Positions 1 to 64,000 of a stretch of DNA of 64,000 nucleotides are shown here, piece after piece. Position 1 is the stretch's first letter. Each line of letters opens with the position of its first letter. The position numbers and the translations under genes are program-made. The stretch comes from Robiginitalea sp. SC105 (GTDB taxonomy: Bacteria; Bacteroidota; Bacteroidia; Flavobacteriales; Flavobacteriaceae): NCBI RefSeq assembly GCF_014243345.1, contig NZ_JACLZF010000002.1, forward strand, positions 62,001 to 126,000, in the 5' to 3' direction. The notes below the pieces were generated by a model that ran no database searches, was not told the origin of the DNA, and was given only the letters and a program-made list of their open reading frames with translations.

Positions 1-687
1 TCCGGGATCCGCATTGTCTATGAATACAAGCGCGCCCTGAAATTCCGGTTCGGGAAGTACGTTAAGACCCTCAACCCCGGCCTCCGCTGGATCATCCCCC
101 TGGTGGAAACCATCCAGAAGGTGGACATCCGGGTAATTACCATCAATATTGTATCCCAGGAAGTAATGACCGAAGACAACGTGCCCTGCAGCATCGACGG
201 GGTGGTCTTCTTCCGGATCAACGACCCCGAAAAGGCCGTACTGGAAGTGGAGGAGTACAACTTCGCCATCACCCAGTTGTCCCAGGCCGCCCTGCGGGAT
301 GTCTGCGGGAAGGTCGAACTGGATACCATCCTTTCCAAACGGGAGGAGATGGGGAACAACATCAAGATAACCGTGGAAAAGGAAACCTCCGGTTGGGGGA
401 TTGATATCATCGATGTCAAGATCAAGGATATCCAGCTGCCGGAGAACATGCGCCGGATGATGGCCAACCAGGCCGAGGCAGAACGGTCCCGCAGGGCCCG
501 GGTCATACTTGCCCAGGCAGAGGAACAGGCAGCCGGCGCGCTCTTGAGGGCCGGGAAGATGATCGATGATTCCCCGTCCGCCATCAAGCTGCGCCTCTAC
601 CAGACGCTTTCAAATATCGCGGCGGAAAAGAACTCTACCATCCTGTTCCCGTTCCCGGAAGAGGCGATCCACCGGAGCGCGAAATAA
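1..687 (+). CDS. Slipin/stomatin-like SPFH-domain protein (5' end cut off)
   Basis: The reading frame is open from the first base, so the start lies outside the window; about 228 C-terminal residues are visible. The sequence follows the stomatin/slipin pattern: NPGLRW..IPLVETIQKVDIR, then V.TEDNV...DGVVFFRI, then the helical RRMMANQAEAERSRRARVI stretch and a short tail. Bacterial slipins are membrane-anchored scaffold proteins that oligomerise in the inner membrane, often next to NfeD-type partners; here the upstream neighbour is not visible. The gene converges on the amidohydrolase with a 4 bp gap. Family assignment is firm; the cellular role is not known from this sequence. Confidence 0.9.
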   Translation, partial: SGIRIVYEYKRALKFRFGKYVKTLNPGLRWIIPLVETIQKVDIRVITINIVSQEVMTEDNVPCSIDGVVFFRINDPEKAVLEVEEYNFAITQLSQAALRDVCGKVELDTILSKREEMGNNIKITVEKETSGWGIDIIDVKIKDIQLPENMRRMMANQAEAERSRRARVILAQAEEQAAGALLRAGKMIDDSPSAIKLRLYQTLSNIAAEKNSTILFPFPEEAIHRSAK

Positions 688-691
688 ACCA

Positions 692-1654
692 TCATTCCCG
701 GGTCAGTTCCTTGTGAAGGGCGATTTCCTCGGGGGTCAGGTTCAGGAATGCAGCCGCGTTGTTGTAAAAGATATCCGCCTTTTGCTCCGCACTCAGGAAG
801 GGGGCACTGTTGACGTTTTCCATGGCCTGGTCAAAAGTCCCCATGAAAACCATCTGGTCAGTGCCGTACATGATGCGATTCCCGAACCCGGCATCCACCA
901 GGCCCTGCAGGTAGGCGTGGAATTCAGCCCGGGGCAGGGCCCAGCTGATCACCCCGATATCCACATAGAGTTGCGGGTGTACGTAGAGCAATGCCTTCAT
1001 GTCCTCCAGGTAGGGCCATCCCGCATGCATGATATAGATGCGGAGTCCGGGATGTGCGAGCAACGCGTTTTCGATTTGCATGGGGTTGGCGTTGGCGGCC
1101 CGGATACCCGGATAAGCGCCCGAGTACAGCCCTCCCGGGGGGCCGCCCGGGTAAATGTGGTAGCCCACCGGGATGTCCAGGGTTTCCGCCAGCTCAAAGT
1201 AGGGGTCCAGGGCCGGGTCGTCCGCCAGTTGCTGCCCGTAATACTGGGACATTTCGGCCATTACCTGCAGCTTCCCCTCCCTGGCAAGCCGGCGCAGGTC
1301 TTCCGGGTCGCCGGTGCCGAGCCCGCCCAGGATTCGGTCCGGGTCTTCGGCCTGCCAGTCTGGATTGTAATTGACCATTGCCTTGACGATCCGGTGTTCG
1401 CGCATTTTTTCAAAAGTCCATTCCTTGTGGGCCTCCAGGCCTGCCGGTGTCTGGTATTGCAGGCCGGTGAGTGGGTTTGTGAACGATAGCCCGAAGAGCG
1501 GCTGGGGCTCCTGGTAGGCGTGGACATGCATATCGATGACCGGGCCGTCGTAAGGTGCGCTTTGGGCCGATAGCATGCAGGGGGCCATACAGGCAACCAG
1601 GAGATACCCCAGGGCATCGGGAAACTTATTTAAAAGGCTTCGTAAAATCTCCAT
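692..1654 (-). CDS. Secreted amidohydrolase (amidohydrolase_2 family)
   Basis: A 320-residue protein with a hydrophobic N-terminus ending near CMLSAQSAPYD, which looks like a cleavable Sec signal. The mature part starts with the metal-binding DMHVHAY (HxH) motif. IYIMHAGWPYLEDM and MYGTDQMVF then supply the later His and the Asp expected of the TIM-barrel amidohydrolase_2 fold (uracil-5-carboxylate/ACMSD-like decarboxylases and lactone hydrolases). The substrate cannot be read from the sequence. It lies 18 bp downstream of the dienelactone hydrolase on the same strand, so the two probably form an operon of small-molecule hydrolases. Confidence 0.8.
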   Translation of the reverse strand: MEILRSLLNKFPDALGYLLVACMAPCMLSAQSAPYDGPVIDMHVHAYQEPQPLFGLSFTNPLTGLQYQTPAGLEAHKEWTFEKMREHRIVKAMVNYNPDWQAEDPDRILGGLGTGDPEDLRRLAREGKLQVMAEMSQYYGQQLADDPALDPYFELAETLDIPVGYHIYPGGPPGGLYSGAYPGIRAANANPMQIENALLAHPGLRIYIMHAGWPYLEDMKALLYVHPQLYVDIGVISWALPRAEFHAYLQGLVDAGFGNRIMYGTDQMVFMGTFDQAMENVNSAPFLSAEQKADIFYNNAAAFLNLTPEEIALHKELTRE

Positions 1655-1672
1655 GGGATTTGCGGCATGAGC

Positions 1673-2560
1673 TTATTTCAGGTGCTGGTTGAAAAAGTTG
1701 ACCGTCCGCTGCCACGCGAGCTTGGCCGCTTCTTCGTCGTACCGGGGGGTCGTGTCGTTGTGGAAGCCGTGGTTTACATTCGGGTAGAAATGGACGGCAT
1801 ATTGCTTCTCGCTGGCCTGGAGGGCCGCCTCGTAGGCTGGCCAGCCGGAATTGACCCGCTCATCCAGCCCCGCGTACTGCAGCAAGAGGGGCGCCTGGAT
1901 TTCCGGTACCAGCTCGGCATCCGGCTGGCCCCCGTAAAACGGTACGGCAGCCCCCAGGTCCGGGAGGCGGACTGCCATCATGTTCGAGATCCAACCCCCG
2001 AAGCAAAAGCCGACGACCCCGACCTTGCCGGTACAAAGTTCGTGGGATTTCAGGTACCTGAACCCCATGATAAAGTCTTCCAGCATTTTATACCGGTCCC
2101 GTTCCCGCTGCAGGGCACGCCCGTCATCGTCGTTGCCCGGGTAGCCACCCAAAGGGGTGAGGGCATCCGGGGCCAGGGCGATATAGCCTTCGAGAGCTGC
2201 CCGCCTGCAAACATCCTCGATATAGGGGTTGAGCCCCCGGTTCTCATGGACCACCACGATCCCCGGGAGATTGGCGTTGACTTCGGCCGGCATGGCCAGC
2301 AGGCCTTTGATGGTGCCGCCCCCCTCGGGGGACTGGTAGGTGATATATTCGGTTTTCAACCGGGGGTCGTCCTGGGAAACCTGTAGTTTGTTCTTGTAAT
2401 CCGGCATGATAAAGCTCAGCAGGGACATCACTGTAATCCCCCCGACCGCATAGGTGGAGAGTTTGTCCATAAACTGGCGGCGGCTGAGTTGGTTGTGGGC
2501 ATAGGCGTCATAGAGGTCAAAGACTTCCTGGCTGATGTCTTCTTTGCGTAATTTTTTCAT
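1673..2560 (-). CDS. Dienelactone hydrolase family protein with Tat-like signal
   Basis: A 295-residue alpha/beta hydrolase. I chose the ATG at 2560 ([10 protein letters not shown]) over in-frame upstream starts because the upstream extension is low-complexity and unlike the family. Residues 28-50 contain [20 protein letters not shown], a twin-arginine motif followed by a hydrophobic segment, so export through Tat is likely. The catalytic triad of the family is visible: Cys in VGFCFGG, Asp in YAGLDERV and His in NHGFHND. Dienelactone hydrolases open cyclic esters; the actual substrate here is unknown. It is probably the first gene of an operon with the secreted amidohydrolase. Confidence 0.85.
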
Positions 2561-3035
2561 GTGTTCCTGGTTATTAGGGTATTGATTTCCAAAAGATAGT
2601 ACAAAAAAACGGGTTTCCCGGGGCCGGGATGGGTAGCCGAAGGGGATTTTGGCAGGGGATGGGACGGGTCGGTCACCCAAAACATCCACAACCCCGATTT
2701 TACAGGCTAAATCCCTGACCCTTATTTTGTTGAAGCCATTTACCCCAAAAGCAAACAGGCACCTCTTTCGTCCGAAAAAGCAAAATGCGGCAAGGGATTC
2801 TGTTTACCCTTGTGGAACCGAAATCCAGGGAATGACCAGGGTGCCCGGGCCGGGTTACCAGGCAAGTCCGCGAATATTCTAGATGCAACGCGGTACCCTT
2901 GGATTTTTTTATTCATGGCGGGGACGGTTTGTCCGCGGCCTTCCCTGATTATCTACGACCCGTTTATTGGGCATACGACCAGTCTCGGGGCCCGCTGCCA
3001 GTTCCTGCCGGATTCTTCCTTCTGACCTGGCCCCG
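2561..3035. other. 475 bp intergenic region without a convincing gene
   Basis: Short open frames occur on both strands, but none has a family-like composition, signal peptide or promoter-proximal start. It should hold the promoter of the leftward dienelactone hydrolase gene. At 2832-2845 there is only half of the FNR-like palindrome found elsewhere (ATGACcaggGTGCC), so I do not call an operator. Confidence 0.5.
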
Positions 3036-3458
3036 TCACCTGTTTTTAATGGGGATCACAAATTTGTGCCCGCTCCATATCGCATCGACCGATGCCACCT
3101 TCACATCCACCAGCCCGGCTGCCTGCCCGGCCCGCAACACATCGAACTTATCGATTTCGGATGCCAGCCCGGAAGCCTTTTTGGGCCAGCTGATCCACAG
3201 CATGCCGCTTTTTTCCAGCACCGGTACGGATACCTCAAGCCCGCTTTCCAGCCCTGCAAAGGTCTGGGCGAACAGATGGATGAAATCAATTTTCCCCGGG
3301 CCGGGGGATGTGGAAATCCTGAGGTCCGGCAGTTCGCGAAAAAATGAATGGTAGGGCCCGGGCGGGTTCAGTACCAGGATGCGCATCCCATCCTTCAGCC
3401 CCAGTTTTCGGGCCAGCGGCGTGCCAGAATAGCCTGATTTGTCGAGCGCCATGTACAT
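3036..3458 (-). CDS. DUF3052-like small protein
   Basis: A 140-residue protein whose N-terminus (SGYSGTPLARKLGLKDGMRI) matches the start of DUF3052 proteins. The central part (LFAQTFAGLESGLEVSVPVL, then GMLWISWPKKASGL, then DKFDVLRAGQAAGLVDVKVASVD) follows the same family, known for its conserved WISWPK block. The fold resembles a methyltransferase-like Rossmann unit without a SAM loop; no biochemical role is established. Translation may start at 3458 or at the second Met at 3452. The gene is monocistronic between two intergenic gaps. Confidence 0.75.
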   Translation of the reverse strand: MYMALDKSGYSGTPLARKLGLKDGMRILVLNPPGPYHSFFRELPDLRISTSPGPGKIDFIHLFAQTFAGLESGLEVSVPVLEKSGMLWISWPKKASGLASEIDKFDVLRAGQAAGLVDVKVASVDAIWSGHKFVIPIKNR

Positions 3459-3660
3459 CTATTCGATGAATTATACAAACGTCCGATTAATGCAACAGAC
3501 GTCCAGCTAAAATAGGGCAATTTACCTGTTGCCAGCCCTATTGGGATATCGGGATTTTCCCTGTAGGTTATCCCGGGTGTCCTGCATGCCCCACAGAGAT
3601 TTTTGACACTTTTACCCCGGACAGTTTAGGAACTTGAGATTTATTCCTAATTTTAAAACC

Positions 3661-5652
3661 ATGAAAGCCAACAGAGCACGCCAAATTGGGATCAGGTGGT
3701 CCATCTGTCTGTTGCTGTGTTGCACACTCTTCCCCCTGGTTTGCGCTTCACAGGACCAGATTAATAAGATAGGTTCGGATCCACTGCAGGGGCAGGAACG
3801 AACAAGTACTGCCGAAGTAGATTCCCTGCTGAACCAAGCCCAGGATTTGTGGTTAACGAATCCCGACTCATCCATTACCCTGGCCATCCGGGCCCTTGAC
3901 TTGTCAAATGTCATCGATTATGAGATCGGCAAGGCAAAAGGGTTTAAAAGCATAGGGGTCGTGAACTATTACAGGAGTAATTTCAGCGAAGCGCTGGATT
4001 ATTTCAACCGTTCCCTGCTGGTCTACGAAAAGGAGAATGATACCCTGGGGATCAGCAATATCCAAAGCAATATCGGGTCGGTCTATCAAACTACCGGGGA
4101 TGATCCTAATGCGCTTAAATTATTCATGGAATCCCTCAGGAATGCAGAAATCGTCAATGACTCACTGCGCATCGGGACGGCCTATGTGAATATTGGCACG
4201 GTTTACAAGAATGACGATTTGACCTATGACCAGGCGATTGAAAATTTCGATAAGTCCATACGCTACTTTGAAGGAATTAATTATGGCCGGGGGCTGGCTT
4301 CAGCCTATGTAAATATCGGGGAACTTTTTCTGGCTCAGGAAGACCCTGAATCCGCCCTGCCTTACCTGAATGATGCCCTGGAGCGCTTCAGGGAAGTTGG
4401 CTTCGACCCGGCGACCCCCCTGAACCTCATTGGTGCCGCCTACCTCAAAATGGAGGACTTTGCCAATGCAGAGGATTTTTACAGGCAGGCGCTGGCATCT
4501 TCTGTTGAAAAAGAGACAAAACTGGAAGAGGCCAAGGCATATCTCGGCATCGGAAACGTCGCTTTGCAACGACAAAACCCTGCTCTTGCGGTCAGTAGTT
4601 TTAACAGTGGGCTGGAAATCGCTCAGGATGCGCAACTGCTCCGGGAAATCAGTGACGCCTATTTGGGGCTCTCAAGAGCTTATGCGCTGCAGAACGATTA
4701 CGGGAATGCCTATGAGATGCAGCAAAAGCACAATGAGGCCGAGGATTCCCTCCGCAACAGTAAATATGCGGAAGAGATGTCTCAACTCCGGACCGTTTTT
4801 GACCTGGAGCGCAGGGAGCAGGAGAATGAACTCCTCAATACCCAAAACAAGCTTTACGAAGTGCAGATCGAGGAGGAAACCCGTGCCAAGAATTTACTGC
4901 TCATTATCCTGGGGCTCTTCCTGGCGATCATTGCCGGTTTTATTTTCCAGTATTTCTACATTAAGAGGACTAACCGCCGCCTCGCCATTGAACGCAACCG
5001 TTCGGATGAGATTCTCCTGAACATCCTCCCTGAGGAGGCGGCCGCGGAACTCAAGGAAAAAGGCCATGTGCGTACCAAGGAATTTGAAGAAATAACGGTG
5101 CTGTTTACCGATTTCAGGGCATTCTCGGTCATTGCGGAGCGGGTTTCAGCGGAGATGCTGGTGAAAAGCGTGGATTATTACTTCAAGAATTTCGATGCCA
5201 TCATGGATAAATACGGCATCGAAAAGATCAAGACCATCGGGGATGCCTATATGTGTGCAGGCGGCATTCCCACGCCTAATACCACCAACGCCGAGGACGC
5301 CTTCAATGCAGCCCGGGAAATTGTCGCATTCACCAATGAAACCGAGTGGAACCCGCCCAAGGGTATCTATCCCTTCGAGATCCGCGTTGGGTTGAATACG
5401 GGGCCTGTCGTGGCCGGGGTGGTAGGGACCAAAAAGTTTGCCTATGACATTTGGGGGAATACGGTGAATATCGCTTCGCGCATGGAATCGAGCTCGGAGG
5501 TAGGTCGGATTAACGTTTCCGAAAACACCTACCAGAAGCTAAAGGATTCACACCGCTTTTCGTACCGGGGTGAAATTGAAGTTAAAAACGGCATGTTCCT
5601 GCGTATGTACTTCGCAGATCTGGAGCAGGAGGCGGAACCCGCAAATGTTTAA
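3661..5652 (+). CDS. Membrane class III adenylate cyclase with N-terminal TPR sensor
   Basis: 663 residues from the ATG at 3661; an in-frame TTG at 3634 would spoil the signal peptide. Order: signal peptide (about 1-30), tetratricopeptide repeats (about 45-370), coiled coil, one membrane helix (about 411-432), then a class III cyclase domain. Metal-binding Asp484 (FTDF) and Asp528 (TIGDAY) are present. So are the adenine-selecting pair Lys524 (KIKTIGD) and Asp596 (YDIWGN), and the transition-state Asn603 and Arg607 (VNIASR). All catalytic residues are intact, so cAMP synthesis is expected. The topology puts the TPRs in the periplasm and the cyclase in the cytoplasm. TPR-cyclases are common in Bacteroidota; what makes this one notable is its HD and PycTM-like neighbours. 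Confidence 0.9.
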   Translation: MKANRARQIGIRWSICLLLCCTLFPLVCASQDQINKIGSDPLQGQERTSTAEVDSLLNQAQDLWLTNPDSSITLAIRALDLSNVIDYEIGKAKGFKSIGVVNYYRSNFSEALDYFNRSLLVYEKENDTLGISNIQSNIGSVYQTTGDDPNALKLFMESLRNAEIVNDSLRIGTAYVNIGTVYKNDDLTYDQAIENFDKSIRYFEGINYGRGLASAYVNIGELFLAQEDPESALPYLNDALERFREVGFDPATPLNLIGAAYLKMEDFANAEDFYRQALASSVEKETKLEEAKAYLGIGNVALQRQNPALAVSSFNSGLEIAQDAQLLREISDAYLGLSRAYALQNDYGNAYEMQQKHNEAEDSLRNSKYAEEMSQLRTVFDLERREQENELLNTQNKLYEVQIEEETRAKNLLLIILGLFLAIIAGFIFQYFYIKRTNRRLAIERNRSDEILLNILPEEAAAELKEKGHVRTKEFEEITVLFTDFRAFSVIAERVSAEMLVKSVDYYFKNFDAIMDKYGIEKIKTIGDAYMCAGGIPTPNTTNAEDAFNAAREIVAFTNETEWNPPKGIYPFEIRVGLNTGPVVAGVVGTKKFAYDIWGNTVNIASRMESSSEVGRINVSENTYQKLKDSHRFSYRGEIEVKNGMFLRMYFADLEQEAEPANV

Positions 5653-5818
5653 ATTATGATGGTATTTCTGACAAAAATTTCTATATTGACTCCGAATTAA
5701 ATGGATTTTCCAGCAGGTTTTGAAAACCGCCATAGTGAGATTCAACCGAAGCGTGCAATAAAAAACACTTCAAAAAGTTATAATATAGCGGAATTCTGTT
5801 CCGACGTTAAACCTACCT

Positions 5819-6433
5819 ATGGAGCTGGTTAATCGTAGTTTATATCCCGATATCTGCCACCGCATCCTGGACGAACTGGACAAGAAACTTCCAGGTTACC
5901 TGACGTACCATTGCCTCGATCATACGATCGATGTAGCCAATGTGTGCGAACATTACATTGAGTATTACATGATTTCCAAACGCATTGCACGGCTCATTCG
6001 CATTGCGGCAGTGTCCCATGATTATGGCTATATATATAGCCCCAAGGAGCATGAAGAACGCAGTATAAAGGAAATTGTGCCACAGCTCAAGGATTCCTGT
6101 TCGGAGCGTGAGATTTTCCTGATATCGGGGATGATCCGGGCAACCAAGGTGCCCCAGGAGCCCAAGAATATATATGAAGAGATTATGGCCGATGCCGACC
6201 TGGATTACCTGGGCCGTTCGGACTACGATACATTAAGTACCGGTCTGTACAAGGAATTTATGCATTTTGGGGTTGTGAAAAACGAGTGTGACTGGTTGGA
6301 CGTGCAGATCCGGTTCCTTGACAATCACAGGTACCATACGGACTGGGCAATAAGAAATCGCAAAGCCAGCAAACTGCAAGTTCTGGAAATGCTCAAGAAC
6401 AAGGCAGGTACTGCCTCCTCAAAGGCCTCTTAA
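5819..6433 (+). CDS. HD-domain phosphohydrolase
   Basis: A 204-residue cytoplasmic protein. Metal ligands of the HD superfamily are visible: His31/His35 (YHCLDHTIDV), the His67-Asp68 doublet (AAVSHDYGY), His78 in KEHEE, and Asp125/Asp127 in ADADLDYLG. The YH..DHT..V / HDYG / HE..S / DADLDYLG pattern is that of HD domains often fused to PycTM (DUF5706) membrane modules in Bacteroidota; here the HD unit stands alone. Likely activity is phosphodiester or phosphomonoester hydrolysis of a nucleotide, plausibly the cyclase product, but this is inference. It follows the cyclase by 166 bp on the same strand and ends 9 bp from the convergent PycTM-like gene. Confidence 0.82.
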   Translation: MELVNRSLYPDICHRILDELDKKLPGYLTYHCLDHTIDVANVCEHYIEYYMISKRIARLIRIAAVSHDYGYIYSPKEHEERSIKEIVPQLKDSCSEREIFLISGMIRATKVPQEPKNIYEEIMADADLDYLGRSDYDTLSTGLYKEFMHFGVVKNECDWLDVQIRFLDNHRYHTDWAIRNRKASKLQVLEMLKNKAGTASSKAS

Positions 6434-6442
6434 CCCGCCATA

Positions 6443-7090
6443 CTACAGAATAACATTTTCGACGATTATCAGGATTACGCCGAGCGACATGGGTATGAAG
6501 CTGTATACCAGGTTCCGGACGGATTTATTCACGGTGCTGAATTTCTTGGTGGCGATCAGCGAATTCACGTAGATCTGCTGGCCCAGTTGCCCATATAGCG
6601 ATTCATCGTCATTCAGCAAATCGGCAAATTTCTTGGCGAAGGAACGGCTATCCCCATAGGCGGTGACCACATCGTGGAAAAAGAACATATTCTTGTCGAA
6701 TTTCGTCTCAATCTGGGGCAGGAAGCACTTGAAGCTGAAGTAGATGGACCTTGCCACGAAGAAGATGAATATCACTATAACGGCGACCACGAAATTGCTG
6801 ACTTCCAGCATCGCCTCGAAGGGGGAGGTCCCCACTTCCAGGAATACCCCGAACAACAGCCCGTAAAAAGAAATGATAAGACCGGCCTTGACCTCTGAGG
6901 TCCGGTTCAGCCCCACAATATACTCAATGGTATTCCAGTAAACATCAATTTTATCCTCAGCAGATAGGATATCACCCTCCCGTTTCTTTTCGACCGGTTC
7001 CTCCATTGCGGCCGCTTTCTTGGATGGCCCCTCTGCGTCCGATCGGCTATCGGCAGTATCGCCGGAATGTTGCTTGGTTGTTTCCTTCAT
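6443..7090 (-). CDS. PycTM/DUF5706-like membrane protein (Pycsar-effector family)
   Basis: A 215-residue protein with a charged 45-residue N-terminal tail and membrane helices at about 69-86, 98-118 and 190-212. The Lys-Ala-Gly just before helix 1 (RTSEVKAGLIISFYGLLF) matches the hallmark ADxKA motif of PycTM proteins. So does the middle cytoplasmic block (FFFHDVVTAYGDSRSFAKKF, then YGQLGQQIYVNSLIATKKF). Members act as membrane-disrupting effectors in Pycsar defence, where they respond to cCMP or cUMP; many others have unknown roles. It converges on the HD gene. Assignment is by motif only and needs a profile search. Confidence 0.65.
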   Translation of the reverse strand: MKETTKQHSGDTADSRSDAEGPSKKAAAMEEPVEKKREGDILSAEDKIDVYWNTIEYIVGLNRTSEVKAGLIISFYGLLFGVFLEVGTSPFEAMLEVSNFVVAVIVIFIFFVARSIYFSFKCFLPQIETKFDKNMFFFHDVVTAYGDSRSFAKKFADLLNDDESLYGQLGQQIYVNSLIATKKFSTVNKSVRNLVYSFIPMSLGVILIIVENVIL

Positions 7091-7428
7091 TTGTTGGGAA
7101 TGATCTCTGCCCGGCTAAAGTTAACAATAAATGTTTGACAGGGACACCGGATTGTAGGTTTAACGGCAGATTTCATGGCTATCCCGTTGTCATTCATCAG
7201 GCTGATCTGGTTAATCATACCTCAAAACTTACCGATTATCCTGTTTTATTAACCATTTGTAAATAATTGACCAAAATCAGTAAACTTTGCCATATCTTCG
7301 TTTAGATTTACCTGTTATTAACCATTGAAAAACAGGTTTTTACGACATAATTCAAAGCATTCTCCCCGAATCGCAAGAATTAACCTACAGCCTCTTAAAG
7401 AGGATGCGTCAACCAATTCTGTGATTCT
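7091..7428. promoter_or_regulatory. Intergenic region with candidate FNR-like promoter for the giant T9SS protein
   Basis: 338 bp between divergent genes. At 7267-7280 a 5-4-5 palindrome TTGACcaaaATCAG lies with its centre exactly 29.5 bp before TAGATTTA (7303-7310). This is the same geometry as the better sites at 15-35 kb. The predicted start of transcription is about 7315, leaving a long leader of about 114 nt before the ATG at 7429. A second TAnACTTTG-like stretch at 7281 could be an alternative promoter. This is the weakest member of the set because the left half is TTGAC. Confidence 0.4.
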
Positions 7429-10400
7429 ATGAAAAATTTCTACCCGAACATCAAATTCTGTCTGTTTCTATTTGCATTACTGCTGACAGGTTTTCAGACT
7501 ATTTCTGCCCAAGATTGGGAAACTACCGGGGCCTCCGATAATTGGGAAAGTGCCGCTGCCTGGAGATGCCTTTCGGGCAACTGCGGCAACCGGAACTTCC
7601 CAAATACGGATATCCGGGGCACCATTAACATGAGGCATACCATAAATTATTTGGGAAACCCGCCGATCAATATCCGGAATAATGGTTCTCTGATCATCAC
7701 GGGTGCCACCTTCAATAACAGCAGCAACCTTAATGTACAGTCTGGGGGTACCTTCCAGGCATCCGGCGCCATTGTTGAAATTGGTCCGGGGGTGCTTAAT
7801 GTGGATGGAGCCTTCTCAGCGACCAATTCCGTTATCACCAAGGACGGCAATGTCAATAATAATGTGGGAATTGCGTTATCGAATGCCTGCTTTACCTTAA
7901 CCACCGGCAATTTCGTCAACAATGCCCCTCTCACGGGGAGTGGAGGTATTAAGGTACTAGCCGGGAACATTAATAACTTTAGTGTCTGGGAAGAGAGTGT
8001 GCTCTACTTTTATGCCAACAACAGCAGCGGCCTTACTTTCCCTCCTAGCACGGCGGCAGAAGTGGATGAAACCTGCGCCTGTGCGCTTAGCAACGTCGGG
8101 CAGACAGCGCCCAGCCTCATTGCGGATGCCCCCACGGCATTTTGCGCGGATGACACCTTACCGGCCTTTTCTTCATTTAGTTCGGATTCCGCACCTACGG
8201 GCACTGCCCTTGTATGGAGCGCAAACCCGGATCTCCTGGCCACCGGCGACCACATTACCGACCTGACTTCTCTGGTGCCCGGTGCGGGGACGTACTACGC
8301 CTTCTTTTATGACTCGGCGAACAATTGCGCGAGCCCGCCGGCCTCAGTGACCGTTTCGGTAAATTCCGCAATTACCGTTTCTGTGAACAGCGAATCCATC
8401 TATGAGGGCCAAACCGTTACCCTCACAGCAGTTCCAGAGGGGGGCGATGGGAATTATAGTTACTCCTGGAGCCCCGGCGGAGCCACCACACAGAGCATTG
8501 ACGTGACTCCCGAAACAACCACGGAATATACAGTAACCGTTACCGATGGTTATATTACCACCCCGGGTGCCGAGTGCAGTGCGCAGGGCACGGCAACCGT
8601 CACCGTGGACCCGACCATAACTGTTGCGGTGTCCATTGTATACCCGACTGAAAACGACAATGAAGCCCTTTGCGTGGGCCGGGAACAGACTGCGACTCTT
8701 ACGGCTACCCCGAGTGGCGGAAATGGAAACTATAGTTATTTATGGAGTCCCGGTGGAGCCGAGACCCAGAGCATTACGGTAAGCCCGGATATCAACACCG
8801 AGTATACGGTAACAGTCACGGATAACTTTGCTTTCACGGCCGGGGCTGCCCCCAGCGGTGAGGGCAGTGGCACGGTAATCGTGGACAATTGCGATATCAC
8901 GGATTCAAGCGATGACCGCCTGAAAACATTCGAAAACCTGACCATGATCCTCAGGGAACTGTCGGATTCCTATGGTGCCGCGGGTTATGTGGTGCCGGAG
9001 GTGCTGGTGATAACTGCAGATGATAAAATTCAGGTAGACATTACCATAAATGATTACACTGCCTTCATTGCTTTTCTGGGAACCCTGCCAAGCCCTAATC
9101 CGATAGGCGATTTGAATATTGTATATGACCCTGCTGGCCTTCAATTAACGGCCTCCGGATTGGTAAGGATCAGTGACCTTCCCGCTTTTGATATCGAGCC
9201 TTCCATAAATCGCGTAAGTGAGGTAGTGGCTCTAAGGGGAGCTGATTTTATAAGTGCGGCGGATACCCAGGGGGATTTTGCACAGGGATCGTTTGCAGCT
9301 CGTCTCGGTTGGGATCTGTTTGGTAACGGTTTCGGTATTGCTGTGATATCCGATAGTTACAACAACCTCTTTGCCGCAGCCAATGATGTTGCGAATGGCG
9401 ACCTGCCCGGCGCTGGCAACCCGAATGGACTTACCACGCCTGTTTCCGTCGATTTGGAATTCCCCGGCGGCGGAAGCGACGAAGGGAGGGCCATGGCGCA
9501 AATCGCCCATGACGTGGCCCCCGGTGCCGAGCTCTTTTTCAGGACCGGCTTTTTGGGGGAATATAATTTTGCGGCGAATATCGATCTGTTCGCAGCCGAC
9601 CCGGATGTGGACTGGATCGTCGATGACCTGACGTATCTCAAGGAACCCTTTTTCAGTGACGGTTATATAGCACTGGCAGCGGATGCGGCTGTGGCAGCAG
9701 GCAAGAAATATGTGGTATCCGCGGGAAATTTTGGGGATCGCTCGTACGAATTCGAATTTACGGCTGCCCCCAGCCCGAATGAAAACAGGCACCAGTTCGA
9801 CGATGATTTCCTGATGGACCTCAATGACCTCCCGGTTGGATTTTATGCAGTCGTCCTGCAATGGGATGATAACTATTACTCCCTGGGGGAAGGCGGGGCC
9901 CTGTATGACGTGGATATGTACCTGACGGATGCCGTCGGCAATAAGCAGGACGGCGACAACGTGGTGAATACCGGGGTCGATCCCATCGAGGTCCTGTATT
10001 TTAATGTGAACACAGCTGGGGCGGATACGCACCTCATGATTGAATATGCCCCCGGTAGTACGCCCGTACCGGCCGGCACCAAGATGAAATTTATCTTTTT
10101 CCGGGCGGGAGGCCAGCTCCAGATCAATACGGTGCCCGCAATGAATGCTTCAACAATCGTAGGGCATGCCAATGCGACAGACGCCATTACCGTTGGGGCC
10201 GTACGTTATGATTTCACCCCCAATTTCGGGGTTGCAGGCGGATTACCCATCCCCCAGCAATCATCTTCCCTGGGAGGTACCTGGACAAATGATGGGGTGC
10301 GGAACAAACCGGACCTGATGGCGCCTACCGGCGTGGATACCTCTGTGGATCTCGGGGGAGTCGGGGATACGGATGGATCCGGGTTCCCTAACTTTTTTGG

Positions 10401-13400
10401 GACATCCGCTTCGGCCCCTCACGTGGCTGCAGCCGCGGTTCTCGTGGAAGAAGCCATTAATAAGTTTTTGAAGGACGCTTCCGGTGCCTTCCTGCCAGGA
10501 ATCGATCCGAATGTATACAATGCCAAAAACCTGTTGTTATCGAACACGGTTCCCATGACAAATGATTTTGGGGGGTACGACTTCAAAAACGGGAGCGGGT
10601 TTATTTCGGTAAATGCCGCCATTGGCTCCTTTGCAAACCCCATCCCTTCCTTTGTGGCAGATGCACCCTTTAAGGATTTGGACGGGACGACTCCCTACTC
10701 CGGGGACGGTTCCGTGCCCTCCTATGTGATTATTGACGGGGAGTACTTCGTGGATGCAACCCAGGTCTTTTACAGGGGTGAAGTTCTTGATACAAACTCA
10801 AATCTGGTGGACCCCGCTACGGGAGAACCTGTAGATATAACTACTTTGACTTCGGATGACGAAAATACCTATACGGTTTTGGACGAGAATACCATCTTGT
10901 TGTATCTCGGCGCCTTTATCGGGGACCCCGCCATATACGTTTATACGCCTCCCGGTGCCCTGACCAATGGTACGGATGGTGGTACTTCGGATACTGAAAA
11001 CCTGCTGGATATTCCATCCACCTCGATTATCATTAAACCCGATCAGGTTACGCGCCTTTACGGGCAGGACAATCCGGAATTTACTTTTACCATTTATGAA
11101 CCCGGCACAGGCGGTGAGATCGGGGCCGAAATCACCAACACAGCTATACTTGATTTATTCGCTGATGTAACGTTGTTCGATTATAGTTACACGACGTTGG
11201 CAACGCCCACTTCGAATGTCGGGAATTACAATGTCAACCTGACGATTAATTCGATCGATCCCGGATTGTCGGAATTGTTCAATATTGAATTGCAGAGCGG
11301 AACGATATTCATAAATCCCATGCCGGTTACCATTGAGGCAGTCTTTGCGGGCGGGGTAACCACGCTGCAATACGGTGATCCCATCCCGGATATCGAGTTT
11401 GTCTATAACTACGGGGACGCGACCACCAATGATGATGACCCGGTAGCTTCGATCCAGTCTGAATTTGCAGCCAGCCATACCAACGGATTCAACCTGGTCA
11501 ACGGGTTCAGCCTGGTGAACGGCTTTAACCTGGTGAATGGCTTTAACCTGGTCAACGGCTTTAACCTGGTCAACAATGAACCCTTCATTAATGGGTTTTC
11601 ACTGGTGAACCGATCCTTCTTTGTGTCGGAAACCACAGAAAGCGCAGCCATTGAATCCGAGCTGACCAATGGCTTTAACCTGGTCAACGGCTTCAGTCTG
11701 GTAAATGGGTTTAGCCTGGTCAATGGCTTTAACCTGGTTAACAGCGAATCCTCGACCTATAACGACCCTGTCAAGGTAATCCCGATTTCTTCGAATTTGT
11801 TTATACAAGTAGAAGCAGATGAAACGGCTGATAATGCGGATATTTCAACTTTTGGCACAGATGACTTTTACAGTTATAACCCAGAACCCCTGGATTCACA
11901 GTCCAACGGCTTTAATCTGGTGAACGGTTTCAGTCTTGTCAATGGCGATGATCAGATCATCAATGGCTTTTCGCTTGTAAACGGCTTTAACCTGGTCAAT
12001 GGCTTCAGCCTGGTGAATGGGGAACCAACGGATCCGGTAGATTCAAATGGCTTCAACCTGGTCAATGGGTTTAATTTGGTGAATGCCGAGAATACCACCA
12101 ATTTCTTGAGCACTTCAAATGGCTTTAACCTGGTCAACGGCTTCAATCTGGTCAATGGCTTCAACCTGGTCAATGGCTTCAACCTGGTCAACGGCTTTAA
12201 CCTGGTCAATGGGTTTAACCTGGTCAATGGCTTCAGCCTGGTCAATGCGGATGGTTCCACCAACGGCTTTAGCCTGGTGAACAGCGATCCATCCTCCGGA
12301 ACGGGATCGGATGGTCCTACAGCAATTGACCAACCCCTGTTCCTGCTGAATGATGTGGATAGTTATTTGAGCAATGTGGAAGGAGCACCTCTTAAACTAA
12401 AGGCGATTACGGTCCTCACTGGATTGCATGTCGGGGAACATGCCATCGTGCCTCCGGCCATTTTGTTCCCGAGTGATCCCACCGCACCTAGTCCGCAGAA
12501 TTACAGGGTCTTCACCAACACGACGCTTTATACGATCACACCGATAGGACTGGATGTTCAGGTTAATGATGCGGTAATTACAGCAGGAGATCCGACGCCT
12601 ACAGACTTTACCACGACCATTACAGGTCTGGCACTGGCTGATGCGGAACCTCAAATATCGTATAGCCTCTATAACGAAGCTGACACGGAGCGGCTGACTG
12701 ACCTGTCCGGCGAGGCCGTATTGCCTGCCGGTGTCTATGACATTGTTCCGAATCTTGAGGGCGCCATCCCACTGGATAACTACGATCCGGTGACCATTAC
12801 CGAAGGCAAATTATACGTCAACGGACTTGTGAGTTGTAGTGAACGGGTAACGCCTACTGATATCTGCAAAGAGGATCTCGGTGGAGGCGTCGTTAGGTTG
12901 CAATTCACTTGGGATAATCCTTCGCCTTATACATTATACATACCCTTTGGTTCCCCTCAGAACAAGTTTAAGACCAAGGGTAGTATTGCCTTCCTGGAGG
13001 GAAGTGAAGAACCACCTTCGGTATTTCCGGCAGGTTCTTCCGGTACCTTCTCCATCATTACATCCGGGGACGGCGTTCAGTGGGAGGTAATTTCTACAGG
13101 CTGTAACAGTGCGGCCAAATCTCCAACCGGAACCAATGCGAACCCCTGTTCAACGGCCTTTACGACCGACCTGGACAGCTTTGACACCGAAACGGAGCAG
13201 CCGGAACCCCTGGGGATGGTATCGCCCAACCCGGTTTCCGATTACCTGAACCTGTACGTGGGAGATATGGAAGGACCGCTCACCGTTATCGTTTACGACC
13301 AGGTGGGCCGGGCGATCATGCAGCGCAACTACAATGTTCTCTCAGGCATGACCCAGGTGGAACTCGATATCGTGAACCTGAACCCCGGAACCTACTTTAT

Positions 13401-13455
13401 CAGTATGGACCGGACGAATGCCGAAGACTCCGTATTCCAGATCATCAAACAGTAA
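7429..13455 (+). CDS. Giant T9SS-secreted subtilase-like protein with NGFNLV repeat array
   Basis: 2008 residues. Order: signal peptide (1-27, ends TISAQ), beta-rich N-terminal region (to about 190), two PKD/Ig-like repeats with NYSY.WSPGGA.TQSI (about 320-500), then an S8 subtilase-like domain (about 590-1060). The C-terminal part has MBG-type domains (YGQDNPEF at about 1210; YGDPIPDIEF at about 1310; a third at about 1705-1800) and a Por secretion sorting domain (PNPVSDYLNLY to FQIIKQ, about 1935-2008). In the subtilase part, Asp642 (VISDSY), oxyanion Asn767 (SAGNFG) and Ser993 (GTSASAPH) are present. The His position is Glu685 in SDEGRAM, as in a known divergent S8 subgroup. An array of 25 NGF[N/S]LV units (1352-1618) interrupts the second MBG domain. 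The protein is probably exported and anchored or released by T9SS; adhesin or protease function is open. Confidence 0.88.
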   Translation: MKNFYPNIKFCLFLFALLLTGFQTISAQDWETTGASDNWESAAAWRCLSGNCGNRNFPNTDIRGTINMRHTINYLGNPPINIRNNGSLIITGATFNNSSNLNVQSGGTFQASGAIVEIGPGVLNVDGAFSATNSVITKDGNVNNNVGIALSNACFTLTTGNFVNNAPLTGSGGIKVLAGNINNFSVWEESVLYFYANNSSGLTFPPSTAAEVDETCACALSNVGQTAPSLIADAPTAFCADDTLPAFSSFSSDSAPTGTALVWSANPDLLATGDHITDLTSLVPGAGTYYAFFYDSANNCASPPASVTVSVNSAITVSVNSESIYEGQTVTLTAVPEGGDGNYSYSWSPGGATTQSIDVTPETTTEYTVTVTDGYITTPGAECSAQGTATVTVDPTITVAVSIVYPTENDNEALCVGREQTATLTATPSGGNGNYSYLWSPGGAETQSITVSPDINTEYTVTVTDNFAFTAGAAPSGEGSGTVIVDNCDITDSSDDRLKTFENLTMILRELSDSYGAAGYVVPEVLVITADDKIQVDITINDYTAFIAFLGTLPSPNPIGDLNIVYDPAGLQLTASGLVRISDLPAFDIEPSINRVSEVVALRGADFISAADTQGDFAQGSFAARLGWDLFGNGFGIAVISDSYNNLFAAANDVANGDLPGAGNPNGLTTPVSVDLEFPGGGSDEGRAMAQIAHDVAPGAELFFRTGFLGEYNFAANIDLFAADPDVDWIVDDLTYLKEPFFSDGYIALAADAAVAAGKKYVVSAGNFGDRSYEFEFTAAPSPNENRHQFDDDFLMDLNDLPVGFYAVVLQWDDNYYSLGEGGALYDVDMYLTDAVGNKQDGDNVVNTGVDPIEVLYFNVNTAGADTHLMIEYAPGSTPVPAGTKMKFIFFRAGGQLQINTVPAMNASTIVGHANATDAITVGAVRYDFTPNFGVAGGLPIPQQSSSLGGTWTNDGVRNKPDLMAPTGVDTSVDLGGVGDTDGSGFPNFFGTSASAPHVAAAAVLVEEAINKFLKDASGAFLPGIDPNVYNAKNLLLSNTVPMTNDFGGYDFKNGSGFISVNAAIGSFANPIPSFVADAPFKDLDGTTPYSGDGSVPSYVIIDGEYFVDATQVFYRGEVLDTNSNLVDPATGEPVDITTLTSDDENTYTVLDENTILLYLGAFIGDPAIYVYTPPGALTNGTDGGTSDTENLLDIPSTSIIIKPDQVTRLYGQDNPEFTFTIYEPGTGGEIGAEITNTAILDLFADVTLFDYSYTTLATPTSNVGNYNVNLTINSIDPGLSELFNIELQSGTIFINPMPVTIEAVFAGGVTTLQYGDPIPDIEFVYNYGDATTNDDDPVASIQSEFAASHTNGFNLVNGFSLVNGFNLVNGFNLVNGFNLVNNEPFINGFSLVNRSFFVSETTESAAIESELTNGFNLVNGFSLVNGFSLVNGFNLVNSESSTYNDPVKVIPISSNLFIQVEADETADNADISTFGTDDFYSYNPEPLDSQSNGFNLVNGFSLVNGDDQIINGFSLVNGFNLVNGFSLVNGEPTDPVDSNGFNLVNGFNLVNAENTTNFLSTSNGFNLVNGFNLVNGFNLVNGFNLVNGFNLVNGFNLVNGFSLVNADGSTNGFSLVNSDPSSGTGSDGPTAIDQPLFLLNDVDSYLSNVEGAPLKLKAITVLTGLHVGEHAIVPPAILFPSDPTAPSPQNYRVFTNTTLYTITPIGLDVQVNDAVITAGDPTPTDFTTTITGLALADAEPQISYSLYNEADTERLTDLSGEAVLPAGVYDIVPNLEGAIPLDNYDPVTITEGKLYVNGLVSCSERVTPTDICKEDLGGGVVRLQFTWDNPSPYTLYIPFGSPQNKFKTKGSIAFLEGSEEPPSVFPAGSSGTFSIITSGDGVQWEVISTGCNSAAKSPTGTNANPCSTAFTTDLDSFDTETEQPEPLGMVSPNPVSDYLNLYVGDMEGPLTVIVYDQVGRAIMQRNYNVLSGMTQVELDIVNLNPGTYFISMDRTNAEDSVFQIIKQ
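11482..12282 (+). repeat. In-frame 18 bp repeat array encoding NGF[N/S]LV (25 units)
   Basis: The array has 25 hexapeptide units in eight runs of 1 to 7, separated by unrelated acidic linkers, all in the same reading frame. The third-codon bases vary (AACGGCTTTAACCTGGTC, AATGGGTTTAGCCTGGTG and similar), so the array is old enough to have accumulated silent changes while the protein motif is almost invariant. Only Asn/Ser at position 4 alternates. It sits between the start (YGDPIPDIEF) and the end (NYRVFTNTTLYTITP) of what reads as one MBG domain. Confidence 0.95.
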
Positions 13456-13517
13456 CCCTGGGATAACGGCAGGCACATCAATACGGCGAATACAACAATA
13501 TTCGCGCAGCAATACGG

Positions 13518-13547
13518 GACGGCCGGCAGAATTTTCTGCCGGCCGTC
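13518..13547 (+). terminator. Hairpin after the giant T9SS gene
   Basis: Perfect 14 bp arms (GACGGCCGGCAGAA / TTCTGCCGGCCGTC) around TT, 63 bp after the stop codon. The following U-tract is weak (TTCTGT), so it may work in both orientations or as a processing end. Confidence 0.65.
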
Positions 13548-13589
13548 TTCTGTAAAATAGTGTACATTTAGGGGAAGACTGTTCATCTT

Positions 13590-15185
13590 ATGACCCACTT
13601 GATACGCCCCATGCTGTTTTTGATGACCCTCCTGCTTGCTAGTTGCGGGGAGGGGCCCGACAACGGAAAATCTGCCTCGTCGGTTGCCGGAGGGGATGCC
13701 GGTGCTACGCGCTATGACGAGCCCCACCGGCCCCAGTTCCACTTCACGCCCTCCGAGGCCTGGATGAACGACCCCAACGGGATGTTCTACCTGGAAGGGG
13801 AATACCACCTGAGTTACCAGTATTACCCGGACAGCACTGTTTGGGGCCCCATGCACTGGGGGCATGCCGTCTCCACCGACCTGTTGCACTGGGAGGAGCA
13901 GCCGATAGCCCTGTACCCGGATTCCCTGGGGTATATCTTTTCAGGGAGTGCTGTGGTGGACGAATTAAATACCTCCGGCTTCGGCAACGGGGAGGACCCT
14001 CCCGTTGTGGCCGTATTCACCTATCACGATCCACAGGGCGAACAGGCGGGCGCGGATGATTTTCAGTACCAGGGCATTGCCTACAGCACGGATAAGGGCC
14101 GGACCTGGACCAAGTATCCCGGTAACCCGGTGCTCCGAAACGACACGGGCGTACGGGACTTCCGCGACCCCAAGGTTTTCTGGCACCGGGAAACCGAACG
14201 GTGGGTCATGGTCCTGGCGGTTTACGACCGGGTCATGCTCTATGGGTCGCCCGACCTGAAAAACTGGGAGTACCTCTCCGAATTCGGCATCAAAGGGGAT
14301 ACCCGCCTCTGGGAATGCCCGGACCTGTTCCGGCTGCGGCAACCCGGCAGCCGGGAATCCAAATGGGTATTGCTGGTGAGCATCCAGCAGGAAGGCCCTG
14401 CCGGGGGTACCGGGACCTCCTATTTTGTGGGGGACTTTGACGGCACCACCTTTGCCGCCGACCCCGCCTCCCAGAAATGGCTGGATTACGGGGCCGATAA
14501 TTACGCCTTTGTCACGTGGGACAACGCCCCGGTCGGCTGGGGGAACCGCCTGGGGATCGGCTGGATGTCCAACTGGCAGTACGCTCAGGAAGTGCCCACA
14601 CAAGCCTGGCGTTCTGCCATGACCGTGCCCCGGGTACTCAGCCTCGTGGAAGATGCAGGGGGCTATGTGATCAGCTCTGTGCCCGTCCCTGCGGTAACCG
14701 GCCTGAGGGGGCAGGAGGTGGCCCTGCCGGTCCGGATCGGGGACAGCCTGCAGGCCACCGGGGATTTCAGCCCTTCCCAGTGCGACCTGTCCCTCCTGGT
14801 AGACCTTGAAAACACCACGGCCACAGCCTTTGGCTGTACCCTGAGCAACCCCGAAGGGGACCGCCTGGTCATCCGCTTCGACCGGGAGCAGGACCGGATG
14901 ACGGTAGACCGCACCCGTTCGGGGCCCAGGGGGTTTTCGGAGGCCTTCTTCAAGGGCCCCCACAGTGCCCCCGTCGACATGGGACAGGAAAGCCTGGACC
15001 TGCGCATCCTGCTGGATGTGGCCTCCGTGGAGGTTTTTGCCGACAGGGGCAAGGCCAACCTGACCGATATCTTTTTCCCGGAAAGCCCGTATTCGGCTTT
15101 GGTGCTCTGGGCCGAAGGCGGGGAGCTGGTCCTGTTTGACGGTTCCGTCTACCCTATGGAATCCATCTGGGAGCCCCGTCCCTGA
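13590..15185 (+). CDS. Glycoside hydrolase family 32 lipoprotein (fructan hydrolase)
   Basis: 531 residues. A lipoprotein signal (FLMTLLLASCGE) predicts lipidation of Cys20 and an outer-membrane or periplasmic location. GH32 hallmarks: nucleophile Asp61 in WMNDPNG, Asp193 in FRDPK (transition-state stabiliser) and acid/base Glu242 in WECPD. The five-bladed propeller is followed by a C-terminal beta-sandwich (from about 370). Substrates would be levan, inulin or sucrose-type fructosides; ECPD-type enzymes are usually exo-acting. No SusC/SusD pair, fructokinase or sugar transporter lies nearby, so this is an orphan enzyme in this window. A TACATTTA box at 13563 lies 27 bp before the ATG and could be its -7 element. 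Confidence 0.93.
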   Translation: MTHLIRPMLFLMTLLLASCGEGPDNGKSASSVAGGDAGATRYDEPHRPQFHFTPSEAWMNDPNGMFYLEGEYHLSYQYYPDSTVWGPMHWGHAVSTDLLHWEEQPIALYPDSLGYIFSGSAVVDELNTSGFGNGEDPPVVAVFTYHDPQGEQAGADDFQYQGIAYSTDKGRTWTKYPGNPVLRNDTGVRDFRDPKVFWHRETERWVMVLAVYDRVMLYGSPDLKNWEYLSEFGIKGDTRLWECPDLFRLRQPGSRESKWVLLVSIQQEGPAGGTGTSYFVGDFDGTTFAADPASQKWLDYGADNYAFVTWDNAPVGWGNRLGIGWMSNWQYAQEVPTQAWRSAMTVPRVLSLVEDAGGYVISSVPVPAVTGLRGQEVALPVRIGDSLQATGDFSPSQCDLSLLVDLENTTATAFGCTLSNPEGDRLVIRFDREQDRMTVDRTRSGPRGFSEAFFKGPHSAPVDMGQESLDLRILLDVASVEVFADRGKANLTDIFFPESPYSALVLWAEGGELVLFDGSVYPMESIWEPRP

Positions 15186-15206
15186 GCGGGGCAACCCGGC
15201 AAATAC

Positions 15207-15250
15207 CTGACATTGGTCATAGGCTGGGCAGCCCGTTGCGCCTACCTTTA
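15207..15250 (+). promoter_or_regulatory. FNR-like operator and -7 box for the mlaEFD operon
   Basis: Palindrome CTGACattgGTCAT at 15207-15220, centre 15213.5. The -7 box TACCTTTA lies at 15243-15250, its first T exactly 29.5 bp from the centre. Transcription would start near 15255, only 3 nt before the ATG at 15258. The geometry equals class II activation by a Crp/Fnr protein at -41.5. Confidence 0.65.
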
Positions 15251-15257
15251 AGAGGCG

Positions 15258-16040
15258 ATGCGTACAATAGGTTCTATCCGGGTGCAGGTAGTCCAGTTCC
15301 TGGACGAAATTGGCGGTATGGCCGCCTTTGCGGGCCGTTTTTTCCGTGTGGTATTCCAGCCGCCCTATGAATTCCGGGAATTCATCCGCCAGTGTTACCA
15401 GATCGGCAACCGGTCGCTCCTATTGGTGGTGGTCACCGGTTTTATCATCGGGCTGGTCCTTACCCTGCAATCCCGTCCAACCCTCATTGAATTTGGAGCC
15501 CTTTCCTGGATGCCCAACATGGTCGGTATCTCGATTGTCCGTGAAATCGGCCCGGTAATCACCGCCCTGATCTGCGCCGGTCGTATTGCCTCCGGGATCG
15601 GGGCCGAGCTGGGGTCCATGCGGGTCACCGAGCAGATCGACGCCATGGAAGTATCGGGCACCAACCCCTTCAAATTCCTGGTTACCACCCGCATCCTGGC
15701 GACCATCCTGATGCTGCCCCTGCTGGTGCTGTTTGCCGACGCCATCGCCCTTTTCGGGTCCGCGCTGGTGGAGAACATCAAAGGGGCCATGAGCTTCCGC
15801 CTGTATTTCAACACGGTATTCGATGCCCTTTCCTACGGGGATTTGGTGCCAGCCACGGTCAAGTCCTTCTTTTTTGGGTTTGTCATCGGGCTGGTGGGCT
15901 GTTACAAGGGCTATTACTGCAAGAAAGGTACGGCCGGCGTCGGCAAAGCGGCCAACACGGCGGTTGTACTGGCCTCCCTGTTGTTGTTTTTTGTCGATTT
16001 CATGACCGTTTTCATCGCGGATATTTTTTATGACCTCTGA
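15258..16040 (+). CDS. mlaE: MlaE-type ABC transporter permease
   Basis: 260 residues with the MlaE fold: an amphipathic N-terminal helix (VVQFLDEIGG), then five to six hydrophobic segments. The family blocks IGLVLTLQ, VREIGPVITALI.AGR, GAELGSMRVTEQIDAMEV and the C-terminal GYYCKKGTAGVGKA are present. It works with the downstream ATPase and MCE protein to move phospholipid between inner and outer membranes. The next gene starts 3 bp after its stop, so this is a tight operon. It is preceded by an FNR-like promoter and an almost absent leader. Confidence 0.93.
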   Translation: MRTIGSIRVQVVQFLDEIGGMAAFAGRFFRVVFQPPYEFREFIRQCYQIGNRSLLLVVVTGFIIGLVLTLQSRPTLIEFGALSWMPNMVGISIVREIGPVITALICAGRIASGIGAELGSMRVTEQIDAMEVSGTNPFKFLVTTRILATILMLPLLVLFADAIALFGSALVENIKGAMSFRLYFNTVFDALSYGDLVPATVKSFFFGFVIGLVGCYKGYYCKKGTAGVGKAANTAVVLASLLLFFVDFMTVFIADIFYDL

Positions 16041-16043
16041 CCC

Positions 16044-16829
16044 ATGCAAGCAACCAAAACACATAGGGATTCAACAAAACCCCAGGCCCCGGCCGACCGG
16101 GCGGTCATCCGCATTGCCGACCTGAAAAAGTCCTTTGGGGACAATCCGGTCCTAAGGGGTTTCAACCTCACCCTTTTCGAAAGGGAGAATGTGGTGGTGA
16201 TGGGTAAATCCGGTTCGGGCAAATCGGTCATGATCAAATGCCTGGTGGGCCTGATGGCACCGGACAGCGGGTATGTGGAAGTCCTGGGCGAGGAGGTCGG
16301 GACGCTGGGCCGGGAGGAACTCGACAGGCTCCGGGGCGACATCGGTTTCCTGTTCCAGGGGAGTGCCCTGTACGATTCCATGACGGTCCGGGAAAACCTG
16401 GAATTTCCGCTCCGCAGGCACCGGAAGCGGATGGGCCCGGATTCGGACCCGGAGGAACTGGTGCTGGAAGCCCTCGAAAATGTCGGGCTGGCCCATGCCA
16501 TCGATATGATGCCGGCCGACCTGTCCGGAGGGATGAAGCGACGCGTGGCCCTGGCAAGGACATTGATCCTGAAGCCCAAAGTGATCCTCTACGACGAACC
16601 TACCAGTGGACTGGACCCGATCACCTCCAAGGAAATCATCGGGCTGATGCGGCGGATCCAGCAAAAATTCGGGACGGCCTCCCTGATCATTACCCACGAT
16701 GTGGATTGCGCGCGGGTGATATCGGAGCGGATTGTCCTGCTGGTGGACGGGGTGAATTATGCGGAGGGCACCTATGCCGAGTTGGCGGCAAGCAGCGATC
16801 CGAAAGTTGAAGCATTTTTTAAAAAATAA
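16044..16829 (+). CDS. mlaF: MlaF-type ABC transporter ATP-binding protein
   Basis: 261 residues. Walker A GKSGSGKSVM, Q-loop FLFQGSALYDSMTVREN (the F..GALFDS variant typical of MlaF), signature LSGGMKRRVALAR, Walker B VILYDEPTSGLDP and the H-loop His in ITHDV are all intact. It should energise the MlaE permease. The first 20 residues (THRDSTKPQAPADRAV) are a hydrophilic extension; translation from the ATG at 16044 is preferred because it directly follows mlaE. Confidence 0.93.
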   Translation: MQATKTHRDSTKPQAPADRAVIRIADLKKSFGDNPVLRGFNLTLFERENVVVMGKSGSGKSVMIKCLVGLMAPDSGYVEVLGEEVGTLGREELDRLRGDIGFLFQGSALYDSMTVRENLEFPLRRHRKRMGPDSDPEELVLEALENVGLAHAIDMMPADLSGGMKRRVALARTLILKPKVILYDEPTSGLDPITSKEIIGLMRRIQQKFGTASLIITHDVDCARVISERIVLLVDGVNYAEGTYAELAASSDPKVEAFFKK

Positions 16830-16833
16830 GACC

Positions 16834-17805
16834 ATGGGAAAAGCTACCGGAAACAATGTGCGCCTCGGGCTGTTCGTAATCGCCGGCACCGCCCTGCTGC
16901 TCCTGGCCGCATACCTGATCGGCAATGAGCAGAAGATCTTCAGCCGCACCTTTGAAATCAGTACGGTGTTCAAGAATGTCGGGGGGCTGCAGGAAGGGAA
17001 TAACGTGCGCTATTCGGGCATCAATGTGGGCACAGTTCGGGAAATCCGTATGGAAAACGATACCAGCATCCGGGTTTATATGCGGATCGAGTCCGAGATG
17101 CAACGGCATATCAAGGGGGATGCTGTGGCCCTTGTGGGCTCGGACGGCCTGGTGGGCAGCATGCTGGTCAATATCCTGCCCGGGGAAGGCCAGGGGCCGC
17201 CGGTTACCGAAGGCATGGAAATCCCGAGTTTCAGCCGGATCACCACCCAGGATATGTTGTCCACCCTGAATGTAACCAACGAAAATGCCGCCCAGTTGAC
17301 GGCAGACCTGCTTGCGGTAACCCATTCCCTTAAAAACGGGTCCGGCGTCCTGGGGCAACTGCTGAACGACAGTATCCTGGCCGGGGATTTCCGCGAAAGC
17401 CTCGCCAACCTGAAACGGACCACGGCCCGTTCTGCAGCAATGTTTGCCCGCCTCGAGGATTTGATTGCCGGATGGGATACGGACGAAAGCGCTGCCGGGC
17501 TTTTATTCGACAACCCCGATTTTGCCGCGCGCCTGCAACAAACCGCTGCCCGCCTGGACAGTACGGGGCAGGAATTGCACCGCTTTGCCCGGCGCCTGAA
17601 TTCCATGACCGATGCAACGGCGGAGGGCCAGGGGGTTGCAGGCGTCCTGCTGAAGGACACGGTGTCCGCCCGGCACCTGCAAAGCACCCTGATCAGCCTG
17701 GATTCCGCAATGATCAAATTCGACCAGAACATGGAAGCCATGAAACACAACTTTCTGACCCGAAGGTATTTCCGCAAGCTCGAGCGGCAGGAGAAGAAGG
17801 AATAG
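16834..17805 (+). CDS. mlaD: MlaD/MCE-family lipid-binding protein
   Basis: 323 residues starting 4 bp after mlaF. One N-terminal membrane anchor (RLGLFVIAGTALLLLAAYLI) is followed by an MCE domain (FEISTVFKNVGGLQEGNNVR, then SGINVGTV, then DGLVGSMLVNI, residues 35-120). A long helical C-terminus (about 160-310) contains repeated GVLGQLL / GVLLKD motifs, consistent with the tunnel-forming helices of longer MCE proteins. It is expected to form a periplasmic ring on the MlaEF core. A strong hairpin follows. Confidence 0.92.
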   Translation: MGKATGNNVRLGLFVIAGTALLLLAAYLIGNEQKIFSRTFEISTVFKNVGGLQEGNNVRYSGINVGTVREIRMENDTSIRVYMRIESEMQRHIKGDAVALVGSDGLVGSMLVNILPGEGQGPPVTEGMEIPSFSRITTQDMLSTLNVTNENAAQLTADLLAVTHSLKNGSGVLGQLLNDSILAGDFRESLANLKRTTARSAAMFARLEDLIAGWDTDESAAGLLFDNPDFAARLQQTAARLDSTGQELHRFARRLNSMTDATAEGQGVAGVLLKDTVSARHLQSTLISLDSAMIKFDQNMEAMKHNFLTRRYFRKLERQEKKE

Positions 17806-17833
17806 GAGGGGAAACCAGGGGTTGGGCAACTAA

Positions 17834-17863
17834 AAACCGGCGGGATCTACTCCCGCCGGTTTT
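17834..17863 (+). terminator. Rho-independent terminator after mlaD
   Basis: Stem AAACCGGCGGG / CCCGCCGGTTT with loop ATCTACT, ending in TTTT. It also carries an A-tract on the 5' side, so it can serve the convergent PepSY-like gene on the other strand. Confidence 0.85.
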
Positions 17864-17900
17864 GTGACAAAGGGCTTCCCGAAGGCGAAGCGGACAGATC

Positions 17901-18410
17901 TTACAGGAAGTGCCCTTTATCGTCCATTTTTACGCGGATTTTCTGGTCGCCGTTTTCAAGGACGAGCTTGTAGGTTTTTTCGGCTCCCTTGTTTTGGTTG
18001 TAATGAACCACGTACACGTCTTTGGTGACCGTCCATCCGGGAAAGCGTTCTGCCACGGCCTCCCTGACGGATCTGGGAAGCGCAATGTCCTTAAAACGCT
18101 CAATGGTCCGCAGGATCTTTCCGTCCTTGTCATAGGCGGCCAAAACCTTGCCTTCCGGGATAAAGAACCGGATTTGGTACAGGTCGTAGTCGTCCACGTA
18201 GTACTCGGAATTTTCCAGGTCAAAGGCAGCCACCTTCCGCTCCAACATTTCTACCGGCAGGGCCGCGGGTTCCATGGAGCCCACGTTGTTGAGGTATTTG
18301 TAGTTGGTGGCGTAAACGGTGACTTCGGATAATTGTTCCGTCTTGACGATTTGGGCAATGGCCGGGCTGGTCAACCCGATTAAAATAAGACCTAGTAGCA
18401 GCTTTTTCAT
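17901..18410 (-). CDS. Secreted PepSY-like (DUF2874-type) protein
   Basis: 169 residues with a clear Sec signal (MKKLLLGLILIGLTSPAIAQ). The mature part has the features of periplasmic PepSY-like proteins: GKVLAAYDKDGKILRTIERF, a block rich in aromatic and charged residues (RFPGWTVTKDVYVVHYNQN), and VLENGDQKIRVKMDDKGHF at the end. The function of such proteins is unknown; binding of a secreted partner is usually guessed. The promoter carries an FNR-like site (18491-18504), so it belongs to the putative stress regulon. Confidence 0.7.
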   Translation of the reverse strand: MKKLLLGLILIGLTSPAIAQIVKTEQLSEVTVYATNYKYLNNVGSMEPAALPVEMLERKVAAFDLENSEYYVDDYDLYQIRFFIPEGKVLAAYDKDGKILRTIERFKDIALPRSVREAVAERFPGWTVTKDVYVVHYNQNKGAEKTYKLVLENGDQKIRVKMDDKGHFL

Positions 18411-18460
18411 GACAATGTGATTTAGTTATTACTATGGGCAGTATTTGCGCTGCCGTGTGC

Positions 18461-18504
18461 GAAATGTAGCAGTTTCCCCCCGTGGTGGAAATGACCTGAA
18501 TCAG
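18461..18504 (-). promoter_or_regulatory. FNR-like operator and -7 box for the PepSY-like gene
   Basis: Palindrome ATGACctgaATCAG at 18491-18504, centre 18497.5. On the minus strand TACATTTC runs from 18468 to 18461, its first T exactly 29.5 bp away. Predicted start near 18456, 46 nt before the ATG at 18410. Confidence 0.6.
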
Positions 18505-18533
18505 GCAGTTTCCGCGCTGATCGCCTTCACTTT

Positions 18534-18577
18534 ATGACCGGGGTCAGTGCCCGGCAGTTTTCACCAGTGTACCTTAT
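18534..18577 (+). promoter_or_regulatory. FNR-like operator and -7 box for the flavin reductase operon
   Basis: Palindrome ATGACcgggGTCAG at 18534-18547, centre 18540.5. TACCTTAT at 18570-18577 has its first T exactly 29.5 bp away. Start near 18582, so the ATG at 18595 and not the upstream GTG at 18547 is the usable start. The two divergent operators here are 43 bp apart, about four helical turns. Confidence 0.65.
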
Positions 18578-18594
18578 CGGAAAATGGCTCTGCG

Positions 18595-19206
18595 ATGTCG
18601 GACGGGAATGTAAAACACATAGAACGCATTGCGACGGAAGCGCCGGTTTGGCAGCGCTTTTTCATGATCGCGCCCCTGGCGGTCATCGGGACCCTTGAGG
18701 GGGAGGGGTATGACCTGGCCCCGAAGCACATGGTTACCCCGATGGGATTTGACAATTATTTTGGTTTTGTGTGTTCCCCTGAGCACGGGACCTACAAAAA
18801 TATTCAGGAGGGAGGGGGCTTTTCAGTGAGCTTCCCAAAACCGGATCAGACCCTGATTGCCGCCCTGAGTGCCTCCCCCCGTCAGGAAGCGCTGTGCAAA
18901 TCGGATCAGGTACTCAGGTTCCTGCCGACGGTTCGTTTGCCTGAAACGGATATCCCATTCCTTTCAGGCTCCTACCTGATGCTGGATTGCGAACACTTCC
19001 GGACCCTGGACGGTTTTGGCCGGAACAGCCTGATCACCGGCAGGATCCGGAACGCCTATGTGGACCGGGATTACCTGCGGATGTCCGAAAGGGACGAACA
19101 ACAGATGCTCAGGGAGCACCCGTTGCTTGCCTATGTTGCTGAAGGCCGGTTCGCACGCGTGGCCGAAACCTATTCTTTTCCATTTCCCAAAGGATTTAAG
19201 AGATGA
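18595..19206 (+). CDS. Flavin reductase-like FMN-binding protein
   Basis: 203 residues from the ATG at 18595, chosen because the mapped promoter excludes the upstream GTG. The N-terminal half reads as the split-barrel flavin reductase family (APLAVIGTLEGEGYDLAPKH, then GFVCSPEHGTYKNIQEGGGF, then SVSFPKPDQ); the C-terminus has the family ITGRI segment. Such proteins bind FMN and reduce flavin or a small substrate with NAD(P)H. The stop overlaps the start of the M20 peptidase by 4 bp, indicating translational coupling. Confidence 0.8.
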   Translation: MSDGNVKHIERIATEAPVWQRFFMIAPLAVIGTLEGEGYDLAPKHMVTPMGFDNYFGFVCSPEHGTYKNIQEGGGFSVSFPKPDQTLIAALSASPRQEALCKSDQVLRFLPTVRLPETDIPFLSGSYLMLDCEHFRTLDGFGRNSLITGRIRNAYVDRDYLRMSERDEQQMLREHPLLAYVAEGRFARVAETYSFPFPKGFKR

Positions 19207-20375
19207 CGTCAGACCAGTCCATAAAGAAACAACTGCTCCCCTGGTTTTCTGCCCGGAAAGGGGACATGCTCGCCTTTCTGAAGGAACTGGCTGCCATGGA
19301 AACCCCGTCCTCGGACCCCGGGGCACAGCAAGGGCTGATGGATTGGGTGGGAGGCCGATTTGAGGAACTGGGGATGTATGTGCTGAAAGTGCCCGGCGCC
19401 CGAACCGGGGGTTACCTCTATGCCCGTTCCCGCAATCGAAAAAGGGGGAACCCCCTACAGTTGCTGCTCGGGCATTGCGATACGGTCTGGCCCGGGGGGA
19501 CGCTTCCCGGCATGCCCATCCGCCAGGAGGATGGCCGCCTCAGCGGCCCTGGGATCTACGATATGAAGGCCGGGATTACCCAGATATACTTTGCCCTGCG
19601 CTGCCTGAAAGACTTATCGATCCCGGTGCCGGTTACCCCGGTGGTTTTCATCAATTCGGATGAAGAAATCGGCAGCCCGGAGTCCACGGCGGCGATCCGT
19701 CGCCTGGCCCGCCTGGCGGACAGGGCCTATGTCCTGGAACCGCCATTGGGTCCGGATGGGCGTCTGAAGACCGCAAGGAAAGGCCTTGGACGTTTTACCC
19801 TGACCGTGAACGGACGCGCCGCCCATGCCGGCCTCGACCCCGAAAAAGGGGTCAACGCCATTGTCGAAATGGCCAGCCTCGTGCAGCAGGTCTACAAACT
19901 GAATGATTTTGAACGCGGTATTACCGTGAATGTGGGCCTTATAGAAGGCGGGATTTCCCCGAATACGGTGGCACCTACCAGCAGGGTGGTCCTTGATGTG
20001 CGTGTTCCCGACTTCGCTTCGGGTAGGAAGGTGGAGGAGGCCATCCACGGCCTGCAGCCCTCATCCGATCAGATCGGGCTGGAAATCGACGGAGGTTTTG
20101 GCCGCCCTCCAATGGAGCGCACCCCCCGTAACCGAAGGCTCTGGTTACTTGCCGATGCAACGGGGAGGGAATTGGGACTGGAATTGAGGCAGGCGGCCGC
20201 CGGGGGAGGGTCGGATGCAAACACTACCAGCTTGTTTACGGCAACTCTTGATGGCCTGGGAATCCCCGGGGATGGCGCCCATGCCAGTCACGAACATATC
20301 CGGACCCGGTTTCTGGAGGAGCGCACGGCCTTGCTGACGCTGCTCATCCTGCTGGGGCCGCTCAAACAAAATTAA
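19203..20375 (+). CDS. M20-family metallopeptidase (glutamate carboxypeptidase-like)
   Basis: 390 residues. Zinc-site motifs are present in order: His in GHCDTVWP, bridging Asp in YDMKAG, catalytic Glu-Glu in NSDEEIGS, an acidic ligand in YVLEPPLGPDGRL, and the final His in HASHEHIRT. The dimerisation domain is recognisable (GRFTLTVNGRAAHAGLDPEKG to SRVVLDVRVPD). No signal peptide, so it is cytoplasmic. The closest pattern is carboxypeptidase G2 / ArgE-DapE type enzymes that cleave C-terminal Glu or acyl-amino acids. It sits between a flavin reductase and a P-loop protein in one operon; the substrate is unknown. Confidence 0.85.
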   Translation: MTSDQSIKKQLLPWFSARKGDMLAFLKELAAMETPSSDPGAQQGLMDWVGGRFEELGMYVLKVPGARTGGYLYARSRNRKRGNPLQLLLGHCDTVWPGGTLPGMPIRQEDGRLSGPGIYDMKAGITQIYFALRCLKDLSIPVPVTPVVFINSDEEIGSPESTAAIRRLARLADRAYVLEPPLGPDGRLKTARKGLGRFTLTVNGRAAHAGLDPEKGVNAIVEMASLVQQVYKLNDFERGITVNVGLIEGGISPNTVAPTSRVVLDVRVPDFASGRKVEEAIHGLQPSSDQIGLEIDGGFGRPPMERTPRNRRLWLLADATGRELGLELRQAAAGGGSDANTTSLFTATLDGLGIPGDGAHASHEHIRTRFLEERTALLTLLILLGPLKQN

Positions 20376-20379
20376 GGCA

Positions 20380-21402
20380 ATGAAAAAGCAGGTCGACATA
20401 TTTACCTCCCTGACCCGGATATCCGATCTCGCGCACCGCCCCTTTGAGGTTGAAATCCTCCCAAGGGAGCAATGGGCCAACGGGGACTACGTGGTTTGCG
20501 AAATCGAGGATGCGGGGGGCAATAGCCTCCAGCTGGAGTTATCCAACGGGCGGATGCGGGGGGTGATAGGAGGGGAGTGGGTCGTAGGTGCTTTCGGAAT
20601 CCGCTATGCCACCCTTGAGGCCACCGGGCGGTGGGATGCCATTTCCGACGACCTGAAGATGCATGTGCTCACAGGGGCGGGACTATTTGGCAAACTTACT
20701 TCCAAGTCGGTTTTTTTACCGCCCCTCATGCAGGGGGTTTACCGTGGCCACGCCATGCGACAGGGACGGAAGCTCACCATGTCGGATTTTGTCGGGGAGG
20801 TCCCGGACAGGCCTTTTGAATTACCGGTTATCCTCTTTTTTGGCACATCCATGTCGGCCGGCAAAACCACATCCGCCAGGATCGTAACCCATTTATTCAA
20901 ATCGGCCGGCTACCGGGTTATAGGGGGCAAGCTCGCGGGGGCAGGTCGCTATAAGGACATCCTTGCGATGAAAGACGTTGGCGCCGTTGCCGTTTTTGAT
21001 TTTGTGGATGTGGGGTTGCCATCCTCCATTTGCCCCGTGGCCGAATACTGCAAACGGCTGCGGGGTCTCCTGAATCGGATGGCCGCGGTCGATGCGGATG
21101 TCGCCGTGGTCGAGATTGGCGCCTCCCCGCTCGAGCCCTACAACGGGTCAGTCGCCATCAAGCTGCTGGGCGAGCAGATCCGTTTTTCAATCCTGAGCGC
21201 TTCGGACCCTTATGCTGTCCGGGGCCTGATGCACGCGTTTGGCCGGCGTCCGGACCTGGTTACGGGGGTTGCCTCGAATACGCTTGCGGGAGTTGAACTG
21301 GTAAAACGCCTCTGCTCGGTGCCGGCCATCAACCTGATCAACCCCAGTAACATGCCCGAGCTCCGGCGGATGCTCCGAAAGGCAACCGGGCTGGCGGTGT
21401 AA
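20380..21402 (+). CDS. P-loop NTPase of uncertain family (DUF1611-like)
   Basis: 340 residues, 4 bp after the M20 gene. An N-terminal beta-rich domain (1-135) precedes a P-loop domain with Walker A GTSMSAGKTT (about residue 152), KLAGAGRYKD, and a Walker B-like DADVAVVEIGASPLEPYNG. This arrangement recalls DUF1611/DgcN and MobB/BioD-like NTPases, but I do not recognise it with certainty. Its coupling with an M20 peptidase suggests a shared amino-acid or peptide modification pathway. Confidence 0.6.
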   Translation: MKKQVDIFTSLTRISDLAHRPFEVEILPREQWANGDYVVCEIEDAGGNSLQLELSNGRMRGVIGGEWVVGAFGIRYATLEATGRWDAISDDLKMHVLTGAGLFGKLTSKSVFLPPLMQGVYRGHAMRQGRKLTMSDFVGEVPDRPFELPVILFFGTSMSAGKTTSARIVTHLFKSAGYRVIGGKLAGAGRYKDILAMKDVGAVAVFDFVDVGLPSSICPVAEYCKRLRGLLNRMAAVDADVAVVEIGASPLEPYNGSVAIKLLGEQIRFSILSASDPYAVRGLMHAFGRRPDLVTGVASNTLAGVELVKRLCSVPAINLINPSNMPELRRMLRKATGLAV

Positions 21403-21426
21403 CACCAGGGTAATGCAGTTCCCCGA

Positions 21427-21468
21427 ACACTGCCCCGGGCAGGTCCTCAGACACTGCCGCGGGCAGGT
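21427..21468. repeat. Two tandem hairpins between convergent genes
   Basis: Two copies of ACACTGCCsCGGGCAGGT (21427-21444 and 21451-21468), 24 bp apart. Each contains a self-complementary CTGCC/GGCAG core. They lie between the stops of the P-loop gene and the WG-repeat gene and may end transcription from both sides, although U-tracts are missing. Confidence 0.6.
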
Positions 21469-21480
21469 GGTATGTGCCGT

Positions 21481-22149
21481 TTAGAAGTTGTTTTTCAGGT
21501 CGATCCTGCGGATTTCCCATCGGGAAGGTGTGGTTTCCACGGCAATCAGGCTTTCGGTCAGCATGCGTGCATGAATGTCCGGAATTTTGTATCGCCGGGG
21601 CTCCATGAGGATATTCTGGCGTTCTCCCAGGGGCCAGACCATCTCCCCATCCGGATTCAGGATGACTTCCGTAAAGGAGTAGTCATAGATGTTGAGCTGG
21701 AAATTGTTTTTGCCCCTGAAGGTCTTCTTATGGTAGATGCCAATAGCGTATCCCTGCGTGTATTCAGTCACATTGAGGAATTCGGGTTGAACCGCGATAC
21801 GCCCCTGGGGGTCTATAAAACCATAAACCGGGATATCGTCTTCACCAGCGGACCGGAACGGGCAGCGCCCATTGTTGAACCGGGGGTAGGCAATGCTGCG
21901 GATGCCTTTTGCCTCCGGGTCCGGTTCCCTTTGCCATACCAGGTCGTCCCGGAATGGGATCACCAGGTCTCCCTCGGTATTGATAAAGCCCCATTGGTCG
22001 CCTTTCCGGACTGCGGCGTACCCTTCATGGAAGGGCGTGACTTCATCCAGGCCCTCGATAGCGGGCTTGTTGATTTCCTTGATGGTCTGGGCGCTGGCCC
22101 AGGCGGGTAACGCCACCAGGAGGATGAGAATAATTGCGAACTTTTTCAT
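21481..22149 (-). CDS. Secreted WG-repeat protein
   Basis: 222 residues from the ATG at 22149 (MKKFAIILILLVALPAWASAQ, a Sec signal). The mature part has WG-repeat units: YAAVRKGDQWGFINTEGDLV and DIPVYGFIDPQGRIAVQPEF, where WG or YGFI precedes [DN]..G. Such repeats form small beta-sheets; the function is unknown. The gene converges on the P-loop gene. No FNR-like box with the correct spacing is seen on its strand. Confidence 0.75.
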   Translation of the reverse strand: MKKFAIILILLVALPAWASAQTIKEINKPAIEGLDEVTPFHEGYAAVRKGDQWGFINTEGDLVIPFRDDLVWQREPDPEAKGIRSIAYPRFNNGRCPFRSAGEDDIPVYGFIDPQGRIAVQPEFLNVTEYTQGYAIGIYHKKTFRGKNNFQLNIYDYSFTEVILNPDGEMVWPLGERQNILMEPRRYKIPDIHARMLTESLIAVETTPSRWEIRRIDLKNNF

Positions 22150-22313
22150 GGTCCTGTTTTTTTGAGCGACAAATTGCAGGCCGGTCCTCGGGGGCAATCA
22201 GCAGGAGGTCCACGGCAATCGTATCGCGACCCGGTGCAGGGCCGAGGGTGGTTACGGGGCTTTTTTGTCGCCGGTTTACTGGGAGAAGGTCCCCCTTTTT
22301 TACGGGAATGGAA

Positions 22314-22383
22314 ATGACCTGAATCAGTCCTGGGTAGGACTGATCTTTATCATAGGCCATGGAGCGGGCAGGAAATACCTTTA
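22314..22383 (+). promoter_or_regulatory. Double FNR-like operator and -7 box for the usp pair
   Basis: Proximal site CTGATctttATCAT at 22340-22353 (centre 22346.5), exactly 29.5 bp before TACCTTTA at 22376-22383. A second site ATGACctgaATCAG at 22314-22327 lies 26 bp further upstream; its sequence is identical to the site at 18491. Start near 22388, 17 nt before the ATG. Confidence 0.7.
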
Positions 22384-22404
22384 AGCCTACCAAATACCGG
22401 AATC

Positions 22405-23262
22405 ATGAAAAACATCCTGATACCCACCGACTTTTCGAAAAATGCATGGCATGCGATTGAATATGCCCTGCTCTTCTTCAAGGATGAGACCTGTACGTTT
22501 TACCTGTTGCATACGTATACGCCAGCATTCTATCGCATTGATTACCTAAGCGGCGGGCCGGAGATCAGCGGGATCCCGGATGTCGGTGTGGATATTTCCA
22601 TGAGCGGCCTGGAAAAAACCCTGGAAGATATCGAACGGGAATTTCCGAATCCCCGTTACCGCTTTGAACTCGTATCGTCCTTCAATACGCTTACGGACGA
22701 GATCCGCGATATCTCGGAGCGGAAACAGATCGACCTGATCGTGATGGGCACCCAGGGGGCCACCGGCGCCAAACAGGTGTTCCTCGGATCGAACACCGTG
22801 TGGGCGATTCGTAAAGCCCACAGGCCGCTGCTGGCGGTACCCTCTGAAACGACCTACCGTCCGCCCCGGATGGTGCTTTTCCCAAGCGATTACAGGGGCT
22901 ATTACAAAAGGGAGGACCTCCAACCGATGCTCGATATCATCCGAGCCCACGACTCCCGCGTGCTGATTTTCCATATGAAGGAGGAAGCCGGCGGGCTGAC
23001 AGACGCCCAGAAAGACAACCAGCGACACCTGGAGCGATGCATGGAGGAAATAGAGTACGAGATTGTCGAGGAGAAGGGCGGGAACCTGCCCGAGGCAATC
23101 CTGCGGTTCATTGAAGAACACCCGATAGACCTTTTGGTGATGACAAACCGCAGCCATACGTTTTTTGAACGGTTGCTCGTCCGCCAGAACATTGACCAGA
23201 TAGGCTTCCACATAAAAATTCCCTTCCTGGTGGTGCCAGACCACAGCGAACCCGTTAAATAA
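22405..23262 (+). CDS. Tandem-domain universal stress protein
   Basis: 285 residues made of two UspA domains. The first (MKNILIPTDFSKNAWHAIEY to about 150) has the ATP-binding loop GTQGATGAKQVFLGSNT (G-2x-G-9x-G-S). The second (about 152-283, starting MVLFPSDYRGYYKREDL) keeps the fold but lacks the full loop. Usp proteins support survival during growth arrest, hypoxia or energy shortage. The next usp gene starts 9 bp downstream, and the promoter carries two FNR-like sites. Confidence 0.92.
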   Translation: MKNILIPTDFSKNAWHAIEYALLFFKDETCTFYLLHTYTPAFYRIDYLSGGPEISGIPDVGVDISMSGLEKTLEDIEREFPNPRYRFELVSSFNTLTDEIRDISERKQIDLIVMGTQGATGAKQVFLGSNTVWAIRKAHRPLLAVPSETTYRPPRMVLFPSDYRGYYKREDLQPMLDIIRAHDSRVLIFHMKEEAGGLTDAQKDNQRHLERCMEEIEYEIVEEKGGNLPEAILRFIEEHPIDLLVMTNRSHTFFERLLVRQNIDQIGFHIKIPFLVVPDHSEPVK

Positions 23263-23271
23263 CGCCCAGCC

Positions 23272-24120
23272 ATGAAAACCATCCTGTTGCCGGTAGACTT
23301 TTCGGAAAATTCCTGGAATGCCGTTTTTTCGACCCTGAAACTGTTCGATAAAACCGCCTGCCATTTCATTCTCCTCCACGCCTATTCCATGAGCCCCGGA
23401 AAGCTCCCCGGAGACCCGGAACAACAAAAGCTTTGGCAGGTACTGGAAAACCGGAAAAGGGAGGCGACGGACGAAATGGAGCAGATGCTCGGTTACCTTG
23501 AAAGGGAACACCGGCATCCAAAACACCGCATATCGGGAACGTGCGTCCCCGGCGAACTAATTTCCTGCATCCAGGCCGTGCTGGAGGCAGAACCCGTTGA
23601 CCTGATTGCCATCGGGACACAGGGCGCCACCGGGGCAGAACAGCTGTTCATGGGCAGCAACGCGGTGCGCATCATGCGCCGGGTCCGCACACGCCCCACC
23701 CTGATCGTCCCTGCCGGATTCGACTTCCAGCGGTTGCGGCACGTACTGTTCCCCACCGATTACCTGCACGCTTTTGAACCTTACCAGCTGAAGCTGCTGA
23801 AAGAACTTGTTTTGCAGTGGCGGGCCACGCTGCATATTGTATACGTGGCATCCGAGTTTGAACTGAAACCCTCCCAGCAGGACCACAGGGAATTGCTGGA
23901 AAGCCGCCTGCCCGGGATTAACTGTCGCTTTGAAGAGGTGCCGATAAAGGGCCACCTGAAAGATGCGTTGCTGGGACACGCACATAAAATCGGGGCGGAG
24001 ATGATTGCCCTGGTCCGCCACCGGCACTCCCTCCTGGAAGCCGTAGTAAAGGAGCCGGTGGTAAAGCGACTCGCCTTTGAAACGACCATGCCGCTGCTGG
24101 TGCTTCCCGAATTGTCCTAG
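23272..24120 (+). CDS. Tandem-domain universal stress protein
   Basis: 282 residues, a paralogue of the upstream gene (MKTILLPVDFSENSWNAVFS). The ATP loop GTQGATGAEQLFMGSNAV is in the first domain; the second domain (from about RHVLFPTDYLHAFEP) is degenerate. It is probably co-transcribed with the gene before it. It converges with a third usp gene with only 6 bp between the stop codons. Confidence 0.92.
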   Translation: MKTILLPVDFSENSWNAVFSTLKLFDKTACHFILLHAYSMSPGKLPGDPEQQKLWQVLENRKREATDEMEQMLGYLEREHRHPKHRISGTCVPGELISCIQAVLEAEPVDLIAIGTQGATGAEQLFMGSNAVRIMRRVRTRPTLIVPAGFDFQRLRHVLFPTDYLHAFEPYQLKLLKELVLQWRATLHIVYVASEFELKPSQQDHRELLESRLPGINCRFEEVPIKGHLKDALLGHAHKIGAEMIALVRHRHSLLEAVVKEPVVKRLAFETTMPLLVLPELS

Positions 24121-24126
24121 GGCCTC

Positions 24127-24987
24127 TCAGACAAAAAGCGTTTTGAGGTTTTGCTCGTTAAAGCTCAGCAACGGGATGCTTTTATTCGAGGCCATCTGTT
24201 TGACCAGGTCGCGGCGGAACCACTTGTTCGTATTGTGTTTGGAGGAGCGCTCCAACATGCCGATCAGGCTGGCCTCCTGGTGCTCCGTATAGTCCTTCAG
24301 GGAGTTGGCCACGTCACCGGATTTCAGCAACTCAAAATGCAGGTTTTCGTACTTGACCTGGCTTTCGAGCATTTGCCGGAACCATGACAGGTTGGACGGC
24401 CCGGAATATTGGGTGTCTTCCGTTACATGTACCACATGGACGGCGGCCCCGAAGGCGCGGGCAAGGATGACCACTTTCTCGAGCGCCTTGATATCCTCGA
24501 CTTCAAAGTCCGTTGCATAGACCAGGTTTTTGATTTCGGTAAAGTGGTGTTTGGCAGGGACTGCCAGCACGGGGCAGGGGGCTTTGTCCACCAGTTTTTT
24601 GGTGGTGCTCCCCATGATCATCCCCCTGACCAGGGATTCCCCCTTCATTCCCACCACGATCAGTCGTGTTTGCCATTCGGATGCCTTAGACAGGATACCC
24701 GAAAGCACGGACATGTTTTCGACGGGTTCCACATGCAGCTCCCGGACGGGATGGTTATCCTCCCGGTTTTTTTCGAAAAAAGCCTTTAGTTTTTTGCGCT
24801 GGGTGGTATATGCATCGGTGCGCAAATGCGGGAAAGGGCCTTCCAACTGCGTCCCGAGCAGGGTCGGAACATCGTAAACGTGGCAGAGTACCAAGCGCAG
24901 GTCCAGGTTCCTGCTGAGGACCTGCGCACAATGGAGGGCTGCAACGGAGGCCTCGGAATAATCGGTTGCATAGAGAATTGACTTCAT
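24127..24987 (-). CDS. Tandem-domain universal stress protein
   Basis: 286 residues. The N-terminus MKSILYATDYSEASVAALHC and the loop GMKGESLVRGMIMGSTT (G-2x-G-9x-G-S) define the first domain; the second begins IKNLVYATDFEVEDIKAL and has no loop. It is transcribed from its own FNR-like promoter (25007-25050), divergent from pta. It is more diverged from the other two usp genes than they are from each other. Confidence 0.92.
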   Translation of the reverse strand: MKSILYATDYSEASVAALHCAQVLSRNLDLRLVLCHVYDVPTLLGTQLEGPFPHLRTDAYTTQRKKLKAFFEKNREDNHPVRELHVEPVENMSVLSGILSKASEWQTRLIVVGMKGESLVRGMIMGSTTKKLVDKAPCPVLAVPAKHHFTEIKNLVYATDFEVEDIKALEKVVILARAFGAAVHVVHVTEDTQYSGPSNLSWFRQMLESQVKYENLHFELLKSGDVANSLKDYTEHQEASLIGMLERSSKHNTNKWFRRDLVKQMASNKSIPLLSFNEQNLKTLFV

Positions 24988-25006
24988 AGGGGTATGCTTT
25001 GATACC

Positions 25007-25050
25007 CCAAATTACACTCCATGGGTGTTCGCTGAAATGATTTGTGTCAT
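25007..25050 (-). promoter_or_regulatory. FNR-like operator and -7 box for the third usp gene
   Basis: Palindrome ATGATttgtGTCAT at 25037-25050, centre 25043.5. The minus-strand box TAATTTGG runs from 25014 to 25007, first T exactly 29.5 bp away. Start near 25002, 15 nt before the ATG at 24987. Confidence 0.65.
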
Positions 25051-25052
25051 GG

Positions 25053-25146
25053 CCATGCCATTTTTGTTCGCTGGCATGGGGAGTTGGGCCGTGGCAAAAG
25101 AATTGGCAACGGGATTTTCATTGCCATGGGTAAACCCTTAAATTTG
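25053..25146 (+). promoter_or_regulatory. pta promoter region with two inverted repeats
   Basis: CCATGCCA-N11-TGGCATGG at 25053-25079 and TGGCAA-N11-TTGCCA at 25104-25126 lie between the FNR-like site and a consensus -7 box TAAATTTG at 25139-25146. Predicted start near 25151, 23 nt before the pta ATG. The same 11 bp spacer suggests a second DNA-binding protein, but the half-sites differ in orientation. Confidence 0.45.
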
Positions 25147-25173
25147 CAGGTATCAAGTACGATCCCACAGACT

Positions 25174-27264
25174 ATGAATAAAGGCATTTACGTTGCCACC
25201 ATCGAGGCCAACAGCGGTAAATCCATCCTATCCCTCGGGTTGATGCGGCTTTTGTTGGGCAAGATGGCCCGGGTGGGCTATTTCCGCCCCATCATCGATG
25301 ATTATCCCGATGGAAAACAGGACAACCACATCGCCACCATCCTCTCTCATTTCAATATTCCCCTGGATTACGGGGAGGCCTATGCCTGTACCCGCAGCCA
25401 GGTGGTCCAAAAAAGCAGCAGGAACCAGGAAGATCAGGTGCTGGACACCATTATCCAGAAATACAAAAACCTCGAAAGCCGCTTCGATTTTATCCTGGTA
25501 GAGGGGACCGATTTTACGGGCGAAGGGGCTATCATCGAATGGGACTTCAATGTGCTCCTGGCCAAAAACCTGGGCATCCCCACGGTGATCCTTTCCAGTG
25601 GGGTCGGGAAGACCCTGGAGGAGTTCGTCAATTCCCTGGTACTGGCCTATGATTCTTTCCGCGACCAGGGGGTGGAGGTCCTGATGGTCGCAGCCAATAA
25701 GATCCAGGCCAAAAACCGGCAACTGGTCCTTGACCAACTGCAGGCCGACCTGCCGGAGCGGGTATTGACCGCAGCCATCCCGATGAACCCGGTCCTGGGC
25801 AACCCCAGTATGCGGGAAATTGTGGACGCCCTGGAGGGGGTCGTGCTGTTCGGGGAAAACCACCTGGACAAGCAGGTGGCGCACTTTGGCGTGGGGGCCA
25901 TGCAGCTGAGGAATTACCTGACCCATCTGGAAGAGGATACCCTGGTCATCACCCCGGGGGACCGGGCCGACATCATCCTGGGCGCCCTGCAGGCGAACCT
26001 TTCGACCAACTACCCATCGGTCTCCGGGATCGTGCTTACGGGGGGGCTGCTGCCCGAGGATACCATCAACCGCCTGATCGAAGGCCTGTCGGAGGTGGTG
26101 CCCATTGTCTCCGTACAGGGGGGTACGTTTTCGGTAACCAACCGGATCGGCTCCATCCAGCCCAAGATCTATTCGGGCAATACGCTCAAGATTGAACAGT
26201 CCCTCAAGGATTTCCGGGCTTTTGTGCCGGAAGACGCCCTGGCAGAGCGCCTGGTCACTTTCCGGGCCGACGGGATCACCCCGAGGATGTTCCAGTATAA
26301 TTTGCTCAGGAAAGCCCAGTCCGACCTCCGGCATATCGTGCTGCCCGAGGGCACGGACGAACGGGTCCTCCGAGCCTCCGTAGAACTGATCAACCACCAT
26401 GCAGTCCGGCTTACCCTCCTGGGGCCGGTAGGGGAGATCCGTGAGAAGGCCAAACAGTTAAAACTGCAACTGCCCGAGGAAATCCAACTTCTGGACCCCC
26501 GCAGTGCCCCCCGGTTTGCCGACTACGCAGAAACCCTGTACGAATTGCGGAAACACAAGAACATGGAACTGACCATGGCCCAGGACCTGATGGCCGACGT
26601 TTCCTACTTCGGCACCATGATGGTTTATAAAGGGGATGCGGACGGCATGGTTTCCGGCGCTGCCCACACCACCCAGCATACCATCCGCCCGGCCCTTCAG
26701 TTCATCAAGACGCGGCCCGGGGTCAACCTGGTTTCCTCCGTCTTTTTCATGTGCCTCCCGAACCGGGTAACGGTTTTCGGGGACTGCGCCATCAACCCGA
26801 ACCCGAGTGCTGCCGACCTGGCTGAAATAGCCATTTCCTCTGCAGATACCACGGCTTCCTTCGGCATTGAACCCCGGGTGGCCATGTTGTCCTATTCTTC
26901 GGGTACTTCCGGTCAGGGGGCCGATGTGGACCGGGTCCGCGAAGCCACCCGCCTGGTCCGGGAACGCCGTCCCGACCTGAAGGTTGAAGGGCCCATTCAA
27001 TACGATGCAGCGGTGGACCTGAAGGTGGGCCGGAGCAAACTGCCCGACTCGGAGGTCGCAGGCCGGGCAACCGTGTTTATCTTCCCCGACCTGAACACGG
27101 GCAACAATACCTACAAGGCAGTACAGCGGGAAACGGGGGCCCTGGCAATCGGCCCGGTACTGCAGGGCCTCAATAAACCGGTAAACGACCTGAGCCGCGG
27201 GTGTACGGAGGACGATATCTTCAACACCGTAGTCATTACGGCCATACAGGCCCAGCAGCATTAA
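25174..27264 (+). CDS. pta: Phosphate acetyltransferase (long, BioD/DRTGG type)
   Basis: 696 residues from the ATG at 25174 (MNKGIYVATIEANSGKS), chosen because the -7 box lies at 25139 and the upstream extension is not family-like. Three parts: an N-terminal BioD-like P-loop domain (EANSGKS, 1-190), a DRTGG domain (about 215-330) and the catalytic PTA_PTB domain (about 375-690; LPEGTDERVLRA, GDADGMVSGA, YSSGTSGQGADVD). It interconverts acetyl-CoA and acetyl phosphate and works with AckA, whose gene starts 15 bp downstream. Acetyl phosphate could also feed response regulators such as the REC-Crp protein encoded 4 kb away. Confidence 0.95.
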   Translation: MNKGIYVATIEANSGKSILSLGLMRLLLGKMARVGYFRPIIDDYPDGKQDNHIATILSHFNIPLDYGEAYACTRSQVVQKSSRNQEDQVLDTIIQKYKNLESRFDFILVEGTDFTGEGAIIEWDFNVLLAKNLGIPTVILSSGVGKTLEEFVNSLVLAYDSFRDQGVEVLMVAANKIQAKNRQLVLDQLQADLPERVLTAAIPMNPVLGNPSMREIVDALEGVVLFGENHLDKQVAHFGVGAMQLRNYLTHLEEDTLVITPGDRADIILGALQANLSTNYPSVSGIVLTGGLLPEDTINRLIEGLSEVVPIVSVQGGTFSVTNRIGSIQPKIYSGNTLKIEQSLKDFRAFVPEDALAERLVTFRADGITPRMFQYNLLRKAQSDLRHIVLPEGTDERVLRASVELINHHAVRLTLLGPVGEIREKAKQLKLQLPEEIQLLDPRSAPRFADYAETLYELRKHKNMELTMAQDLMADVSYFGTMMVYKGDADGMVSGAAHTTQHTIRPALQFIKTRPGVNLVSSVFFMCLPNRVTVFGDCAINPNPSAADLAEIAISSADTTASFGIEPRVAMLSYSSGTSGQGADVDRVREATRLVRERRPDLKVEGPIQYDAAVDLKVGRSKLPDSEVAGRATVFIFPDLNTGNNTYKAVQRETGALAIGPVLQGLNKPVNDLSRGCTEDDIFNTVVITAIQAQQH

Positions 27265-27279
27265 ACCCAGAACCACCCC

Positions 27280-28470
27280 ATGAGCCGCATCATCCTCGTA
27301 CTGAATTCCGGAAGTTCCTCCCTGAAGTTCCAGGTGCTCCGGATGCCGGAGGAAACCCGGATATGCCAGGGGATGGTCGAACGGATCGGCGCCGGGGATG
27401 CACTGTTGAAATACCAGGCCTCCGGGGCAGCTTTCGAACGGGAACTGCAGGCATCGGATCACCGGGGGGCGTTGAGGGAAATCGTCTCGGCACTCCTCGA
27501 TCCGGAAACCGGGGTCCTCGAGGATGCCGGGTCCGTGGCTGCAGTAGGCCACCGGGTGGTACACGGAGGGACCCGGTTCAGCAGTACCACCGTGGTTGAT
27601 TCAAAGGTAAAGAAAGCCATTTTGGAACTTGCCCGCCTGGCCCCCCTCCACAATCCCGCCAACCTGGAGGGCATCCTCCAGGCAGAATCATTCTTCCCCC
27701 GGGCATTGCAGGTGGCTGTTTTCGATACGGCCTTCCACCAGACCATCCCCCTGAAGGCCCGGAAATATGCCCTCCCGGAGGTGCTGTACCGGGAACACGG
27801 GGTGCAGGTATACGGATTTCACGGGACGAGCCATAAATATGTGGCCGGACAACTGGCGCCCCACCTGCCCGCTGATGGCAAACTGATCTGCCTGCACCTG
27901 GGGAGCGGCTGCAGTGCCTCGGCAATCCGGGGAGGCATCAGCATGGACCACAGCCTGGGCTTTACCCCGAGCAATGGCCTGATCATGGGTTCCCGGAGCG
28001 GGGATATCGACCACGGCATCATCTTTTTTCTGGTGGAGAGCCTGGGGTATTCCCTGGAAGAGGTTAAGGAGATGCTGAGCAGGGACAGCGGGCTGAAGGG
28101 CCTCACGGGAAAAACCGATCTGCGGGATATTGAACAGGCCGCGGAGAAAGGGGACGCCGCCTGCCGGCTCGCCCTGGAAATGACCGCATACCGCATACGC
28201 AAATATGTGGGCGCCTATGCGGCTGCCCTGAACGGCCTGGACGGCCTGGCCTTTACGGCCGGGATCGGGGAACACTCCTCCCGTATGCGGGACCTGGTCT
28301 GCCGGGACATGGACTATCTCGGGATCCGCCTGGACCCCTCGCGCAACCAGGACCCGGGCGCGGGCTTACAAGCAGTACACGCAGCCGGTTCCCGCGTAAA
28401 AGTATGGGTGGTGCCCACCGATGAGGAACTCGAAATAGCCCGCCAGACCTACCAGGTGCTCAGCCCCTGA
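27280..28470 (+). CDS. ackA: Acetate kinase
   Basis: 396 residues, the usual length. Family motifs: LNSGSSSLKFQ at the N-terminus, HRVVHGG, FDTAFHQTIP, GFHGTSHKY, HLGSGCSASAIRGG, DHSLGFTPSNGLIMGSRSGD and FTAGIGEHS. It makes ATP and acetate from acetyl phosphate in the cytoplasm; with pta this gives overflow or fermentative ATP. Its position amid usp and FNR-like promoters fits an energy-limitation gene set. Confidence 0.96.
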   Translation: MSRIILVLNSGSSSLKFQVLRMPEETRICQGMVERIGAGDALLKYQASGAAFERELQASDHRGALREIVSALLDPETGVLEDAGSVAAVGHRVVHGGTRFSSTTVVDSKVKKAILELARLAPLHNPANLEGILQAESFFPRALQVAVFDTAFHQTIPLKARKYALPEVLYREHGVQVYGFHGTSHKYVAGQLAPHLPADGKLICLHLGSGCSASAIRGGISMDHSLGFTPSNGLIMGSRSGDIDHGIIFFLVESLGYSLEEVKEMLSRDSGLKGLTGKTDLRDIEQAAEKGDAACRLALEMTAYRIRKYVGAYAAALNGLDGLAFTAGIGEHSSRMRDLVCRDMDYLGIRLDPSRNQDPGAGLQAVHAAGSRVKVWVVPTDEELEIARQTYQVLSP

Positions 28471-28475
28471 CTGGC

Positions 28476-28883
28476 CTACCACTTGCGGGCATAGCCGAAG
28501 ACCATCCTTTTGAATTCCCGGAAATCCGCACTGAACACTTCCATTTTCCCGGCCAGTTGCCGGTGTTGTTCCCGGTAATCCGAATCGGACAGGCCCGGAG
28601 CCCCCCCTTCCACGCGGCTGAGCAGTCTTTCATGATCCCGGATCTCATCGGCCAGGTAGTCGAAGAGCGTTTCGTGGAGGGTGTCCAGGTCGCCCAAAAT
28701 TTTCGGGAAATTCAGCGGGTCGTTTATTTCCGCTTCCCGCTTTTGAAGCAAATGGGAGAAAAAACGGGTTTCGTCTTTCCAGAAGGCAATGGTGTCGAGC
28801 CATTCCCTGCTCTGTATATGCAGTCCCTCAAGGCTCTGCGGCAGGAGGTAATCGGACCTGGCAACTAATTTTTTTGATGTCAT
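28476..28883 (-). CDS. Small helical protein of unknown function
   Basis: 135 residues from the ATG at 28883; an upstream ATG at 28916 would overlap the end of the gene before it. It is rich in charged residues and predicted all-helical (EWLDTIAFWKDETRFFSHLL, then LDTLHETLFDYLADEIRDHE), like a four-helix bundle. No family recognised. It is 13 bp downstream of the sigma-like gene and probably shares its FNR-like promoter. Confidence 0.65.
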   Translation of the reverse strand: MTSKKLVARSDYLLPQSLEGLHIQSREWLDTIAFWKDETRFFSHLLQKREAEINDPLNFPKILGDLDTLHETLFDYLADEIRDHERLLSRVEGGAPGLSDSDYREQHRQLAGKMEVFSADFREFKRMVFGYARKW

Positions 28884-28896
28884 CACGTGTGTTTTA

Positions 28897-29664
28897 TCAA
28901 TCCAGTAAATGTTCACTCAGCGTATCCCGCAAAAGGGAACGCGCGCGCTCCAGCAAAGCCTCGATCTCGGCCTCGTCCTGTTTCTTGATCAGGGCGATTT
29001 CCTCGGTGCTGAACAGTTGCAGGGTGGCCAGTTCAAAAACGGAACGGGCATCTGCCGGCATCCCGAAGAGGGTGGCGTCGAGGCGCTGTTCTACCTGATC
29101 CCTGCCGGCGTCCGACTCCATCAGGGCCATCAGGTCTTCATGGGCATCGTCCAGGAAAATGTTCTTCAGGATGTAGTGGTGGTCCCTGTAGGAAATGTCG
29201 TCCAGGTCCTCGAGCATCACCAGGTCCCCGTCCCCGTCCGTGCTGTAGTTCTCCTCCATTTCGGACTGTTCGGCCCGGGAGTAGTCGTCGATATTTTCAT
29301 TGTAGCAGGAACTGAATATTTCCTCCACTTCCATATCCTCCAGTATCTTTTCGGCCCGTTCAAACAGCCAGGAACGGAACATATCCCCGGAAGGGATGTC
29401 ATCGAAATGGTCCCATATCTCGATGATCAACTGGTCGAAAAAATCGTCGGGCCGGTATTTGTTGTGGGATATCACGCCCTTGGAAAGGGCCAGCCTCAGT
29501 GCCCGGGTGATATACCGGTGCACCTCGGGGAGGACCTTCATCAATTCCTCGTTGAAGGCCTTTCGCTCATCGGCCTGGCGGAGATCCCTGAGGTGTTCAA
29601 AACTACTGCTTACCTGCTGCTGGAACTCGGCCAGTCTTTTGTCGTAAACTCGGGTGGGTTTCAT
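28897..29664 (-). CDS. Divergent sigma-70-like protein
   Basis: 255 residues from the ATG at 29664. The N-terminal half (YITRALRLALSKGVISHNKY, then PDDFFDQLIIEIWDHFDDIP) looks like a sigma region 2 helix set. The C-terminal end (SVFELATLQLFSTEEIALI, then EALLERARSLLRDTL) resembles region 4. A long acidic insert (about 115-170, EEIFSSCYNENIDD, EENYSTDGDGDLV) separates them. It may be a real alternative sigma factor or a degenerate relative with another role. Its promoter has an FNR-like box. Confidence 0.55.
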   Translation of the reverse strand: MKPTRVYDKRLAEFQQQVSSSFEHLRDLRQADERKAFNEELMKVLPEVHRYITRALRLALSKGVISHNKYRPDDFFDQLIIEIWDHFDDIPSGDMFRSWLFERAEKILEDMEVEEIFSSCYNENIDDYSRAEQSEMEENYSTDGDGDLVMLEDLDDISYRDHHYILKNIFLDDAHEDLMALMESDAGRDQVEQRLDATLFGMPADARSVFELATLQLFSTEEIALIKKQDEAEIEALLERARSLLRDTLSEHLLD

Positions 29665-29690
29665 GATCTTCCGCTTTAGGATTCTACTCC

Positions 29691-29734
29691 GGAAGGTCCG
29701 CAATACACCGCCCAATTAAAATGATTTTTATCAG
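29691..29734 (-). promoter_or_regulatory. FNR-like operator for the sigma-like gene
   Basis: ATGATttttATCAG at 29721-29734, centre 29727.5. GACCTTCC runs from 29698 to 29691 on the minus strand at the same 29.5 bp spacing; its first base is G instead of T. Start near 29686, 22 nt before the ATG. Confidence 0.5.
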
Positions 29735-29778
29735 TTAAGCCACAACCAGGGCAGGGCTTTTGGGAACCGGGACCGCAC

Positions 29779-29822
29779 ATGACGCAGGTCATTTGCGGCA
29801 CTCTGATTCCGCTCTATCTTAC
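29779..29822 (+). promoter_or_regulatory. FNR-like operator and -7 box for the ytxH operon
   Basis: Perfect palindrome arms ATGACgcagGTCAT at 29779-29792, centre 29785.5. TATCTTAC at 29815-29822 has its first T exactly 29.5 bp away. Start near 29827, 31 nt before the ATG. Confidence 0.72.
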
Positions 29823-29857
29823 CGGTAGTTATTTATGAACCTTTAAATTTAACTACC

Positions 29858-30187
29858 ATGAGAAATGAAAGCGGAGCCATCATGCTGGCCCTCCTGACAG
29901 GGGCTGCGATAGGTGCCGGGGTAGGAATCCTGTACGCCCCGGATGCCGGTTCCAATACCCGGAAAAAAATCAGGGAGAAAGTCGATGAAACCCGACATGA
30001 CCTGGCAGACCGGATCTTACATGCCAAAGATGAGTTGACCCGGACTGCCGAGGAAAAGCGGGTAGCCTTTGAGGACAAGCTGGAGGACCTGCTGAGCCAC
30101 ATGAGCTACAAGGCGGACGATATTATCGTGGGCCTGGAGCACAAGCTCGAGGAACTCCGCAAAAAGAATGCACAACTCCAGAAGTAG
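29858..30187 (+). CDS. YtxH-domain stress protein
   Basis: 109 residues. The N-terminal membrane-associated segment AIMLALLTGAAIGAGVGILY is followed at once by APDAGSNTRKKIREKV, the signature APxSGxxTR/KKI of YtxH proteins. A long amphipathic helix (about 35-108) follows. YtxH proteins are general-stress membrane proteins. It is first in a three-gene operon of small envelope proteins driven by an FNR-like promoter. Confidence 0.88.
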   Translation: MRNESGAIMLALLTGAAIGAGVGILYAPDAGSNTRKKIREKVDETRHDLADRILHAKDELTRTAEEKRVAFEDKLEDLLSHMSYKADDIIVGLEHKLEELRKKNAQLQK

Positions 30188-30192
30188 GTGCC

Positions 30193-30540
30193 ATGAACGT
30201 CCCGGCTCCAAAGGAGGCACTGCAAAATGCCGCCCGGGAAGCCCGGCAGTACCTGGATAGCAGCAGGGAAACCATTCGGCTGCAAGCCTTCAGGTTGAGT
30301 ATGCGGCTGGTGACCTCCCTGGTAAAATCCCTGCTGGTAGGCGTGTTTGCCCTACTGGCAATGCTGTTCCTTTCCGTAGGTACCGCTCTGGCCCTCGGTG
30401 TTTGGATGGGCAGCATGATTTGGGGATTCCTGCTGGTCGGCGCCGGCTACCTGGTGGTATTCGGGTTGGCCTACCGGTTCAGGGACCGGCTGGATGCCCC
30501 GGTGCTCAGAAATTATTCAGATTTATATTCCGACCTATGA
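30193..30540 (+). CDS. Holin-like (Phage_holin_3_6/DUF1469-type) membrane protein
   Basis: 115 residues with an N-terminal amphipathic helix and two membrane helices (LLVGVFALLAMLFLSVGTAL and GFLLVGAGYLVVFGLAYRF), ending in a short polar tail. This is the layout of the DUF1469 putative holin-superfamily proteins, which are bacterial envelope proteins often next to YtxH and not phage lysis genes. It starts 5 bp after ytxH. Confidence 0.8.
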   Translation: MNVPAPKEALQNAAREARQYLDSSRETIRLQAFRLSMRLVTSLVKSLLVGVFALLAMLFLSVGTALALGVWMGSMIWGFLLVGAGYLVVFGLAYRFRDRLDAPVLRNYSDLYSDL

Positions 30541-30758
30541 AACGACCTGTGTTCCATTCCTTTGAGGAGATTGACAACCGGCTGCAAATACTGGCGCTGG
30601 AACGGGAGATTTGCCTGGAGACCATCAAATCCGACCTTGCCCTCGCCCTTACGGGAACCGTAAGGCACGGCGTGGCGATTGCAGTAAAACCAGCCCTGAA
30701 AGCGCTTGCCTTTTCCTGGGCCCTGAAAACCATCAGGCGCAAACTACTGAAGGAATGA
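30537..30758 (+). CDS. Small protein downstream of the holin-like gene
   Basis: 73 residues, starting ATG at 30537 and overlapping the previous stop by 4 bp (ATGA), so it is translationally coupled. It has a charged N-terminal helix (FHSFEEIDNRLQILALEREI) and a weakly hydrophobic C-terminal part. It is typical of the third gene in YtxH/holin-like operons of Bacteroidota; function unknown. It ends 2 bp before the convergent regulator gene. Confidence 0.7.
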   Translation: MKRPVFHSFEEIDNRLQILALEREICLETIKSDLALALTGTVRHGVAIAVKPALKALAFSWALKTIRRKLLKE

Positions 30759-30760
30759 TA

Positions 30761-31834
30761 TCAACAGCCTGCCCGGGCCAGTTTTTTCAGGTTTTCCGGG
30801 TCGGAAATGATGATGCTGCGGGCCTTACCCATCCGGATAAGGCCTTCGGTTTTTAATTCGGTCAGCGCCCGGATGGTGGTCTCCGTCGCCGTCCCGACAA
30901 TGCCCGCCAGGTCTTCCCGGGATATTTCGATCCCGGTGTCTGTTTTGGCATCTGTGGGCAACCCTTCCCTTAATTTGATCAGCGCCCTGGCAACACGCTG
31001 TTTGACAGGCCAGTAGGCCATCTGCAGGAGCTGCCGCTGCAGGTCAATCAGGTCGCCGGAGATCAACTCCATGAATTTATGGGCAACCTCCCGGTCGCTG
31101 TCCAGCAGGTGGATGAAGTCCGATTTGGGGATGGGATATACTTCCGCGGGGTCCACGACTGTTGCCGTTTCCAGGTAGGTACCTCCCGGGTTGAGCATGG
31201 AGAGTTGCCCTATGAATTGACCCTCCCGGAATATCCCCGTCACCAGCTCCTTTCCGGCCTCGGTGGATTTATGCGCCTTAATGGTTCCCTTTCGGATATA
31301 AAAGAGGTGGTGGACGCCATCCCCTTCCATAAAGAGATATTCTTTGGGGTTGTATTTCCGGGCGAAATAGGTCCGTTCAATGTGGTCCAGGTTCAGGTAG
31401 GAGGAAGCCTGCTTCATAAACTGCTGCATTCCCTCCATACCCGGATGGAACTTTTTTTGCAAAAAGGCGTGCTTGTATAGTCGCGATTCCACTGCGCCCA
31501 GGAGCTCCGATTCCTCGAAGGGTTTGGTGAGGTAGTCGTCGGCGCCCAGGTTCATCCCTTTGCGGATATCCGATTTCTCGGATTTGGCGGTCAGGAACAC
31601 AAAAGGGGTGCCGGCCAGCTGCGCATGGGACTGCAGGTGTTCCAACACCTGGTATCCATCCATACCCGGCATCATGATGTCGCAGAGGATCAGGTGCGGT
31701 TTGTATTCGAGGGCCAGGCTGATACCGGAGTGCCCATCGGCAGATGTAGCCGTATCGTACCCGGCAAGTTGCAGCAGGTCCGCTGTGTTTTCGCGAACAT
31801 CTTCGTTGTCCTCAATGATCAGGATTCGTTTCAT
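30761..31834 (-). CDS. Response regulator with Crp/Fnr-type output (REC-cNMP fold-HTH)
   Basis: 357 residues. A CheY-like receiver (1-120) has acidic pocket Asp9, phospho-acceptor Asp52 (LCDIMMPG) and Lys104 (YLTKPF). A cyclic-nucleotide-fold domain (about 150-265; FMEGDGVHHLFYIRKGTIKA) and a Crp-type winged helix (about 285-345; SREDLAGIVGTATETTIRAL) follow. In the recognition helix the Glu and Arg of FNR (VETISR) are kept (TETTIR). There is no FNR-type cysteine cluster, so direct oxygen sensing is unlikely. It overlaps the histidine kinase gene by 23 bp. I infer that it binds the ATGAC-N4-GTCAT boxes scattered through 15-35 kb, including the one upstream of its own operon. Confidence 0.9.
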   Translation of the reverse strand: MKRILIIEDNEDVRENTADLLQLAGYDTATSADGHSGISLALEYKPHLILCDIMMPGMDGYQVLEHLQSHAQLAGTPFVFLTAKSEKSDIRKGMNLGADDYLTKPFEESELLGAVESRLYKHAFLQKKFHPGMEGMQQFMKQASSYLNLDHIERTYFARKYNPKEYLFMEGDGVHHLFYIRKGTIKAHKSTEAGKELVTGIFREGQFIGQLSMLNPGGTYLETATVVDPAEVYPIPKSDFIHLLDSDREVAHKFMELISGDLIDLQRQLLQMAYWPVKQRVARALIKLREGLPTDAKTDTGIEISREDLAGIVGTATETTIRALTELKTEGLIRMGKARSIIISDPENLKKLARAGC

Positions 31835-34148
31835 TTTTTTCAGTCTTTAAGGTGCAGGGCAGATGGATCAGGAAGGTGCTTCCGCGGCCCGTTGTACTGG
31901 TGAACTGTATGCGTCCGCCCATCAGTTCCGTATATTGCTTTACAATGTGCAGCCCGAGCCCTGTCCCGGGGATATTTATGGCATTCCTGGCTCTGAAGAA
32001 CCGGTTGAAGAGGTTGGGCTGTTCATCCTCCGGGATACCGATTCCCCGGTCCCTGACCGAGAGCATCAATTCATCGCCTTCCCGGCTTACCCGCAGGTGG
32101 ATCGCACTGTTTTCAGGTGAATACTTTATGGCGTTGGACAGCAGGTTCACCAGGATGTGACGGGTGAGTTTGGGGTCGAGGCGGACATTGAAATCGGCCC
32201 TGTCGCAAACCTGCACGAAATGCTGTCCCACCTTCAGGCTGGGTTCGAGCTCCCCCAGGACCGAACGAAGAAGTTCCAGAAAGTCAAAATCGGATGCCTG
32301 GAAACTGATGTCCCCTTCCTCCAGTTTACCCAGGGAAAGGAAATCGTTGAGGATGACCACCATATTCCGGACGTTGTTTTTGATTTGTTTGATGTACCGT
32401 TCCCGTTTGCCTTCCTTCCCGGGTTCGTTCATCCTGCCCAACAGGATGGCCGAGGAGAGGATGGCACTGAGGGGTGTCCGGAATTCATGGGAAGCCATGG
32501 AAATGAAGCGGGATTTCAGGTCATTGAGTTCCTGTTCGCTGTGGAGTGCGCGCAGCAGGTCGCGCTCTGCCTTTTTCTGTTCCGTGGTGTTGCTGAAAAC
32601 CAGCAGGGCCCAGCGGATGGCGTTATCGAATTCCAGGGGGGTGGAATTCACCACATAGGTATTCGCCCCGTGTTCCATTTCAAAACTCACGTGTGAACCC
32701 AGCAGGGTTTCTGCGACCCGTTCTGAGAGCAGGCGTTTTTGGTCTTCGCCAAATCCGGGGAGCGCATCGATGCCCAGGTTGGCGTATTGCCAGGAAAGCA
32801 GGTCCATTGCACGGAGTTCTTCCCCTTCGAGGTGCACGAAATGGTGTTCCTGGTCAAAAACCATAATCACCCCTTTGGGAAAATTCTTGGCCATGGCCAT
32901 AAATAATGCCTGGCTCGCGAATGCAAGGTTCTCTGCCTCCCGGGTGCTTTCGAACTGCTGCTGCAGGCTTCGGTTGGTCTTCTTCAATTCCTCCACGGTT
33001 TCCAGCACCTGCCGGGTCCGGGCTTCCACATTTTCCTCGAGTTCCCTTGCATACCGCTGTAACTGTTTCTTGCCAGCTTCCAGTTGGTCCCGGTTCCAGC
33101 GGCGTTCCACTGCCAGGGCTGCCAGTTGAAGTGCTTCCCGGATCATCCCCCGGGTGTCCGGGTCCGGTTTCCCCATCCGGTCCCCATACAGGGTACAGGT
33201 CCCCAGCAATTGCCTATCTGGGGAGAGGATGGGGAAGGCCCAGGAGGCCCGGAACCCGAATTGCAGTAACTGCATATCGTTTTCGCTCCGCTGCGGCTCG
33301 CGGGACAGGTCAGGGGTGATAATTTCGCGTTTTTCCGTGGCAGCCCGGTTGCAGGGACAGCTGGTGGCTGCACCAAGCGGAATCCTGTCGAAGGCTTTTT
33401 TCAGGGCTTCGGGCAAGCGGAAAGAAGCCAGTGCACGGAGTTCGTCCCCTCCTTGTGCCTTGAGTGAAATAAGGGCGGCCCGGGATCCCGTATGCGCCAC
33501 CAGCAATTCACAAATCGCCTGCCCCGTTTTGGACAGGGGGGCGTATGCGGCGATCGACTCCAGGATTTTCCGGATGCCATCCTTGTAATCGGCGGCTGCC
33601 ACCTGATCGCTGACATCGTTGAGCACCCCGATAAAATGGGTGATTTTACCCTGGTCATCGGCAATAGGGGTGATTGACAGGTCATTCCAGAAAAGGGTGC
33701 CATCTTTCCGGTAGTTGCGAAGAAGTTCCCGGCAGGCCTCCCCTGTATTGAGCGCCCTGCGGATTCGTTCAAGGCCCGGCTGCTGCCTGTCATCCCCCTG
33801 TAATAACCGGCAGTTCCGTCCCTGGATTTCCCGGGCCGAGTATCCGGTAATTTCGGTAAAGGCACGGTTGCTGTAGATGACCGGTCGATCGGGTAGCAGG
33901 GCGTCCGAGATGACAATTCCGTTGCCGGCTGCCTCCAGTGCCCGGTTTCGCAGGCTGAGTGTTTTTTGGGCAGTGCTGAACTGTGAGTCCTCCGGGGCTT
34001 CTTCCTCTCCGGGTTGGCCTTTACCCAGAGCGGCTTCGTATTTATATGTGTTGCGGGGTCGGACCTGTATCCGGGGGGACGGCAATGGCAGTCCCCCTGC
34101 AGGAATTTCTGCAGGCAGGTCCAGGCGGTATTTTCTCTTCGGGCCCAT
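31812..34148 (-). CDS. LOV-GAF-PAS hybrid sensor histidine kinase
   Basis: 778 residues, cytoplasmic (no membrane helix). Residues about 68-180 form a LOV-type PAS domain with the photoactive-cysteine motif GRNCRLLQG (Cys113) and flavin-contacting Asn145 and Asn155 (NYRKDGTLFWN). The usual Gln of the last strand is Leu176 (FIGVLND instead of FIGVQ.D). GAF follows (about 195-345, with a SCPCN motif), then a coiled coil and a second PAS-like domain (about 420-530). The kinase core has SHEFRTPLS (phospho-His), NLLSNAIKYSPE, DRGIGIP and GTGLGL. Start at 34148 fits the promoter at 34175-34218. Cognate partner: the overlapping REC-Crp gene. Confidence 0.9.
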   Translation of the reverse strand: MGPKRKYRLDLPAEIPAGGLPLPSPRIQVRPRNTYKYEAALGKGQPGEEEAPEDSQFSTAQKTLSLRNRALEAAGNGIVISDALLPDRPVIYSNRAFTEITGYSAREIQGRNCRLLQGDDRQQPGLERIRRALNTGEACRELLRNYRKDGTLFWNDLSITPIADDQGKITHFIGVLNDVSDQVAAADYKDGIRKILESIAAYAPLSKTGQAICELLVAHTGSRAALISLKAQGGDELRALASFRLPEALKKAFDRIPLGAATSCPCNRAATEKREIITPDLSREPQRSENDMQLLQFGFRASWAFPILSPDRQLLGTCTLYGDRMGKPDPDTRGMIREALQLAALAVERRWNRDQLEAGKKQLQRYARELEENVEARTRQVLETVEELKKTNRSLQQQFESTREAENLAFASQALFMAMAKNFPKGVIMVFDQEHHFVHLEGEELRAMDLLSWQYANLGIDALPGFGEDQKRLLSERVAETLLGSHVSFEMEHGANTYVVNSTPLEFDNAIRWALLVFSNTTEQKKAERDLLRALHSEQELNDLKSRFISMASHEFRTPLSAILSSAILLGRMNEPGKEGKRERYIKQIKNNVRNMVVILNDFLSLGKLEEGDISFQASDFDFLELLRSVLGELEPSLKVGQHFVQVCDRADFNVRLDPKLTRHILVNLLSNAIKYSPENSAIHLRVSREGDELMLSVRDRGIGIPEDEQPNLFNRFFRARNAINIPGTGLGLHIVKQYTELMGGRIQFTSTTGRGSTFLIHLPCTLKTEKNETNPDH

Positions 34149-34174
34149 ACGCAGCCCATTTATAAGACTTCTGT

Positions 34175-34218
34175 TAAAGATAGGAACCCGAAGGGCTGAA
34201 ATCCATGACAGTTGTCAT
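34175..34218 (-). promoter_or_regulatory. FNR-like operator and -7 box for the LOV kinase/regulator operon
   Basis: Perfect arms ATGACagttGTCAT at 34205-34218, centre 34211.5. TATCTTTA runs from 34182 to 34175 on the minus strand, first T exactly 29.5 bp away. Start near 34170, 22 nt before the ATG. This implies autoregulation if the operon's own regulator binds here. Confidence 0.72.
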
Positions 34219-34252
34219 GATATACCGCGGGAGGGGTGGGTTAACTAAAAAT

Positions 34253-34285
34253 CTCCTCCCAGCCGGAGTTTACCGGTGGGAGGAG
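34253..34285 (-). terminator. Terminator of hsp20
   Basis: Stem CTCCTCCCA...TGGGAGGAG with an inner CCGG/CCGG and one bulged G. On the minus strand it is followed by ATTTTTAG. It separates hsp20 from the LOV kinase promoter. Confidence 0.8.
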
Positions 34286-34362
34286 AGGTTACCGCGCTCT
34301 CCGGAACGGATTCTTGTGTTTAGCCAATCAATTGGTTTCCGGAGGGGATGCGGTTGAAACTT

Positions 34363-34827
34363 TCAGCCAACTTCAATCACTTTCGGCGGTCTTTTTTTAG
34401 CTTCTTCTCTTTTTTTGAGGTTAAACTTCAGGATGCCGTCGGTGTATTTGGCTTTGATGTCTTCTTCCACTACAGAATCGGGCAGTTGAAGGGCGCGTTC
34501 GAAAGAGGCGTAATTGAATTCACGACGTGAATAATTTTCCTCTTCTTCTTCTTTGGTCATTTCCTTTTTCGCGGAGACATTGAGGAATCCGTCCTCGATG
34601 GTGATTTCGAAGTCTTTTTTGGAGAAGCCGGGGGCGGCCAGTTCAATTTCAAAATGATCGTCGGTCTCTTTGATATTGAGGGCAGGTTCCATGGTTTTTC
34701 CATTCCAGAAATCGGTGTTCATCAACCCGGTATTCCAGGTGCGGCTGTCGAAAAAGTCATCCATGTTGAAGAAGTCCTTGGAAAGCAATTCTCCAAAGGG
34801 CCTTCTTTTAAATTTTACTAAGGTCAT
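34363..34827 (-). CDS. Small heat-shock protein (Hsp20/alpha-crystallin)
   Basis: 154 residues from the ATG at 34827 (MTLVKFKRRPFGELLSKDFF). An alpha-crystallin domain spans about 45-140, with the ELAAPGFSKKDFEITIEDG strand, an A/P-type hinge and the final FNLKKREE. The C-terminal I-x-V anchor is present (PKVIEVG). It acts as an ATP-independent holdase in the cytoplasm. It has its own FNR-like promoter and terminator. Confidence 0.94.
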   Translation of the reverse strand: MTLVKFKRRPFGELLSKDFFNMDDFFDSRTWNTGLMNTDFWNGKTMEPALNIKETDDHFEIELAAPGFSKKDFEITIEDGFLNVSAKKEMTKEEEEENYSRREFNYASFERALQLPDSVVEEDIKAKYTDGILKFNLKKREEAKKRPPKVIEVG

Positions 34828-34868
34828 AAGGCACATATTTAAGGTTACACGTAATTGAATTGATCGCC

Positions 34869-34912
34869 TGAATGTACCAGTAATATCCGGCCTGCAAAAT
34901 GATCCAGGTCAG
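34869..34912 (-). promoter_or_regulatory. FNR-like operator and -7 box for hsp20
   Basis: ATGATccagGTCAG at 34899-34912, centre 34905.5. TACATTCA runs from 34876 to 34869 on the minus strand, first T exactly 29.5 bp away. Start near 34864, 37 nt before the ATG. Confidence 0.65.
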
Positions 34913-35053
34913 TGTGTGCGATATGAATTGCCCGCGTTGCTCGTGATCCAGATAAATCCCTCTCCTGCAAATAGAAATCCCGAATCCGCCCATGGCGGAT
35001 TCCCGGGTATTTTTTCTCCACCCCTTTACAGGAGCAAGCTCCTGACAGGGATG

Positions 35054-35083
35054 AAAAAAAATACCCGCGCCGTTGGGCGCGGG
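35054..35083 (-). terminator. Terminator downstream of tRNA-Val
   Basis: Stem CCCGCGCC / GGCGCGGG (35064-35071 with 35076-35083). On the minus strand it is followed by a run of eight T, 15 nt beyond the tRNA 3' end. Confidence 0.88.
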
Positions 35084-35097
35084 ATTTCTGCTTGATG

Positions 35098-35172
35098 TGG
35101 GATATACTGGATTCGAACCGGTGACCTCTGCCCTGTCAAGGCAGCGCTCTAAACCAACTGAGCTAATATCCC
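35098..35172 (-). tRNA. tRNA-Val (anticodon GAC)
   Basis: The minus strand folds as a 75-nt tRNA. The acceptor stem is GGGATAT/ATATCCC, the D-arm contains AGCTCAGTTGGTTTAGAGC, and the anticodon stem is CTGCC/GGCAG around TTGACAG, giving GAC. The T-arm contains GGTTCGAATCC, and the discriminator is A. CCA is not encoded. It reads GUC/GUU codons. Confidence 0.93.
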
Positions 35173-35221
35173 CGAAGGCGGTGCAAGATCGTAAAAATAT
35201 CGCAGAGCGTAAAGTACCCGG

Positions 35222-35731
35222 TTAAGAATCCGACAATTTGTTTTCGACAAAGGTCGTACAGGGCCCGCAGGACCTGCGCAGGTGGTGTCCCAGCAAATCG
35301 TACCGGTTTTCCCTCAGGCCGGATACCACCACGTATTCAGCGGGCATATTTTGCAGGATTTTGGCGATCATCGGCCCCGAGTGTTCGGTAAGGGTGTAGT
35401 TGATCCGGCATCCCGAACAGCGGAGCACCAGCAGGTTGTCCCGGTGGTCCCAGAGTTCCAGGTTACGGCTCCCGCATTTGCTGCAATGTCCCTGGTCTTC
35501 CTTCCAGCGGTTGAGGCAATACTGAACAATGAGGTGGCTTCGGATGGCATCGGAATGCGAACGAAGCCATTGGCGTTTGACGCGTTGCTGGCGGGGGATT
35601 TCAAAGAAATGGTAAATGCCGGCTGTGAGCACTGCGGCACCGGATGTGGCAATAAGGAGGCTGGGCCCGACCGTGGAAAGGAAGGAAGCCAGAAGCAGGA
35701 GACCCGTTGAGAGGGGGAGCGTACATATCAT
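35222..35731 (-). CDS. Membrane-anchored zinc-ribbon protein of unknown function
   Basis: 169 residues from the ATG at 35731 (MICTLPLSTGLLLLASFLST); the open frame extends upstream, but this start puts two hydrophobic segments (about 5-45) at the N-terminus. The soluble part has a zinc ribbon with two CxxC pairs (HCSKCGSRNLELW and LRCSGCRINYTL), plus Cys in RRSCGPCTTF near the end. No function recognised. It is separated by about 100 bp from murF upstream on the same strand. Confidence 0.6.
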   Translation of the reverse strand: MICTLPLSTGLLLLASFLSTVGPSLLIATSGAAVLTAGIYHFFEIPRQQRVKRQWLRSHSDAIRSHLIVQYCLNRWKEDQGHCSKCGSRNLELWDHRDNLLVLRCSGCRINYTLTEHSGPMIAKILQNMPAEYVVVSGLRENRYDLLGHHLRRSCGPCTTFVENKLSDS

Positions 35732-35828
35732 AATCCGGGGCTTTTCAACGAGGACGCGGAAGGTAATAAACTGGTTATGAGCCGGGCAAGGAAGCGGCAG
35801 TTTTAACGAAATTTTAAGATCCCTGCAC

Positions 35829-37103
35829 TCAGAGGACCTCCAGAACACGTTCCAATGCCATCCCCCGGGACCCTTTAATGAGCAGGGTTGCAGGCGCTTC
35901 GATGGGTCTGGCCTTCAATTCGGAAACCAGGGACTCAAAATCCGGATACCGGGATACCGGCAGCCCGGTCTCATAAAAATTCCGGCCCACCAGGTAGAGT
36001 TGGTCGGGCCTTTGCTGAAGGGCCAATTGGGCGATCTTTTCATGCTCTGTTGCCGCATCCGCACCGAGTTCGAACATATCCCCAAGGATGATAATTTTCC
36101 TGGGGGCATCCAGGGCGGCAAAATGCTCCAGGGCAGCCGCCATACTGGTCGGGTTTGCATTGTAGGCATCAAGGACAATGCGCAATTGTCCCCGCTCCAG
36201 CATTTGGGAGCGGTTGTTTTCAGAGCGGTAGGCCTCCAGGGCTTCGGCTATGCCCTCCAGGGGTACGCCGAAATAGGTGCCGATAAAGGCAGCTGCTGCA
36301 CAGTTGGTGAAATTGTAGTTCCCGATGAGCCCGGTATGAATCTCTCTTCCCCTTACTTCTAGGCTTACGGTGGAACCTCCCGTTAGGTTGCGGATGACCT
36401 CGAATGCCGGATTCGTAATGGAAAACCCTGCCTGGTTTCCGTATTCGCCCAACTTTTCGACCTGTATGGGATCATCGGCATTCATGAAGACTGTCCCACC
36501 ATTTTCCATTAAAAATCGGTACAGTTCGGTTTTGCCCTTTACGACCCCTTCGACCCCCCCGAAGCCTTCCAGGTGGGCCTTTCCAAAATTGGTTATATAA
36601 CCGTAATCCGGCCGGGCAATCTCGCTTAGGAATCCGATTTCCCCCTGGTGGTTGGCCCCCATCTCGATGACCGCCATTTCCGTTTCCCGGGTAATGCGCA
36701 GCAGGGTCAGGGGAACGCCTATGTGGTTGTTGAGGTTGCCCCTGGTGGCCAGCGTCCTGAATTTTTTGGATAGTACGGCGGCAATCAGCTCCTTGGTGGT
36801 GGTTTTCCCATTGCTGCCTGTCAGCCCGATAATGCGTGCCTTGCTGTGCATCCTGTGGTGGGTGGCCAGTTGCTGCAGGGCCGTAAGCGTATCCGCCACG
36901 CGGATGCAGCGCGGCTCCCCGGGAAAATCCTCATCCACCACGGAAAAAGCCGCCCCTTTGGCGAGGGCTTCGATGGCAAAATCGTTTCCGTTGAAATTAG
37001 GGCCTTTGAGGGCGAAAAAAATCCCGTTTTCCGGGATGCTCCGGCTGTCGGTACTCACCTTTGGGTGCTTCAGGAACAGGGCGTGGAGGGCTTCTGTGGT
37101 CAT
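35829..37103 (-). CDS. murF: UDP-N-acetylmuramoyl-tripeptide--D-alanyl-D-alanine ligase
   Basis: 424 residues. Mur ligase motifs: N-terminal ALKGPNFNGNDF, P-loop GLTGSNGKTTTKEL, EMGANHQGEIGFLSEIARPD, the central NADD block, the NYNFTNCAAAA segment and the C-terminal YNANPTSMAAAL...GDMFELG. It adds D-Ala-D-Ala to the peptidoglycan precursor in the cytoplasm. Other mur genes are not nearby. The gldJ terminator lies just upstream on the same strand, so murF probably has its own promoter. Confidence 0.96.
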   Translation of the reverse strand: MTTEALHALFLKHPKVSTDSRSIPENGIFFALKGPNFNGNDFAIEALAKGAAFSVVDEDFPGEPRCIRVADTLTALQQLATHHRMHSKARIIGLTGSNGKTTTKELIAAVLSKKFRTLATRGNLNNHIGVPLTLLRITRETEMAVIEMGANHQGEIGFLSEIARPDYGYITNFGKAHLEGFGGVEGVVKGKTELYRFLMENGGTVFMNADDPIQVEKLGEYGNQAGFSITNPAFEVIRNLTGGSTVSLEVRGREIHTGLIGNYNFTNCAAAAFIGTYFGVPLEGIAEALEAYRSENNRSQMLERGQLRIVLDAYNANPTSMAAALEHFAALDAPRKIIILGDMFELGADAATEHEKIAQLALQQRPDQLYLVGRNFYETGLPVSRYPDFESLVSELKARPIEAPATLLIKGSRGMALERVLEVL

Positions 37104-37114
37104 GGAGGTAAATA

Positions 37115-37144
37115 TAAAAAGCCCCGGACATTGCCGGGGCCTTT
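37115..37144 (-). terminator. Terminator of gldJ
   Basis: Stem GCCCCGG / CCGGGGC (37121-37127 with 37134-37140). On the minus strand it is followed by TTTTTATATT, 29 bp after the gldJ stop codon. Confidence 0.88.
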
Positions 37145-37172
37145 TATTAAATTTTTATGGTATCCGAACGTA

Positions 37173-38834
37173 CTAGCGGACTTTTTTCCCGCGAACGGTT
37201 TTGTTCTTGGTTTTGGATTTGGATCCCACCCGCGACATGGCGCAGCGGAAGCCGATGTAATCGGTGGCCATATATTGCGGCAGGTAGCGGCGCTGGGCCG
37301 GATCCAGCCAGTAGGCCCGGTCCCTCCAGGAACCTCCCTTGTACACACGCACCTCGTCATTGATCAGGCTGGTGCGGTGGTTGCTCTCGTCGTACTGACG
37401 GACCAACTTACCGGCAGAATCCCGTTCGACAGAGTGTTTGGGAGAGTTGTACATGGCTGGCTTCTCCTCGTCTTCGCCATAGAAATCTGCGAACCGTGAG
37501 GAACTCGGGTCCCCGTCGCGGTACCCGCGATTATCTGATTTGGAGAAATTGGTCCGCAGGTAGGTTTCCTGCTCATCCACAGCCACCATTTTAACCTCCC
37601 CGGGCAGGTTGACGGCTACCACTTTTCCTGTGGGCAGCGTATCGTAGATAATGCTGTCGCGCAGTACCTGTACTTTTCCGTCTTCCCCGATCGCGGCTTT
37701 CATAAAGATGTTGCCTCGGAAATAGTTAAAGTCGCTGATTTCGTCATCCACGATCGGCCGGTAGACATCCGCTACCCATTCGGCCACGTTTCCGGCCATA
37801 TCATAGAGGCCCAGGTCGTTGGGTTTATAGGACTTGACCTCGGCGGTAATATCCGCGCCGTCGTCTGACCATCCGGCAATCCCGCCGTAATCACCCTTGC
37901 CTTGTTTGAAGTTGGCGAGCTGGTCGCCCCGTCCGACACGCTGGCCATTCCGGGTATAATCCCCGTCCCATGGATATTTCTTGCGCCCGCGGTAGTTGTT
38001 GTACTCCCGGGAGCCCTGAAGCGCCTGGGCGGCGTATTCCCATTCCGTTTCCGTTGGCAGGCGGTATTCCGGCATGATGATGCCCGTGCTCCGCTTGGCA
38101 AAAACAGGTACGGAATCCTTTTGGGCCTTCCCGGTAAGGGAATCGATCTGCCCGCCATAGACGGACCCGGGGCGGTTCAGGTAGGCCTCCGTGCTGAAGG
38201 TCCCCCCAATTTCCCCGTTCATAGCCCGGTACTTAACATCCTCGGCGAGGTATCCTTCCCGCTCTAGCATGGCTTCGTTCACGCGGTCGGTACGCCATTC
38301 GGCAAATTGTACGGCCTGCACCCAGTTGACACCCACCACCGGATATTCCGCATAGGCGGGGTGGCGCAGGTAATTGTTGGTCATCGTTTCATTGAACCCG
38401 AGGCGGTTCCTCCATACCAGGGTATCGGGCAGGGCGCCTTCATAGATCGCCGTGTATTGAGGGTTCTCAGGAGGATAAACACTTTTCAGGTAATCGAGGT
38501 ATTCCAGGTACATGACGTTGGTCACCTCGGTTTCGTCCATATAGAACGACTGCACGTGCTGCGTGGTGGGGGTGTTGTTCCAGTCGTGCATCACGTCGTC
38601 CTGAAGCTTTCCTTTCGTGAAGGTTCCCCCTTCTACGAATACCAGGCCCGGTGCCGTTTCCTGCTCCTTAAAGTCGGTGTTGTACTGGAAGCCGCCTTCC
38701 TTGGCGTTGATCTTCCAGCCCGTCGCCCGGGAGGTATTCTTGCCTCCCCCTCCGGAGTTCTTGCAACTCTGCAGGCTCAGGGAACCGGCGATAACGGCTG
38801 CCGACAGTAATGCGCTGATTCGTGTTCGTTTCAT
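37173..38834 (-). CDS. gldJ: Gliding motility lipoprotein GldJ
   Basis: 553 residues. The lipoprotein signal (AAVIAGSLSLQSCKN) is followed by an FGE-sulfatase (SUMF1-like) fold: FVEGGTFTKGK, FYMDETEVTNVMYLEYL, YPVVGVNWVQAVQFAEWRT, YRLPTETEWEYAAQA, YDMAGNVAEWVADVYRP, and GGSWRDRAYWLDPAQRRYL. The basic tail (SKTKNKTVRGKKVR) is typical. GldJ is required for gliding and T9SS function, and its C-terminal end stabilises GldK. It is next to murF as in other Flavobacteriaceae. Confidence 0.95.
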   Translation of the reverse strand: MKRTRISALLSAAVIAGSLSLQSCKNSGGGGKNTSRATGWKINAKEGGFQYNTDFKEQETAPGLVFVEGGTFTKGKLQDDVMHDWNNTPTTQHVQSFYMDETEVTNVMYLEYLDYLKSVYPPENPQYTAIYEGALPDTLVWRNRLGFNETMTNNYLRHPAYAEYPVVGVNWVQAVQFAEWRTDRVNEAMLEREGYLAEDVKYRAMNGEIGGTFSTEAYLNRPGSVYGGQIDSLTGKAQKDSVPVFAKRSTGIIMPEYRLPTETEWEYAAQALQGSREYNNYRGRKKYPWDGDYTRNGQRVGRGDQLANFKQGKGDYGGIAGWSDDGADITAEVKSYKPNDLGLYDMAGNVAEWVADVYRPIVDDEISDFNYFRGNIFMKAAIGEDGKVQVLRDSIIYDTLPTGKVVAVNLPGEVKMVAVDEQETYLRTNFSKSDNRGYRDGDPSSSRFADFYGEDEEKPAMYNSPKHSVERDSAGKLVRQYDESNHRTSLINDEVRVYKGGSWRDRAYWLDPAQRRYLPQYMATDYIGFRCAMSRVGSKSKTKNKTVRGKKVR

Positions 38835-39250
38835 CTGTATTTAGGACTTAGGTTCATGTCAGACCGTACAAGCCGGTCTGCTGGTTACTGACAATTTGTA
38901 AATTGGTTTCTCGGCTAATACAACGGGCAAAAGCCTATTATATTTTACCAGTTGCCAAAATTTACCGACCGGAAAGCCAGAGGCCCGCCGGTGGGGTTAT
39001 CTTTCCAATGATAACGGGTAAATACAGGTTATAGTATGCTTTGGAAATTACTTTTTGGAGGGCTGCATCCGGCCAGTCAAATCCTGAACCGTAAGGTGCG
39101 GATGGTTCAGCTGCCCAATTTGTCACACCGGGAATTGGTGCCGACAGGCAAGATTTCGTCGATTATCTCGTTTTAGAACAATACATCGAGAAAAATTAAG
39201 TTATTCAGAATTCTGTAGGAAGTTTGCAAATAGTTTATATGTTTGGTAGC
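38835..39250. other. 416 bp divergent intergenic region between gldJ and porV
   Basis: It holds the promoters of gldJ (minus) and porV (plus). In Flavobacterium johnsoniae porU lies between these two genes; here no part of a PorU reading frame is visible. A 46-codon open frame (39036-39176, MLWKLLFGGLHPASQ...) is not recognisable as a gene. No FNR-like operator is present. Confidence 0.6.
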
Positions 39251-40396
39251 ATGAAGAAAATCAGCTTACTCCTCCTCCTGGCAATTGGGGTTAAAACCAT
39301 GGCCCAGGAAGGAGAACGCGTTATTACCACTGCGGTACCTTTCCTGACCATTGCCTCGGACGCCCGGGCTTCGGGGATGGGCGATGTGGGGGTAGCCACC
39401 AGTACGGACGCCTTTTCCCAGCAATGGAACCCTGCCAAGTTTGCTTTTGCAGACCGGAAAATGGGGGTGGGGATCAGCTATACGCCCTACCTGGAGAGCA
39501 TCATCACGGATATCGCGTTGCTCAACGGTAGTTATTTCAACAAAATCAACGAACGTAGTGCTTTCGCAGTCTCCATCCGGTATTTTACGCTTGGGGAGAT
39601 CGAATTGCGGAATACCTTCCAGGAGAACGGCACTACCGTCAAGCCGAACGAACTGGCTATCGACGGATCCTATGCACTGAAGCTGAGCGAAACTTTTTCC
39701 ATGGCAGTTGCAGGCCGGTTTATCAACTCCAACCTGGAAATCCCGCAACTGGATAATGCCGTACAGGCCGGAAGCACCTTTGCCGTGGATATTGCAGGGT
39801 ATTACCGGGGGCCGGAGAAGGCCTATGACAGTTTTGACGGGCGCTGGCGTGGCGGGTTCAATATTTCCAACCTGGGCGGTAAAATAAAATACGACGACGG
39901 GGGGCAGGAAAACTTTCTTCCTACCAACCTGGCCCTGGGCGGCGGGTTCGATTTCATCTTCGATATGGACAATGTCCTTGCCCTGACCGGGGAGATCAAC
40001 AAATTACTGGTGCCCACCCCCCAGGATTTTGACGGGGATGGCGACCTGGATGCGGAGGACAACCAGGAATACCAGAATATCGGCTTTTTCGAAGGGGTGT
40101 TTAAATCCCTTGGGGATGCCCCGGACGGATTTGGGGAAGAGCTAAAGGAAATGACCTGGGCGCTGGGTGCCGAGTACAGATACCGCGATCAGTTCATGCT
40201 GCGGGGCGGGTATTTCAACGAATCGGAAGATAAGGGATTCCGGAAATTTTTCAGCCTGGGTGCTGGCTTCCGCTACAGCAATGTTCAGATAGACCTGTCG
40301 TACCTGTTTTCCACTGCCCAGGTGCGCAACCCTCTGGAGAATACACTTCGCTTTTCCCTCAGTTTCCACCTGGGAGAAGAGTTCTACAACGACTGA
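39251..40396 (+). CDS. porV: T9SS outer-membrane protein PorV (LptO)
   Basis: 381 residues from the ATG at 39251 (MKKISLLLLLAIGVKTMAQ signal). The FadL-like beta-barrel pattern typical of PorV is clear: AVPFLTIASDARASGMGDVG near the N-terminus, FSQQWNPAKFAF, regular amphipathic strands, an acidic DFDGDGDLDAEDNQEY loop and the ending LSFHLGEEFYND. PorV shuttles T9SS cargo to the attachment complex and pairs with the sortase PorU. The giant CTD protein at 7.4 kb would be a substrate. Confidence 0.93.
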   Translation: MKKISLLLLLAIGVKTMAQEGERVITTAVPFLTIASDARASGMGDVGVATSTDAFSQQWNPAKFAFADRKMGVGISYTPYLESIITDIALLNGSYFNKINERSAFAVSIRYFTLGEIELRNTFQENGTTVKPNELAIDGSYALKLSETFSMAVAGRFINSNLEIPQLDNAVQAGSTFAVDIAGYYRGPEKAYDSFDGRWRGGFNISNLGGKIKYDDGGQENFLPTNLALGGGFDFIFDMDNVLALTGEINKLLVPTPQDFDGDGDLDAEDNQEYQNIGFFEGVFKSLGDAPDGFGEELKEMTWALGAEYRYRDQFMLRGGYFNESEDKGFRKFFSLGAGFRYSNVQIDLSYLFSTAQVRNPLENTLRFSLSFHLGEEFYND

Positions 40397-40420
40397 CCCG
40401 GAACCAAACGAATTTACTGG

Positions 40421-40448
40421 AACCTGCCCGAACCGGGCAGGTTTTTTT
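40421..40448 (+). terminator. Terminator of porV
   Basis: Stem AACCTGCCCG / CGGGCAGGTT with loop AAC, followed by T7. It ends about 35 bp before the cdd start. Confidence 0.92.
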
Positions 40449-40482
40449 ATGACCGGCCCGGCCAAAAACGTATCTTTCAACT

Positions 40483-40965
40483 ATGGAGAAACGACATATT
40501 GGTTTTGACCTGATCGTATATGCGGACCCTTCCGGGCTGCCGCAGGAAGACCAGGAACTGCTCCGGGCCGCCCGGGAGGCGACCTCCGGGTCCTATTCCC
40601 CGTATTCCCGTTTCCGGGTAGGGGCCGCCCTGAGGCTGGCCACGGGGGAAACGGTCATTGGCAGCAATCAGGAAAACGCCTCTTTTCCTTCGGGCCTTTG
40701 TGCAGAGCGGGTGGCTGTTTTCCAGGCTGGCGCTCGTTTTCCCGGTGCGGAAATACTGGCGCTGGCCATCTACGCGAGCGCCCCAGACGGGAAACCGCAC
40801 CCGCCCGCTGCCCCCTGTGGCAATTGCCGGCAATCCCTACTGGAATACGAGCACCGGCAGGAATCCCCTATCCGCATTTTGTTGCATGCCGGCCGGGAGG
40901 TCTATGAATGCCCGTCGGTAGGGGCGGTGCTCCCCCTGGGATTCGATCCGGGATTCCTTTCCTGA
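40483..40965 (+). CDS. cdd: Cytidine deaminase
   Basis: 160 residues. Substrate and zinc motifs are complete: SYSPYSRFRVGAAL, GSNQENASFPSGLCAERVAVF (CAE, zinc Cys and catalytic Glu) and PCGNCRQSLLEY (two zinc Cys). The enzyme deaminates cytidine/deoxycytidine in pyrimidine salvage. Its -7 box TATCTTTC (40471-40478) predicts transcription starting at the A of the ATG, so the mRNA may be leaderless. Confidence 0.95.
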   Translation: MEKRHIGFDLIVYADPSGLPQEDQELLRAAREATSGSYSPYSRFRVGAALRLATGETVIGSNQENASFPSGLCAERVAVFQAGARFPGAEILALAIYASAPDGKPHPPAAPCGNCRQSLLEYEHRQESPIRILLHAGREVYECPSVGAVLPLGFDPGFLS

Positions 40966-41111
40966 AGCCATCGGGCGCGCGGGAAAACCATATCGGATTA
41001 TCCATTTTTCCGTGAATGATTTAATATGTATTTTTGCTTCCCTAGCCCGGGGGAATCCACCGCATTCAGGCATTCCCGAGCCACCGCGTGCTGGCTTCAA
41101 AAACAGACTCA

Positions 41112-42110
41112 ATGAAAAAAATCACCAAAGAAGTATATCTACAATGGTATGAGGATATGCTGTTCTGGCGTAAGTTCGAGGATAAGCTCGCCGCCGTATA
41201 TATCCAGCAGAAAGTCCGGGGCTTCCTGCACCTGTACAACGGCCAGGAGGCCGTACTCGCGGGTTCCCTGCACGCCATGGATATGGAGAAGGACCGGATG
41301 ATAACGGCCTACCGAAACCACGTGCAGCCCATCGGGCTGGGGGTAGACCCGAAAAGGGTAATGGCCGAGTTGTACGGAAAGGTGACCGGCACTTCCAAGG
41401 GAATGGGTGGATCCATGCATATTTTTTCAAAGGAACACCGCTTCTACGGCGGGCACGGCATTGTTGGGGGACAGATCCCGCTTGGGGCGGGGCTCGCCTT
41501 TGCCGATAAATATTTTGAGCGTGACGCCGTTACGCTCTGTTACATGGGGGATGGCGCCGTCCGCCAGGGAAGCCTCCACGAAACCTTCAACCTGGCCATG
41601 CTCTGGCAGTTGCCGGTGGTTTTTATTTGTGAGAACAACGGATATGCGATGGGTACCTCTGTGGCACGGACCTCCCATTCCACTGAAATCTGGAAACTCG
41701 GACTGGGCTACGAAATGCCCTGCGGCCCGGTAGACGGCATGGACCCCGTCACGGTGGCAGAAGAAGTCTACAAGGCGGTGGATCGGGCGCGAACCGGAGG
41801 GGGGCCTACCTTCCTGGAGATGAAGACTTACCGCTACAGGGGACATTCCATGTCGGATGCCCAACATTACCGGACCAAAGAGGAGGTTGAAGAATACAAG
41901 AAAATCGATCCGATTACCCAGGTACTCGATGTGATCAAGGACAAGAGATATGCCACGGACGAGGAAATCGCGGCTATCGACAAGCGGGTAAAAGACCGGG
42001 TCAAGGAATGTGAGAAATTTGCGGAAAAGTCGGATTTCCCGCCGGTAGAACAATTGTACGAGACCGTTTACGAACAGGAGGATTATCCGTTCCTGTCGCA
42101 TAAATTATAA
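41112..42110 (+). CDS. pdhA: Pyruvate dehydrogenase E1 component, alpha subunit
   Basis: 332 residues from the ATG at 41112 (MKKITKEVYLQWYEDMLFWR). Thiamine-diphosphate motif GDGAVRQGSLHETFNLAMLW...NNGYAMGTSV, GKGMGGSMHIF-like block (TSKGMGGSMH) and the phosphorylation-loop equivalent TYRYRGHSMSDAQHYR are present. It decarboxylates pyruvate together with an E1-beta subunit, which is not next to it. TATTTTTG at 41029 is a good -7 box, leaving a 71-nt leader. pdhC starts 10 bp downstream. Confidence 0.95.
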   Translation: MKKITKEVYLQWYEDMLFWRKFEDKLAAVYIQQKVRGFLHLYNGQEAVLAGSLHAMDMEKDRMITAYRNHVQPIGLGVDPKRVMAELYGKVTGTSKGMGGSMHIFSKEHRFYGGHGIVGGQIPLGAGLAFADKYFERDAVTLCYMGDGAVRQGSLHETFNLAMLWQLPVVFICENNGYAMGTSVARTSHSTEIWKLGLGYEMPCGPVDGMDPVTVAEEVYKAVDRARTGGGPTFLEMKTYRYRGHSMSDAQHYRTKEEVEEYKKIDPITQVLDVIKDKRYATDEEIAAIDKRVKDRVKECEKFAEKSDFPPVEQLYETVYEQEDYPFLSHKL

Positions 42111-42120
42111 GATACAGCAG

Positions 42121-43797
42121 ATGGCAGAAATCATTAAAATGCCCCGGCTCAGCGATACCATGGAAGAAGGAACCGTGGCCAAGTGGCTGAAGAAAGTCGG
42201 AGACAAGGTGGAAGAAGGCGATATCCTCGCGGAGATCGAAACCGACAAGGCGACCATGGAATTTGAATCCTTCTACGAAGGAACGCTGCTCCATATCGGC
42301 ATCGAGGAAGGTGACGGGGCCCCAGTGGATGCGTTGTTGGCTATTGTAGGCAAGGAGGGGGAAGACATTTCTGCACTTCTCGATGGAGGTGCTGGCGGAT
42401 CCGGGAAAACTGAAGGCGACAAGGAACCCGAAAGTAAATCCGGAGCCGGGGAGAAAGCGCCGGAACCGAAGAAAGGCCAAAAAAGCGAAATCCCGGAAGG
42501 CGTCGAGATCGTAAGGATGCCGCGCCTGAGCGACACTATGGAGGAAGGTACGGTCGCCAGCTGGATCAAGAAGAAGGGCGACAAGGTGGAAGAAGGGGAT
42601 ATCCTGGCCGAGATAGAAACGGACAAGGCCACCATGGAATTTGAGTCTTTCTACTCGGGCACCCTTTTGTACATCGGCATCGATGAAGGAGAATCGGCCC
42701 CGGTGGATTCGGTCCTGGCTGTTATTGGCCCGGAAGGCACCGATGTGGATGCCGTCTTGAGTGGCGGAGCGGATTCCGGATCGGGCTCTGAGGGCCCGGC
42801 AGAAGATTCAGGCCCCGTCGAAGCATCTTCCACGGCTGCGGATAGCAAGCCCGGCGCAGGAGATGCGACCCCCCAGACAACTTCAGGGGACAGCGCTTCG
42901 GAAGACGGGCGGATTTTTGTATCGCCCCTGGCCCGTAAAATGGCGGAAGACAAGGGAATCGACCTGAAAGAGGTTTCCGGATCCGGGGACAACGGCAGGA
43001 TCGTGAAGCGGGATATCGAAAACTTTACCCCGTCTGCCAAACCGGCGGTAGTTGCCCAGGCACCTGCCGGACAAGCGGCACCAGCGCCTGCCGCTATCAT
43101 GGCTCCGGCCGGTGAGGAGTCCACGGAAGAGGTCAAGAATTCCCAGATGCGCAAGGTGATCGCCAAAAGGTTGAGCGAATCCAAGTTCACTGCCCCGCAC
43201 TACTACCTGACCATTGAGGTCGATATGAGCGAGGCCATGGCCTCACGGGCACGGATCAACGAATTGCCGGACACCAAGGTTTCCTTCAACGATATGGTCG
43301 TGAAGGCCTGCGCCATGGCTTTGCGGAAGCACCCCCAGGTGAACACCTCATGGAATGGCGATACCACACGCTATAACGGTCACGTTCATATAGGCGTGGC
43401 AGTGGCTGTGGAGGATGGCCTGGTCGTACCCGTACTGAAATTCACCGACCAGATGAGCCTGACCACCATTGGTTCCGCCGTCAAGGACCTGGCCGGGCGC
43501 GCACGCAACAAGAAACTGACCCCCGCCGAAATGGAGGGAAGCACTTTCACGGTTTCGAACCTGGGGATGTTCGGCATCCGCGAGTTCACATCCATCATCA
43601 ACCAGCCGAATTCTGCCATCCTGTCTGTCGGGGCCATTGTGGAGAAACCCGTCGTGAAGGACGGGCAGATCGCAGTGGGCAATACGATGACCATTACCCT
43701 GGCTTGTGACCATCGCACGGTGGACGGGGCCACCGGTGCGCAATTCCTGCAAACGCTGCGGTCCTATCTGGAATACCCGGTAACCATGCTGGCGTGA
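42121..43797 (+). CDS. pdhC: Pyruvate dehydrogenase E2 (dihydrolipoamide acetyltransferase), two lipoyl domains
   Basis: 558 residues. Two lipoyl domains with ETDKATMEFESF (Lys lipoylated) at about 43 and 180 are joined by Ala/Glu/Gly-rich linkers. An E3/E1-binding domain follows (VSPLARKMAEDKGIDLKEVSG, about 262-298), then the catalytic acyltransferase domain with active-site His in DHRTVDGA near the C-terminus. It forms the core of the pyruvate dehydrogenase complex with PdhA. The last stop codon overlaps the start of the M28 peptidase. Confidence 0.96.
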   Translation: MAEIIKMPRLSDTMEEGTVAKWLKKVGDKVEEGDILAEIETDKATMEFESFYEGTLLHIGIEEGDGAPVDALLAIVGKEGEDISALLDGGAGGSGKTEGDKEPESKSGAGEKAPEPKKGQKSEIPEGVEIVRMPRLSDTMEEGTVASWIKKKGDKVEEGDILAEIETDKATMEFESFYSGTLLYIGIDEGESAPVDSVLAVIGPEGTDVDAVLSGGADSGSGSEGPAEDSGPVEASSTAADSKPGAGDATPQTTSGDSASEDGRIFVSPLARKMAEDKGIDLKEVSGSGDNGRIVKRDIENFTPSAKPAVVAQAPAGQAAPAPAAIMAPAGEESTEEVKNSQMRKVIAKRLSESKFTAPHYYLTIEVDMSEAMASRARINELPDTKVSFNDMVVKACAMALRKHPQVNTSWNGDTTRYNGHVHIGVAVAVEDGLVVPVLKFTDQMSLTTIGSAVKDLAGRARNKKLTPAEMEGSTFTVSNLGMFGIREFTSIINQPNSAILSVGAIVEKPVVKDGQIAVGNTMTITLACDHRTVDGATGAQFLQTLRSYLEYPVTMLA

Positions 43798-44831
43798 GGT
43801 TTTTGCAGCTACCGGTACGGCTGAAATCCGGGCTGGGACTGCTCCTTGGTGCAGCTTGTGCCCTTTTGCTCAGCTCCTGCGGGGCAGGGAGGACCGGAGG
43901 CGTCAGCAAACCTTCAGGCGACACCCATCCCGTTGGGGGGAACAAAGCGTCCGCTGCTCCGGTAGTGTTTGCGGATTCCCTGTTATTGCTCGGCAGCCTG
44001 AACCTCCTGGCATCCGATGCGTTAAAGGGCCGGGATACCGGCTCGGAAGGCCTGGAGAAGGCTGCGGACTTCCTGCAAACCCGGCTTGAGGCATTCGGCA
44101 TCCAACCCTATTTTGAGACCTACCGGGATACCCTTTCCAATACCCGGGAAACCGCATTCAACATTGTGGGCTACCTGCCAGGGAGCGATCCGGGCCTCTC
44201 GGGGGAAATGGTGGTCCTGGGAGCCCATTACGACCATATCGGCATTGTCAACATGAAAAACGGGGATGCCATTGCCAATGGAGCCAATGACAATGCGTCC
44301 GGTACGGCAACCCTCCTGGAAATAGCCAGGTACTTCAGCCAGGTCCGGCCGCCGGCGCGGAGCCTGGTCTTTGCTTTTTTCAGCGCAGAGGAACGGGGTT
44401 TGCTCGGGTCTGCCCACCTGGCGAGGAAGCTCAGGGAACGCGATACCAGGCTTTATGCCATGCTCAATTTTGAAATGACCGGGGTGCCCATGCAGGGCAA
44501 AACGTACCTGACGTATCTGACAGGGTATGAAAAGAGCAACCTGGCGGCCCTGTGCAACCAGTTCGGTGGCGAGGGCCTGGTGGGATTCCTGCCCGCGGCC
44601 GGTGAATACAACCTGTTTCAGCGGTCCGACAACTATTCCTTTTACAGGGAATTCCAGGTGCCTGCCCATACCTTCTCAACCTTTGATTTCAACAATTATC
44701 CCTATTACCACGATGTGGCCGATGAAGCCTCAGAAATGGATTACGGGCATATGGCTCGGGTGGTGGACCGGCTCATACCGGCGGTCCGCGGGGTGGCGGA
44801 TTCCCCGGCGGGGACTTTAAAACTCAACTGA
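43794..44831 (+). CDS. M28-family zinc aminopeptidase lipoprotein
   Basis: 345 residues, starting at GTG 43794 with a 4 bp overlap (GTGA) with the pdhC stop. Lipoprotein signal: LLLGAACALLLSSCGAG. Zinc ligands of family M28: GAHYDHIG, GANDNASGTA (bridging Asp), FSAEERGLLGS (catalytic Glu-Glu), LNFEMTG and a final His in YYHDVADEASEMDY. It should trim peptides in the periplasm. Co-transcription with pdh genes is probably incidental. Confidence 0.9.
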   Translation: MRFLQLPVRLKSGLGLLLGAACALLLSSCGAGRTGGVSKPSGDTHPVGGNKASAAPVVFADSLLLLGSLNLLASDALKGRDTGSEGLEKAADFLQTRLEAFGIQPYFETYRDTLSNTRETAFNIVGYLPGSDPGLSGEMVVLGAHYDHIGIVNMKNGDAIANGANDNASGTATLLEIARYFSQVRPPARSLVFAFFSAEERGLLGSAHLARKLRERDTRLYAMLNFEMTGVPMQGKTYLTYLTGYEKSNLAALCNQFGGEGLVGFLPAAGEYNLFQRSDNYSFYREFQVPAHTFSTFDFNNYPYYHDVADEASEMDYGHMARVVDRLIPAVRGVADSPAGTLKLN

Positions 44832-44832
44832 T

Positions 44833-45513
44833 ATGGCACGAATCGTAGTTACGGGAACCAGCCGGGGCATTGGCTTTGAACTGGTCCAAAAATGGGCGGC
44901 TTCCGGGCACCAGGTCCTGGGCCTTTCCCGGAATGCATCCCCGGTGGCCGGACTCGGCCTCCCGGGAGTAACATCCCGCTCATTTGATATTACCCAACAG
45001 GCGGATTCGGACCGGGTCGCCGAATGGGTAAAGGAACACTGGGGCGGGGTGGATATCCTCGTTCACAATGCAGGCAGCCTGGTAAACAAGCCGTTCCGGG
45101 ATACCGGGGTGGAAGATTTTGAAGCGGTCTACCGGGTCAATGTATTCGGCGTGGCCATGCTGACGCGTGCCCTGCTGCCTTTGATGGAGAAGGAGGGCCA
45201 CGTGCTGGTTATCAGCTCCATGGGCGGGATACAGGGCAGCGCCAAATTCCCGGGTCTGGCAGCATACAGCTCAAGCAAGGGGGCGGTGATTATCCTGACC
45301 GAATTGCTGGCGGAAGAATATGCGGAAACCGGTCCATCCTTCAACGCACTTGCCCTCGGCGCCGTGCAGACGGAAATGCTGGAAGCTGCCTTCCCGGGGT
45401 ACAAGGCACCGGTATCGGCATCAGACATGGCAGCCTATGTCGCAGAATTTGCCCTTACGGGCCACGCCCTCTTTAACGGGAAGGTTTTGCAGGTGAGCAA
45501 TTCTACTCCCTGA
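44833..45513 (+). CDS. Short-chain dehydrogenase/reductase
   Basis: 226 residues. Rossmann motif TGTSRGIGFELV (TGxxxGIG), NAG in HNAGSLVNKPF, catalytic Ser in VISSMGG and Tyr-x-x-x-Lys in AYSSSKGAV. The cofactor preference is unclear (Arg after TGTS suggests NADPH). Substrate unknown. It starts 1 bp after the M28 stop and overlaps the convergent lipoprotein gene by 11 bp at its 3' end. Confidence 0.9.
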   Translation: MARIVVTGTSRGIGFELVQKWAASGHQVLGLSRNASPVAGLGLPGVTSRSFDITQQADSDRVAEWVKEHWGGVDILVHNAGSLVNKPFRDTGVEDFEAVYRVNVFGVAMLTRALLPLMEKEGHVLVISSMGGIQGSAKFPGLAAYSSSKGAVIILTELLAEEYAETGPSFNALALGAVQTEMLEAAFPGYKAPVSASDMAAYVAEFALTGHALFNGKVLQVSNSTP

Positions 45514-45916
45514 CGCCGGAAACCCTTTCAAAGCGGTAGACACAGGGTTCGATACATGGATAATAGAAGACCAGCTGCCCGTTTTCCAAACGCCCCTGTA
45601 TGCCCCTGGAGAAACTGTCTCCACAGGTGATCAGAATTTCCGTTACCCCGATCCGGGTAAAGGTGCCCGTTTGGCGGTTCCCTTCTTCGAACACCCGGCA
45701 AACATGGAAGTTGGCCTCGAAGGTGTTGTCCTGCCTCAGGGTGATTTCAAAACCGGCATCGCTGGGTGCGAATTCCCCGCTTCCATCCCCGGGGTCAAAC
45801 AGCACCTCGGTCAGCAGCCAGGTTCCTTCCAGTTCATCGGCCAGGACCACGTCATCGTTGTCCTCCTGGCAACCCAGCAGGAGGCACCCCAGGAAAAGCA
45901 CAAATATCTTTTTCAT
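45503..45916 (-). CDS. Lipocalin-like lipoprotein
   Basis: 137 residues. Signal MKKIFVLFLGCLLLGCQED with lipobox Cys16. The mature part (ELEGTWLLTEVLFDPGDGSG, then FEITLRQDNTFEANF, then TGTFTRIGVTEILIT) follows the G.W.L....D / F..DGTF pattern of small lipocalin-like proteins of Bacteroidota. Four cysteines could form disulfides. No specific ligand known. Confidence 0.72.
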   Translation of the reverse strand: MKKIFVLFLGCLLLGCQEDNDDVVLADELEGTWLLTEVLFDPGDGSGEFAPSDAGFEITLRQDNTFEANFHVCRVFEEGNRQTGTFTRIGVTEILITCGDSFSRGIQGRLENGQLVFYYPCIEPCVYRFERVSGVRE

Positions 45917-46012
45917 GCCTATAAGATACGGGAAACCGGCAGAGGTTGGCTGCTGGCGGGGAATTAATTGCCCATATCCCGCCAGCAGGGATTAATTTTT
46001 ACATTTGCACCT

Positions 46013-46618
46013 ATGGATGACGTTTTGAAACGCTACCTCCCAGAACGCAGTGTGGAACCCTGCCTGGAACTGATCCGTACCTGTGGCGTACACCTGAAAA
46101 TCGTCAAGAGCAGGCAGACGCGCCATGGGGATTACCGGCGGCTGCCCGGAGGCGGGCATCTCATTACCGTCAATGCCTCCCACAACAGGTACCGCTTCCT
46201 GATTACCCTCATCCACGAATTGGCGCACCTTGTGGCTTTTGAGCGTTATGGCCGTCAGATCAAACCCCATGGCAGGGAATGGAAGTATACCTTCCGGGAC
46301 CTGATGCTGCCGCTGCTGCGGCCGGATATCTTTCCCGAGCGGCTGCTGCCCCACCTGGCCCGGCATTTCAGGAATCCAAAAGCCAGCAGCAGCACGGATA
46401 CTGCCCTGGCACTCGCACTCAAATCCTATGACCCGGATGCAGGGGAGCAGCAGTATGTTTTCCAGCTGCCCGAAGGGGCCACCTTCCGCCTGTACAACGG
46501 CCGGATCTTCCGGAAAGGCCCCCGTAAAATTAAGCGCTATCAATGCCTGGAGGTAGCCACCGGAAAATTGTATCTTTTCCAGCCGCACGCGGAAGTTGAA
46601 CTATTGACACGAAACTGA
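46013..46618 (+). CDS. SprT-like zinc-protease-fold protein
   Basis: 201 residues from the ATG at 46013. The metal motif HELAH (TLIHELAHLVAFERY) with a downstream GREWKYTFRDLM is the SprT/Spartan pattern. The C-terminal part (YVFQLPEGATFRLYNGRIFR to TGKLYLFQPHAEVELL) replaces the usual zinc ribbon with a beta-rich domain. TACATTTG (46000-46007) predicts a transcription start only about 1 nt before the ATG. The stop overlaps manC by 1 bp. Confidence 0.85.
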   Translation: MDDVLKRYLPERSVEPCLELIRTCGVHLKIVKSRQTRHGDYRRLPGGGHLITVNASHNRYRFLITLIHELAHLVAFERYGRQIKPHGREWKYTFRDLMLPLLRPDIFPERLLPHLARHFRNPKASSSTDTALALALKSYDPDAGEQQYVFQLPEGATFRLYNGRIFRKGPRKIKRYQCLEVATGKLYLFQPHAEVELLTRN

Positions 46619-47706
46619 TGAAAAACACGAACTATTACGCCGTCCTGATGGCCGGCGGGGTGGGCTCCCGCTTCTGGCCGGTCAGCACCCAGCGCTTTCC
46701 CAAGCAGTTCCACGATATGCTGGGTACCGGTCAGTCCCTGTTGCAGAAGACCTTTTCGCGCCTGGCCCGGTTCATACCGGAGGAACACATCCTGATCCTG
46801 ACCAACGCCCGGTACAGCGACCAGGTACTGGAGCAGTTGCCAGGGGTATCAAAGGAACAGATCATCGGGGAACCCGCCATGCGGAATACCGCCCCCTGTA
46901 TCCTCTACGCCGCCCTGAAGATCCGGAAGATGAATCCGGAAGCATTGATGCTGGTGGCCCCGAGCGACCATTGGATCGAGGACGAAGCCGCCTTTGAGCG
47001 TGACGTGGAGGCTTGCTTTGCGCAATGTGCGGACTACCGGACATTGTGTACGCTCGGCATTCAGCCTACCTTCCCCAACACGGGGTTTGGCTATATAGAA
47101 TACGACGCCGGGGAAACAGTCGGCTCCGGGCTCAGGACCGTCCGGCAATTCCGGGAAAAACCCGATTACCAAACGGCCAGGCAATTCCTGTCTCAGGGCA
47201 ATTTCCTCTGGAACGCCGGGATATTTGCCTGGAGCGCCGCCGGCATTGTTTCGGCCTTTGAACAGTACCAGCCCGGGATGTACGGGATGTTTCTGAAAGG
47301 CCTGGATACCTACAACACCGAAGCGGAATCGGCCTTTATCGACCAGCACTACCCCACGGCCGAGAACGTGTCCATCGACTATGCCATCATGGAACGTTCC
47401 GATGCCGTGAAGGTACTGCCGGCCAGTTTTGACTGGAACGACCTGGGGACCTGGGGGTCGCTGTACGATAAGATGGACAAGGACGAGGGGCAGAATGCCA
47501 TTGCCCAGGGCAACGTACTCCTGAAGGACAGCAGCGGGAACATGGTCCGCCTGCCGGAGGGAAAGGTTGCCGTCCTCGAGGGAATGCGGGACTTTATAGT
47601 CATCGACAAGCCCGATGTCCTGATGATCATCCCGCGGGAGCGGGAACAGGAAATCAAACAATGGGTCGCCGAGGTCCGCAGGACCTGTGGGGACGAATAT
47701 ATCTGA
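46618..47706 (+). CDS. manC: Mannose-1-phosphate guanylyltransferase
   Basis: 362 residues. The nucleotidyltransferase signature MAGGVGSRFWPVSTQRFPKQF, then EPAMRNTAPCI, VAPSDHWIEDE, NTGFGYIEYD, FREKPDYQTA, LWNAGIFAW and DYAIMERSDAVKVLPASFDWNDLGTW are all present. It lacks the C-terminal isomerase domain, so it is monofunctional. It makes GDP-mannose for polysaccharide or glycan synthesis. Translationally coupled to the SprT-like gene. Confidence 0.95.
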   Translation: MKNTNYYAVLMAGGVGSRFWPVSTQRFPKQFHDMLGTGQSLLQKTFSRLARFIPEEHILILTNARYSDQVLEQLPGVSKEQIIGEPAMRNTAPCILYAALKIRKMNPEALMLVAPSDHWIEDEAAFERDVEACFAQCADYRTLCTLGIQPTFPNTGFGYIEYDAGETVGSGLRTVRQFREKPDYQTARQFLSQGNFLWNAGIFAWSAAGIVSAFEQYQPGMYGMFLKGLDTYNTEAESAFIDQHYPTAENVSIDYAIMERSDAVKVLPASFDWNDLGTWGSLYDKMDKDEGQNAIAQGNVLLKDSSGNMVRLPEGKVAVLEGMRDFIVIDKPDVLMIIPREREQEIKQWVAEVRRTCGDEYI

Positions 47707-47711
47707 AACCT

Positions 47712-49175
47712 ATGGAAGAAAAACTGAACCAGGATAACCTGACCCCTACCGAAAGCCCGGATAGCGGGGACGAAGTAAAGAAGGACTTTCAGGGACTTGT
47801 TGGCAGTATCCGGAAATTTCTGTCCGAATTGCTCAACATCCGGAGTAATACAGACCAGGATGCGGCCAAGGAGGCCATCATCGCCGATATCCCCTTCAAA
47901 GGACATACCGCGTGGATCCTCGTTTGCTCGATTTTTATCGCTTCGGTGGGCCTGAATGCCAACTCCACGGCCGTAGTCATCGGCGCCATGTTGATCTCCC
48001 CCCTGATGGGCCCCATCCTCGGTATCGGGATGTCCATAGCGATCAACGATATCGATACGCTCAGGCGCTCCCTGAAGAATTTCGCCATCATGGTGGTCCT
48101 GAGCGTCCTGACGGCCTACCTCTTTTTCGAGTTTTTCCCGCTGAGGGATGAATCTTCCGAGCTGCTTGCGAGGACCGAACCGGATATCCGCGACGTGCTC
48201 ATCGCCTTTTTCGGCGGCCTTGCCCTGGTCATTGCCAGGGCCAAGAAGGGAACCATTGCCAGCGTGATCTTTGGTGTGGCCATTGCTACCGCCCTGATGC
48301 CGCCGCTTTGTACCGTCGGCTTTGGCCTGGCCATCGGAAACTGGGATTATGCTGCCGGGGCCATGTACCTCTTTACGATCAATACCATCTTTATTGCACT
48401 TGCCACCTTCCTGATCTTGAAAATCCTGCGGTTTCCCATGGTGCGCTATGCCAATTCCAAGCGCCGGCGGTTTGTGGCACGGATGGCCTCCCTGGTGGCG
48501 GTCCTGGTGATGGTGCCTGCCGGGTATACGTTTTATAAAGTCTTCCAGGAGTCCCGCTTCAAAGGGCAGGCCCGGCAGTTTATCAGCGAGACGATTGGTA
48601 TCTACCAGTTCCCGGGAAATGGCCGGTATATGGAAAACCTCACCCAGATCTCCTATAAGGAGGATGGCGGCTCGGTCATTGAACTGGTCTGTATGGGGGA
48701 TGATCCCATCCCGGATAATGTCATTCAGACGTGGCGCGCCCGTAAAAATTCCTATTCCAAGCTCTCGGAGGCCGAGCTGAAGATCGTACAGGGGGGGCAG
48801 AGCGATGACCAGGAAAAGTTCCGGTATGTCAATGAGCTGTACGAGGCCAAGAAGGCCGAGGTACTCAATAAGGACGAGCGCATCCGGCTGCTGGAAGAAC
48901 AACTCACCAATATGCAGAGCCTGGCAAAGGGCATGGTTCCGTTTGAGGAAATATCCGCGGAGGCGCGTGCCAGCTACGAAAACCTGAAAGGCCTTGGTTT
49001 TGCCTATACGCTGCAGACCGATTTCAGCAAGACGGATACGATCCCGCTGTTCGAGGCCCGGTGGAAAGACAATGTGCCCCAGGCCGTCCGGCAGGAAGAC
49101 CAGCGACGCCTGTCCAACTGGTTGCAGACGCGGCTGAAGAACCCGAAAATCCAGGTGCGGGAAGCAGGGGGCTGA
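47712..49175 (+). CDS. DUF389 (TIGR00341-type) membrane protein
   Basis: 487 residues from the ATG at 47712. The N-terminal helix is followed by a six-helix DUF389 domain (ILVCSIFIASVGLNANSTAV, then GAMLISPLMGPILGIGMSIA, then ATALMPPLCTVGFGL; about 65-275). The long C-terminal soluble part (about 280-487) includes a coiled coil (NKDERIRLLEEQLTNMQSLA). Function unknown; the conserved PPLCTVGF suggests a transport or sensing role. Confidence 0.88.
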   Translation: MEEKLNQDNLTPTESPDSGDEVKKDFQGLVGSIRKFLSELLNIRSNTDQDAAKEAIIADIPFKGHTAWILVCSIFIASVGLNANSTAVVIGAMLISPLMGPILGIGMSIAINDIDTLRRSLKNFAIMVVLSVLTAYLFFEFFPLRDESSELLARTEPDIRDVLIAFFGGLALVIARAKKGTIASVIFGVAIATALMPPLCTVGFGLAIGNWDYAAGAMYLFTINTIFIALATFLILKILRFPMVRYANSKRRRFVARMASLVAVLVMVPAGYTFYKVFQESRFKGQARQFISETIGIYQFPGNGRYMENLTQISYKEDGGSVIELVCMGDDPIPDNVIQTWRARKNSYSKLSEAELKIVQGGQSDDQEKFRYVNELYEAKKAEVLNKDERIRLLEEQLTNMQSLAKGMVPFEEISAEARASYENLKGLGFAYTLQTDFSKTDTIPLFEARWKDNVPQAVRQEDQRRLSNWLQTRLKNPKIQVREAGG

Positions 49176-49196
49176 TCGGCCGAAAGGCTGGATCAG
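49172..49196. terminator. Possible bidirectional hairpin between convergent genes
   Basis: CTGATC...GATCAG with an inner GCC/GGC and a GAAA loop, covering both stop codons. On the plus strand it is followed by TTCTTTCC, so termination is plausible but weak. Confidence 0.45.
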
Positions 49197-49960
49197 TTCT
49201 TTCCTTCCAGGTACATCTGCCGTACCTTCTTGAAGAGTTCGGAGGAATAGACAAAATTGGTTACGGCCTCGTTATCCGTGCGGAAAATCTCTTTTTTGGT
49301 GCCCTCCCATTCCTTGATCCCGTTTTTAAGGAATACGATCTTTTCCCCGATCTCCATCACCGAATTCATGTCGTGGGTATTGATCACCGTGGTGATGTTG
49401 TATTCCTCGGTAATCTCCTGAATCAGGTTGTCGATGAGCATGGCGGTCTTCGGGTCCAGCCCGGAATTCGGCTCGTCGCAAAAAAGGTATTTGGGGTTCA
49501 TGACGATGGCGCGGGCAATAGCGACCCGTTTCTGCATCCCCCCTGAAATCTCGGCGGGGTATTTTTTATGCGCATCCACCAGGTTGACGCGGTGGAGCAC
49601 AAAATCCACCCGTTCCTGCATTTCGGCCCGGGATTTCTTCGTAAACATATCCAGGGGGAACATGACATTGCCTTCCACGGTCATGGAATCGAAGAGCGCA
49701 CTGCCCTGGAACACCATCCCCATCTCCTGCCTCAGGTCGCGCCGGACTTCCGGGGCCATTTCCGAATAGGCCTTGCCCTCATAGCGGATGGTGCCATCCG
49801 TAGGCGTAAGCAGCCCGAGGAGGCACTTCATGAATACCGTCTTCCCGGATCCGCTCTGGCCGATGATCAGGTTGGTCTTCCCCTTTTCGAAGGTGGTGGA
49901 TATCCCCTTGAGCACCTCGGTGTCTCCGAACGTTTTGCGCAGGTTTTCAACTTCGATCAT
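49193..49960 (-). CDS. Mla-type ABC transporter ATP-binding protein (second system)
   Basis: 255 residues from the ATG at 49960 (MIEVENLRKTFGDTEVLKGI). Walker A GQSGSGKTVF, MlaF-type Q-loop MVFQGSALFDSMTVEGN, signature ISGGMQKRVAIAR, Walker B YLFCDEPNSGLDP and ITTVINTHDMNSV (H-loop) are present. It starts 1 bp inside the permease stop, so the two are coupled. No MCE protein follows, unlike the complete operon at 15-18 kb. Confidence 0.9.
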   Translation of the reverse strand: MIEVENLRKTFGDTEVLKGISTTFEKGKTNLIIGQSGSGKTVFMKCLLGLLTPTDGTIRYEGKAYSEMAPEVRRDLRQEMGMVFQGSALFDSMTVEGNVMFPLDMFTKKSRAEMQERVDFVLHRVNLVDAHKKYPAEISGGMQKRVAIARAIVMNPKYLFCDEPNSGLDPKTAMLIDNLIQEITEEYNITTVINTHDMNSVMEIGEKIVFLKNGIKEWEGTKKEIFRTDNEAVTNFVYSSELFKKVRQMYLEGKN

Positions 49961-50697
49961 CAGCCGAGGAGTAATTGGGTTAAGATATAATTCATCACGA
50001 TGATGACCACACTGGTCCAGACAAAGGAAACGGTGGAAGCCTTGCCCACCTCCAGGGCGCCCCCTTTCATATAGAAACCGTGGAAGGACGGGATCGTTGC
50101 GATGATAAACGCAAACACCACCGATTTGACAAAGGAGTACACCACGTGGAACGGTATGAAATCCAGCTGCAGGCCTTCGATGAAATCCGCACTGGAGCTG
50201 AAGCCGCCGAAGACCCCCGCAATCCAACCGCCGAGGATACCGATATACATGGCGATAGCCACCACGAAGGGGTAGAGGAACATGGCGATGATCTTTGGGA
50301 AAACCAGGTAGTTCAGGGCATTGACCCCCATGACCTCCAGGGCGTCGATCTGCTCGGTCACCCGCATGGTGCCGATGCTCGAGGTAATATAGGATCCGAC
50401 CTTGCCCGCCATGATGATGGAAGTAAAGGTCGGGGCAAACTCCAGGATTACGGACTGTCGTGTCGCAAAGCCGATCAGGTTTTTCGGTATCAGCGGGTTG
50501 CTGATATTCAGGGCCGTCTGTATGGCTACCACCCCACCTATAAAAAAGGAAATAAAGATGATAATCCCCATGGAACCATAGATCAGCTCATCGATTTCCT
50601 TCAGGATCAGGGATCGCATGATTGGCCACTTGGTGGGCTTTTTGAAAGTCTCGACAATCATGATTGCGTAACTCCCTATAGATGCCAGGTAGTTCAT
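49960..50697 (-). CDS. MlaE-type ABC permease (second system)
   Basis: 245 residues from the ATG at 50697. The family blocks SFFIGGVVAIQTALNI, RQSVILEFAPTFTSIIMAGK, SSIGTMRVTEQIDALEVMGV and a C-terminal GFYMKGGALEVGKAST are clear; five to six hydrophobic segments. It probably works with the adjacent ATPase and an MCE protein encoded elsewhere. It is a distant paralogue of the permease at 15258. Confidence 0.92.
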   Translation of the reverse strand: MNYLASIGSYAIMIVETFKKPTKWPIMRSLILKEIDELIYGSMGIIIFISFFIGGVVAIQTALNISNPLIPKNLIGFATRQSVILEFAPTFTSIIMAGKVGSYITSSIGTMRVTEQIDALEVMGVNALNYLVFPKIIAMFLYPFVVAIAMYIGILGGWIAGVFGGFSSSADFIEGLQLDFIPFHVVYSFVKSVVFAFIIATIPSFHGFYMKGGALEVGKASTVSFVWTSVVIIVMNYILTQLLLG

Positions 50698-50809
50698 AGG
50701 TAGCGCTGGGCTTAGGAGTCGTAAAAATAACAATATTCACGTTGATTTGAATCCGGATCGGGAATAGAAAGGGAGGTAATCCCTATTTTTGGCGGTAAAA
50801 CCAGATCAA

Positions 50810-52495
50810 ATGGAGTCATTTTATATAAAGGGCAGGGGATTCATGCTGCTGGCACTGCTGTTGACAGCCGGTCATCTCGCTGCCCAGGTTACCATACGGG
50901 AACGCAGGGGGGAGCAACGGGAAGAAGTTTTTGACCAGCCCCCGAAGCTCATCGTGGGTATCGTGGTAGACCAGATGCGGTTCGACTACCTTTCCCGCTT
51001 CTGGAACCATTACGGGGAGGATGGTTTCCGGCGGTTGGCCGGGGACGGCTTCCTCTGCAGGAACCACCACTTCAACTACGCCCCGACCAGCACCGGCCCG
51101 GGACACGCTTCGGTGTATACCGGGGCAACCCCTGCTGTGCACGGCATCATCGGGAACAACTGGTACGACAAGGAAACCGGTGAAGATGTCTATTGCGCGG
51201 GCGACAGCCAGGTGCAATCGGTCGGGACTGAATCCGGGGCCGGCATGAATTCGCCCCACAGGTTGCTGGTGACTACCATTACCGACGAGCTCCGGCTGCA
51301 CCACCAGATGCGTTCCAAGGTGGTCGCAGTTTCCCTGAAGGACCGGGGTGCCGTGCTTCCCGGGGGTTTTACCGCCAATGCGGCCTATTGGTTCGAAGGG
51401 GGGCAGGACGGGAACTGGATCAGTAGTTCGTACTATATGGAGGCGCTTCCCGATTGGGTGCGCAAATTCAACGCGTCCGGTGCCGCCGGAGCCTACAAAC
51501 GGGTCTGGGAACCTGCAGAACCCCTGCGGACCTATGTGGAAAGCAACCTGGACAATGTGCCCTACGAAAGCCCCTTTGCCGGGCAGGAGGCCCCGGTATT
51601 CCCATACGACCTACCTGCGCTCTGGGACGGGAACGGGGCATTCGACCTGTTGCGGATAACGCCCTTTGGCAACAGCCTGACCCTGGACTTTGCCCTGGAG
51701 GCCCTGAAAGAAGAAGAGCTGGGTGCGGACCTGATCACGGATTTTTTGGCGATCAGTTTTTCAAGCACCGATTATGTGGGCCATAAATTCGGGGTGGATT
51801 CCAAGGAAGTACAGGACACCTATATCCGACTGGACCGCGACCTGGCCCGCCTGCTGGACGAACTGGATGACCGCGTTGGGGAGGGGGAGTACACCGTCTT
51901 CCTGACTTCCGATCACGGGGCCGTGCCCGTACCTGCCTACCTGGCAGATGCCGGTGTCCGTGCCGGATACCCGGACAATGCCTTGATACAGAAGCAATTC
52001 GGGGAATTTCTCCGGTATACCTACGGGACCACCGAGATCATCAAAGCCTCATCAAACTCCCAGTTATTCCTGGATCGGGATGTGATCCGGAACCTGGAAC
52101 TGGACCCTTCGGAAGTGGAGGCGCAACTCGCTGCTGAATTATTGGGCTATGAGGGTATTTACCAGGTGTACACCGGCACCCAGATGCGTGGGGCATCCTA
52201 CAAACAGGGGATCCCGGCTATCCTCCAAAACGGTTTCAACCAGAAACGGTCCGGGGACGTGCTGATCGTATACGATCCCGGGTTTGCCCAGTACAGCCCA
52301 ACGGGGTCCACCCACGGTACGGTCCACAACTACGATACCCACGTACCCCTGATTTTTTACGGGAAGGGGATCCCGCGCGGACAGCTCTATCGCAGGACCG
52401 AGATCCCGGATATTGCCCCCACCCTTGCTGCCATGCTCGGGATTGCCTTTCCAAGCGGGACCACCGGGGAACCGATTGCGGAAGTCTTAAAGTAG
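50810..52495 (+). CDS. PafA-like secreted alkaline phosphatase
   Basis: 561 residues. ATG at 50810 is preferred because a consensus -7 box TATTTTTG lies at 50784-50791. Sec signal: GFMLLALLLTAGHLAAQ. Alkaline phosphatase superfamily motifs: IVGIVVDQMRFDYLSRF (metal Asp), catalytic Thr in NYAPTSTGPGHASVYTG, FSSTDYVGHKFG (Asp/His ligands), FLTSDHGAV (Asp-His) and the final GSTHGTVHNYDTHVPLIF. This is the PafA pattern, a calcium-activated, phosphate-insensitive periplasmic monoesterase of Bacteroidota. No Pho box recognised. Confidence 0.93.
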   Translation: MESFYIKGRGFMLLALLLTAGHLAAQVTIRERRGEQREEVFDQPPKLIVGIVVDQMRFDYLSRFWNHYGEDGFRRLAGDGFLCRNHHFNYAPTSTGPGHASVYTGATPAVHGIIGNNWYDKETGEDVYCAGDSQVQSVGTESGAGMNSPHRLLVTTITDELRLHHQMRSKVVAVSLKDRGAVLPGGFTANAAYWFEGGQDGNWISSSYYMEALPDWVRKFNASGAAGAYKRVWEPAEPLRTYVESNLDNVPYESPFAGQEAPVFPYDLPALWDGNGAFDLLRITPFGNSLTLDFALEALKEEELGADLITDFLAISFSSTDYVGHKFGVDSKEVQDTYIRLDRDLARLLDELDDRVGEGEYTVFLTSDHGAVPVPAYLADAGVRAGYPDNALIQKQFGEFLRYTYGTTEIIKASSNSQLFLDRDVIRNLELDPSEVEAQLAAELLGYEGIYQVYTGTQMRGASYKQGIPAILQNGFNQKRSGDVLIVYDPGFAQYSPTGSTHGTVHNYDTHVPLIFYGKGIPRGQLYRRTEIPDIAPTLAAMLGIAFPSGTTGEPIAEVLK

Positions 52496-53356
52496 TTTCC
52501 TGCGGATTTCCCGCCACCTCCACTGCCGGGCAAAGGCGCCTTCCTGCCGGGTGAGCATCCGGCCTTTGCCGGAAAAAACCGCGCGGAGGTATCCGGCAAG
52601 GTGGTAAAAGGGGAGCAGGGGTTTCCTTCGTTTCCAGGCCATCTTCAGGGAAGACAACAGGCTGATGCCTATGCCATAACGCAATTGGTAGAGCGATTCG
52701 CCCTGGAGGCGGGCATTCCGGGCGGAGTAAGCAAAACCCGTGGGCCGCAGGTGCCTTACCCGCAGGCCCGGGAGGGTTTTTACGCCATATCCGTGGAAGC
52801 GGGCAAGGAGCGTATCGGCTGTATCCCAGCCAATGGAAGGGCGCAGGCCGCCAATGGTGCGAAAGCAGGGCGCGCTGTAGAGTTTGATGGGGCCCCTTAC
52901 GTGCTCGGGCCCTGAGATAGGTTCATAGACCATTTTCCCATTCCTTTCCACGTACAGGTGCCCGCCGCAAATCCCCAGGCCGGGGTTCTGTTCGAAGGCC
53001 TCCAGGACTTTTTCGAAATAATCCGGGGGAAGGAGGATGTCGGCATCGAATTTGCCGATATAATCATAGGGCTCACGCAATTGTTCCAGGCCAAAGTTGA
53101 AGCATTCCACCACCTTGGCCCCGGGCTGGTGCCCCTGCTCCGGCGATTCCCGCCTTATTGCCTGAATCCAGGGATACCGGGAGGCGAAGTCCGCAGCGAT
53201 GTCCCCGGTCCGGTCCGTACTGTTGTCATCCACGATGAGCAGCATATCCGGGGGGCGTTCCTGCTCGGCAAAGGATTCCAGGCACGCACCGAGTTGCCCC
53301 GCTTCATTGTGGGCGGGCATGATTACTGTAAGCCGTTTATCCGATCCGTCAGTCAA
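52487..53356 (-). CDS. Family 2 glycosyltransferase
   Basis: About 289 residues; the domain begins RLTVIMPAHNEAGQLGACLE and has DDNSTDRTGDIA, DxD in GKFDADILLPPDYF and a C-terminal helical RLQGESLYQLRYGIGISLL. No ATG precedes the domain after the neighbouring stop; the best start is TTG at 53356 (TDGSDKRLTVIM), which is an inference. Membrane-spanning segments are not obvious. The acceptor is unknown. It is 16 bp downstream of the broken methyltransferase gene. Confidence 0.8.
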   Translation of the reverse strand: MTDGSDKRLTVIMPAHNEAGQLGACLESFAEQERPPDMLLIVDDNSTDRTGDIAADFASRYPWIQAIRRESPEQGHQPGAKVVECFNFGLEQLREPYDYIGKFDADILLPPDYFEKVLEAFEQNPGLGICGGHLYVERNGKMVYEPISGPEHVRGPIKLYSAPCFRTIGGLRPSIGWDTADTLLARFHGYGVKTLPGLRVRHLRPTGFAYSARNARLQGESLYQLRYGIGISLLSSLKMAWKRRKPLLPFYHLAGYLRAVFSGKGRMLTRQEGAFARQWRWREIRRKLL

Positions 53357-53372
53357 TTCCAGGGATTTCCGG

Positions 53373-53898
53373 TTATTGGCCCGTGCGTTCTGCGTAGACC
53401 AGGTAATAGCGGGGGGTAAACCGCCGGAGCAGCGGGCGGACCCCAAATTTGCGCACGGGGTGGGCCCATTGCAGCCGGTCCTTGATTTCCCAGCCGGACT
53501 TTTCCAGCAGCCAGTCGAACTGCCAGGCTTCAAATTCGTGGAAATGCCGGTCGCGCGCATCCGTCCGGGAGCGGTAGGCACTGACAAACCAGAGCTTCAG
53601 CGGGATGCTGGCAAGCAGTTTATCACCAGGGATGGCCCGCAGGACGTTGTATGGAGCAACCAGGTGTTCCAGGATCTCAAATGCCGTCCACCACCCCGGC
53701 TTGCGTGTTTTCAATAGCCTCCAGGTCGTCGTCCAGGTCTTCCCCCGAGGTATTGGCCACGGTATATCCATTGTCGCGCATGATTTTTGCGAAGGGGTTG
53801 TCCACCCCCAGGTCCAGGATGGTTTCCCCGGTATCAATATGTTTCTTCAGGAACTCCAGCGTCAGGCGATACCGTTTTTCGGGATAGTGGGTGTACAT
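53373..53898 (-). pseudogene. SAM methyltransferase disrupted by a frameshift
   Basis: The 5' part from ATG 53898 (MYTHYPEKRYRLTLEFLKKH, DTGETILDLGVDNPFAKIMR, DLEAIENTQAGVVDGI) stops at 53677. The continuation in the next frame reads TAFEILEHLVAPYNVLRAIP, then SYRSRTDARDRHFHEFEAWQF-like sequence to ERTGQ at 53373. Together they make a normal class I methyltransferase of about 175 residues, with LDLGVDNPFAK and FEILEH as SAM and post-I motifs. One extra base in 53680-53697, where there is a run of four C/G at 53694-53697, explains the break. It is either a recent inactivation or a sequencing error. Confidence 0.82.
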
Positions 53899-53899
53899 C

Positions 53900-56752
53900 T
53901 TACTGGACGGTTTCCGCATAGGCTTCCATGGAGGCACAGGTGCACATGAGGTTCCGGTCCCCGAACGCGTCGTCCACCCTGCGCACACTTGGCCAGAATT
54001 TGTTTTCCCGGACGTAAGGCAGGGGGAAGGCGGCTTCCTCCCGGCTGTACGGGTAGTCCCAGCTGTTTGCAGTAACCATCTCCAGGGTGTGCGGGGCATT
54101 TTTCAGGAGGGGGTTGGGTTCCGCCCCCGAATTTTCGATTTCCTGTCGGATGGACAACAAGGCATCGCAGAAGCGGTCCAGCTCTTCCAGGCTTTCGCTT
54201 TCCGTCGGTTCAATCATCATGGTACCGGCCACCGGGAAGGAAACCGTGGGCGCGTGGAAGCCGTAATCGATCAGCCTTTTGGCGATATCGGTCACTTCCA
54301 CACCCAGTTTCTTGAAGGGCCGGCAGTCGATGATCATCTCGTGTGCCGCCCGTCCCAGCTCCCCGGTATAGAGGATGGGATACGCCTCCTTGAGGCGCTC
54401 TTTCATGTAGTTGGCGTTCAGGATGGCAACCTTGGTGGCCTGGGTGAGCCCCTCGGCCCCGAGCATCCGGATATAGGCATAGGAGATCAGGCATACCAGG
54501 GCGCTTCCCCAGGGGGCTGCCGAGATGGCGGGGATCCCCTCGGCCCCGCCGGTTTCGATCAGCGGGTTTTTGGGAAGGAACGCAACCAGCTGGGGCGCCA
54601 CGCAAATAGGACCCACCCCCGGGCCGCCCCCGCCGTGCGGGATGGCAAAGGTCTTGTGGAGGTTCAGGTGGCAGACATCCGCGCCAATGGTGGCCGGGTT
54701 GGTCAGCCCTACCTGGGCATTCATGTTGGCGCCGTCCATATACACCTGCCCCCCGTGATCGTGGATCAGTTGGGTAACCTGGCGTATGGATGACTCAAAC
54801 ACCCCGTGGGTCGAGGGGTAGGTTACCATCAGGGCAGCCAGCGAATCGCTGTGCGCCAACACCTTTTCCTCCAGGTCGGCCACGTCGATATTCCCCTTTT
54901 CGTCCGTCTTGGTAACCACCACCTGCATGCCGGCCATGACAGCCGATGCCGGGTTGGTACCATGGGCGGAAGCCGGGATCAGGCACACATCGCGGTGCCC
55001 TTCGCCCCTGGATTCGTGATAGGCCCGGATCACCATCAGGCCTGCGTACTCGCCCTGTGCCCCGGAATTGGGCTGGAGGGAGGTAGCCGCGAAGCCGGTG
55101 ATTTCGGTCAGGTAGTCCTCCAGTTTGCGGAGCATTTTCTGGTAGCCGGTTGCCTGCCCGATGGGTACAAAGGGGTGCAGGTTCCCCCATTCCGGCATAC
55201 TCAGCGGCAGCATTTCGGAGGCGGCATTTAATTTCATGGTGCAGGACCCCAGGGAAATCATGGACTGGTTGAGTGATAGGTCCTTGCGTTCCAGCCTTTT
55301 CAGGTAACGCATCATCTCGGTCTCTGAGTGGTAGCGGTTGAATACGTCCTGCTGCAGGTAAGCAGATTGCCGTTGCAGGCCTTCCGGGATGCGCATCCCG
55401 TCCCCGAAATCCTCACAGGCTACCGGGTCTGCCCCAAGGGCTTTTGCAAATACGCCCAGGATTTCTGTAACATCCTGCGGGCCCGTGGTTTCGTTCAGGG
55501 AAACGGATACAGCAGTGGCGGAAAAATAATTCAGGTTGATGCCGGCTGCTTCGGCAACGGGCCGAACCTTCTCCGGGGTTGCGGCCACAGTGACCGTATC
55601 AAAATAGGAGGTATGTACCAGGGTGAGCCCCATTTTCTCCAGGCCTTCCGCCAGGGATACCGCGGCCGCATGGATGCGTCCCGCAATGGCCCGGAGGCCC
55701 GCCGGGCCGTGGTAAACCGCATAGGCCCCGGCCATGACCGCCAGCAGGACCTGGGCGGTACAGATATTGGAGGTGGCCTTGTCCCGTTTAATGTGCTGTT
55801 CCCGGGTTTGCAGGGCCATGCGCATGGCAGGTTTCCCGTCCATGTCCTTGCTCAGCCCGATGATGCGCCCTGGAATTTGCCGTTTGTAGGCTTCCCGGGT
55901 GGCAAAGAAAGCTGCGTGCGGCCCCCCGTAACCCAGGGGAACCCCGAACCGCTGGCTGCTGCCAACCACCACATCGGCCCCGAATTCCCCAGGGGGTACC
56001 AACAGGCAGAGGCTCATCAGGTCGGCGGCAAAAGCCACCTTGATATCCAGGGTATGCGCGTGGGCAACGAATTCGCTGTAATCCCGGATTGCCCCGTTGG
56101 CGTCAGGGTACTGGAGGAGCACCCCGAAATAGGATTCGTCCAGGCCGGCTTCGGATGGGTCGCCAACGACCAGCTCAATTTTGAGGGGAGCTGACCGCGT
56201 TTCCAGCAGGGCCATTGTTTGGGGGAGCACCCCTTCGGACACAAAAAATCGGTTGCAACCGGCTTTTTTCTGGTCCCGGCTGCGCAGCTCGAAGATCATG
56301 GTCATGGCTTCGGCCGCAGCGGTGCTTTCATCCAGCAGCGAAGCGTTGGCAAGTTCCATACCGGTCAGGTCGCTGATCACGGTCTGAAAATTGATCAGCG
56401 CTTCCAGGCGTCCCTGGGCGATTTCGGCCTGATAGGGGGTATAAGCAGTGTACCAGCCCGGGTTTTCCAGGATGTTCCGTTTGATGACGGAAGGGGTGAT
56501 GGTCGGGTGGTAGCCAAGTCCGATATAGCTCTTCAGCAGCTGGTTTTCCCGGCCCAGCTCGTGGATGTGCTGCAGGAATTCGTATTCGCTCATAGGCGGG
56601 TCCAGCTGCATCTGGCTTTTGAGCCTGATGCCGTCCGGCAGGGTTTCGTAAATCAATTGTTCGAGGTTTTCCACCCCGATCCGCTCGGTCATGGACGAGA
56701 GGTCCCCCGGGCGGATGCCCAAATGACGGGAGGCAAATTGCGCAGTTTTCAT
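53900..56752 (-). CDS. gcvP: Glycine dehydrogenase (decarboxylating), P-protein
   Basis: 950 residues from the ATG at 56752 ([20 protein letters not shown]). It is a single-chain P-protein containing both halves: N-terminal [15 protein letters not shown] and [17 protein letters not shown]-terminal [29 protein letters not shown] and the PLP-lysine motif [16 protein letters not shown]. It decarboxylates glycine in the glycine cleavage system. The other components (gcvT, gcvH, lpd) are not in this window. Confidence 0.97.
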
Positions 56753-56886
56753 GGAAGTCCGATTCAACTTTTAAGGACACAAAATTAGGTATAAATTACT
56801 GGATAACCGCACGTGCGGTTGTCCGGCAGGCCGAAAGTTTTTAACCGTTCCCCGGGCTTATGAACACTTTGGCATACCTTTGCCTC

Positions 56887-57717
56887 ATGCGTTTTTTCCG
56901 CTCCGTTTTGGGATTTTACGTAAACGGGAGTTTCCACGTGTCCGCGGCCCTGATCTCCCTTTTGCTGTATACCGAAATGCTGTCGGGTTTTCAGGTGGCC
57001 CCATCGTATTACGGGGCCCTTTTTTTTGGCAGCGTAGCTGGGTATAACCTCCTCAAATACGGGGTGGAGCACTGGAGGGACCGTCCCCGGCCGGGAGGCC
57101 GCTACCGGCTTATATACGCCATCAGCCTGCTGAGCCTCCTGGCCGGGGGCTGTTTTCTGTTAAAACTCGGGTTCCGCTTTTGGTTGCTAAGCGCAGGATG
57201 CGTCCTGCTGGCAGGGCTTTATGCGCTGCCGGTCATGCCGGGTTTCCGGAACCTGAGGAGTTTTGGTCTGCTGAAGGTTCCCCTGGTGGCCCTTATATGG
57301 GTAGCCGCCACGGTCTGGATCCCCGTTTGGGGCCCAGGCGCCTCCCTGGGTTGGGACTTATGGGTGGAAAGCGGGCAAAGGTTCCTTTGGGTCTGCCTGT
57401 TGATGCTGCCTTTTGAAATCCGGGACATGCAAACCGACCCCCCGGGGATGCGCACCCTGCCGCGCCGCCTGGGCCTGCCCCTTACGCGTCGGCTCTCCTG
57501 GATCGCTGCAATGCTTTTTGTACTGGCGGTTGGATTGAAAGACGCCCCTGCCCTGGCGGAATGGGTAAGTAAGGGAGTTGCCGCCATCCTCACTGGCCTT
57601 GCCGTTTCGGGGAGCAAGGAGGACCAGCCCGCTTACTACGCTTCTTTCTGGGTGGAAAGCATCCCGATTGCCTGCCTGCTTGTGTACCTGGGCTGGTCTC
57701 AGTTTGCCGGGCCCTGA
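56887..57717 (+). CDS. UbiA-like polytopic membrane protein
   Basis: 276 residues from the ATG at 56887, which is exactly 12 bp from the first T of TACCTTTG (56875-56882), so the transcript may be leaderless. Seven to eight hydrophobic segments. The GSVAGYNLLKYGVEHWRD stretch recalls the N-x3-D aromatic-substrate loop of UbiA prenyltransferases, and FEIRDMQTDPPGMRTLPRRLG recalls the second D-rich loop (DxxxD). The assignment to the UbiA family is likely, the substrate unknown. It overlaps the convergent ZAS gene by 19 bp. Confidence 0.7.
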   Translation: MRFFRSVLGFYVNGSFHVSAALISLLLYTEMLSGFQVAPSYYGALFFGSVAGYNLLKYGVEHWRDRPRPGGRYRLIYAISLLSLLAGGCFLLKLGFRFWLLSAGCVLLAGLYALPVMPGFRNLRSFGLLKVPLVALIWVAATVWIPVWGPGASLGWDLWVESGQRFLWVCLLMLPFEIRDMQTDPPGMRTLPRRLGLPLTRRLSWIAAMLFVLAVGLKDAPALAEWVSKGVAAILTGLAVSGSKEDQPAYYASFWVESIPIACLLVYLGWSQFAGP

Positions 57718-57944
57718 CCGCGAACCTGGTCCAGGCGTTTCCGGATGGCTTCTTTCTCGGCTTCCGAAAGGGACCGCAGGGAGGCCTGATTGCACAGGTC
57801 CGTCAGCCGGCTGTTTTTCCGGGAAAACCGGGCGCATTGCCTGCAAACGGCCAGGTGCGTCCAGAGGCGCAGCCGGTCCATGAAGGTGGCTTCCCGGTAT
57901 TGGTTCTTATGGCAGATGGTCACCGCCTGCTCGCATGTAATCAT
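57699..57944 (-). CDS. Small zinc-binding (ZAS-like) putative anti-sigma protein
   Basis: 81 residues. The HLAVCRQC stretch gives the H-x3-C-x2-C motif of zinc-binding anti-sigma (ZAS) domains, with an upstream CEQAVTICHKN. No membrane helix, so it would be a soluble ZAS protein. It begins 7 bp after the ECF sigma gene and is probably its antagonist. Confidence 0.72.
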   Translation of the reverse strand: MITCEQAVTICHKNQYREATFMDRLRLWTHLAVCRQCARFSRKNSRLTDLCNQASLRSLSEAEKEAIRKRLDQVRGQGPAN

Positions 57945-57951
57945 GATGCAA

Positions 57952-58509
57952 TCAATTAAACCACGTCTGGTTGAGGCATCCCATCAGGGACGTCCTGGCC
58001 CTGTGTACGATAACCCAGAGATTAGACGGGTTAATATCCAATTCTTTACAAACATCTTCCGTGCTCATCCCGCGGATGGTTTTCAGGGTGAATACGAGGG
58101 CCTGTTTTTCGGGCAGCCGGGCCAGGCATTCCCGGATGGCCAGCCCCAGTTCTTCATTTTCCAGGGGGTCATTTTCGCGGGTGGTTTCGGGGTCCGCGGC
58201 CATTTGTTCCAGCCAGTCGCCTTCCTGGTCCGACTGGGACGGGAAATGCATCTTTACCTCTGCCTGACCCTTGAAGGTGTTGGATTTCCGGTAATGGTCA
58301 ATCACCTTCCGTTTCAGTATGGCTACCAGCCAGGTGCGCTCTGCGGCATTCCCCTTGAAGTTGACGGCGGATTGCAGCCCGGCGACAAAGGTCTCCTGTA
58401 CCAGGTCCCTGGCGAGTTCGTCGTCGTTCACCCGTACTACCGCATAGTTGAACAGGTAGTCCGCATAGCGGTCTACCCAGGTTTCAGGATGTAGGGCATG
58501 CTGGGTCAT
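57952..58509 (-). CDS. ECF-family RNA polymerase sigma factor
   Basis: 185 residues from the ATG at 58509 (MTQHALHPETWVDRYADYLF). Region 2 (DRYADYLFNYAVVRVNDDEL, LVQETFVAGL, then RTWLVAILKRKVIDHYRK) and region 4 (ECLARLPEKQALVFTLKTIRG, then STEDVCKELDINPSNLWVIVH) are intact, with a linker of about 45 residues. It is paired with a ZAS protein. The gene starts divergently from the rhodanese gene with 74 bp between. Confidence 0.92.
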   Translation of the reverse strand: MTQHALHPETWVDRYADYLFNYAVVRVNDDELARDLVQETFVAGLQSAVNFKGNAAERTWLVAILKRKVIDHYRKSNTFKGQAEVKMHFPSQSDQEGDWLEQMAADPETTRENDPLENEELGLAIRECLARLPEKQALVFTLKTIRGMSTEDVCKELDINPSNLWVIVHRARTSLMGCLNQTWFN

Positions 58510-58583
58510 CCGGCCGAAATAGGACTCAAAAATAAGTGAAATTTGAAGAATATTGGTACCTTGGATCCACAAGCCGGATTGCC

Positions 58584-58940
58584 ATGAAAACTACCCTGTT
58601 CCTTTTATTTTCCCTTTTCGCCCTTCAGGCCCCTGCCCAGTTGCAACAAATGCCCATCACCGAATTCCGGGCTGCGGAACTTCCCGGGGATGCGGTACTG
58701 GTGGATGTACGCACCCCGGGGGAATTCGCCGGGGGCCACCTGCCCGGGGCCGTGAATATCGATTGGTTTGCCGAAGACTTCAACGCGCGTTGGGCGGACA
58801 TCCCAAAGGATGCCCACATATACGTCTATTGCCAGAAAGGGGGTCGCAGTGCCCGCGCTGCCGGGCGCCTGAGCGAACTGGGTTTCACCCAAGTAACGGA
58901 CCTCACCGGGGGGTACGAGGCCTATCGGAAAGGCGGCTGA
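58584..58940 (+). CDS. Periplasmic rhodanese-like protein
   Basis: 118 residues. Sec signal MKTTLFLLFSLFALQAPAQ. The rhodanese fold is clear: VLVDVRTPGEFAGGHLPGAVNI and the active-site loop YCQKGGRSARAAGRL with catalytic Cys. It would transfer or bind sulfane sulfur in the periplasm. A -7 box TACCTTGG at 58557 predicts a 15-nt leader. Confidence 0.9.
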   Translation: MKTTLFLLFSLFALQAPAQLQQMPITEFRAAELPGDAVLVDVRTPGEFAGGHLPGAVNIDWFAEDFNARWADIPKDAHIYVYCQKGGRSARAAGRLSELGFTQVTDLTGGYEAYRKGG

Positions 58941-58947
58941 ACCCGGC

Positions 58948-60981
58948 TCACCGGACTGCCGGTACCAGGCCGGCCCTTTTCAGGAGGGCGTCGATTTGAG
59001 GTTCCCTCCCCCGGAAACGCACATAGAGTTCCATGGGGTCCTCCGTACCTCCCCTCGACAGGATATGTTCCCGGAAACGTCCGGCTACCTCCGGGTCAAA
59101 GATCCCCGAATCCTCAAAAAAGGCAAAGGCATCTGCATCCAGGACCTCAGCCCACTTATAGCTGTAATACCCGGAGGCATACCCCCCCTGGAAGATATGG
59201 GAAAAGGACGTGCTCATGCAGGTATCCTCATGCTCAGGGAACAGTCGTGTGGACGCGAAAGCCCCGGATTCATGTGCCTTTACATCTGAGATTCCCGTCG
59301 GGTCCCCCCCGTGCCATGCCATATCCAGGAAACCAAAGCTCAGCTGGCGGACCGTGGCAATCCCCTCCTGGAAATTTGCACTGGCCCGGATCCTGTCCAC
59401 GAGCTCCTCAGAAAGGATTTCCCCGGTTTCGTAATGCCGCGCGAAAAGTGCAAGGGCTTCCGGCTGGTAACACCAGTTCTCCATGATCTGGCTGGGCAAC
59501 TCCACAAAATCCCAGTATACGGAAGTCCCCGATAGCCCGGGGTAGTTGGTGTCTGCGAGCATCCCGTGCAGGGCATGGCCGAATTCGTGGAACAGGGTGG
59601 TCACCTCGTCAAAGGTCAGCAGGGCCGGCTGGCTGGCGGTTGGACGCGTAAAATTGCAAACAATGGATATATGCGGCCGCTCCTCCGTATCCCCCTTGCG
59701 GAACTGTGGTTTGTAGGAAGTCATCCAGGCACCGCCGCGTTTTCCGGGCCGGGGGTGGAAATCTGCGTAGAAGAGGGCAACCAGTTTCCCGTCGGCGTCC
59801 ACAACGCGGTAGGTGCGCACTTCTTCGTGGTATACCGGCAGGGAATCATCCGGCTCAAAGGAAATGCCATAAAGCCTCCCGGCCACCTCGAATACGCCGT
59901 CGATGACTTTTTCCAACTGGAAATAGGGCTTGAGCACCTCGTCGTCCAGCTCAAATTTTTCCTGCTTCAATTTTTCCGAGTAGAAGGCTTTGTCCCATGG
60001 CTCCAGGTGCTGCAAACCGTCCCTGCGTTCTGCATAGGCCCGGAGTTCCTCCAGTTCCCGTTTTGCAGCCGGGAGCGCTTTTTCCCTAAGGGATTCGAGA
60101 AATTCCAGCACGGCCCCGGGGGATTTCGCCATCCGTTCCTCCAGCACAAAGTCGGCATGGCTGTCGTAACCCAGCAACCGGGCCCGCTGATACCGGAGTT
60201 TCGCTATTTTAAGGACGATCTCCCGGTTGTCCAGCGCATCCCCGTGAAAGCCCTTGCTCCCGAATGCCAGGTAGAGTTTCTTGCGCAGGCCGCGGTTGGC
60301 GGCATACTTCATAAAGGGGAGGTAGGAGGGGTATTCCAGGGTGATGACCCAGCCCTCCTTGTCGCGGGATTCCGCCTTCATGCGCGCGGCTTCCCGGAGG
60401 GATTCCGGCAAGCCCTCCAGGTCCTCTTCCCGGGTAAGGTGCAATTCGTAGGTGTTGGTTTCCTCCAGGACGTGTTCCCCGAACGTGAGCTTCAGGCGGG
60501 AAAGCTCCGAGTCGATTTCCCTGAGGCGTTTTTTGTCCTTTTCATCCAGCAGTGCCCCGTTCCGGCTGAAATGCCTGAATTTTTTTTCCAGCAGCGTGGC
60601 CGATTCCGGGTCAAGCTCCAGGGATTCCCGCTGTTCAAATACTTCCCGGACCCGTTCAAAAAGCCCCTGATTCAGGGTAATATCGTTGCTGAATTCGGTA
60701 AGCAGGGGGGATATTTCCTGTGCAAGTGCCTGGATTTCCTTATTCGTTTCGGCCGAATTCAGGTTAAAGAAGATGCTGCTGATGCGATCCAGGCGGTAGC
60801 CGGCATAATCCAGGGCCGCAATGGTGTTTTTGAAATCCGGGGGCTCCGGGTTTTGAGCAATGGCATCGATTTCCGCCCGGGCCTCGGCCAGGGCTTTTTC
60901 GAAAGCAGGTTTGAATTGATCTGTTTTCAGGGCATCAAAGGGAGCCGCATCAAAGGGCTGCAACAGGGGGTTGTCGTTCAT
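58948..60981 (-). CDS. M3-family oligopeptidase / peptidyl-dipeptidase
   Basis: 677 residues, typical length. No signal peptide, so cytoplasmic. Zinc motif HEFGHALHGML (HExxH) with the downstream Glu in ELPSQIMENW; upstream FHPRPGKRGGAW and PHISIVCNFTRP are standard for the oligopeptidase A/Dcp group. It degrades short peptides, including remnants of signal peptides. It converges on the rhodanese gene with a 7 bp gap. Confidence 0.94.
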   Translation of the reverse strand: MNDNPLLQPFDAAPFDALKTDQFKPAFEKALAEARAEIDAIAQNPEPPDFKNTIAALDYAGYRLDRISSIFFNLNSAETNKEIQALAQEISPLLTEFSNDITLNQGLFERVREVFEQRESLELDPESATLLEKKFRHFSRNGALLDEKDKKRLREIDSELSRLKLTFGEHVLEETNTYELHLTREEDLEGLPESLREAARMKAESRDKEGWVITLEYPSYLPFMKYAANRGLRKKLYLAFGSKGFHGDALDNREIVLKIAKLRYQRARLLGYDSHADFVLEERMAKSPGAVLEFLESLREKALPAAKRELEELRAYAERRDGLQHLEPWDKAFYSEKLKQEKFELDDEVLKPYFQLEKVIDGVFEVAGRLYGISFEPDDSLPVYHEEVRTYRVVDADGKLVALFYADFHPRPGKRGGAWMTSYKPQFRKGDTEERPHISIVCNFTRPTASQPALLTFDEVTTLFHEFGHALHGMLADTNYPGLSGTSVYWDFVELPSQIMENWCYQPEALALFARHYETGEILSEELVDRIRASANFQEGIATVRQLSFGFLDMAWHGGDPTGISDVKAHESGAFASTRLFPEHEDTCMSTSFSHIFQGGYASGYYSYKWAEVLDADAFAFFEDSGIFDPEVAGRFREHILSRGGTEDPMELYVRFRGREPQIDALLKRAGLVPAVR

Positions 60982-61009
60982 AGGGAATTATGATTTAGAT
61001 ATCGGATGG

Positions 61010-61125
61010 ATCGCATGGTCCATTCCGGGGCTGATTCGGGGCTTTGTGGGTTGATTCTGGACTTCGTCGGTTGATTCTGGGCTTGGGTGGGTTCCGGAGC
61101 TTAGGGTTCGATTCCGGACTTCAGG
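61010..61125. repeat. Degenerate 20 bp tandem repeat between purE and the M3 peptidase gene
   Basis: About five copies of a unit like TTGATTCTGGACTTCGTCGG: 61031-61050, 61051-61070, 61071-61090, a shortened copy at 61091-61106 and one at 61107-61125 that runs into the purE stop codon. The preceding sequence (61010-61030) looks like a weaker copy. The unit carries no obvious hairpin. Confidence 0.7.
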
Positions 61126-61618
61126 AATTGAACTTCCGGCGGACCTCCCCGGCACCATCCAAAACCTTTTCCTTTAGGCTTTCCTTGTACCCCGAGATCC
61201 TGGCCTGAAGTTCGGGGTCGGCACTGCCGAGGATCTGAGCAGCCAGGATGCCGGCATTCTTAGCGCCATTCAGGGCAACCGTGGCAACCGGGACCCCTCC
61301 GGGCATCTGCAGGATGGAAAGTACGGAATCCCAGCCGTCGATTGAGTTGGAACTCCTGACCGGTACCCCGATCACCGGCAGGGGCGAATAGGCGGCTACC
61401 ATCCCGGGCAGGTGGGCTGCGCCACCGGCTCCGGCAATGATTACCGAAATTCCTTTCTTGTGGGCCCCGCTGGCAAATTCCGCGAGTTTTCCGGGGGTCC
61501 TGTGGGCAGACACGATGTCCACCTCAAAATCGACTTCAAAGGACTTGAGGATCTCGATGGCCTCCTGCATGACAGGCAGGTCACTGGTACTCCCCATGAC
61601 AATGGCTACTTTACTCAT
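61121..61618 (-). CDS. purE: N5-carboxyaminoimidazole ribonucleotide mutase
   Basis: 165 residues. MGSTSDLPVMQEA, SAHRTPGKLAEF, IAGAGGAAHLPGMVAAYSPL (the catalytic GGAAHLPG loop), PVIGVPVRSS and MPGGVPVATVALNGAKNAG are all present. It converts N5-CAIR to CAIR in purine synthesis. The start overlaps the purK stop by 4 bp (ATGA), so both are translated together. Confidence 0.96.
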   Translation of the reverse strand: MSKVAIVMGSTSDLPVMQEAIEILKSFEVDFEVDIVSAHRTPGKLAEFASGAHKKGISVIIAGAGGAAHLPGMVAAYSPLPVIGVPVRSSNSIDGWDSVLSILQMPGGVPVATVALNGAKNAGILAAQILGSADPELQARISGYKESLKEKVLDGAGEVRRKFNS

Positions 61619-62793
61619 TTCTCTTCTGTATTAGATTGCACGCGGATCCGGGATTTGACCAGGGCAGCGGTTTCCCGCGCTTTTTCCAGGGAGGCATCCG
61701 CAATGGTCACATGGCCCATTTTCCGGAACGGCCGGGTTTCTCTTTTACCATATATATGCGGGCTCACCCCGGGCATCGCGAGGATATCCCCGATCCCGTC
61801 ATAGCGGACAGGTCCCCGGTAGCCTTCTTCACCTACCAGGTTCACCATCACCGTGGCCACTTTGTTGTCCGTTTTGCCCAGGGGGAGGTCCAGGATGGCC
61901 CTCAGGTGCTGTTCAAACTGGTCCGTGTAACTGCCTTCCAGACTGAAATGCCCGCTGTTGTGTGGCCGGGGGGCGACCTCGTTGACCAGGATGTCCCCTT
62001 CCGGGGTCAGGAACAACTCCACGGCAAGCAGGCCCACTGCCCCATAGGCCGATGCGGCTTTAAGCGCCGTTTCCCGGGCTTTTTGCGCCAGGTGATCCGG
62101 TATCCGTGCCGGGCAGAGGACATATTCCACCTGGTTGGCCTCCGGGTGGAATTCCATTTCCACTACCGGATAGGTTGTGACCTCCCCGCCGGGGTTTCGC
62201 GCCACGATCACCGCAAGCTCGGTGGTAAAATCCACCAGGTGTTCTGCAATGCATTCCACATTGGGCAGGCCTTCCAGGTCTTTGGAACCCCGGACGACCT
62301 TCACCCCCTGGCCGTCGTACCCGAAACGCGCGCTTTTCCACACAAATGGGAAGGAAAGCCCGCCGTTGCTGAGGCTGTCGCGGATCTCGCTCGTATAGGC
62401 AAACCGGTTGAACGGGGCGGTCGGGATACCCTTGTCGGTATAGAACAGTTTCTGGGAGGCCTTGTTCTGGATGGTTCGGAGCATGCCGGGTGGCGGGTAG
62501 ACGCGCACGCCCTGTTCTTCCAGGTCTTCCAGGGCGGAGACATTCACGTTTTCGATCTCGATGGTGAGCACATCCACATCCCGTCCGAAGGCCATGACCG
62601 TATCATAGTCCATGAGGTCTCCCTCGACGAAGGTGTTACAGGCCAGTCGCGCAGGGGCTGCGGCCGACGGATCGAGCACCTTGGTGGCGATGTCCCACTT
62701 GCGGGTCTGGTAAAGGAGCATCTTACCGAGTTGTCCTCCGCCGAGGATACCCAGCGTAAAATCGGTCGAAAAATAAGGGGTGGTACCGGGCAT
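61615..62793 (-). CDS. purK: N5-carboxyaminoimidazole ribonucleotide synthase
   Basis: 392 residues from the ATG at 62793 (MPGTTPYFSTDFTLG). An ATG at 62817 is also possible and would leave a 4-nt leader after TATTTTTG (minus strand 62833-62826). ATP-grasp motifs: GILGGGQLGKMLLYQ, PFVWKSARFGYDGQGV, VVEMEFHPEANQVEYV, EVAPRPHNSGHFSLEGSYTD. It works directly before PurE in the same two-step carboxylation. Confidence 0.95.
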   Translation of the reverse strand: MPGTTPYFSTDFTLGILGGGQLGKMLLYQTRKWDIATKVLDPSAAAPARLACNTFVEGDLMDYDTVMAFGRDVDVLTIEIENVNVSALEDLEEQGVRVYPPPGMLRTIQNKASQKLFYTDKGIPTAPFNRFAYTSEIRDSLSNGGLSFPFVWKSARFGYDGQGVKVVRGSKDLEGLPNVECIAEHLVDFTTELAVIVARNPGGEVTTYPVVEMEFHPEANQVEYVLCPARIPDHLAQKARETALKAASAYGAVGLLAVELFLTPEGDILVNEVAPRPHNSGHFSLEGSYTDQFEQHLRAILDLPLGKTDNKVATVMVNLVGEEGYRGPVRYDGIGDILAMPGVSPHIYGKRETRPFRKMGHVTIADASLEKARETAALVKSRIRVQSNTEEK

Positions 62794-62910
62794 ATTCCGT
62801 TGTGTTCCGATTGGCATCAGTCCCACAAAAATACAGCTTAATCTCAGAAAGCACGGACCCCCTGCGTAAAAAAGAAAAATCAAAACACTATCTTCGCGGT
62901 TCGAGTAAGC

Positions 62911-64000
62911 ATGGAACGCACGGTAACACTTTTTGGCAAACGCTTCGATCATTTTATCCCGGAATCCGAGATCCTGCAGGCCGTTGAAAAAATGGCTGCG
63001 GATATCGCCAGGGATTACAAAGATGAAGTGCCCGTTTTTGTAGGGGTGTTGAACGGGGCCTATATGTTCGTGTCCGATTTCATGAAGCACTATCCCCACC
63101 CCTGCGAGCTCACCTTTGTCAAGCTCGGTTCCTACCGGGGGCTGACCTCCACGGGCATCGTGGAGACCCTGCTGGACCTGCCCGAGCAGGTGGCCGGCCG
63201 GCATGTGATTATCCTAGAGGACATTGTGGATACGGGCCGGACCCTGCAGGAACTGGTCCACCTTTTTGCCAACAAGAATGTCCGCGATTTCAAGATCGCC
63301 TCCCTTTTTTACAAATCCGAAATTTACAACGGGGAATACCCCATCGATTACTTCGGGCTTGAAATCCCGGATAAGTTCATTGTGGGGTACGGCCTGGATT
63401 ACAAAGAACAGGGCCGGAACCTGCGCGATATCTACCAACTAAACCGACAACCCATGATCAACCTTGTCTTATTCGGGAAACCCGGGGCCGGCAAAGGCAC
63501 CCAGGCAGCCTTCCTGAAAGAGAAGTACGACCTGAAACACATTTCCACCGGCGACGTGTTTCGCCAAAACATTAAAAACGGGACAGAACTGGGGCAACTC
63601 GCCAAGTCGTATATCGACAAGGGCGACCTGGTCCCCGACGAGGTAACCATCCGCATGCTGCAGGGCGAAGTGGAAAAGGACCCGGATGCTGCCGGGTTTA
63701 TTTTCGACGGGTTCCCAAGGACCGTAGCCCAGGCAGAAGCCCTGGATGAATTCCTGCGCAGCAAGGAGATGCGGATCGATGCTACCATCGCCCTGGAAGC
63801 GGGCGATGAGGTGCTTCTGGAGCGCCTGCTGGAGCGCGGAAAGGTCAGCGGCCGTTCGGATGACCAGGATCCTGAAAAAATCCGGAATCGCTTTGAGGAA
63901 TACAACCAGAAAACCGCCCCGCTGAAATCCTATTACGAGGAGCAGGGCAAATTCCACAGCGTAAACGGCATCGGGGAGATCCAGGAGATCACCGGCCGGT
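62911..64000 (+). CDS. Fused hypoxanthine phosphoribosyltransferase - adenylate kinase (3' end cut off)
   Basis: The reading frame is open from ATG 62911 to the window end. Residues 1-180 are HPRT (VFVGVLNGAYMFVSDF, KLGSYRGLTSTG, and the PRPP loop ILEDIVDTGRTLQEL). After a short linker (NLRDIYQLNRQPMINL) the sequence continues in the same frame as adenylate kinase (P-loop GKPGAGKGTQ, HISTGDVFRQ, FIFDGFPRTVAQAEAL, LLERGKVSGRSDD). In many Flavobacteriaceae hpt and adk are separate neighbours. No stop codon occurs between them here. The last residues of Adk are outside the window. -7 box: TATCTTCG at 62889. Confidence 0.93.
   Translation, partial: MERTVTLFGKRFDHFIPESEILQAVEKMAADIARDYKDEVPVFVGVLNGAYMFVSDFMKHYPHPCELTFVKLGSYRGLTSTGIVETLLDLPEQVAGRHVIILEDIVDTGRTLQELVHLFANKNVRDFKIASLFYKSEIYNGEYPIDYFGLEIPDKFIVGYGLDYKEQGRNLRDIYQLNRQPMINLVLFGKPGAGKGTQAAFLKEKYDLKHISTGDVFRQNIKNGTELGQLAKSYIDKGDLVPDEVTIRMLQGEVEKDPDAAGFIFDGFPRTVAQAEALDEFLRSKEMRIDATIALEAGDEVLLERLLERGKVSGRSDDQDPEKIRNRFEEYNQKTAPLKSYYEEQGKFHSVNGIGEIQEITGR

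What the first reader, a model, noticed from the sequence alone, without database searches (positions are those of the whole stretch)
15207..34912. A local FNR-like regulon with invariant operator-promoter spacing
Directly seen: 5-4-5 palindromes of the form ATGAY-N4-RTCAK at 15207, 18491, 18534, 22340, 25037, 29721, 29779, 34205 and 34899 (first bases). In every case the centre lies exactly 29.5 bp before the first base of a -7 box: TACCTTTA, TACATTTC, TACCTTAT, TACCTTTA, TAATTTGG, GACCTTCC, TATCTTAC, TATCTTTA, TACATTCA. The right strand for the adjacent gene is matched each time. With the first T at -12 this is the -41.5 position of class II Crp/Fnr activators (established for E. coli FNR and CRP). 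Targets: mlaEFD, a PepSY-like gene, the flavin reductase operon, usp pair, third usp, sigma-like gene, ytxH operon, LOV kinase/REC-Crp, hsp20. I see none with correct spacing between 35 and 64 kb. The set reads as one envelope and protein-stress regulon.
Basis: partly seen in the sequence, partly recalled or inferred. Interest (0 to 1): 0.88.

Follow-up and report, generated by a model that had tools for sequence, protein, structure and literature searches.

The report
One DNA switch, two stress regulators
Stress and low-oxygen genes in this Flavobacteriaceae bacterium and its relatives carry the same short DNA switch at one fixed distance from the promoter, and comparison of genomes suggests that either of two different sensor proteins can work it.

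Summary
All nine palindromes are present, each 22 bp from the quoted octamer. Eight of ten strict palindromes in the window have TANNTT at that spacing and none at any other spacing from 0 to 46. Elsewhere in a 1.08-Mb sample of the genome, 12 of 14 intergenic but 2 of 21 genic palindromes have it.

"Local envelope and protein-stress regulon" is too narrow. The unit also precedes ccoNO, hemN, rnf, nosZ, korA, dnaJ and another usp gene: an FNR-type low-oxygen regulon with class II geometry. The island surrounds a LOV kinase and REC-Crp response regulator; an FNR-like protein elsewhere has a near-identical recognition helix.

In relatives the unit persists with only REC-Crp (30 of 76 palindromes) or only FNR-like (11 of 39), hardly with neither (1 of 36). 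Without the regulators' own loci: 28/74 and 8/36. Two regulators apparently read one operator.

New here: in more distant Bacteroidota the operator is often doubled, a perfect copy exactly 22 bp upstream of a degenerate one (26 promoters; 2 at 23 bp; none at other distances 14-39).

Binding, signals and transcription starts are untested.

The parts
15207..15220 (+). operator CTGACATTGGTCAT, box TACCTTTA at 15243-15250, before mlaE (15258-16040 +)
   Evidence: MlaE by Pfam
18491..18504 (-). operator CTGATTCAGGTCAT (minus strand), box TACATTTC at 18461-18468, before the 169-aa ORF 17901-18410 -
   Evidence: no Pfam match, so 'PepSY-like' could not be confirmed
18534..18547 (+). operator ATGACCGGGGTCAG, box TACCTTAT at 18570-18577, before the flavin reductase / M20 peptidase run (a start codon lies at 18595)
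   Evidence: Pfam
22314..22327 (.). palindrome ATGACCTGAATCAG without a box, 26 bp upstream of the next operator
22340..22353 (+). operator CTGATCTTTATCAT, box TACCTTTA at 22376-22383, before two usp genes (22405-23262, 23272-24120)
   Evidence: Usp by Pfam
25037..25050 (-). operator ATGACACAAATCAT (minus strand), box TAATTTGG at 25007-25014, before usp 24127-24987 -
   Evidence: Pfam
29721..29734 (-). palindrome with a non-consensus box GACCTTCC at 29691-29698; doubtful promoter of the minus-strand sigma-region-4-like ORF 28897-29715
   Evidence: the unit is not conserved upstream of its homologues, 1 of 13
29779..29792 (+). operator ATGACGCAGGTCAT, box TATCTTAC at 29815-29822, before ytxH (29858-30187)
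   Evidence: YtxH by Pfam; unit upstream of 18 of 20 ytxH homologues in close loci
34205..34218 (-). operator ATGACAACTGTCAT (minus strand), box TATCTTTA at 34175-34182, before the LOV kinase / REC-Crp operon
34899..34912 (-). operator CTGACCTGGATCAT (minus strand), box TACATTCA at 34869-34876, before hsp20 34363-34836 -
   Evidence: HSP20 by Pfam; unit upstream of 12 of 15 homologues in close loci
7267..7280 (+). relaxed operator TTGACCAAAATCAG, box TAGATTTA at 7303-7310, before the 2008-aa secreted subtilase-like ORF 7429-13455
30761..31834 (-). REC-Crp response regulator, 357 aa; likely reader of the operator
   Evidence: Response_reg, cNMP_binding and HTH_Crp_2 by Pfam; cross-genome test
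31812..34148 (-). LOV-PAS / GAF / HisKA / HATPase_c sensor kinase, 778 aa, motif GRNCRLLQ; Leu where LOV domains normally have Gln
   Evidence: Pfam; residues 66-189 match a solved LOV protein, 7r5n, E 1.4e-36; Leu seen in the printed alignment to 8a3u
25042..28470 (+). pta and ackA (acetate fermentation) inside the island; no box at 22 on their side of the 25037 palindrome
   Evidence: Pfam

Best explanation
The sites are operators of a low-oxygen / energy-stress regulon of FNR type. A Crp/Fnr-fold dimer binds ATGAY-N4-RTCAT-like palindromes centred at -41.5, takes the place of the -33 element and recruits RNA polymerase with the Bacteroidota primary sigma factor at a weak TANNTT -7 box (class II activation). 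In this genome two proteins with nearly the same recognition helix can read it: an FNR-like regulator beside ccoNO, and the REC-Crp response regulator in the window, which is driven by a LOV/PAS/GAF histidine kinase and here may feed back on its own operon. The window island (usp, hsp20, ytxH, mla, flavin reductase, LOV kinase/REC-Crp; pta-ackA lie inside it) is the part gathered round the response regulator. Shown: the geometry, its enrichment over controls, the downstream genes, and its persistence with either regulator but hardly with neither in the genomes sampled. Inferred: binding, activation rather than repression, phosphotransfer, and the signals sensed.
For: Geometry and controls. Downstream genes in the surveyed part of the genome: fused ccoNO, hemN, nosZ behind a cytochrome c, RseC/rnfB, POR/korA, multihaem cytochrome, DnaJ, Usp. 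Three HTH_Crp_2 matches in the genome; REC-Crp and FNR-like share SREDxAxxVGTATExxIRxLxELKxEGL. FNR-like loci of REC-Crp-lacking relatives: 18 of the 19 with a ccoNO homologue in the stretch (20 loci fetched) have the unit upstream. A REC-Crp genome without FNR-like orthologue (G086): 14 of 21 palindromes in a 100-kb island round REC-Crp have the box, including those before a hemN-like radical-SAM gene and ccoNO. Dissociation test: REC-only 30/76, FNR-only 11/39, neither 1/36 (Fisher against neither 2e-5 and 0.003); with the regulators' own loci left out, 28/74 and 8/36 (5e-5 and 0.028). Box position -12 to -5 in F. psychrophilum, and strong induction of its cbb3 oxidase under oxygen limitation: passages of PMC9723704.
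Against: No binding, expression or mapped start sites. The dissociation test rests on 2 + 2 + 4 genomes chosen by me and on part of their sites (G060 30 of 57, G086 46 of 47, G059 27 of 33, G107 12 of 48, neither 36 of 76). G107 alone is not significant (1 of 11 without its regulator locus, p 0.42), nor is G086 outside its island (4 of 25, p 0.15). Raw palindrome counts over 149 genomes separate REC-Crp carriers from others only modestly (median ratio to control about 2.5 against 1.7). Autoregulation is not general: the unit lies within 500 bp of the kinase ORF start in 14 of 33 close loci, 10 of 32 in a narrower stretch. 58 of 93 palindromes in this genome have no box. Several genes behind the unit are not known low-oxygen genes, and 7 of 28 tested had no Pfam match. 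G060 and G086 each keep one further HTH_Crp_2 protein over the cut-off, so another reader is not strictly excluded.
Confidence: 0.8

Rival explanations
1. Only the FNR-like regulator binds. The island is an ordinary FNR regulon, and REC-Crp is one of its targets or reads another sequence (a cascade).
For: The unit is kept at ccoNO in REC-Crp-lacking genomes (18 of 19) and in G059 (9 of 27); the REC-Crp operon itself carries the unit.
Against: Genomes without an FNR-like orthologue but with REC-Crp keep the unit (G060 12/30, G086 18/46), in G086 concentrated round REC-Crp. Recognition helices agree.
Confidence: 0.12
2. Only REC-Crp matters in the island; FNR-like controls respiration genes through subtly different sites.
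For: Density of the unit is high round REC-Crp genes.
Against: Own-genome sites at ccoNO, hemN and nosZ have the same core and spacing. I did not test for a separate motif class.
Confidence: 0.12
3. The sites are repressor operators overlapping the -35 region, not activator sites.
For: Position alone does not tell activation from repression.
Against: Boxes are weak (the final G of TAnnTTTG in 17% of 41) and no -33 element is conserved between operator and box, as expected for activator-dependent promoters; the exact spacing argues for contact with polymerase.
Confidence: 0.07
4. Chance or codon-driven palindromes.
For: 58 of 93 palindromes in this genome have no box; in the continuous sample outside the window 21 of 35 are in coding sequence.
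Against: relatives.
Confidence: 0.01

Closest known systems
FNR / FixK regulons of Alphaproteobacteria (PMC2908626, passages seen)
   Same: The FNR list there holds P-type ATPase, cytochrome oxidase I/II, UspA and oxygen-independent coproporphyrinogen oxidase; the paper notes FNR next to the cbb3 genes and regulators with indistinguishable sites.
   Different: Other phylum and promoter type (TAnnTTTG); outer base mostly A/C instead of T; one of the two inferred readers is a phospho-relay response regulator.
HcpR of delta-proteobacteria, wyTTGACnnnnGTCAArw (PMC1274295, passages seen)
   Same: Inner TGAC-N4-GTCA.
   Different: Outer T; the sites described there are mainly at hcp and frdX.
FixL-FixJ-FixK cascade (recalled; PMC7888657 seen in search listing only)
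   Same: Two-component input and FNR-type input meet at low-oxygen genes.
   Different: Here receiver and Crp DNA-binding domain are one protein and, as inferred, act on the same operator as the FNR-like protein.
LOV histidine kinases and natural LOV domains without the active-site Gln (PMC9098866, abstract and section list seen)
   Same: Cysteine motif kept; such Gln-less LOV proteins still signal.
   Different: Output here is a REC-Crp protein; flavin binding and light response untested.
MalR-like assignment of Flavobacteriales CRP/FNR homologues (PMC8510549, passages seen)
   Same: Crp/Fnr proteins of the same order.
   Different: That paper predicts carbon sensing for its homologues; the targets here point to oxygen and energy state. 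I did not compare the proteins.

Membership tests
Class II Crp/Fnr-activated promoter | operator centred at -41.5, i.e. 29.5 bp before the first base of the -10/-7 box | tested here: met
   box span -12 to -5 from PMC9723704; start sites themselves not mapped here
Class II Crp/Fnr-activated promoter | activation through contacts with polymerase | not testable with these tools
   needs in-vitro transcription
FNR box | TTGAT-N4-ATCAA | tested here: not met
   inner TGAY-N4-RTCA is the search definition. With free outer bases, 181 oriented units in 34 close loci: left T in 22, right A in 2, both in 1. Own 41 units: left C 54%, A 41%, T 5%, right T 85%, but those on C1 were picked with A/C and G/T outside
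FNR-type low-oxygen regulon | cbb3 oxidase, hemN, usp and denitrification genes as targets | tested here: met
   (genes behind the unit; regulation itself not tested)
FNR (iron-sulphur oxygen sensor) | four cysteine ligands | tested here: inconclusive
   four invariant cysteines (own positions 10, 13, 59, 112) in 22 of 22 aligned rows, own plus 21 relatives; the third is not where E. coli FNR has it (recalled); cluster not testable
Two-component response regulator with Crp output | REC plus cNMP-binding plus HTH_Crp, adjacent histidine kinase | tested here: met
   Pfam; kinase homologue found upstream of REC-Crp in 33 of 34 close loci
Two-component response regulator with Crp output | phosphotransfer and phosphorylation-dependent binding | not testable with these tools
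   biochemistry needed
LOV photoreceptor kinase | GRNCRFLQ-type cysteine motif in a LOV-fold PAS domain | tested here: met
   GRNCRLLQ; match to solved LOV proteins. Gln-to-Leu change noted. A GRNC[RK] motif occurs in only 6 of 80 related loci searched, so light is not the general input

The most novel reading that the evidence does not exclude
Bacteroidota share one low-oxygen/energy-stress operator that is read interchangeably by a cysteine-type FNR-like protein and by phospho-relay REC-Crp proteins with variable sensors (PAS, GAF, sometimes LOV), so the input can be swapped without changing the promoters. Between lineages the promoter architecture changed: tandem operators exactly two helical turns apart (-63.5 perfect, -41.5 degenerate) in more distant Bacteroidota, one strong class II operator in Flavobacteriaceae, seen even at the same gene, ccoNO.
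Probability: 0.55. Interest if true: 0.75.

Novelty: new variant of a known kind. Interest (0 to 1): 0.62.

Why it matters
It predicts, promoter by promoter, a low-oxygen regulon for a family whose regulators are little studied, and it offers a natural experiment in regulator replacement: the same promoters with only REC-Crp, only FNR-like, or both. The difference between tandem and single operators at orthologous promoters makes the evolution of class II promoters directly testable. My ten literature searches (open-access PMC library only) showed no paper describing this operator or a REC-Crp regulon in Bacteroidota, which is not proof that none exists.

Tried and rejected
Rejected: that the motif is confined to the window; that it is chance; that LOV light sensing is the general input of REC-Crp (GRNC motif in 6 of 80 related loci; my kinase regular expression in that script was faulty and found one kinase, so one search used blastp instead). 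The window's divergent palindromes 18491/18534 and the 22314/22340 pair (26 bp apart) are not the 22-bp tandem type. The box-independent test uses the same loci and is a check, not an independent sample.

Genes were called by a simple ORF script, which misplaces some (the sites before hsp20 and dnaJ were counted as genic). The groups 'close' (34 loci) and 'far' (46 loci) were set by identity to the window's REC-Crp and record title, not by a formal taxonomy: 'close' includes a Kaistella record (L021) and a Saprospiraceae-labelled MAG (L037), 'far' includes an Oceanihabitans-labelled MAG (L079, 52% identical, probably misplaced; it adds no tandem case) and records labelled only Flavobacteriales. 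The sites for one search were the first listed ones plus those I could still fetch, not a random draw, and for G060, G059 and G107 they included the regulator's own locus; one search repeats the count without those loci. Regulator presence was set at E < 1e-60; G074 and G020 were not checked with PF13545.
Full report
OBSERVATION. The nine palindromes and their octamers are in the sequence as written. A scan of the window finds ten strict palindromes MTGAY-N4-RTCAK; eight have TANNTT exactly 22 bp on, none at any other spacing from 0 to 46. The ninth quoted site (29721) has GACCTTCC instead, and a tenth (22314) has no box. A relaxed site at 7267 also has a box at 22.

CONTROLS. The palindrome occurs 107 times in the 3.58-Mb genome against 9 for the reversed pattern. 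In 1.08 Mb read as continuous stretches, 12 of 14 intergenic palindromes outside the window have the box and 2 of 21 genic ones (Fisher 8e-6); in the window 7 of 9 intergenic and 1 of 1 'genic' (hsp20, under a spurious ORF). Permuting the half-site gives a mean of 0.18 boxes at 22 against 24 for the real one; the two highest permutations (8 and 6) contain the same words and the rest have at most 1. Only the inner spacer of 4 works. Of 107 palindromes, 93 were read and 35 have the box, 4 of them on both sides.

TARGETS. Genes directly downstream of the unit include, besides those in the window, the fused ccoNO, hemN, RseC followed by rnfB, a cytochrome c followed by a fasciclin-domain gene and nosZ, POR/korA, a multihaem cytochrome, dnaJ, usp, a pyridoxamine-oxidase-like gene, baeRF, DoxX and FadL. 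Others have no evident tie to oxygen (for example UPRTase, GCS2, TonB C-terminal, TPR, lipocalin-like and DUF285 proteins), and 7 of the 28 proteins tested had no Pfam match. The window island also holds pta and ackA. Taken together this resembles a low-oxygen and energy-stress regulon, similar to the alphaproteobacterial FNR list (PMC2908626, passages).

REGULATORS. The genome has three HTH_Crp_2 matches: REC-Crp in the window, an FNR-like protein at C1:1100175, and one at C1:481050 whose recognition segment differs. REC-Crp and FNR-like share almost the whole recognition segment, and E..IR is the consensus in own, close, type-2 and far REC-Crp groups and in three FNR-like proteins. By sequence the kinase upstream of REC-Crp is a LOV/GAF histidine kinase.

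RELATIVES. In 80 loci round REC-Crp homologues, spacing 22 has 157 hits among 464 oriented palindromes; other spacings from 0 to 60 have 1-15, except 44 with 21. Of the 157, 149 lie in the 34 close loci and 8 in the 46 far loci. In 20 loci round the second REC-Crp subfamily within the family, 85 of 210 oriented sites. In 20 FNR-like loci of genomes without REC-Crp, 18 of the 19 ccoNO genes found have the unit. ytxH homologues have it in 18 of 20 and hsp20 in 12 of 15 cases in close loci; usp homologues of the uspA1 type in 28 of 62 in type-2 loci; the sigma-region-4-like gene in 1 of 13, against site 29721; the neighbouring hyp146 in 0 of 13.

WHICH REGULATOR. Of 149 family genomes, 74 have REC-Crp at E < 1e-60 and 95 (counted by eye from the listing) an FNR-like orthologue. 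Raw palindrome counts differ only modestly. Reading the box at individual sites is sharper: REC-Crp only, G060 12 of 30 and G086 18 of 46; FNR-like only, G059 9 of 27 and G107 2 of 12; neither, 1 of 36 over four genomes, where about 0.6 is expected from other spacings. Fisher against 'neither': 2e-5 and 0.003. These samples include the regulator's own locus for G060, G059 and G107. Without those loci the counts are G060 10 of 28, G059 7 of 25, G107 1 of 11; pooled 28 of 74 and 8 of 36 (5e-5 and 0.028); G107 alone is not significant. In G086, 14 of 21 palindromes in the 100 kb round REC-Crp have the box, against 4 of 25 outside; its ccoNO and a hemN-like radical-SAM gene are among the targets although no FNR-like orthologue was found. 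I infer that both proteins read the same operator.

GEOMETRY AND MECHANISM. In 41 units only the operator and the box are conserved; nothing like a -33 element is seen between them, and the final G of the box is rare. In F. psychrophilum the box spans -12 to -5 (PMC9723704, passage), which puts the operator centre at -41.5. Class II activation is the natural reading; it is not shown.

TANDEM ARCHITECTURE ELSEWHERE. The far group is 46 REC-Crp loci, by record title mainly Cytophagales and Saprospiraceae types with some other Bacteroidota (exceptions are listed under limits). Here a perfect core lies exactly 22 bp upstream of a degenerate core (up to two mismatches) that itself sits 22 bp before TANNTT: 26 cases at 22 bp, 2 at 23, none at other distances from 14 to 39; the 34 close loci have 1 case at 22. 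Without requiring a box, counting from each perfect core, 51 neighbours are 22 bp away and 9 are 23 away; the mean for other distances, which includes the 9, is 0.72. Of ten downstream proteins tested, six are Usp, one ccoNO, two cytochrome c and one has no Pfam match. At ccoNO itself, 4 of 8 far loci show a perfect distal core 22 bp above the proximal position (one of them with three mismatches in the proximal copy), none shows a single unit, and 4 of 8 show neither; 18 of 19 FNR-only and 2 of 2 type-2 flavobacterial loci show the single unit. Several far loci are near relatives, so 26 is not 26 independent events. Type-2 loci, all from family genomes, have 7 neighbours at 22 bp beside 85 single-unit hits, although their REC-Crp is as distant from the window protein as the far group; so architecture seems to follow the lineage rather than the regulator subfamily. 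The deep branches of the tree are weakly supported.

VERDICT. Filed as a new variant of a known kind.

Noticed in passing
L048-L095 (without L051, L054): Tandem operators 22 bp apart, perfect distal and degenerate proximal, before usp, ccoNO and cytochrome c genes in more distant Bacteroidota.
   Followed up: partly
L177:1030-1734 and L179-L198, L211: FNR-like protein with four invariant cysteines (own positions 10, 13, 59, 112) in 22 of 22 rows, a spacing unlike E. coli FNR as I recall it; possible variant iron-sulphur oxygen sensor.
   Followed up: partly
window 31812-34148: LOV domain keeps the photoactive Cys but has Leu in place of the active-site Gln; Gln-less LOV proteins can still signal (PMC9098866 abstract).
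   Followed up: partly
L251-L255 (G086:C1:970001-1070000): Island with seven usp homologues, ccoNO, P-type ATPase, hemN-like gene, kinase and REC-Crp; 14 of 21 palindromes have the box.
   Followed up: partly
window 7429-13455: 2008-aa ORF with subtilase, SprB repeat and type IX secretion tail domains, preceded by a relaxed unit at 7267.
   Followed up: no
L012:1571-2773 and L163:18745 onward: Two proteins with DUF285 and InlB-type repeats lie behind the unit; unexpected members of a low-oxygen regulon.
   Followed up: no
window 22314-22353: Two palindromes 26 bp apart before the usp pair, only the proximal one with a box.
   Followed up: no
window 25037-25050: The usp operator overlaps the called TTG start of pta; pta/ackA probably starts further in, and the palindrome has no box on that side.
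   Followed up: no
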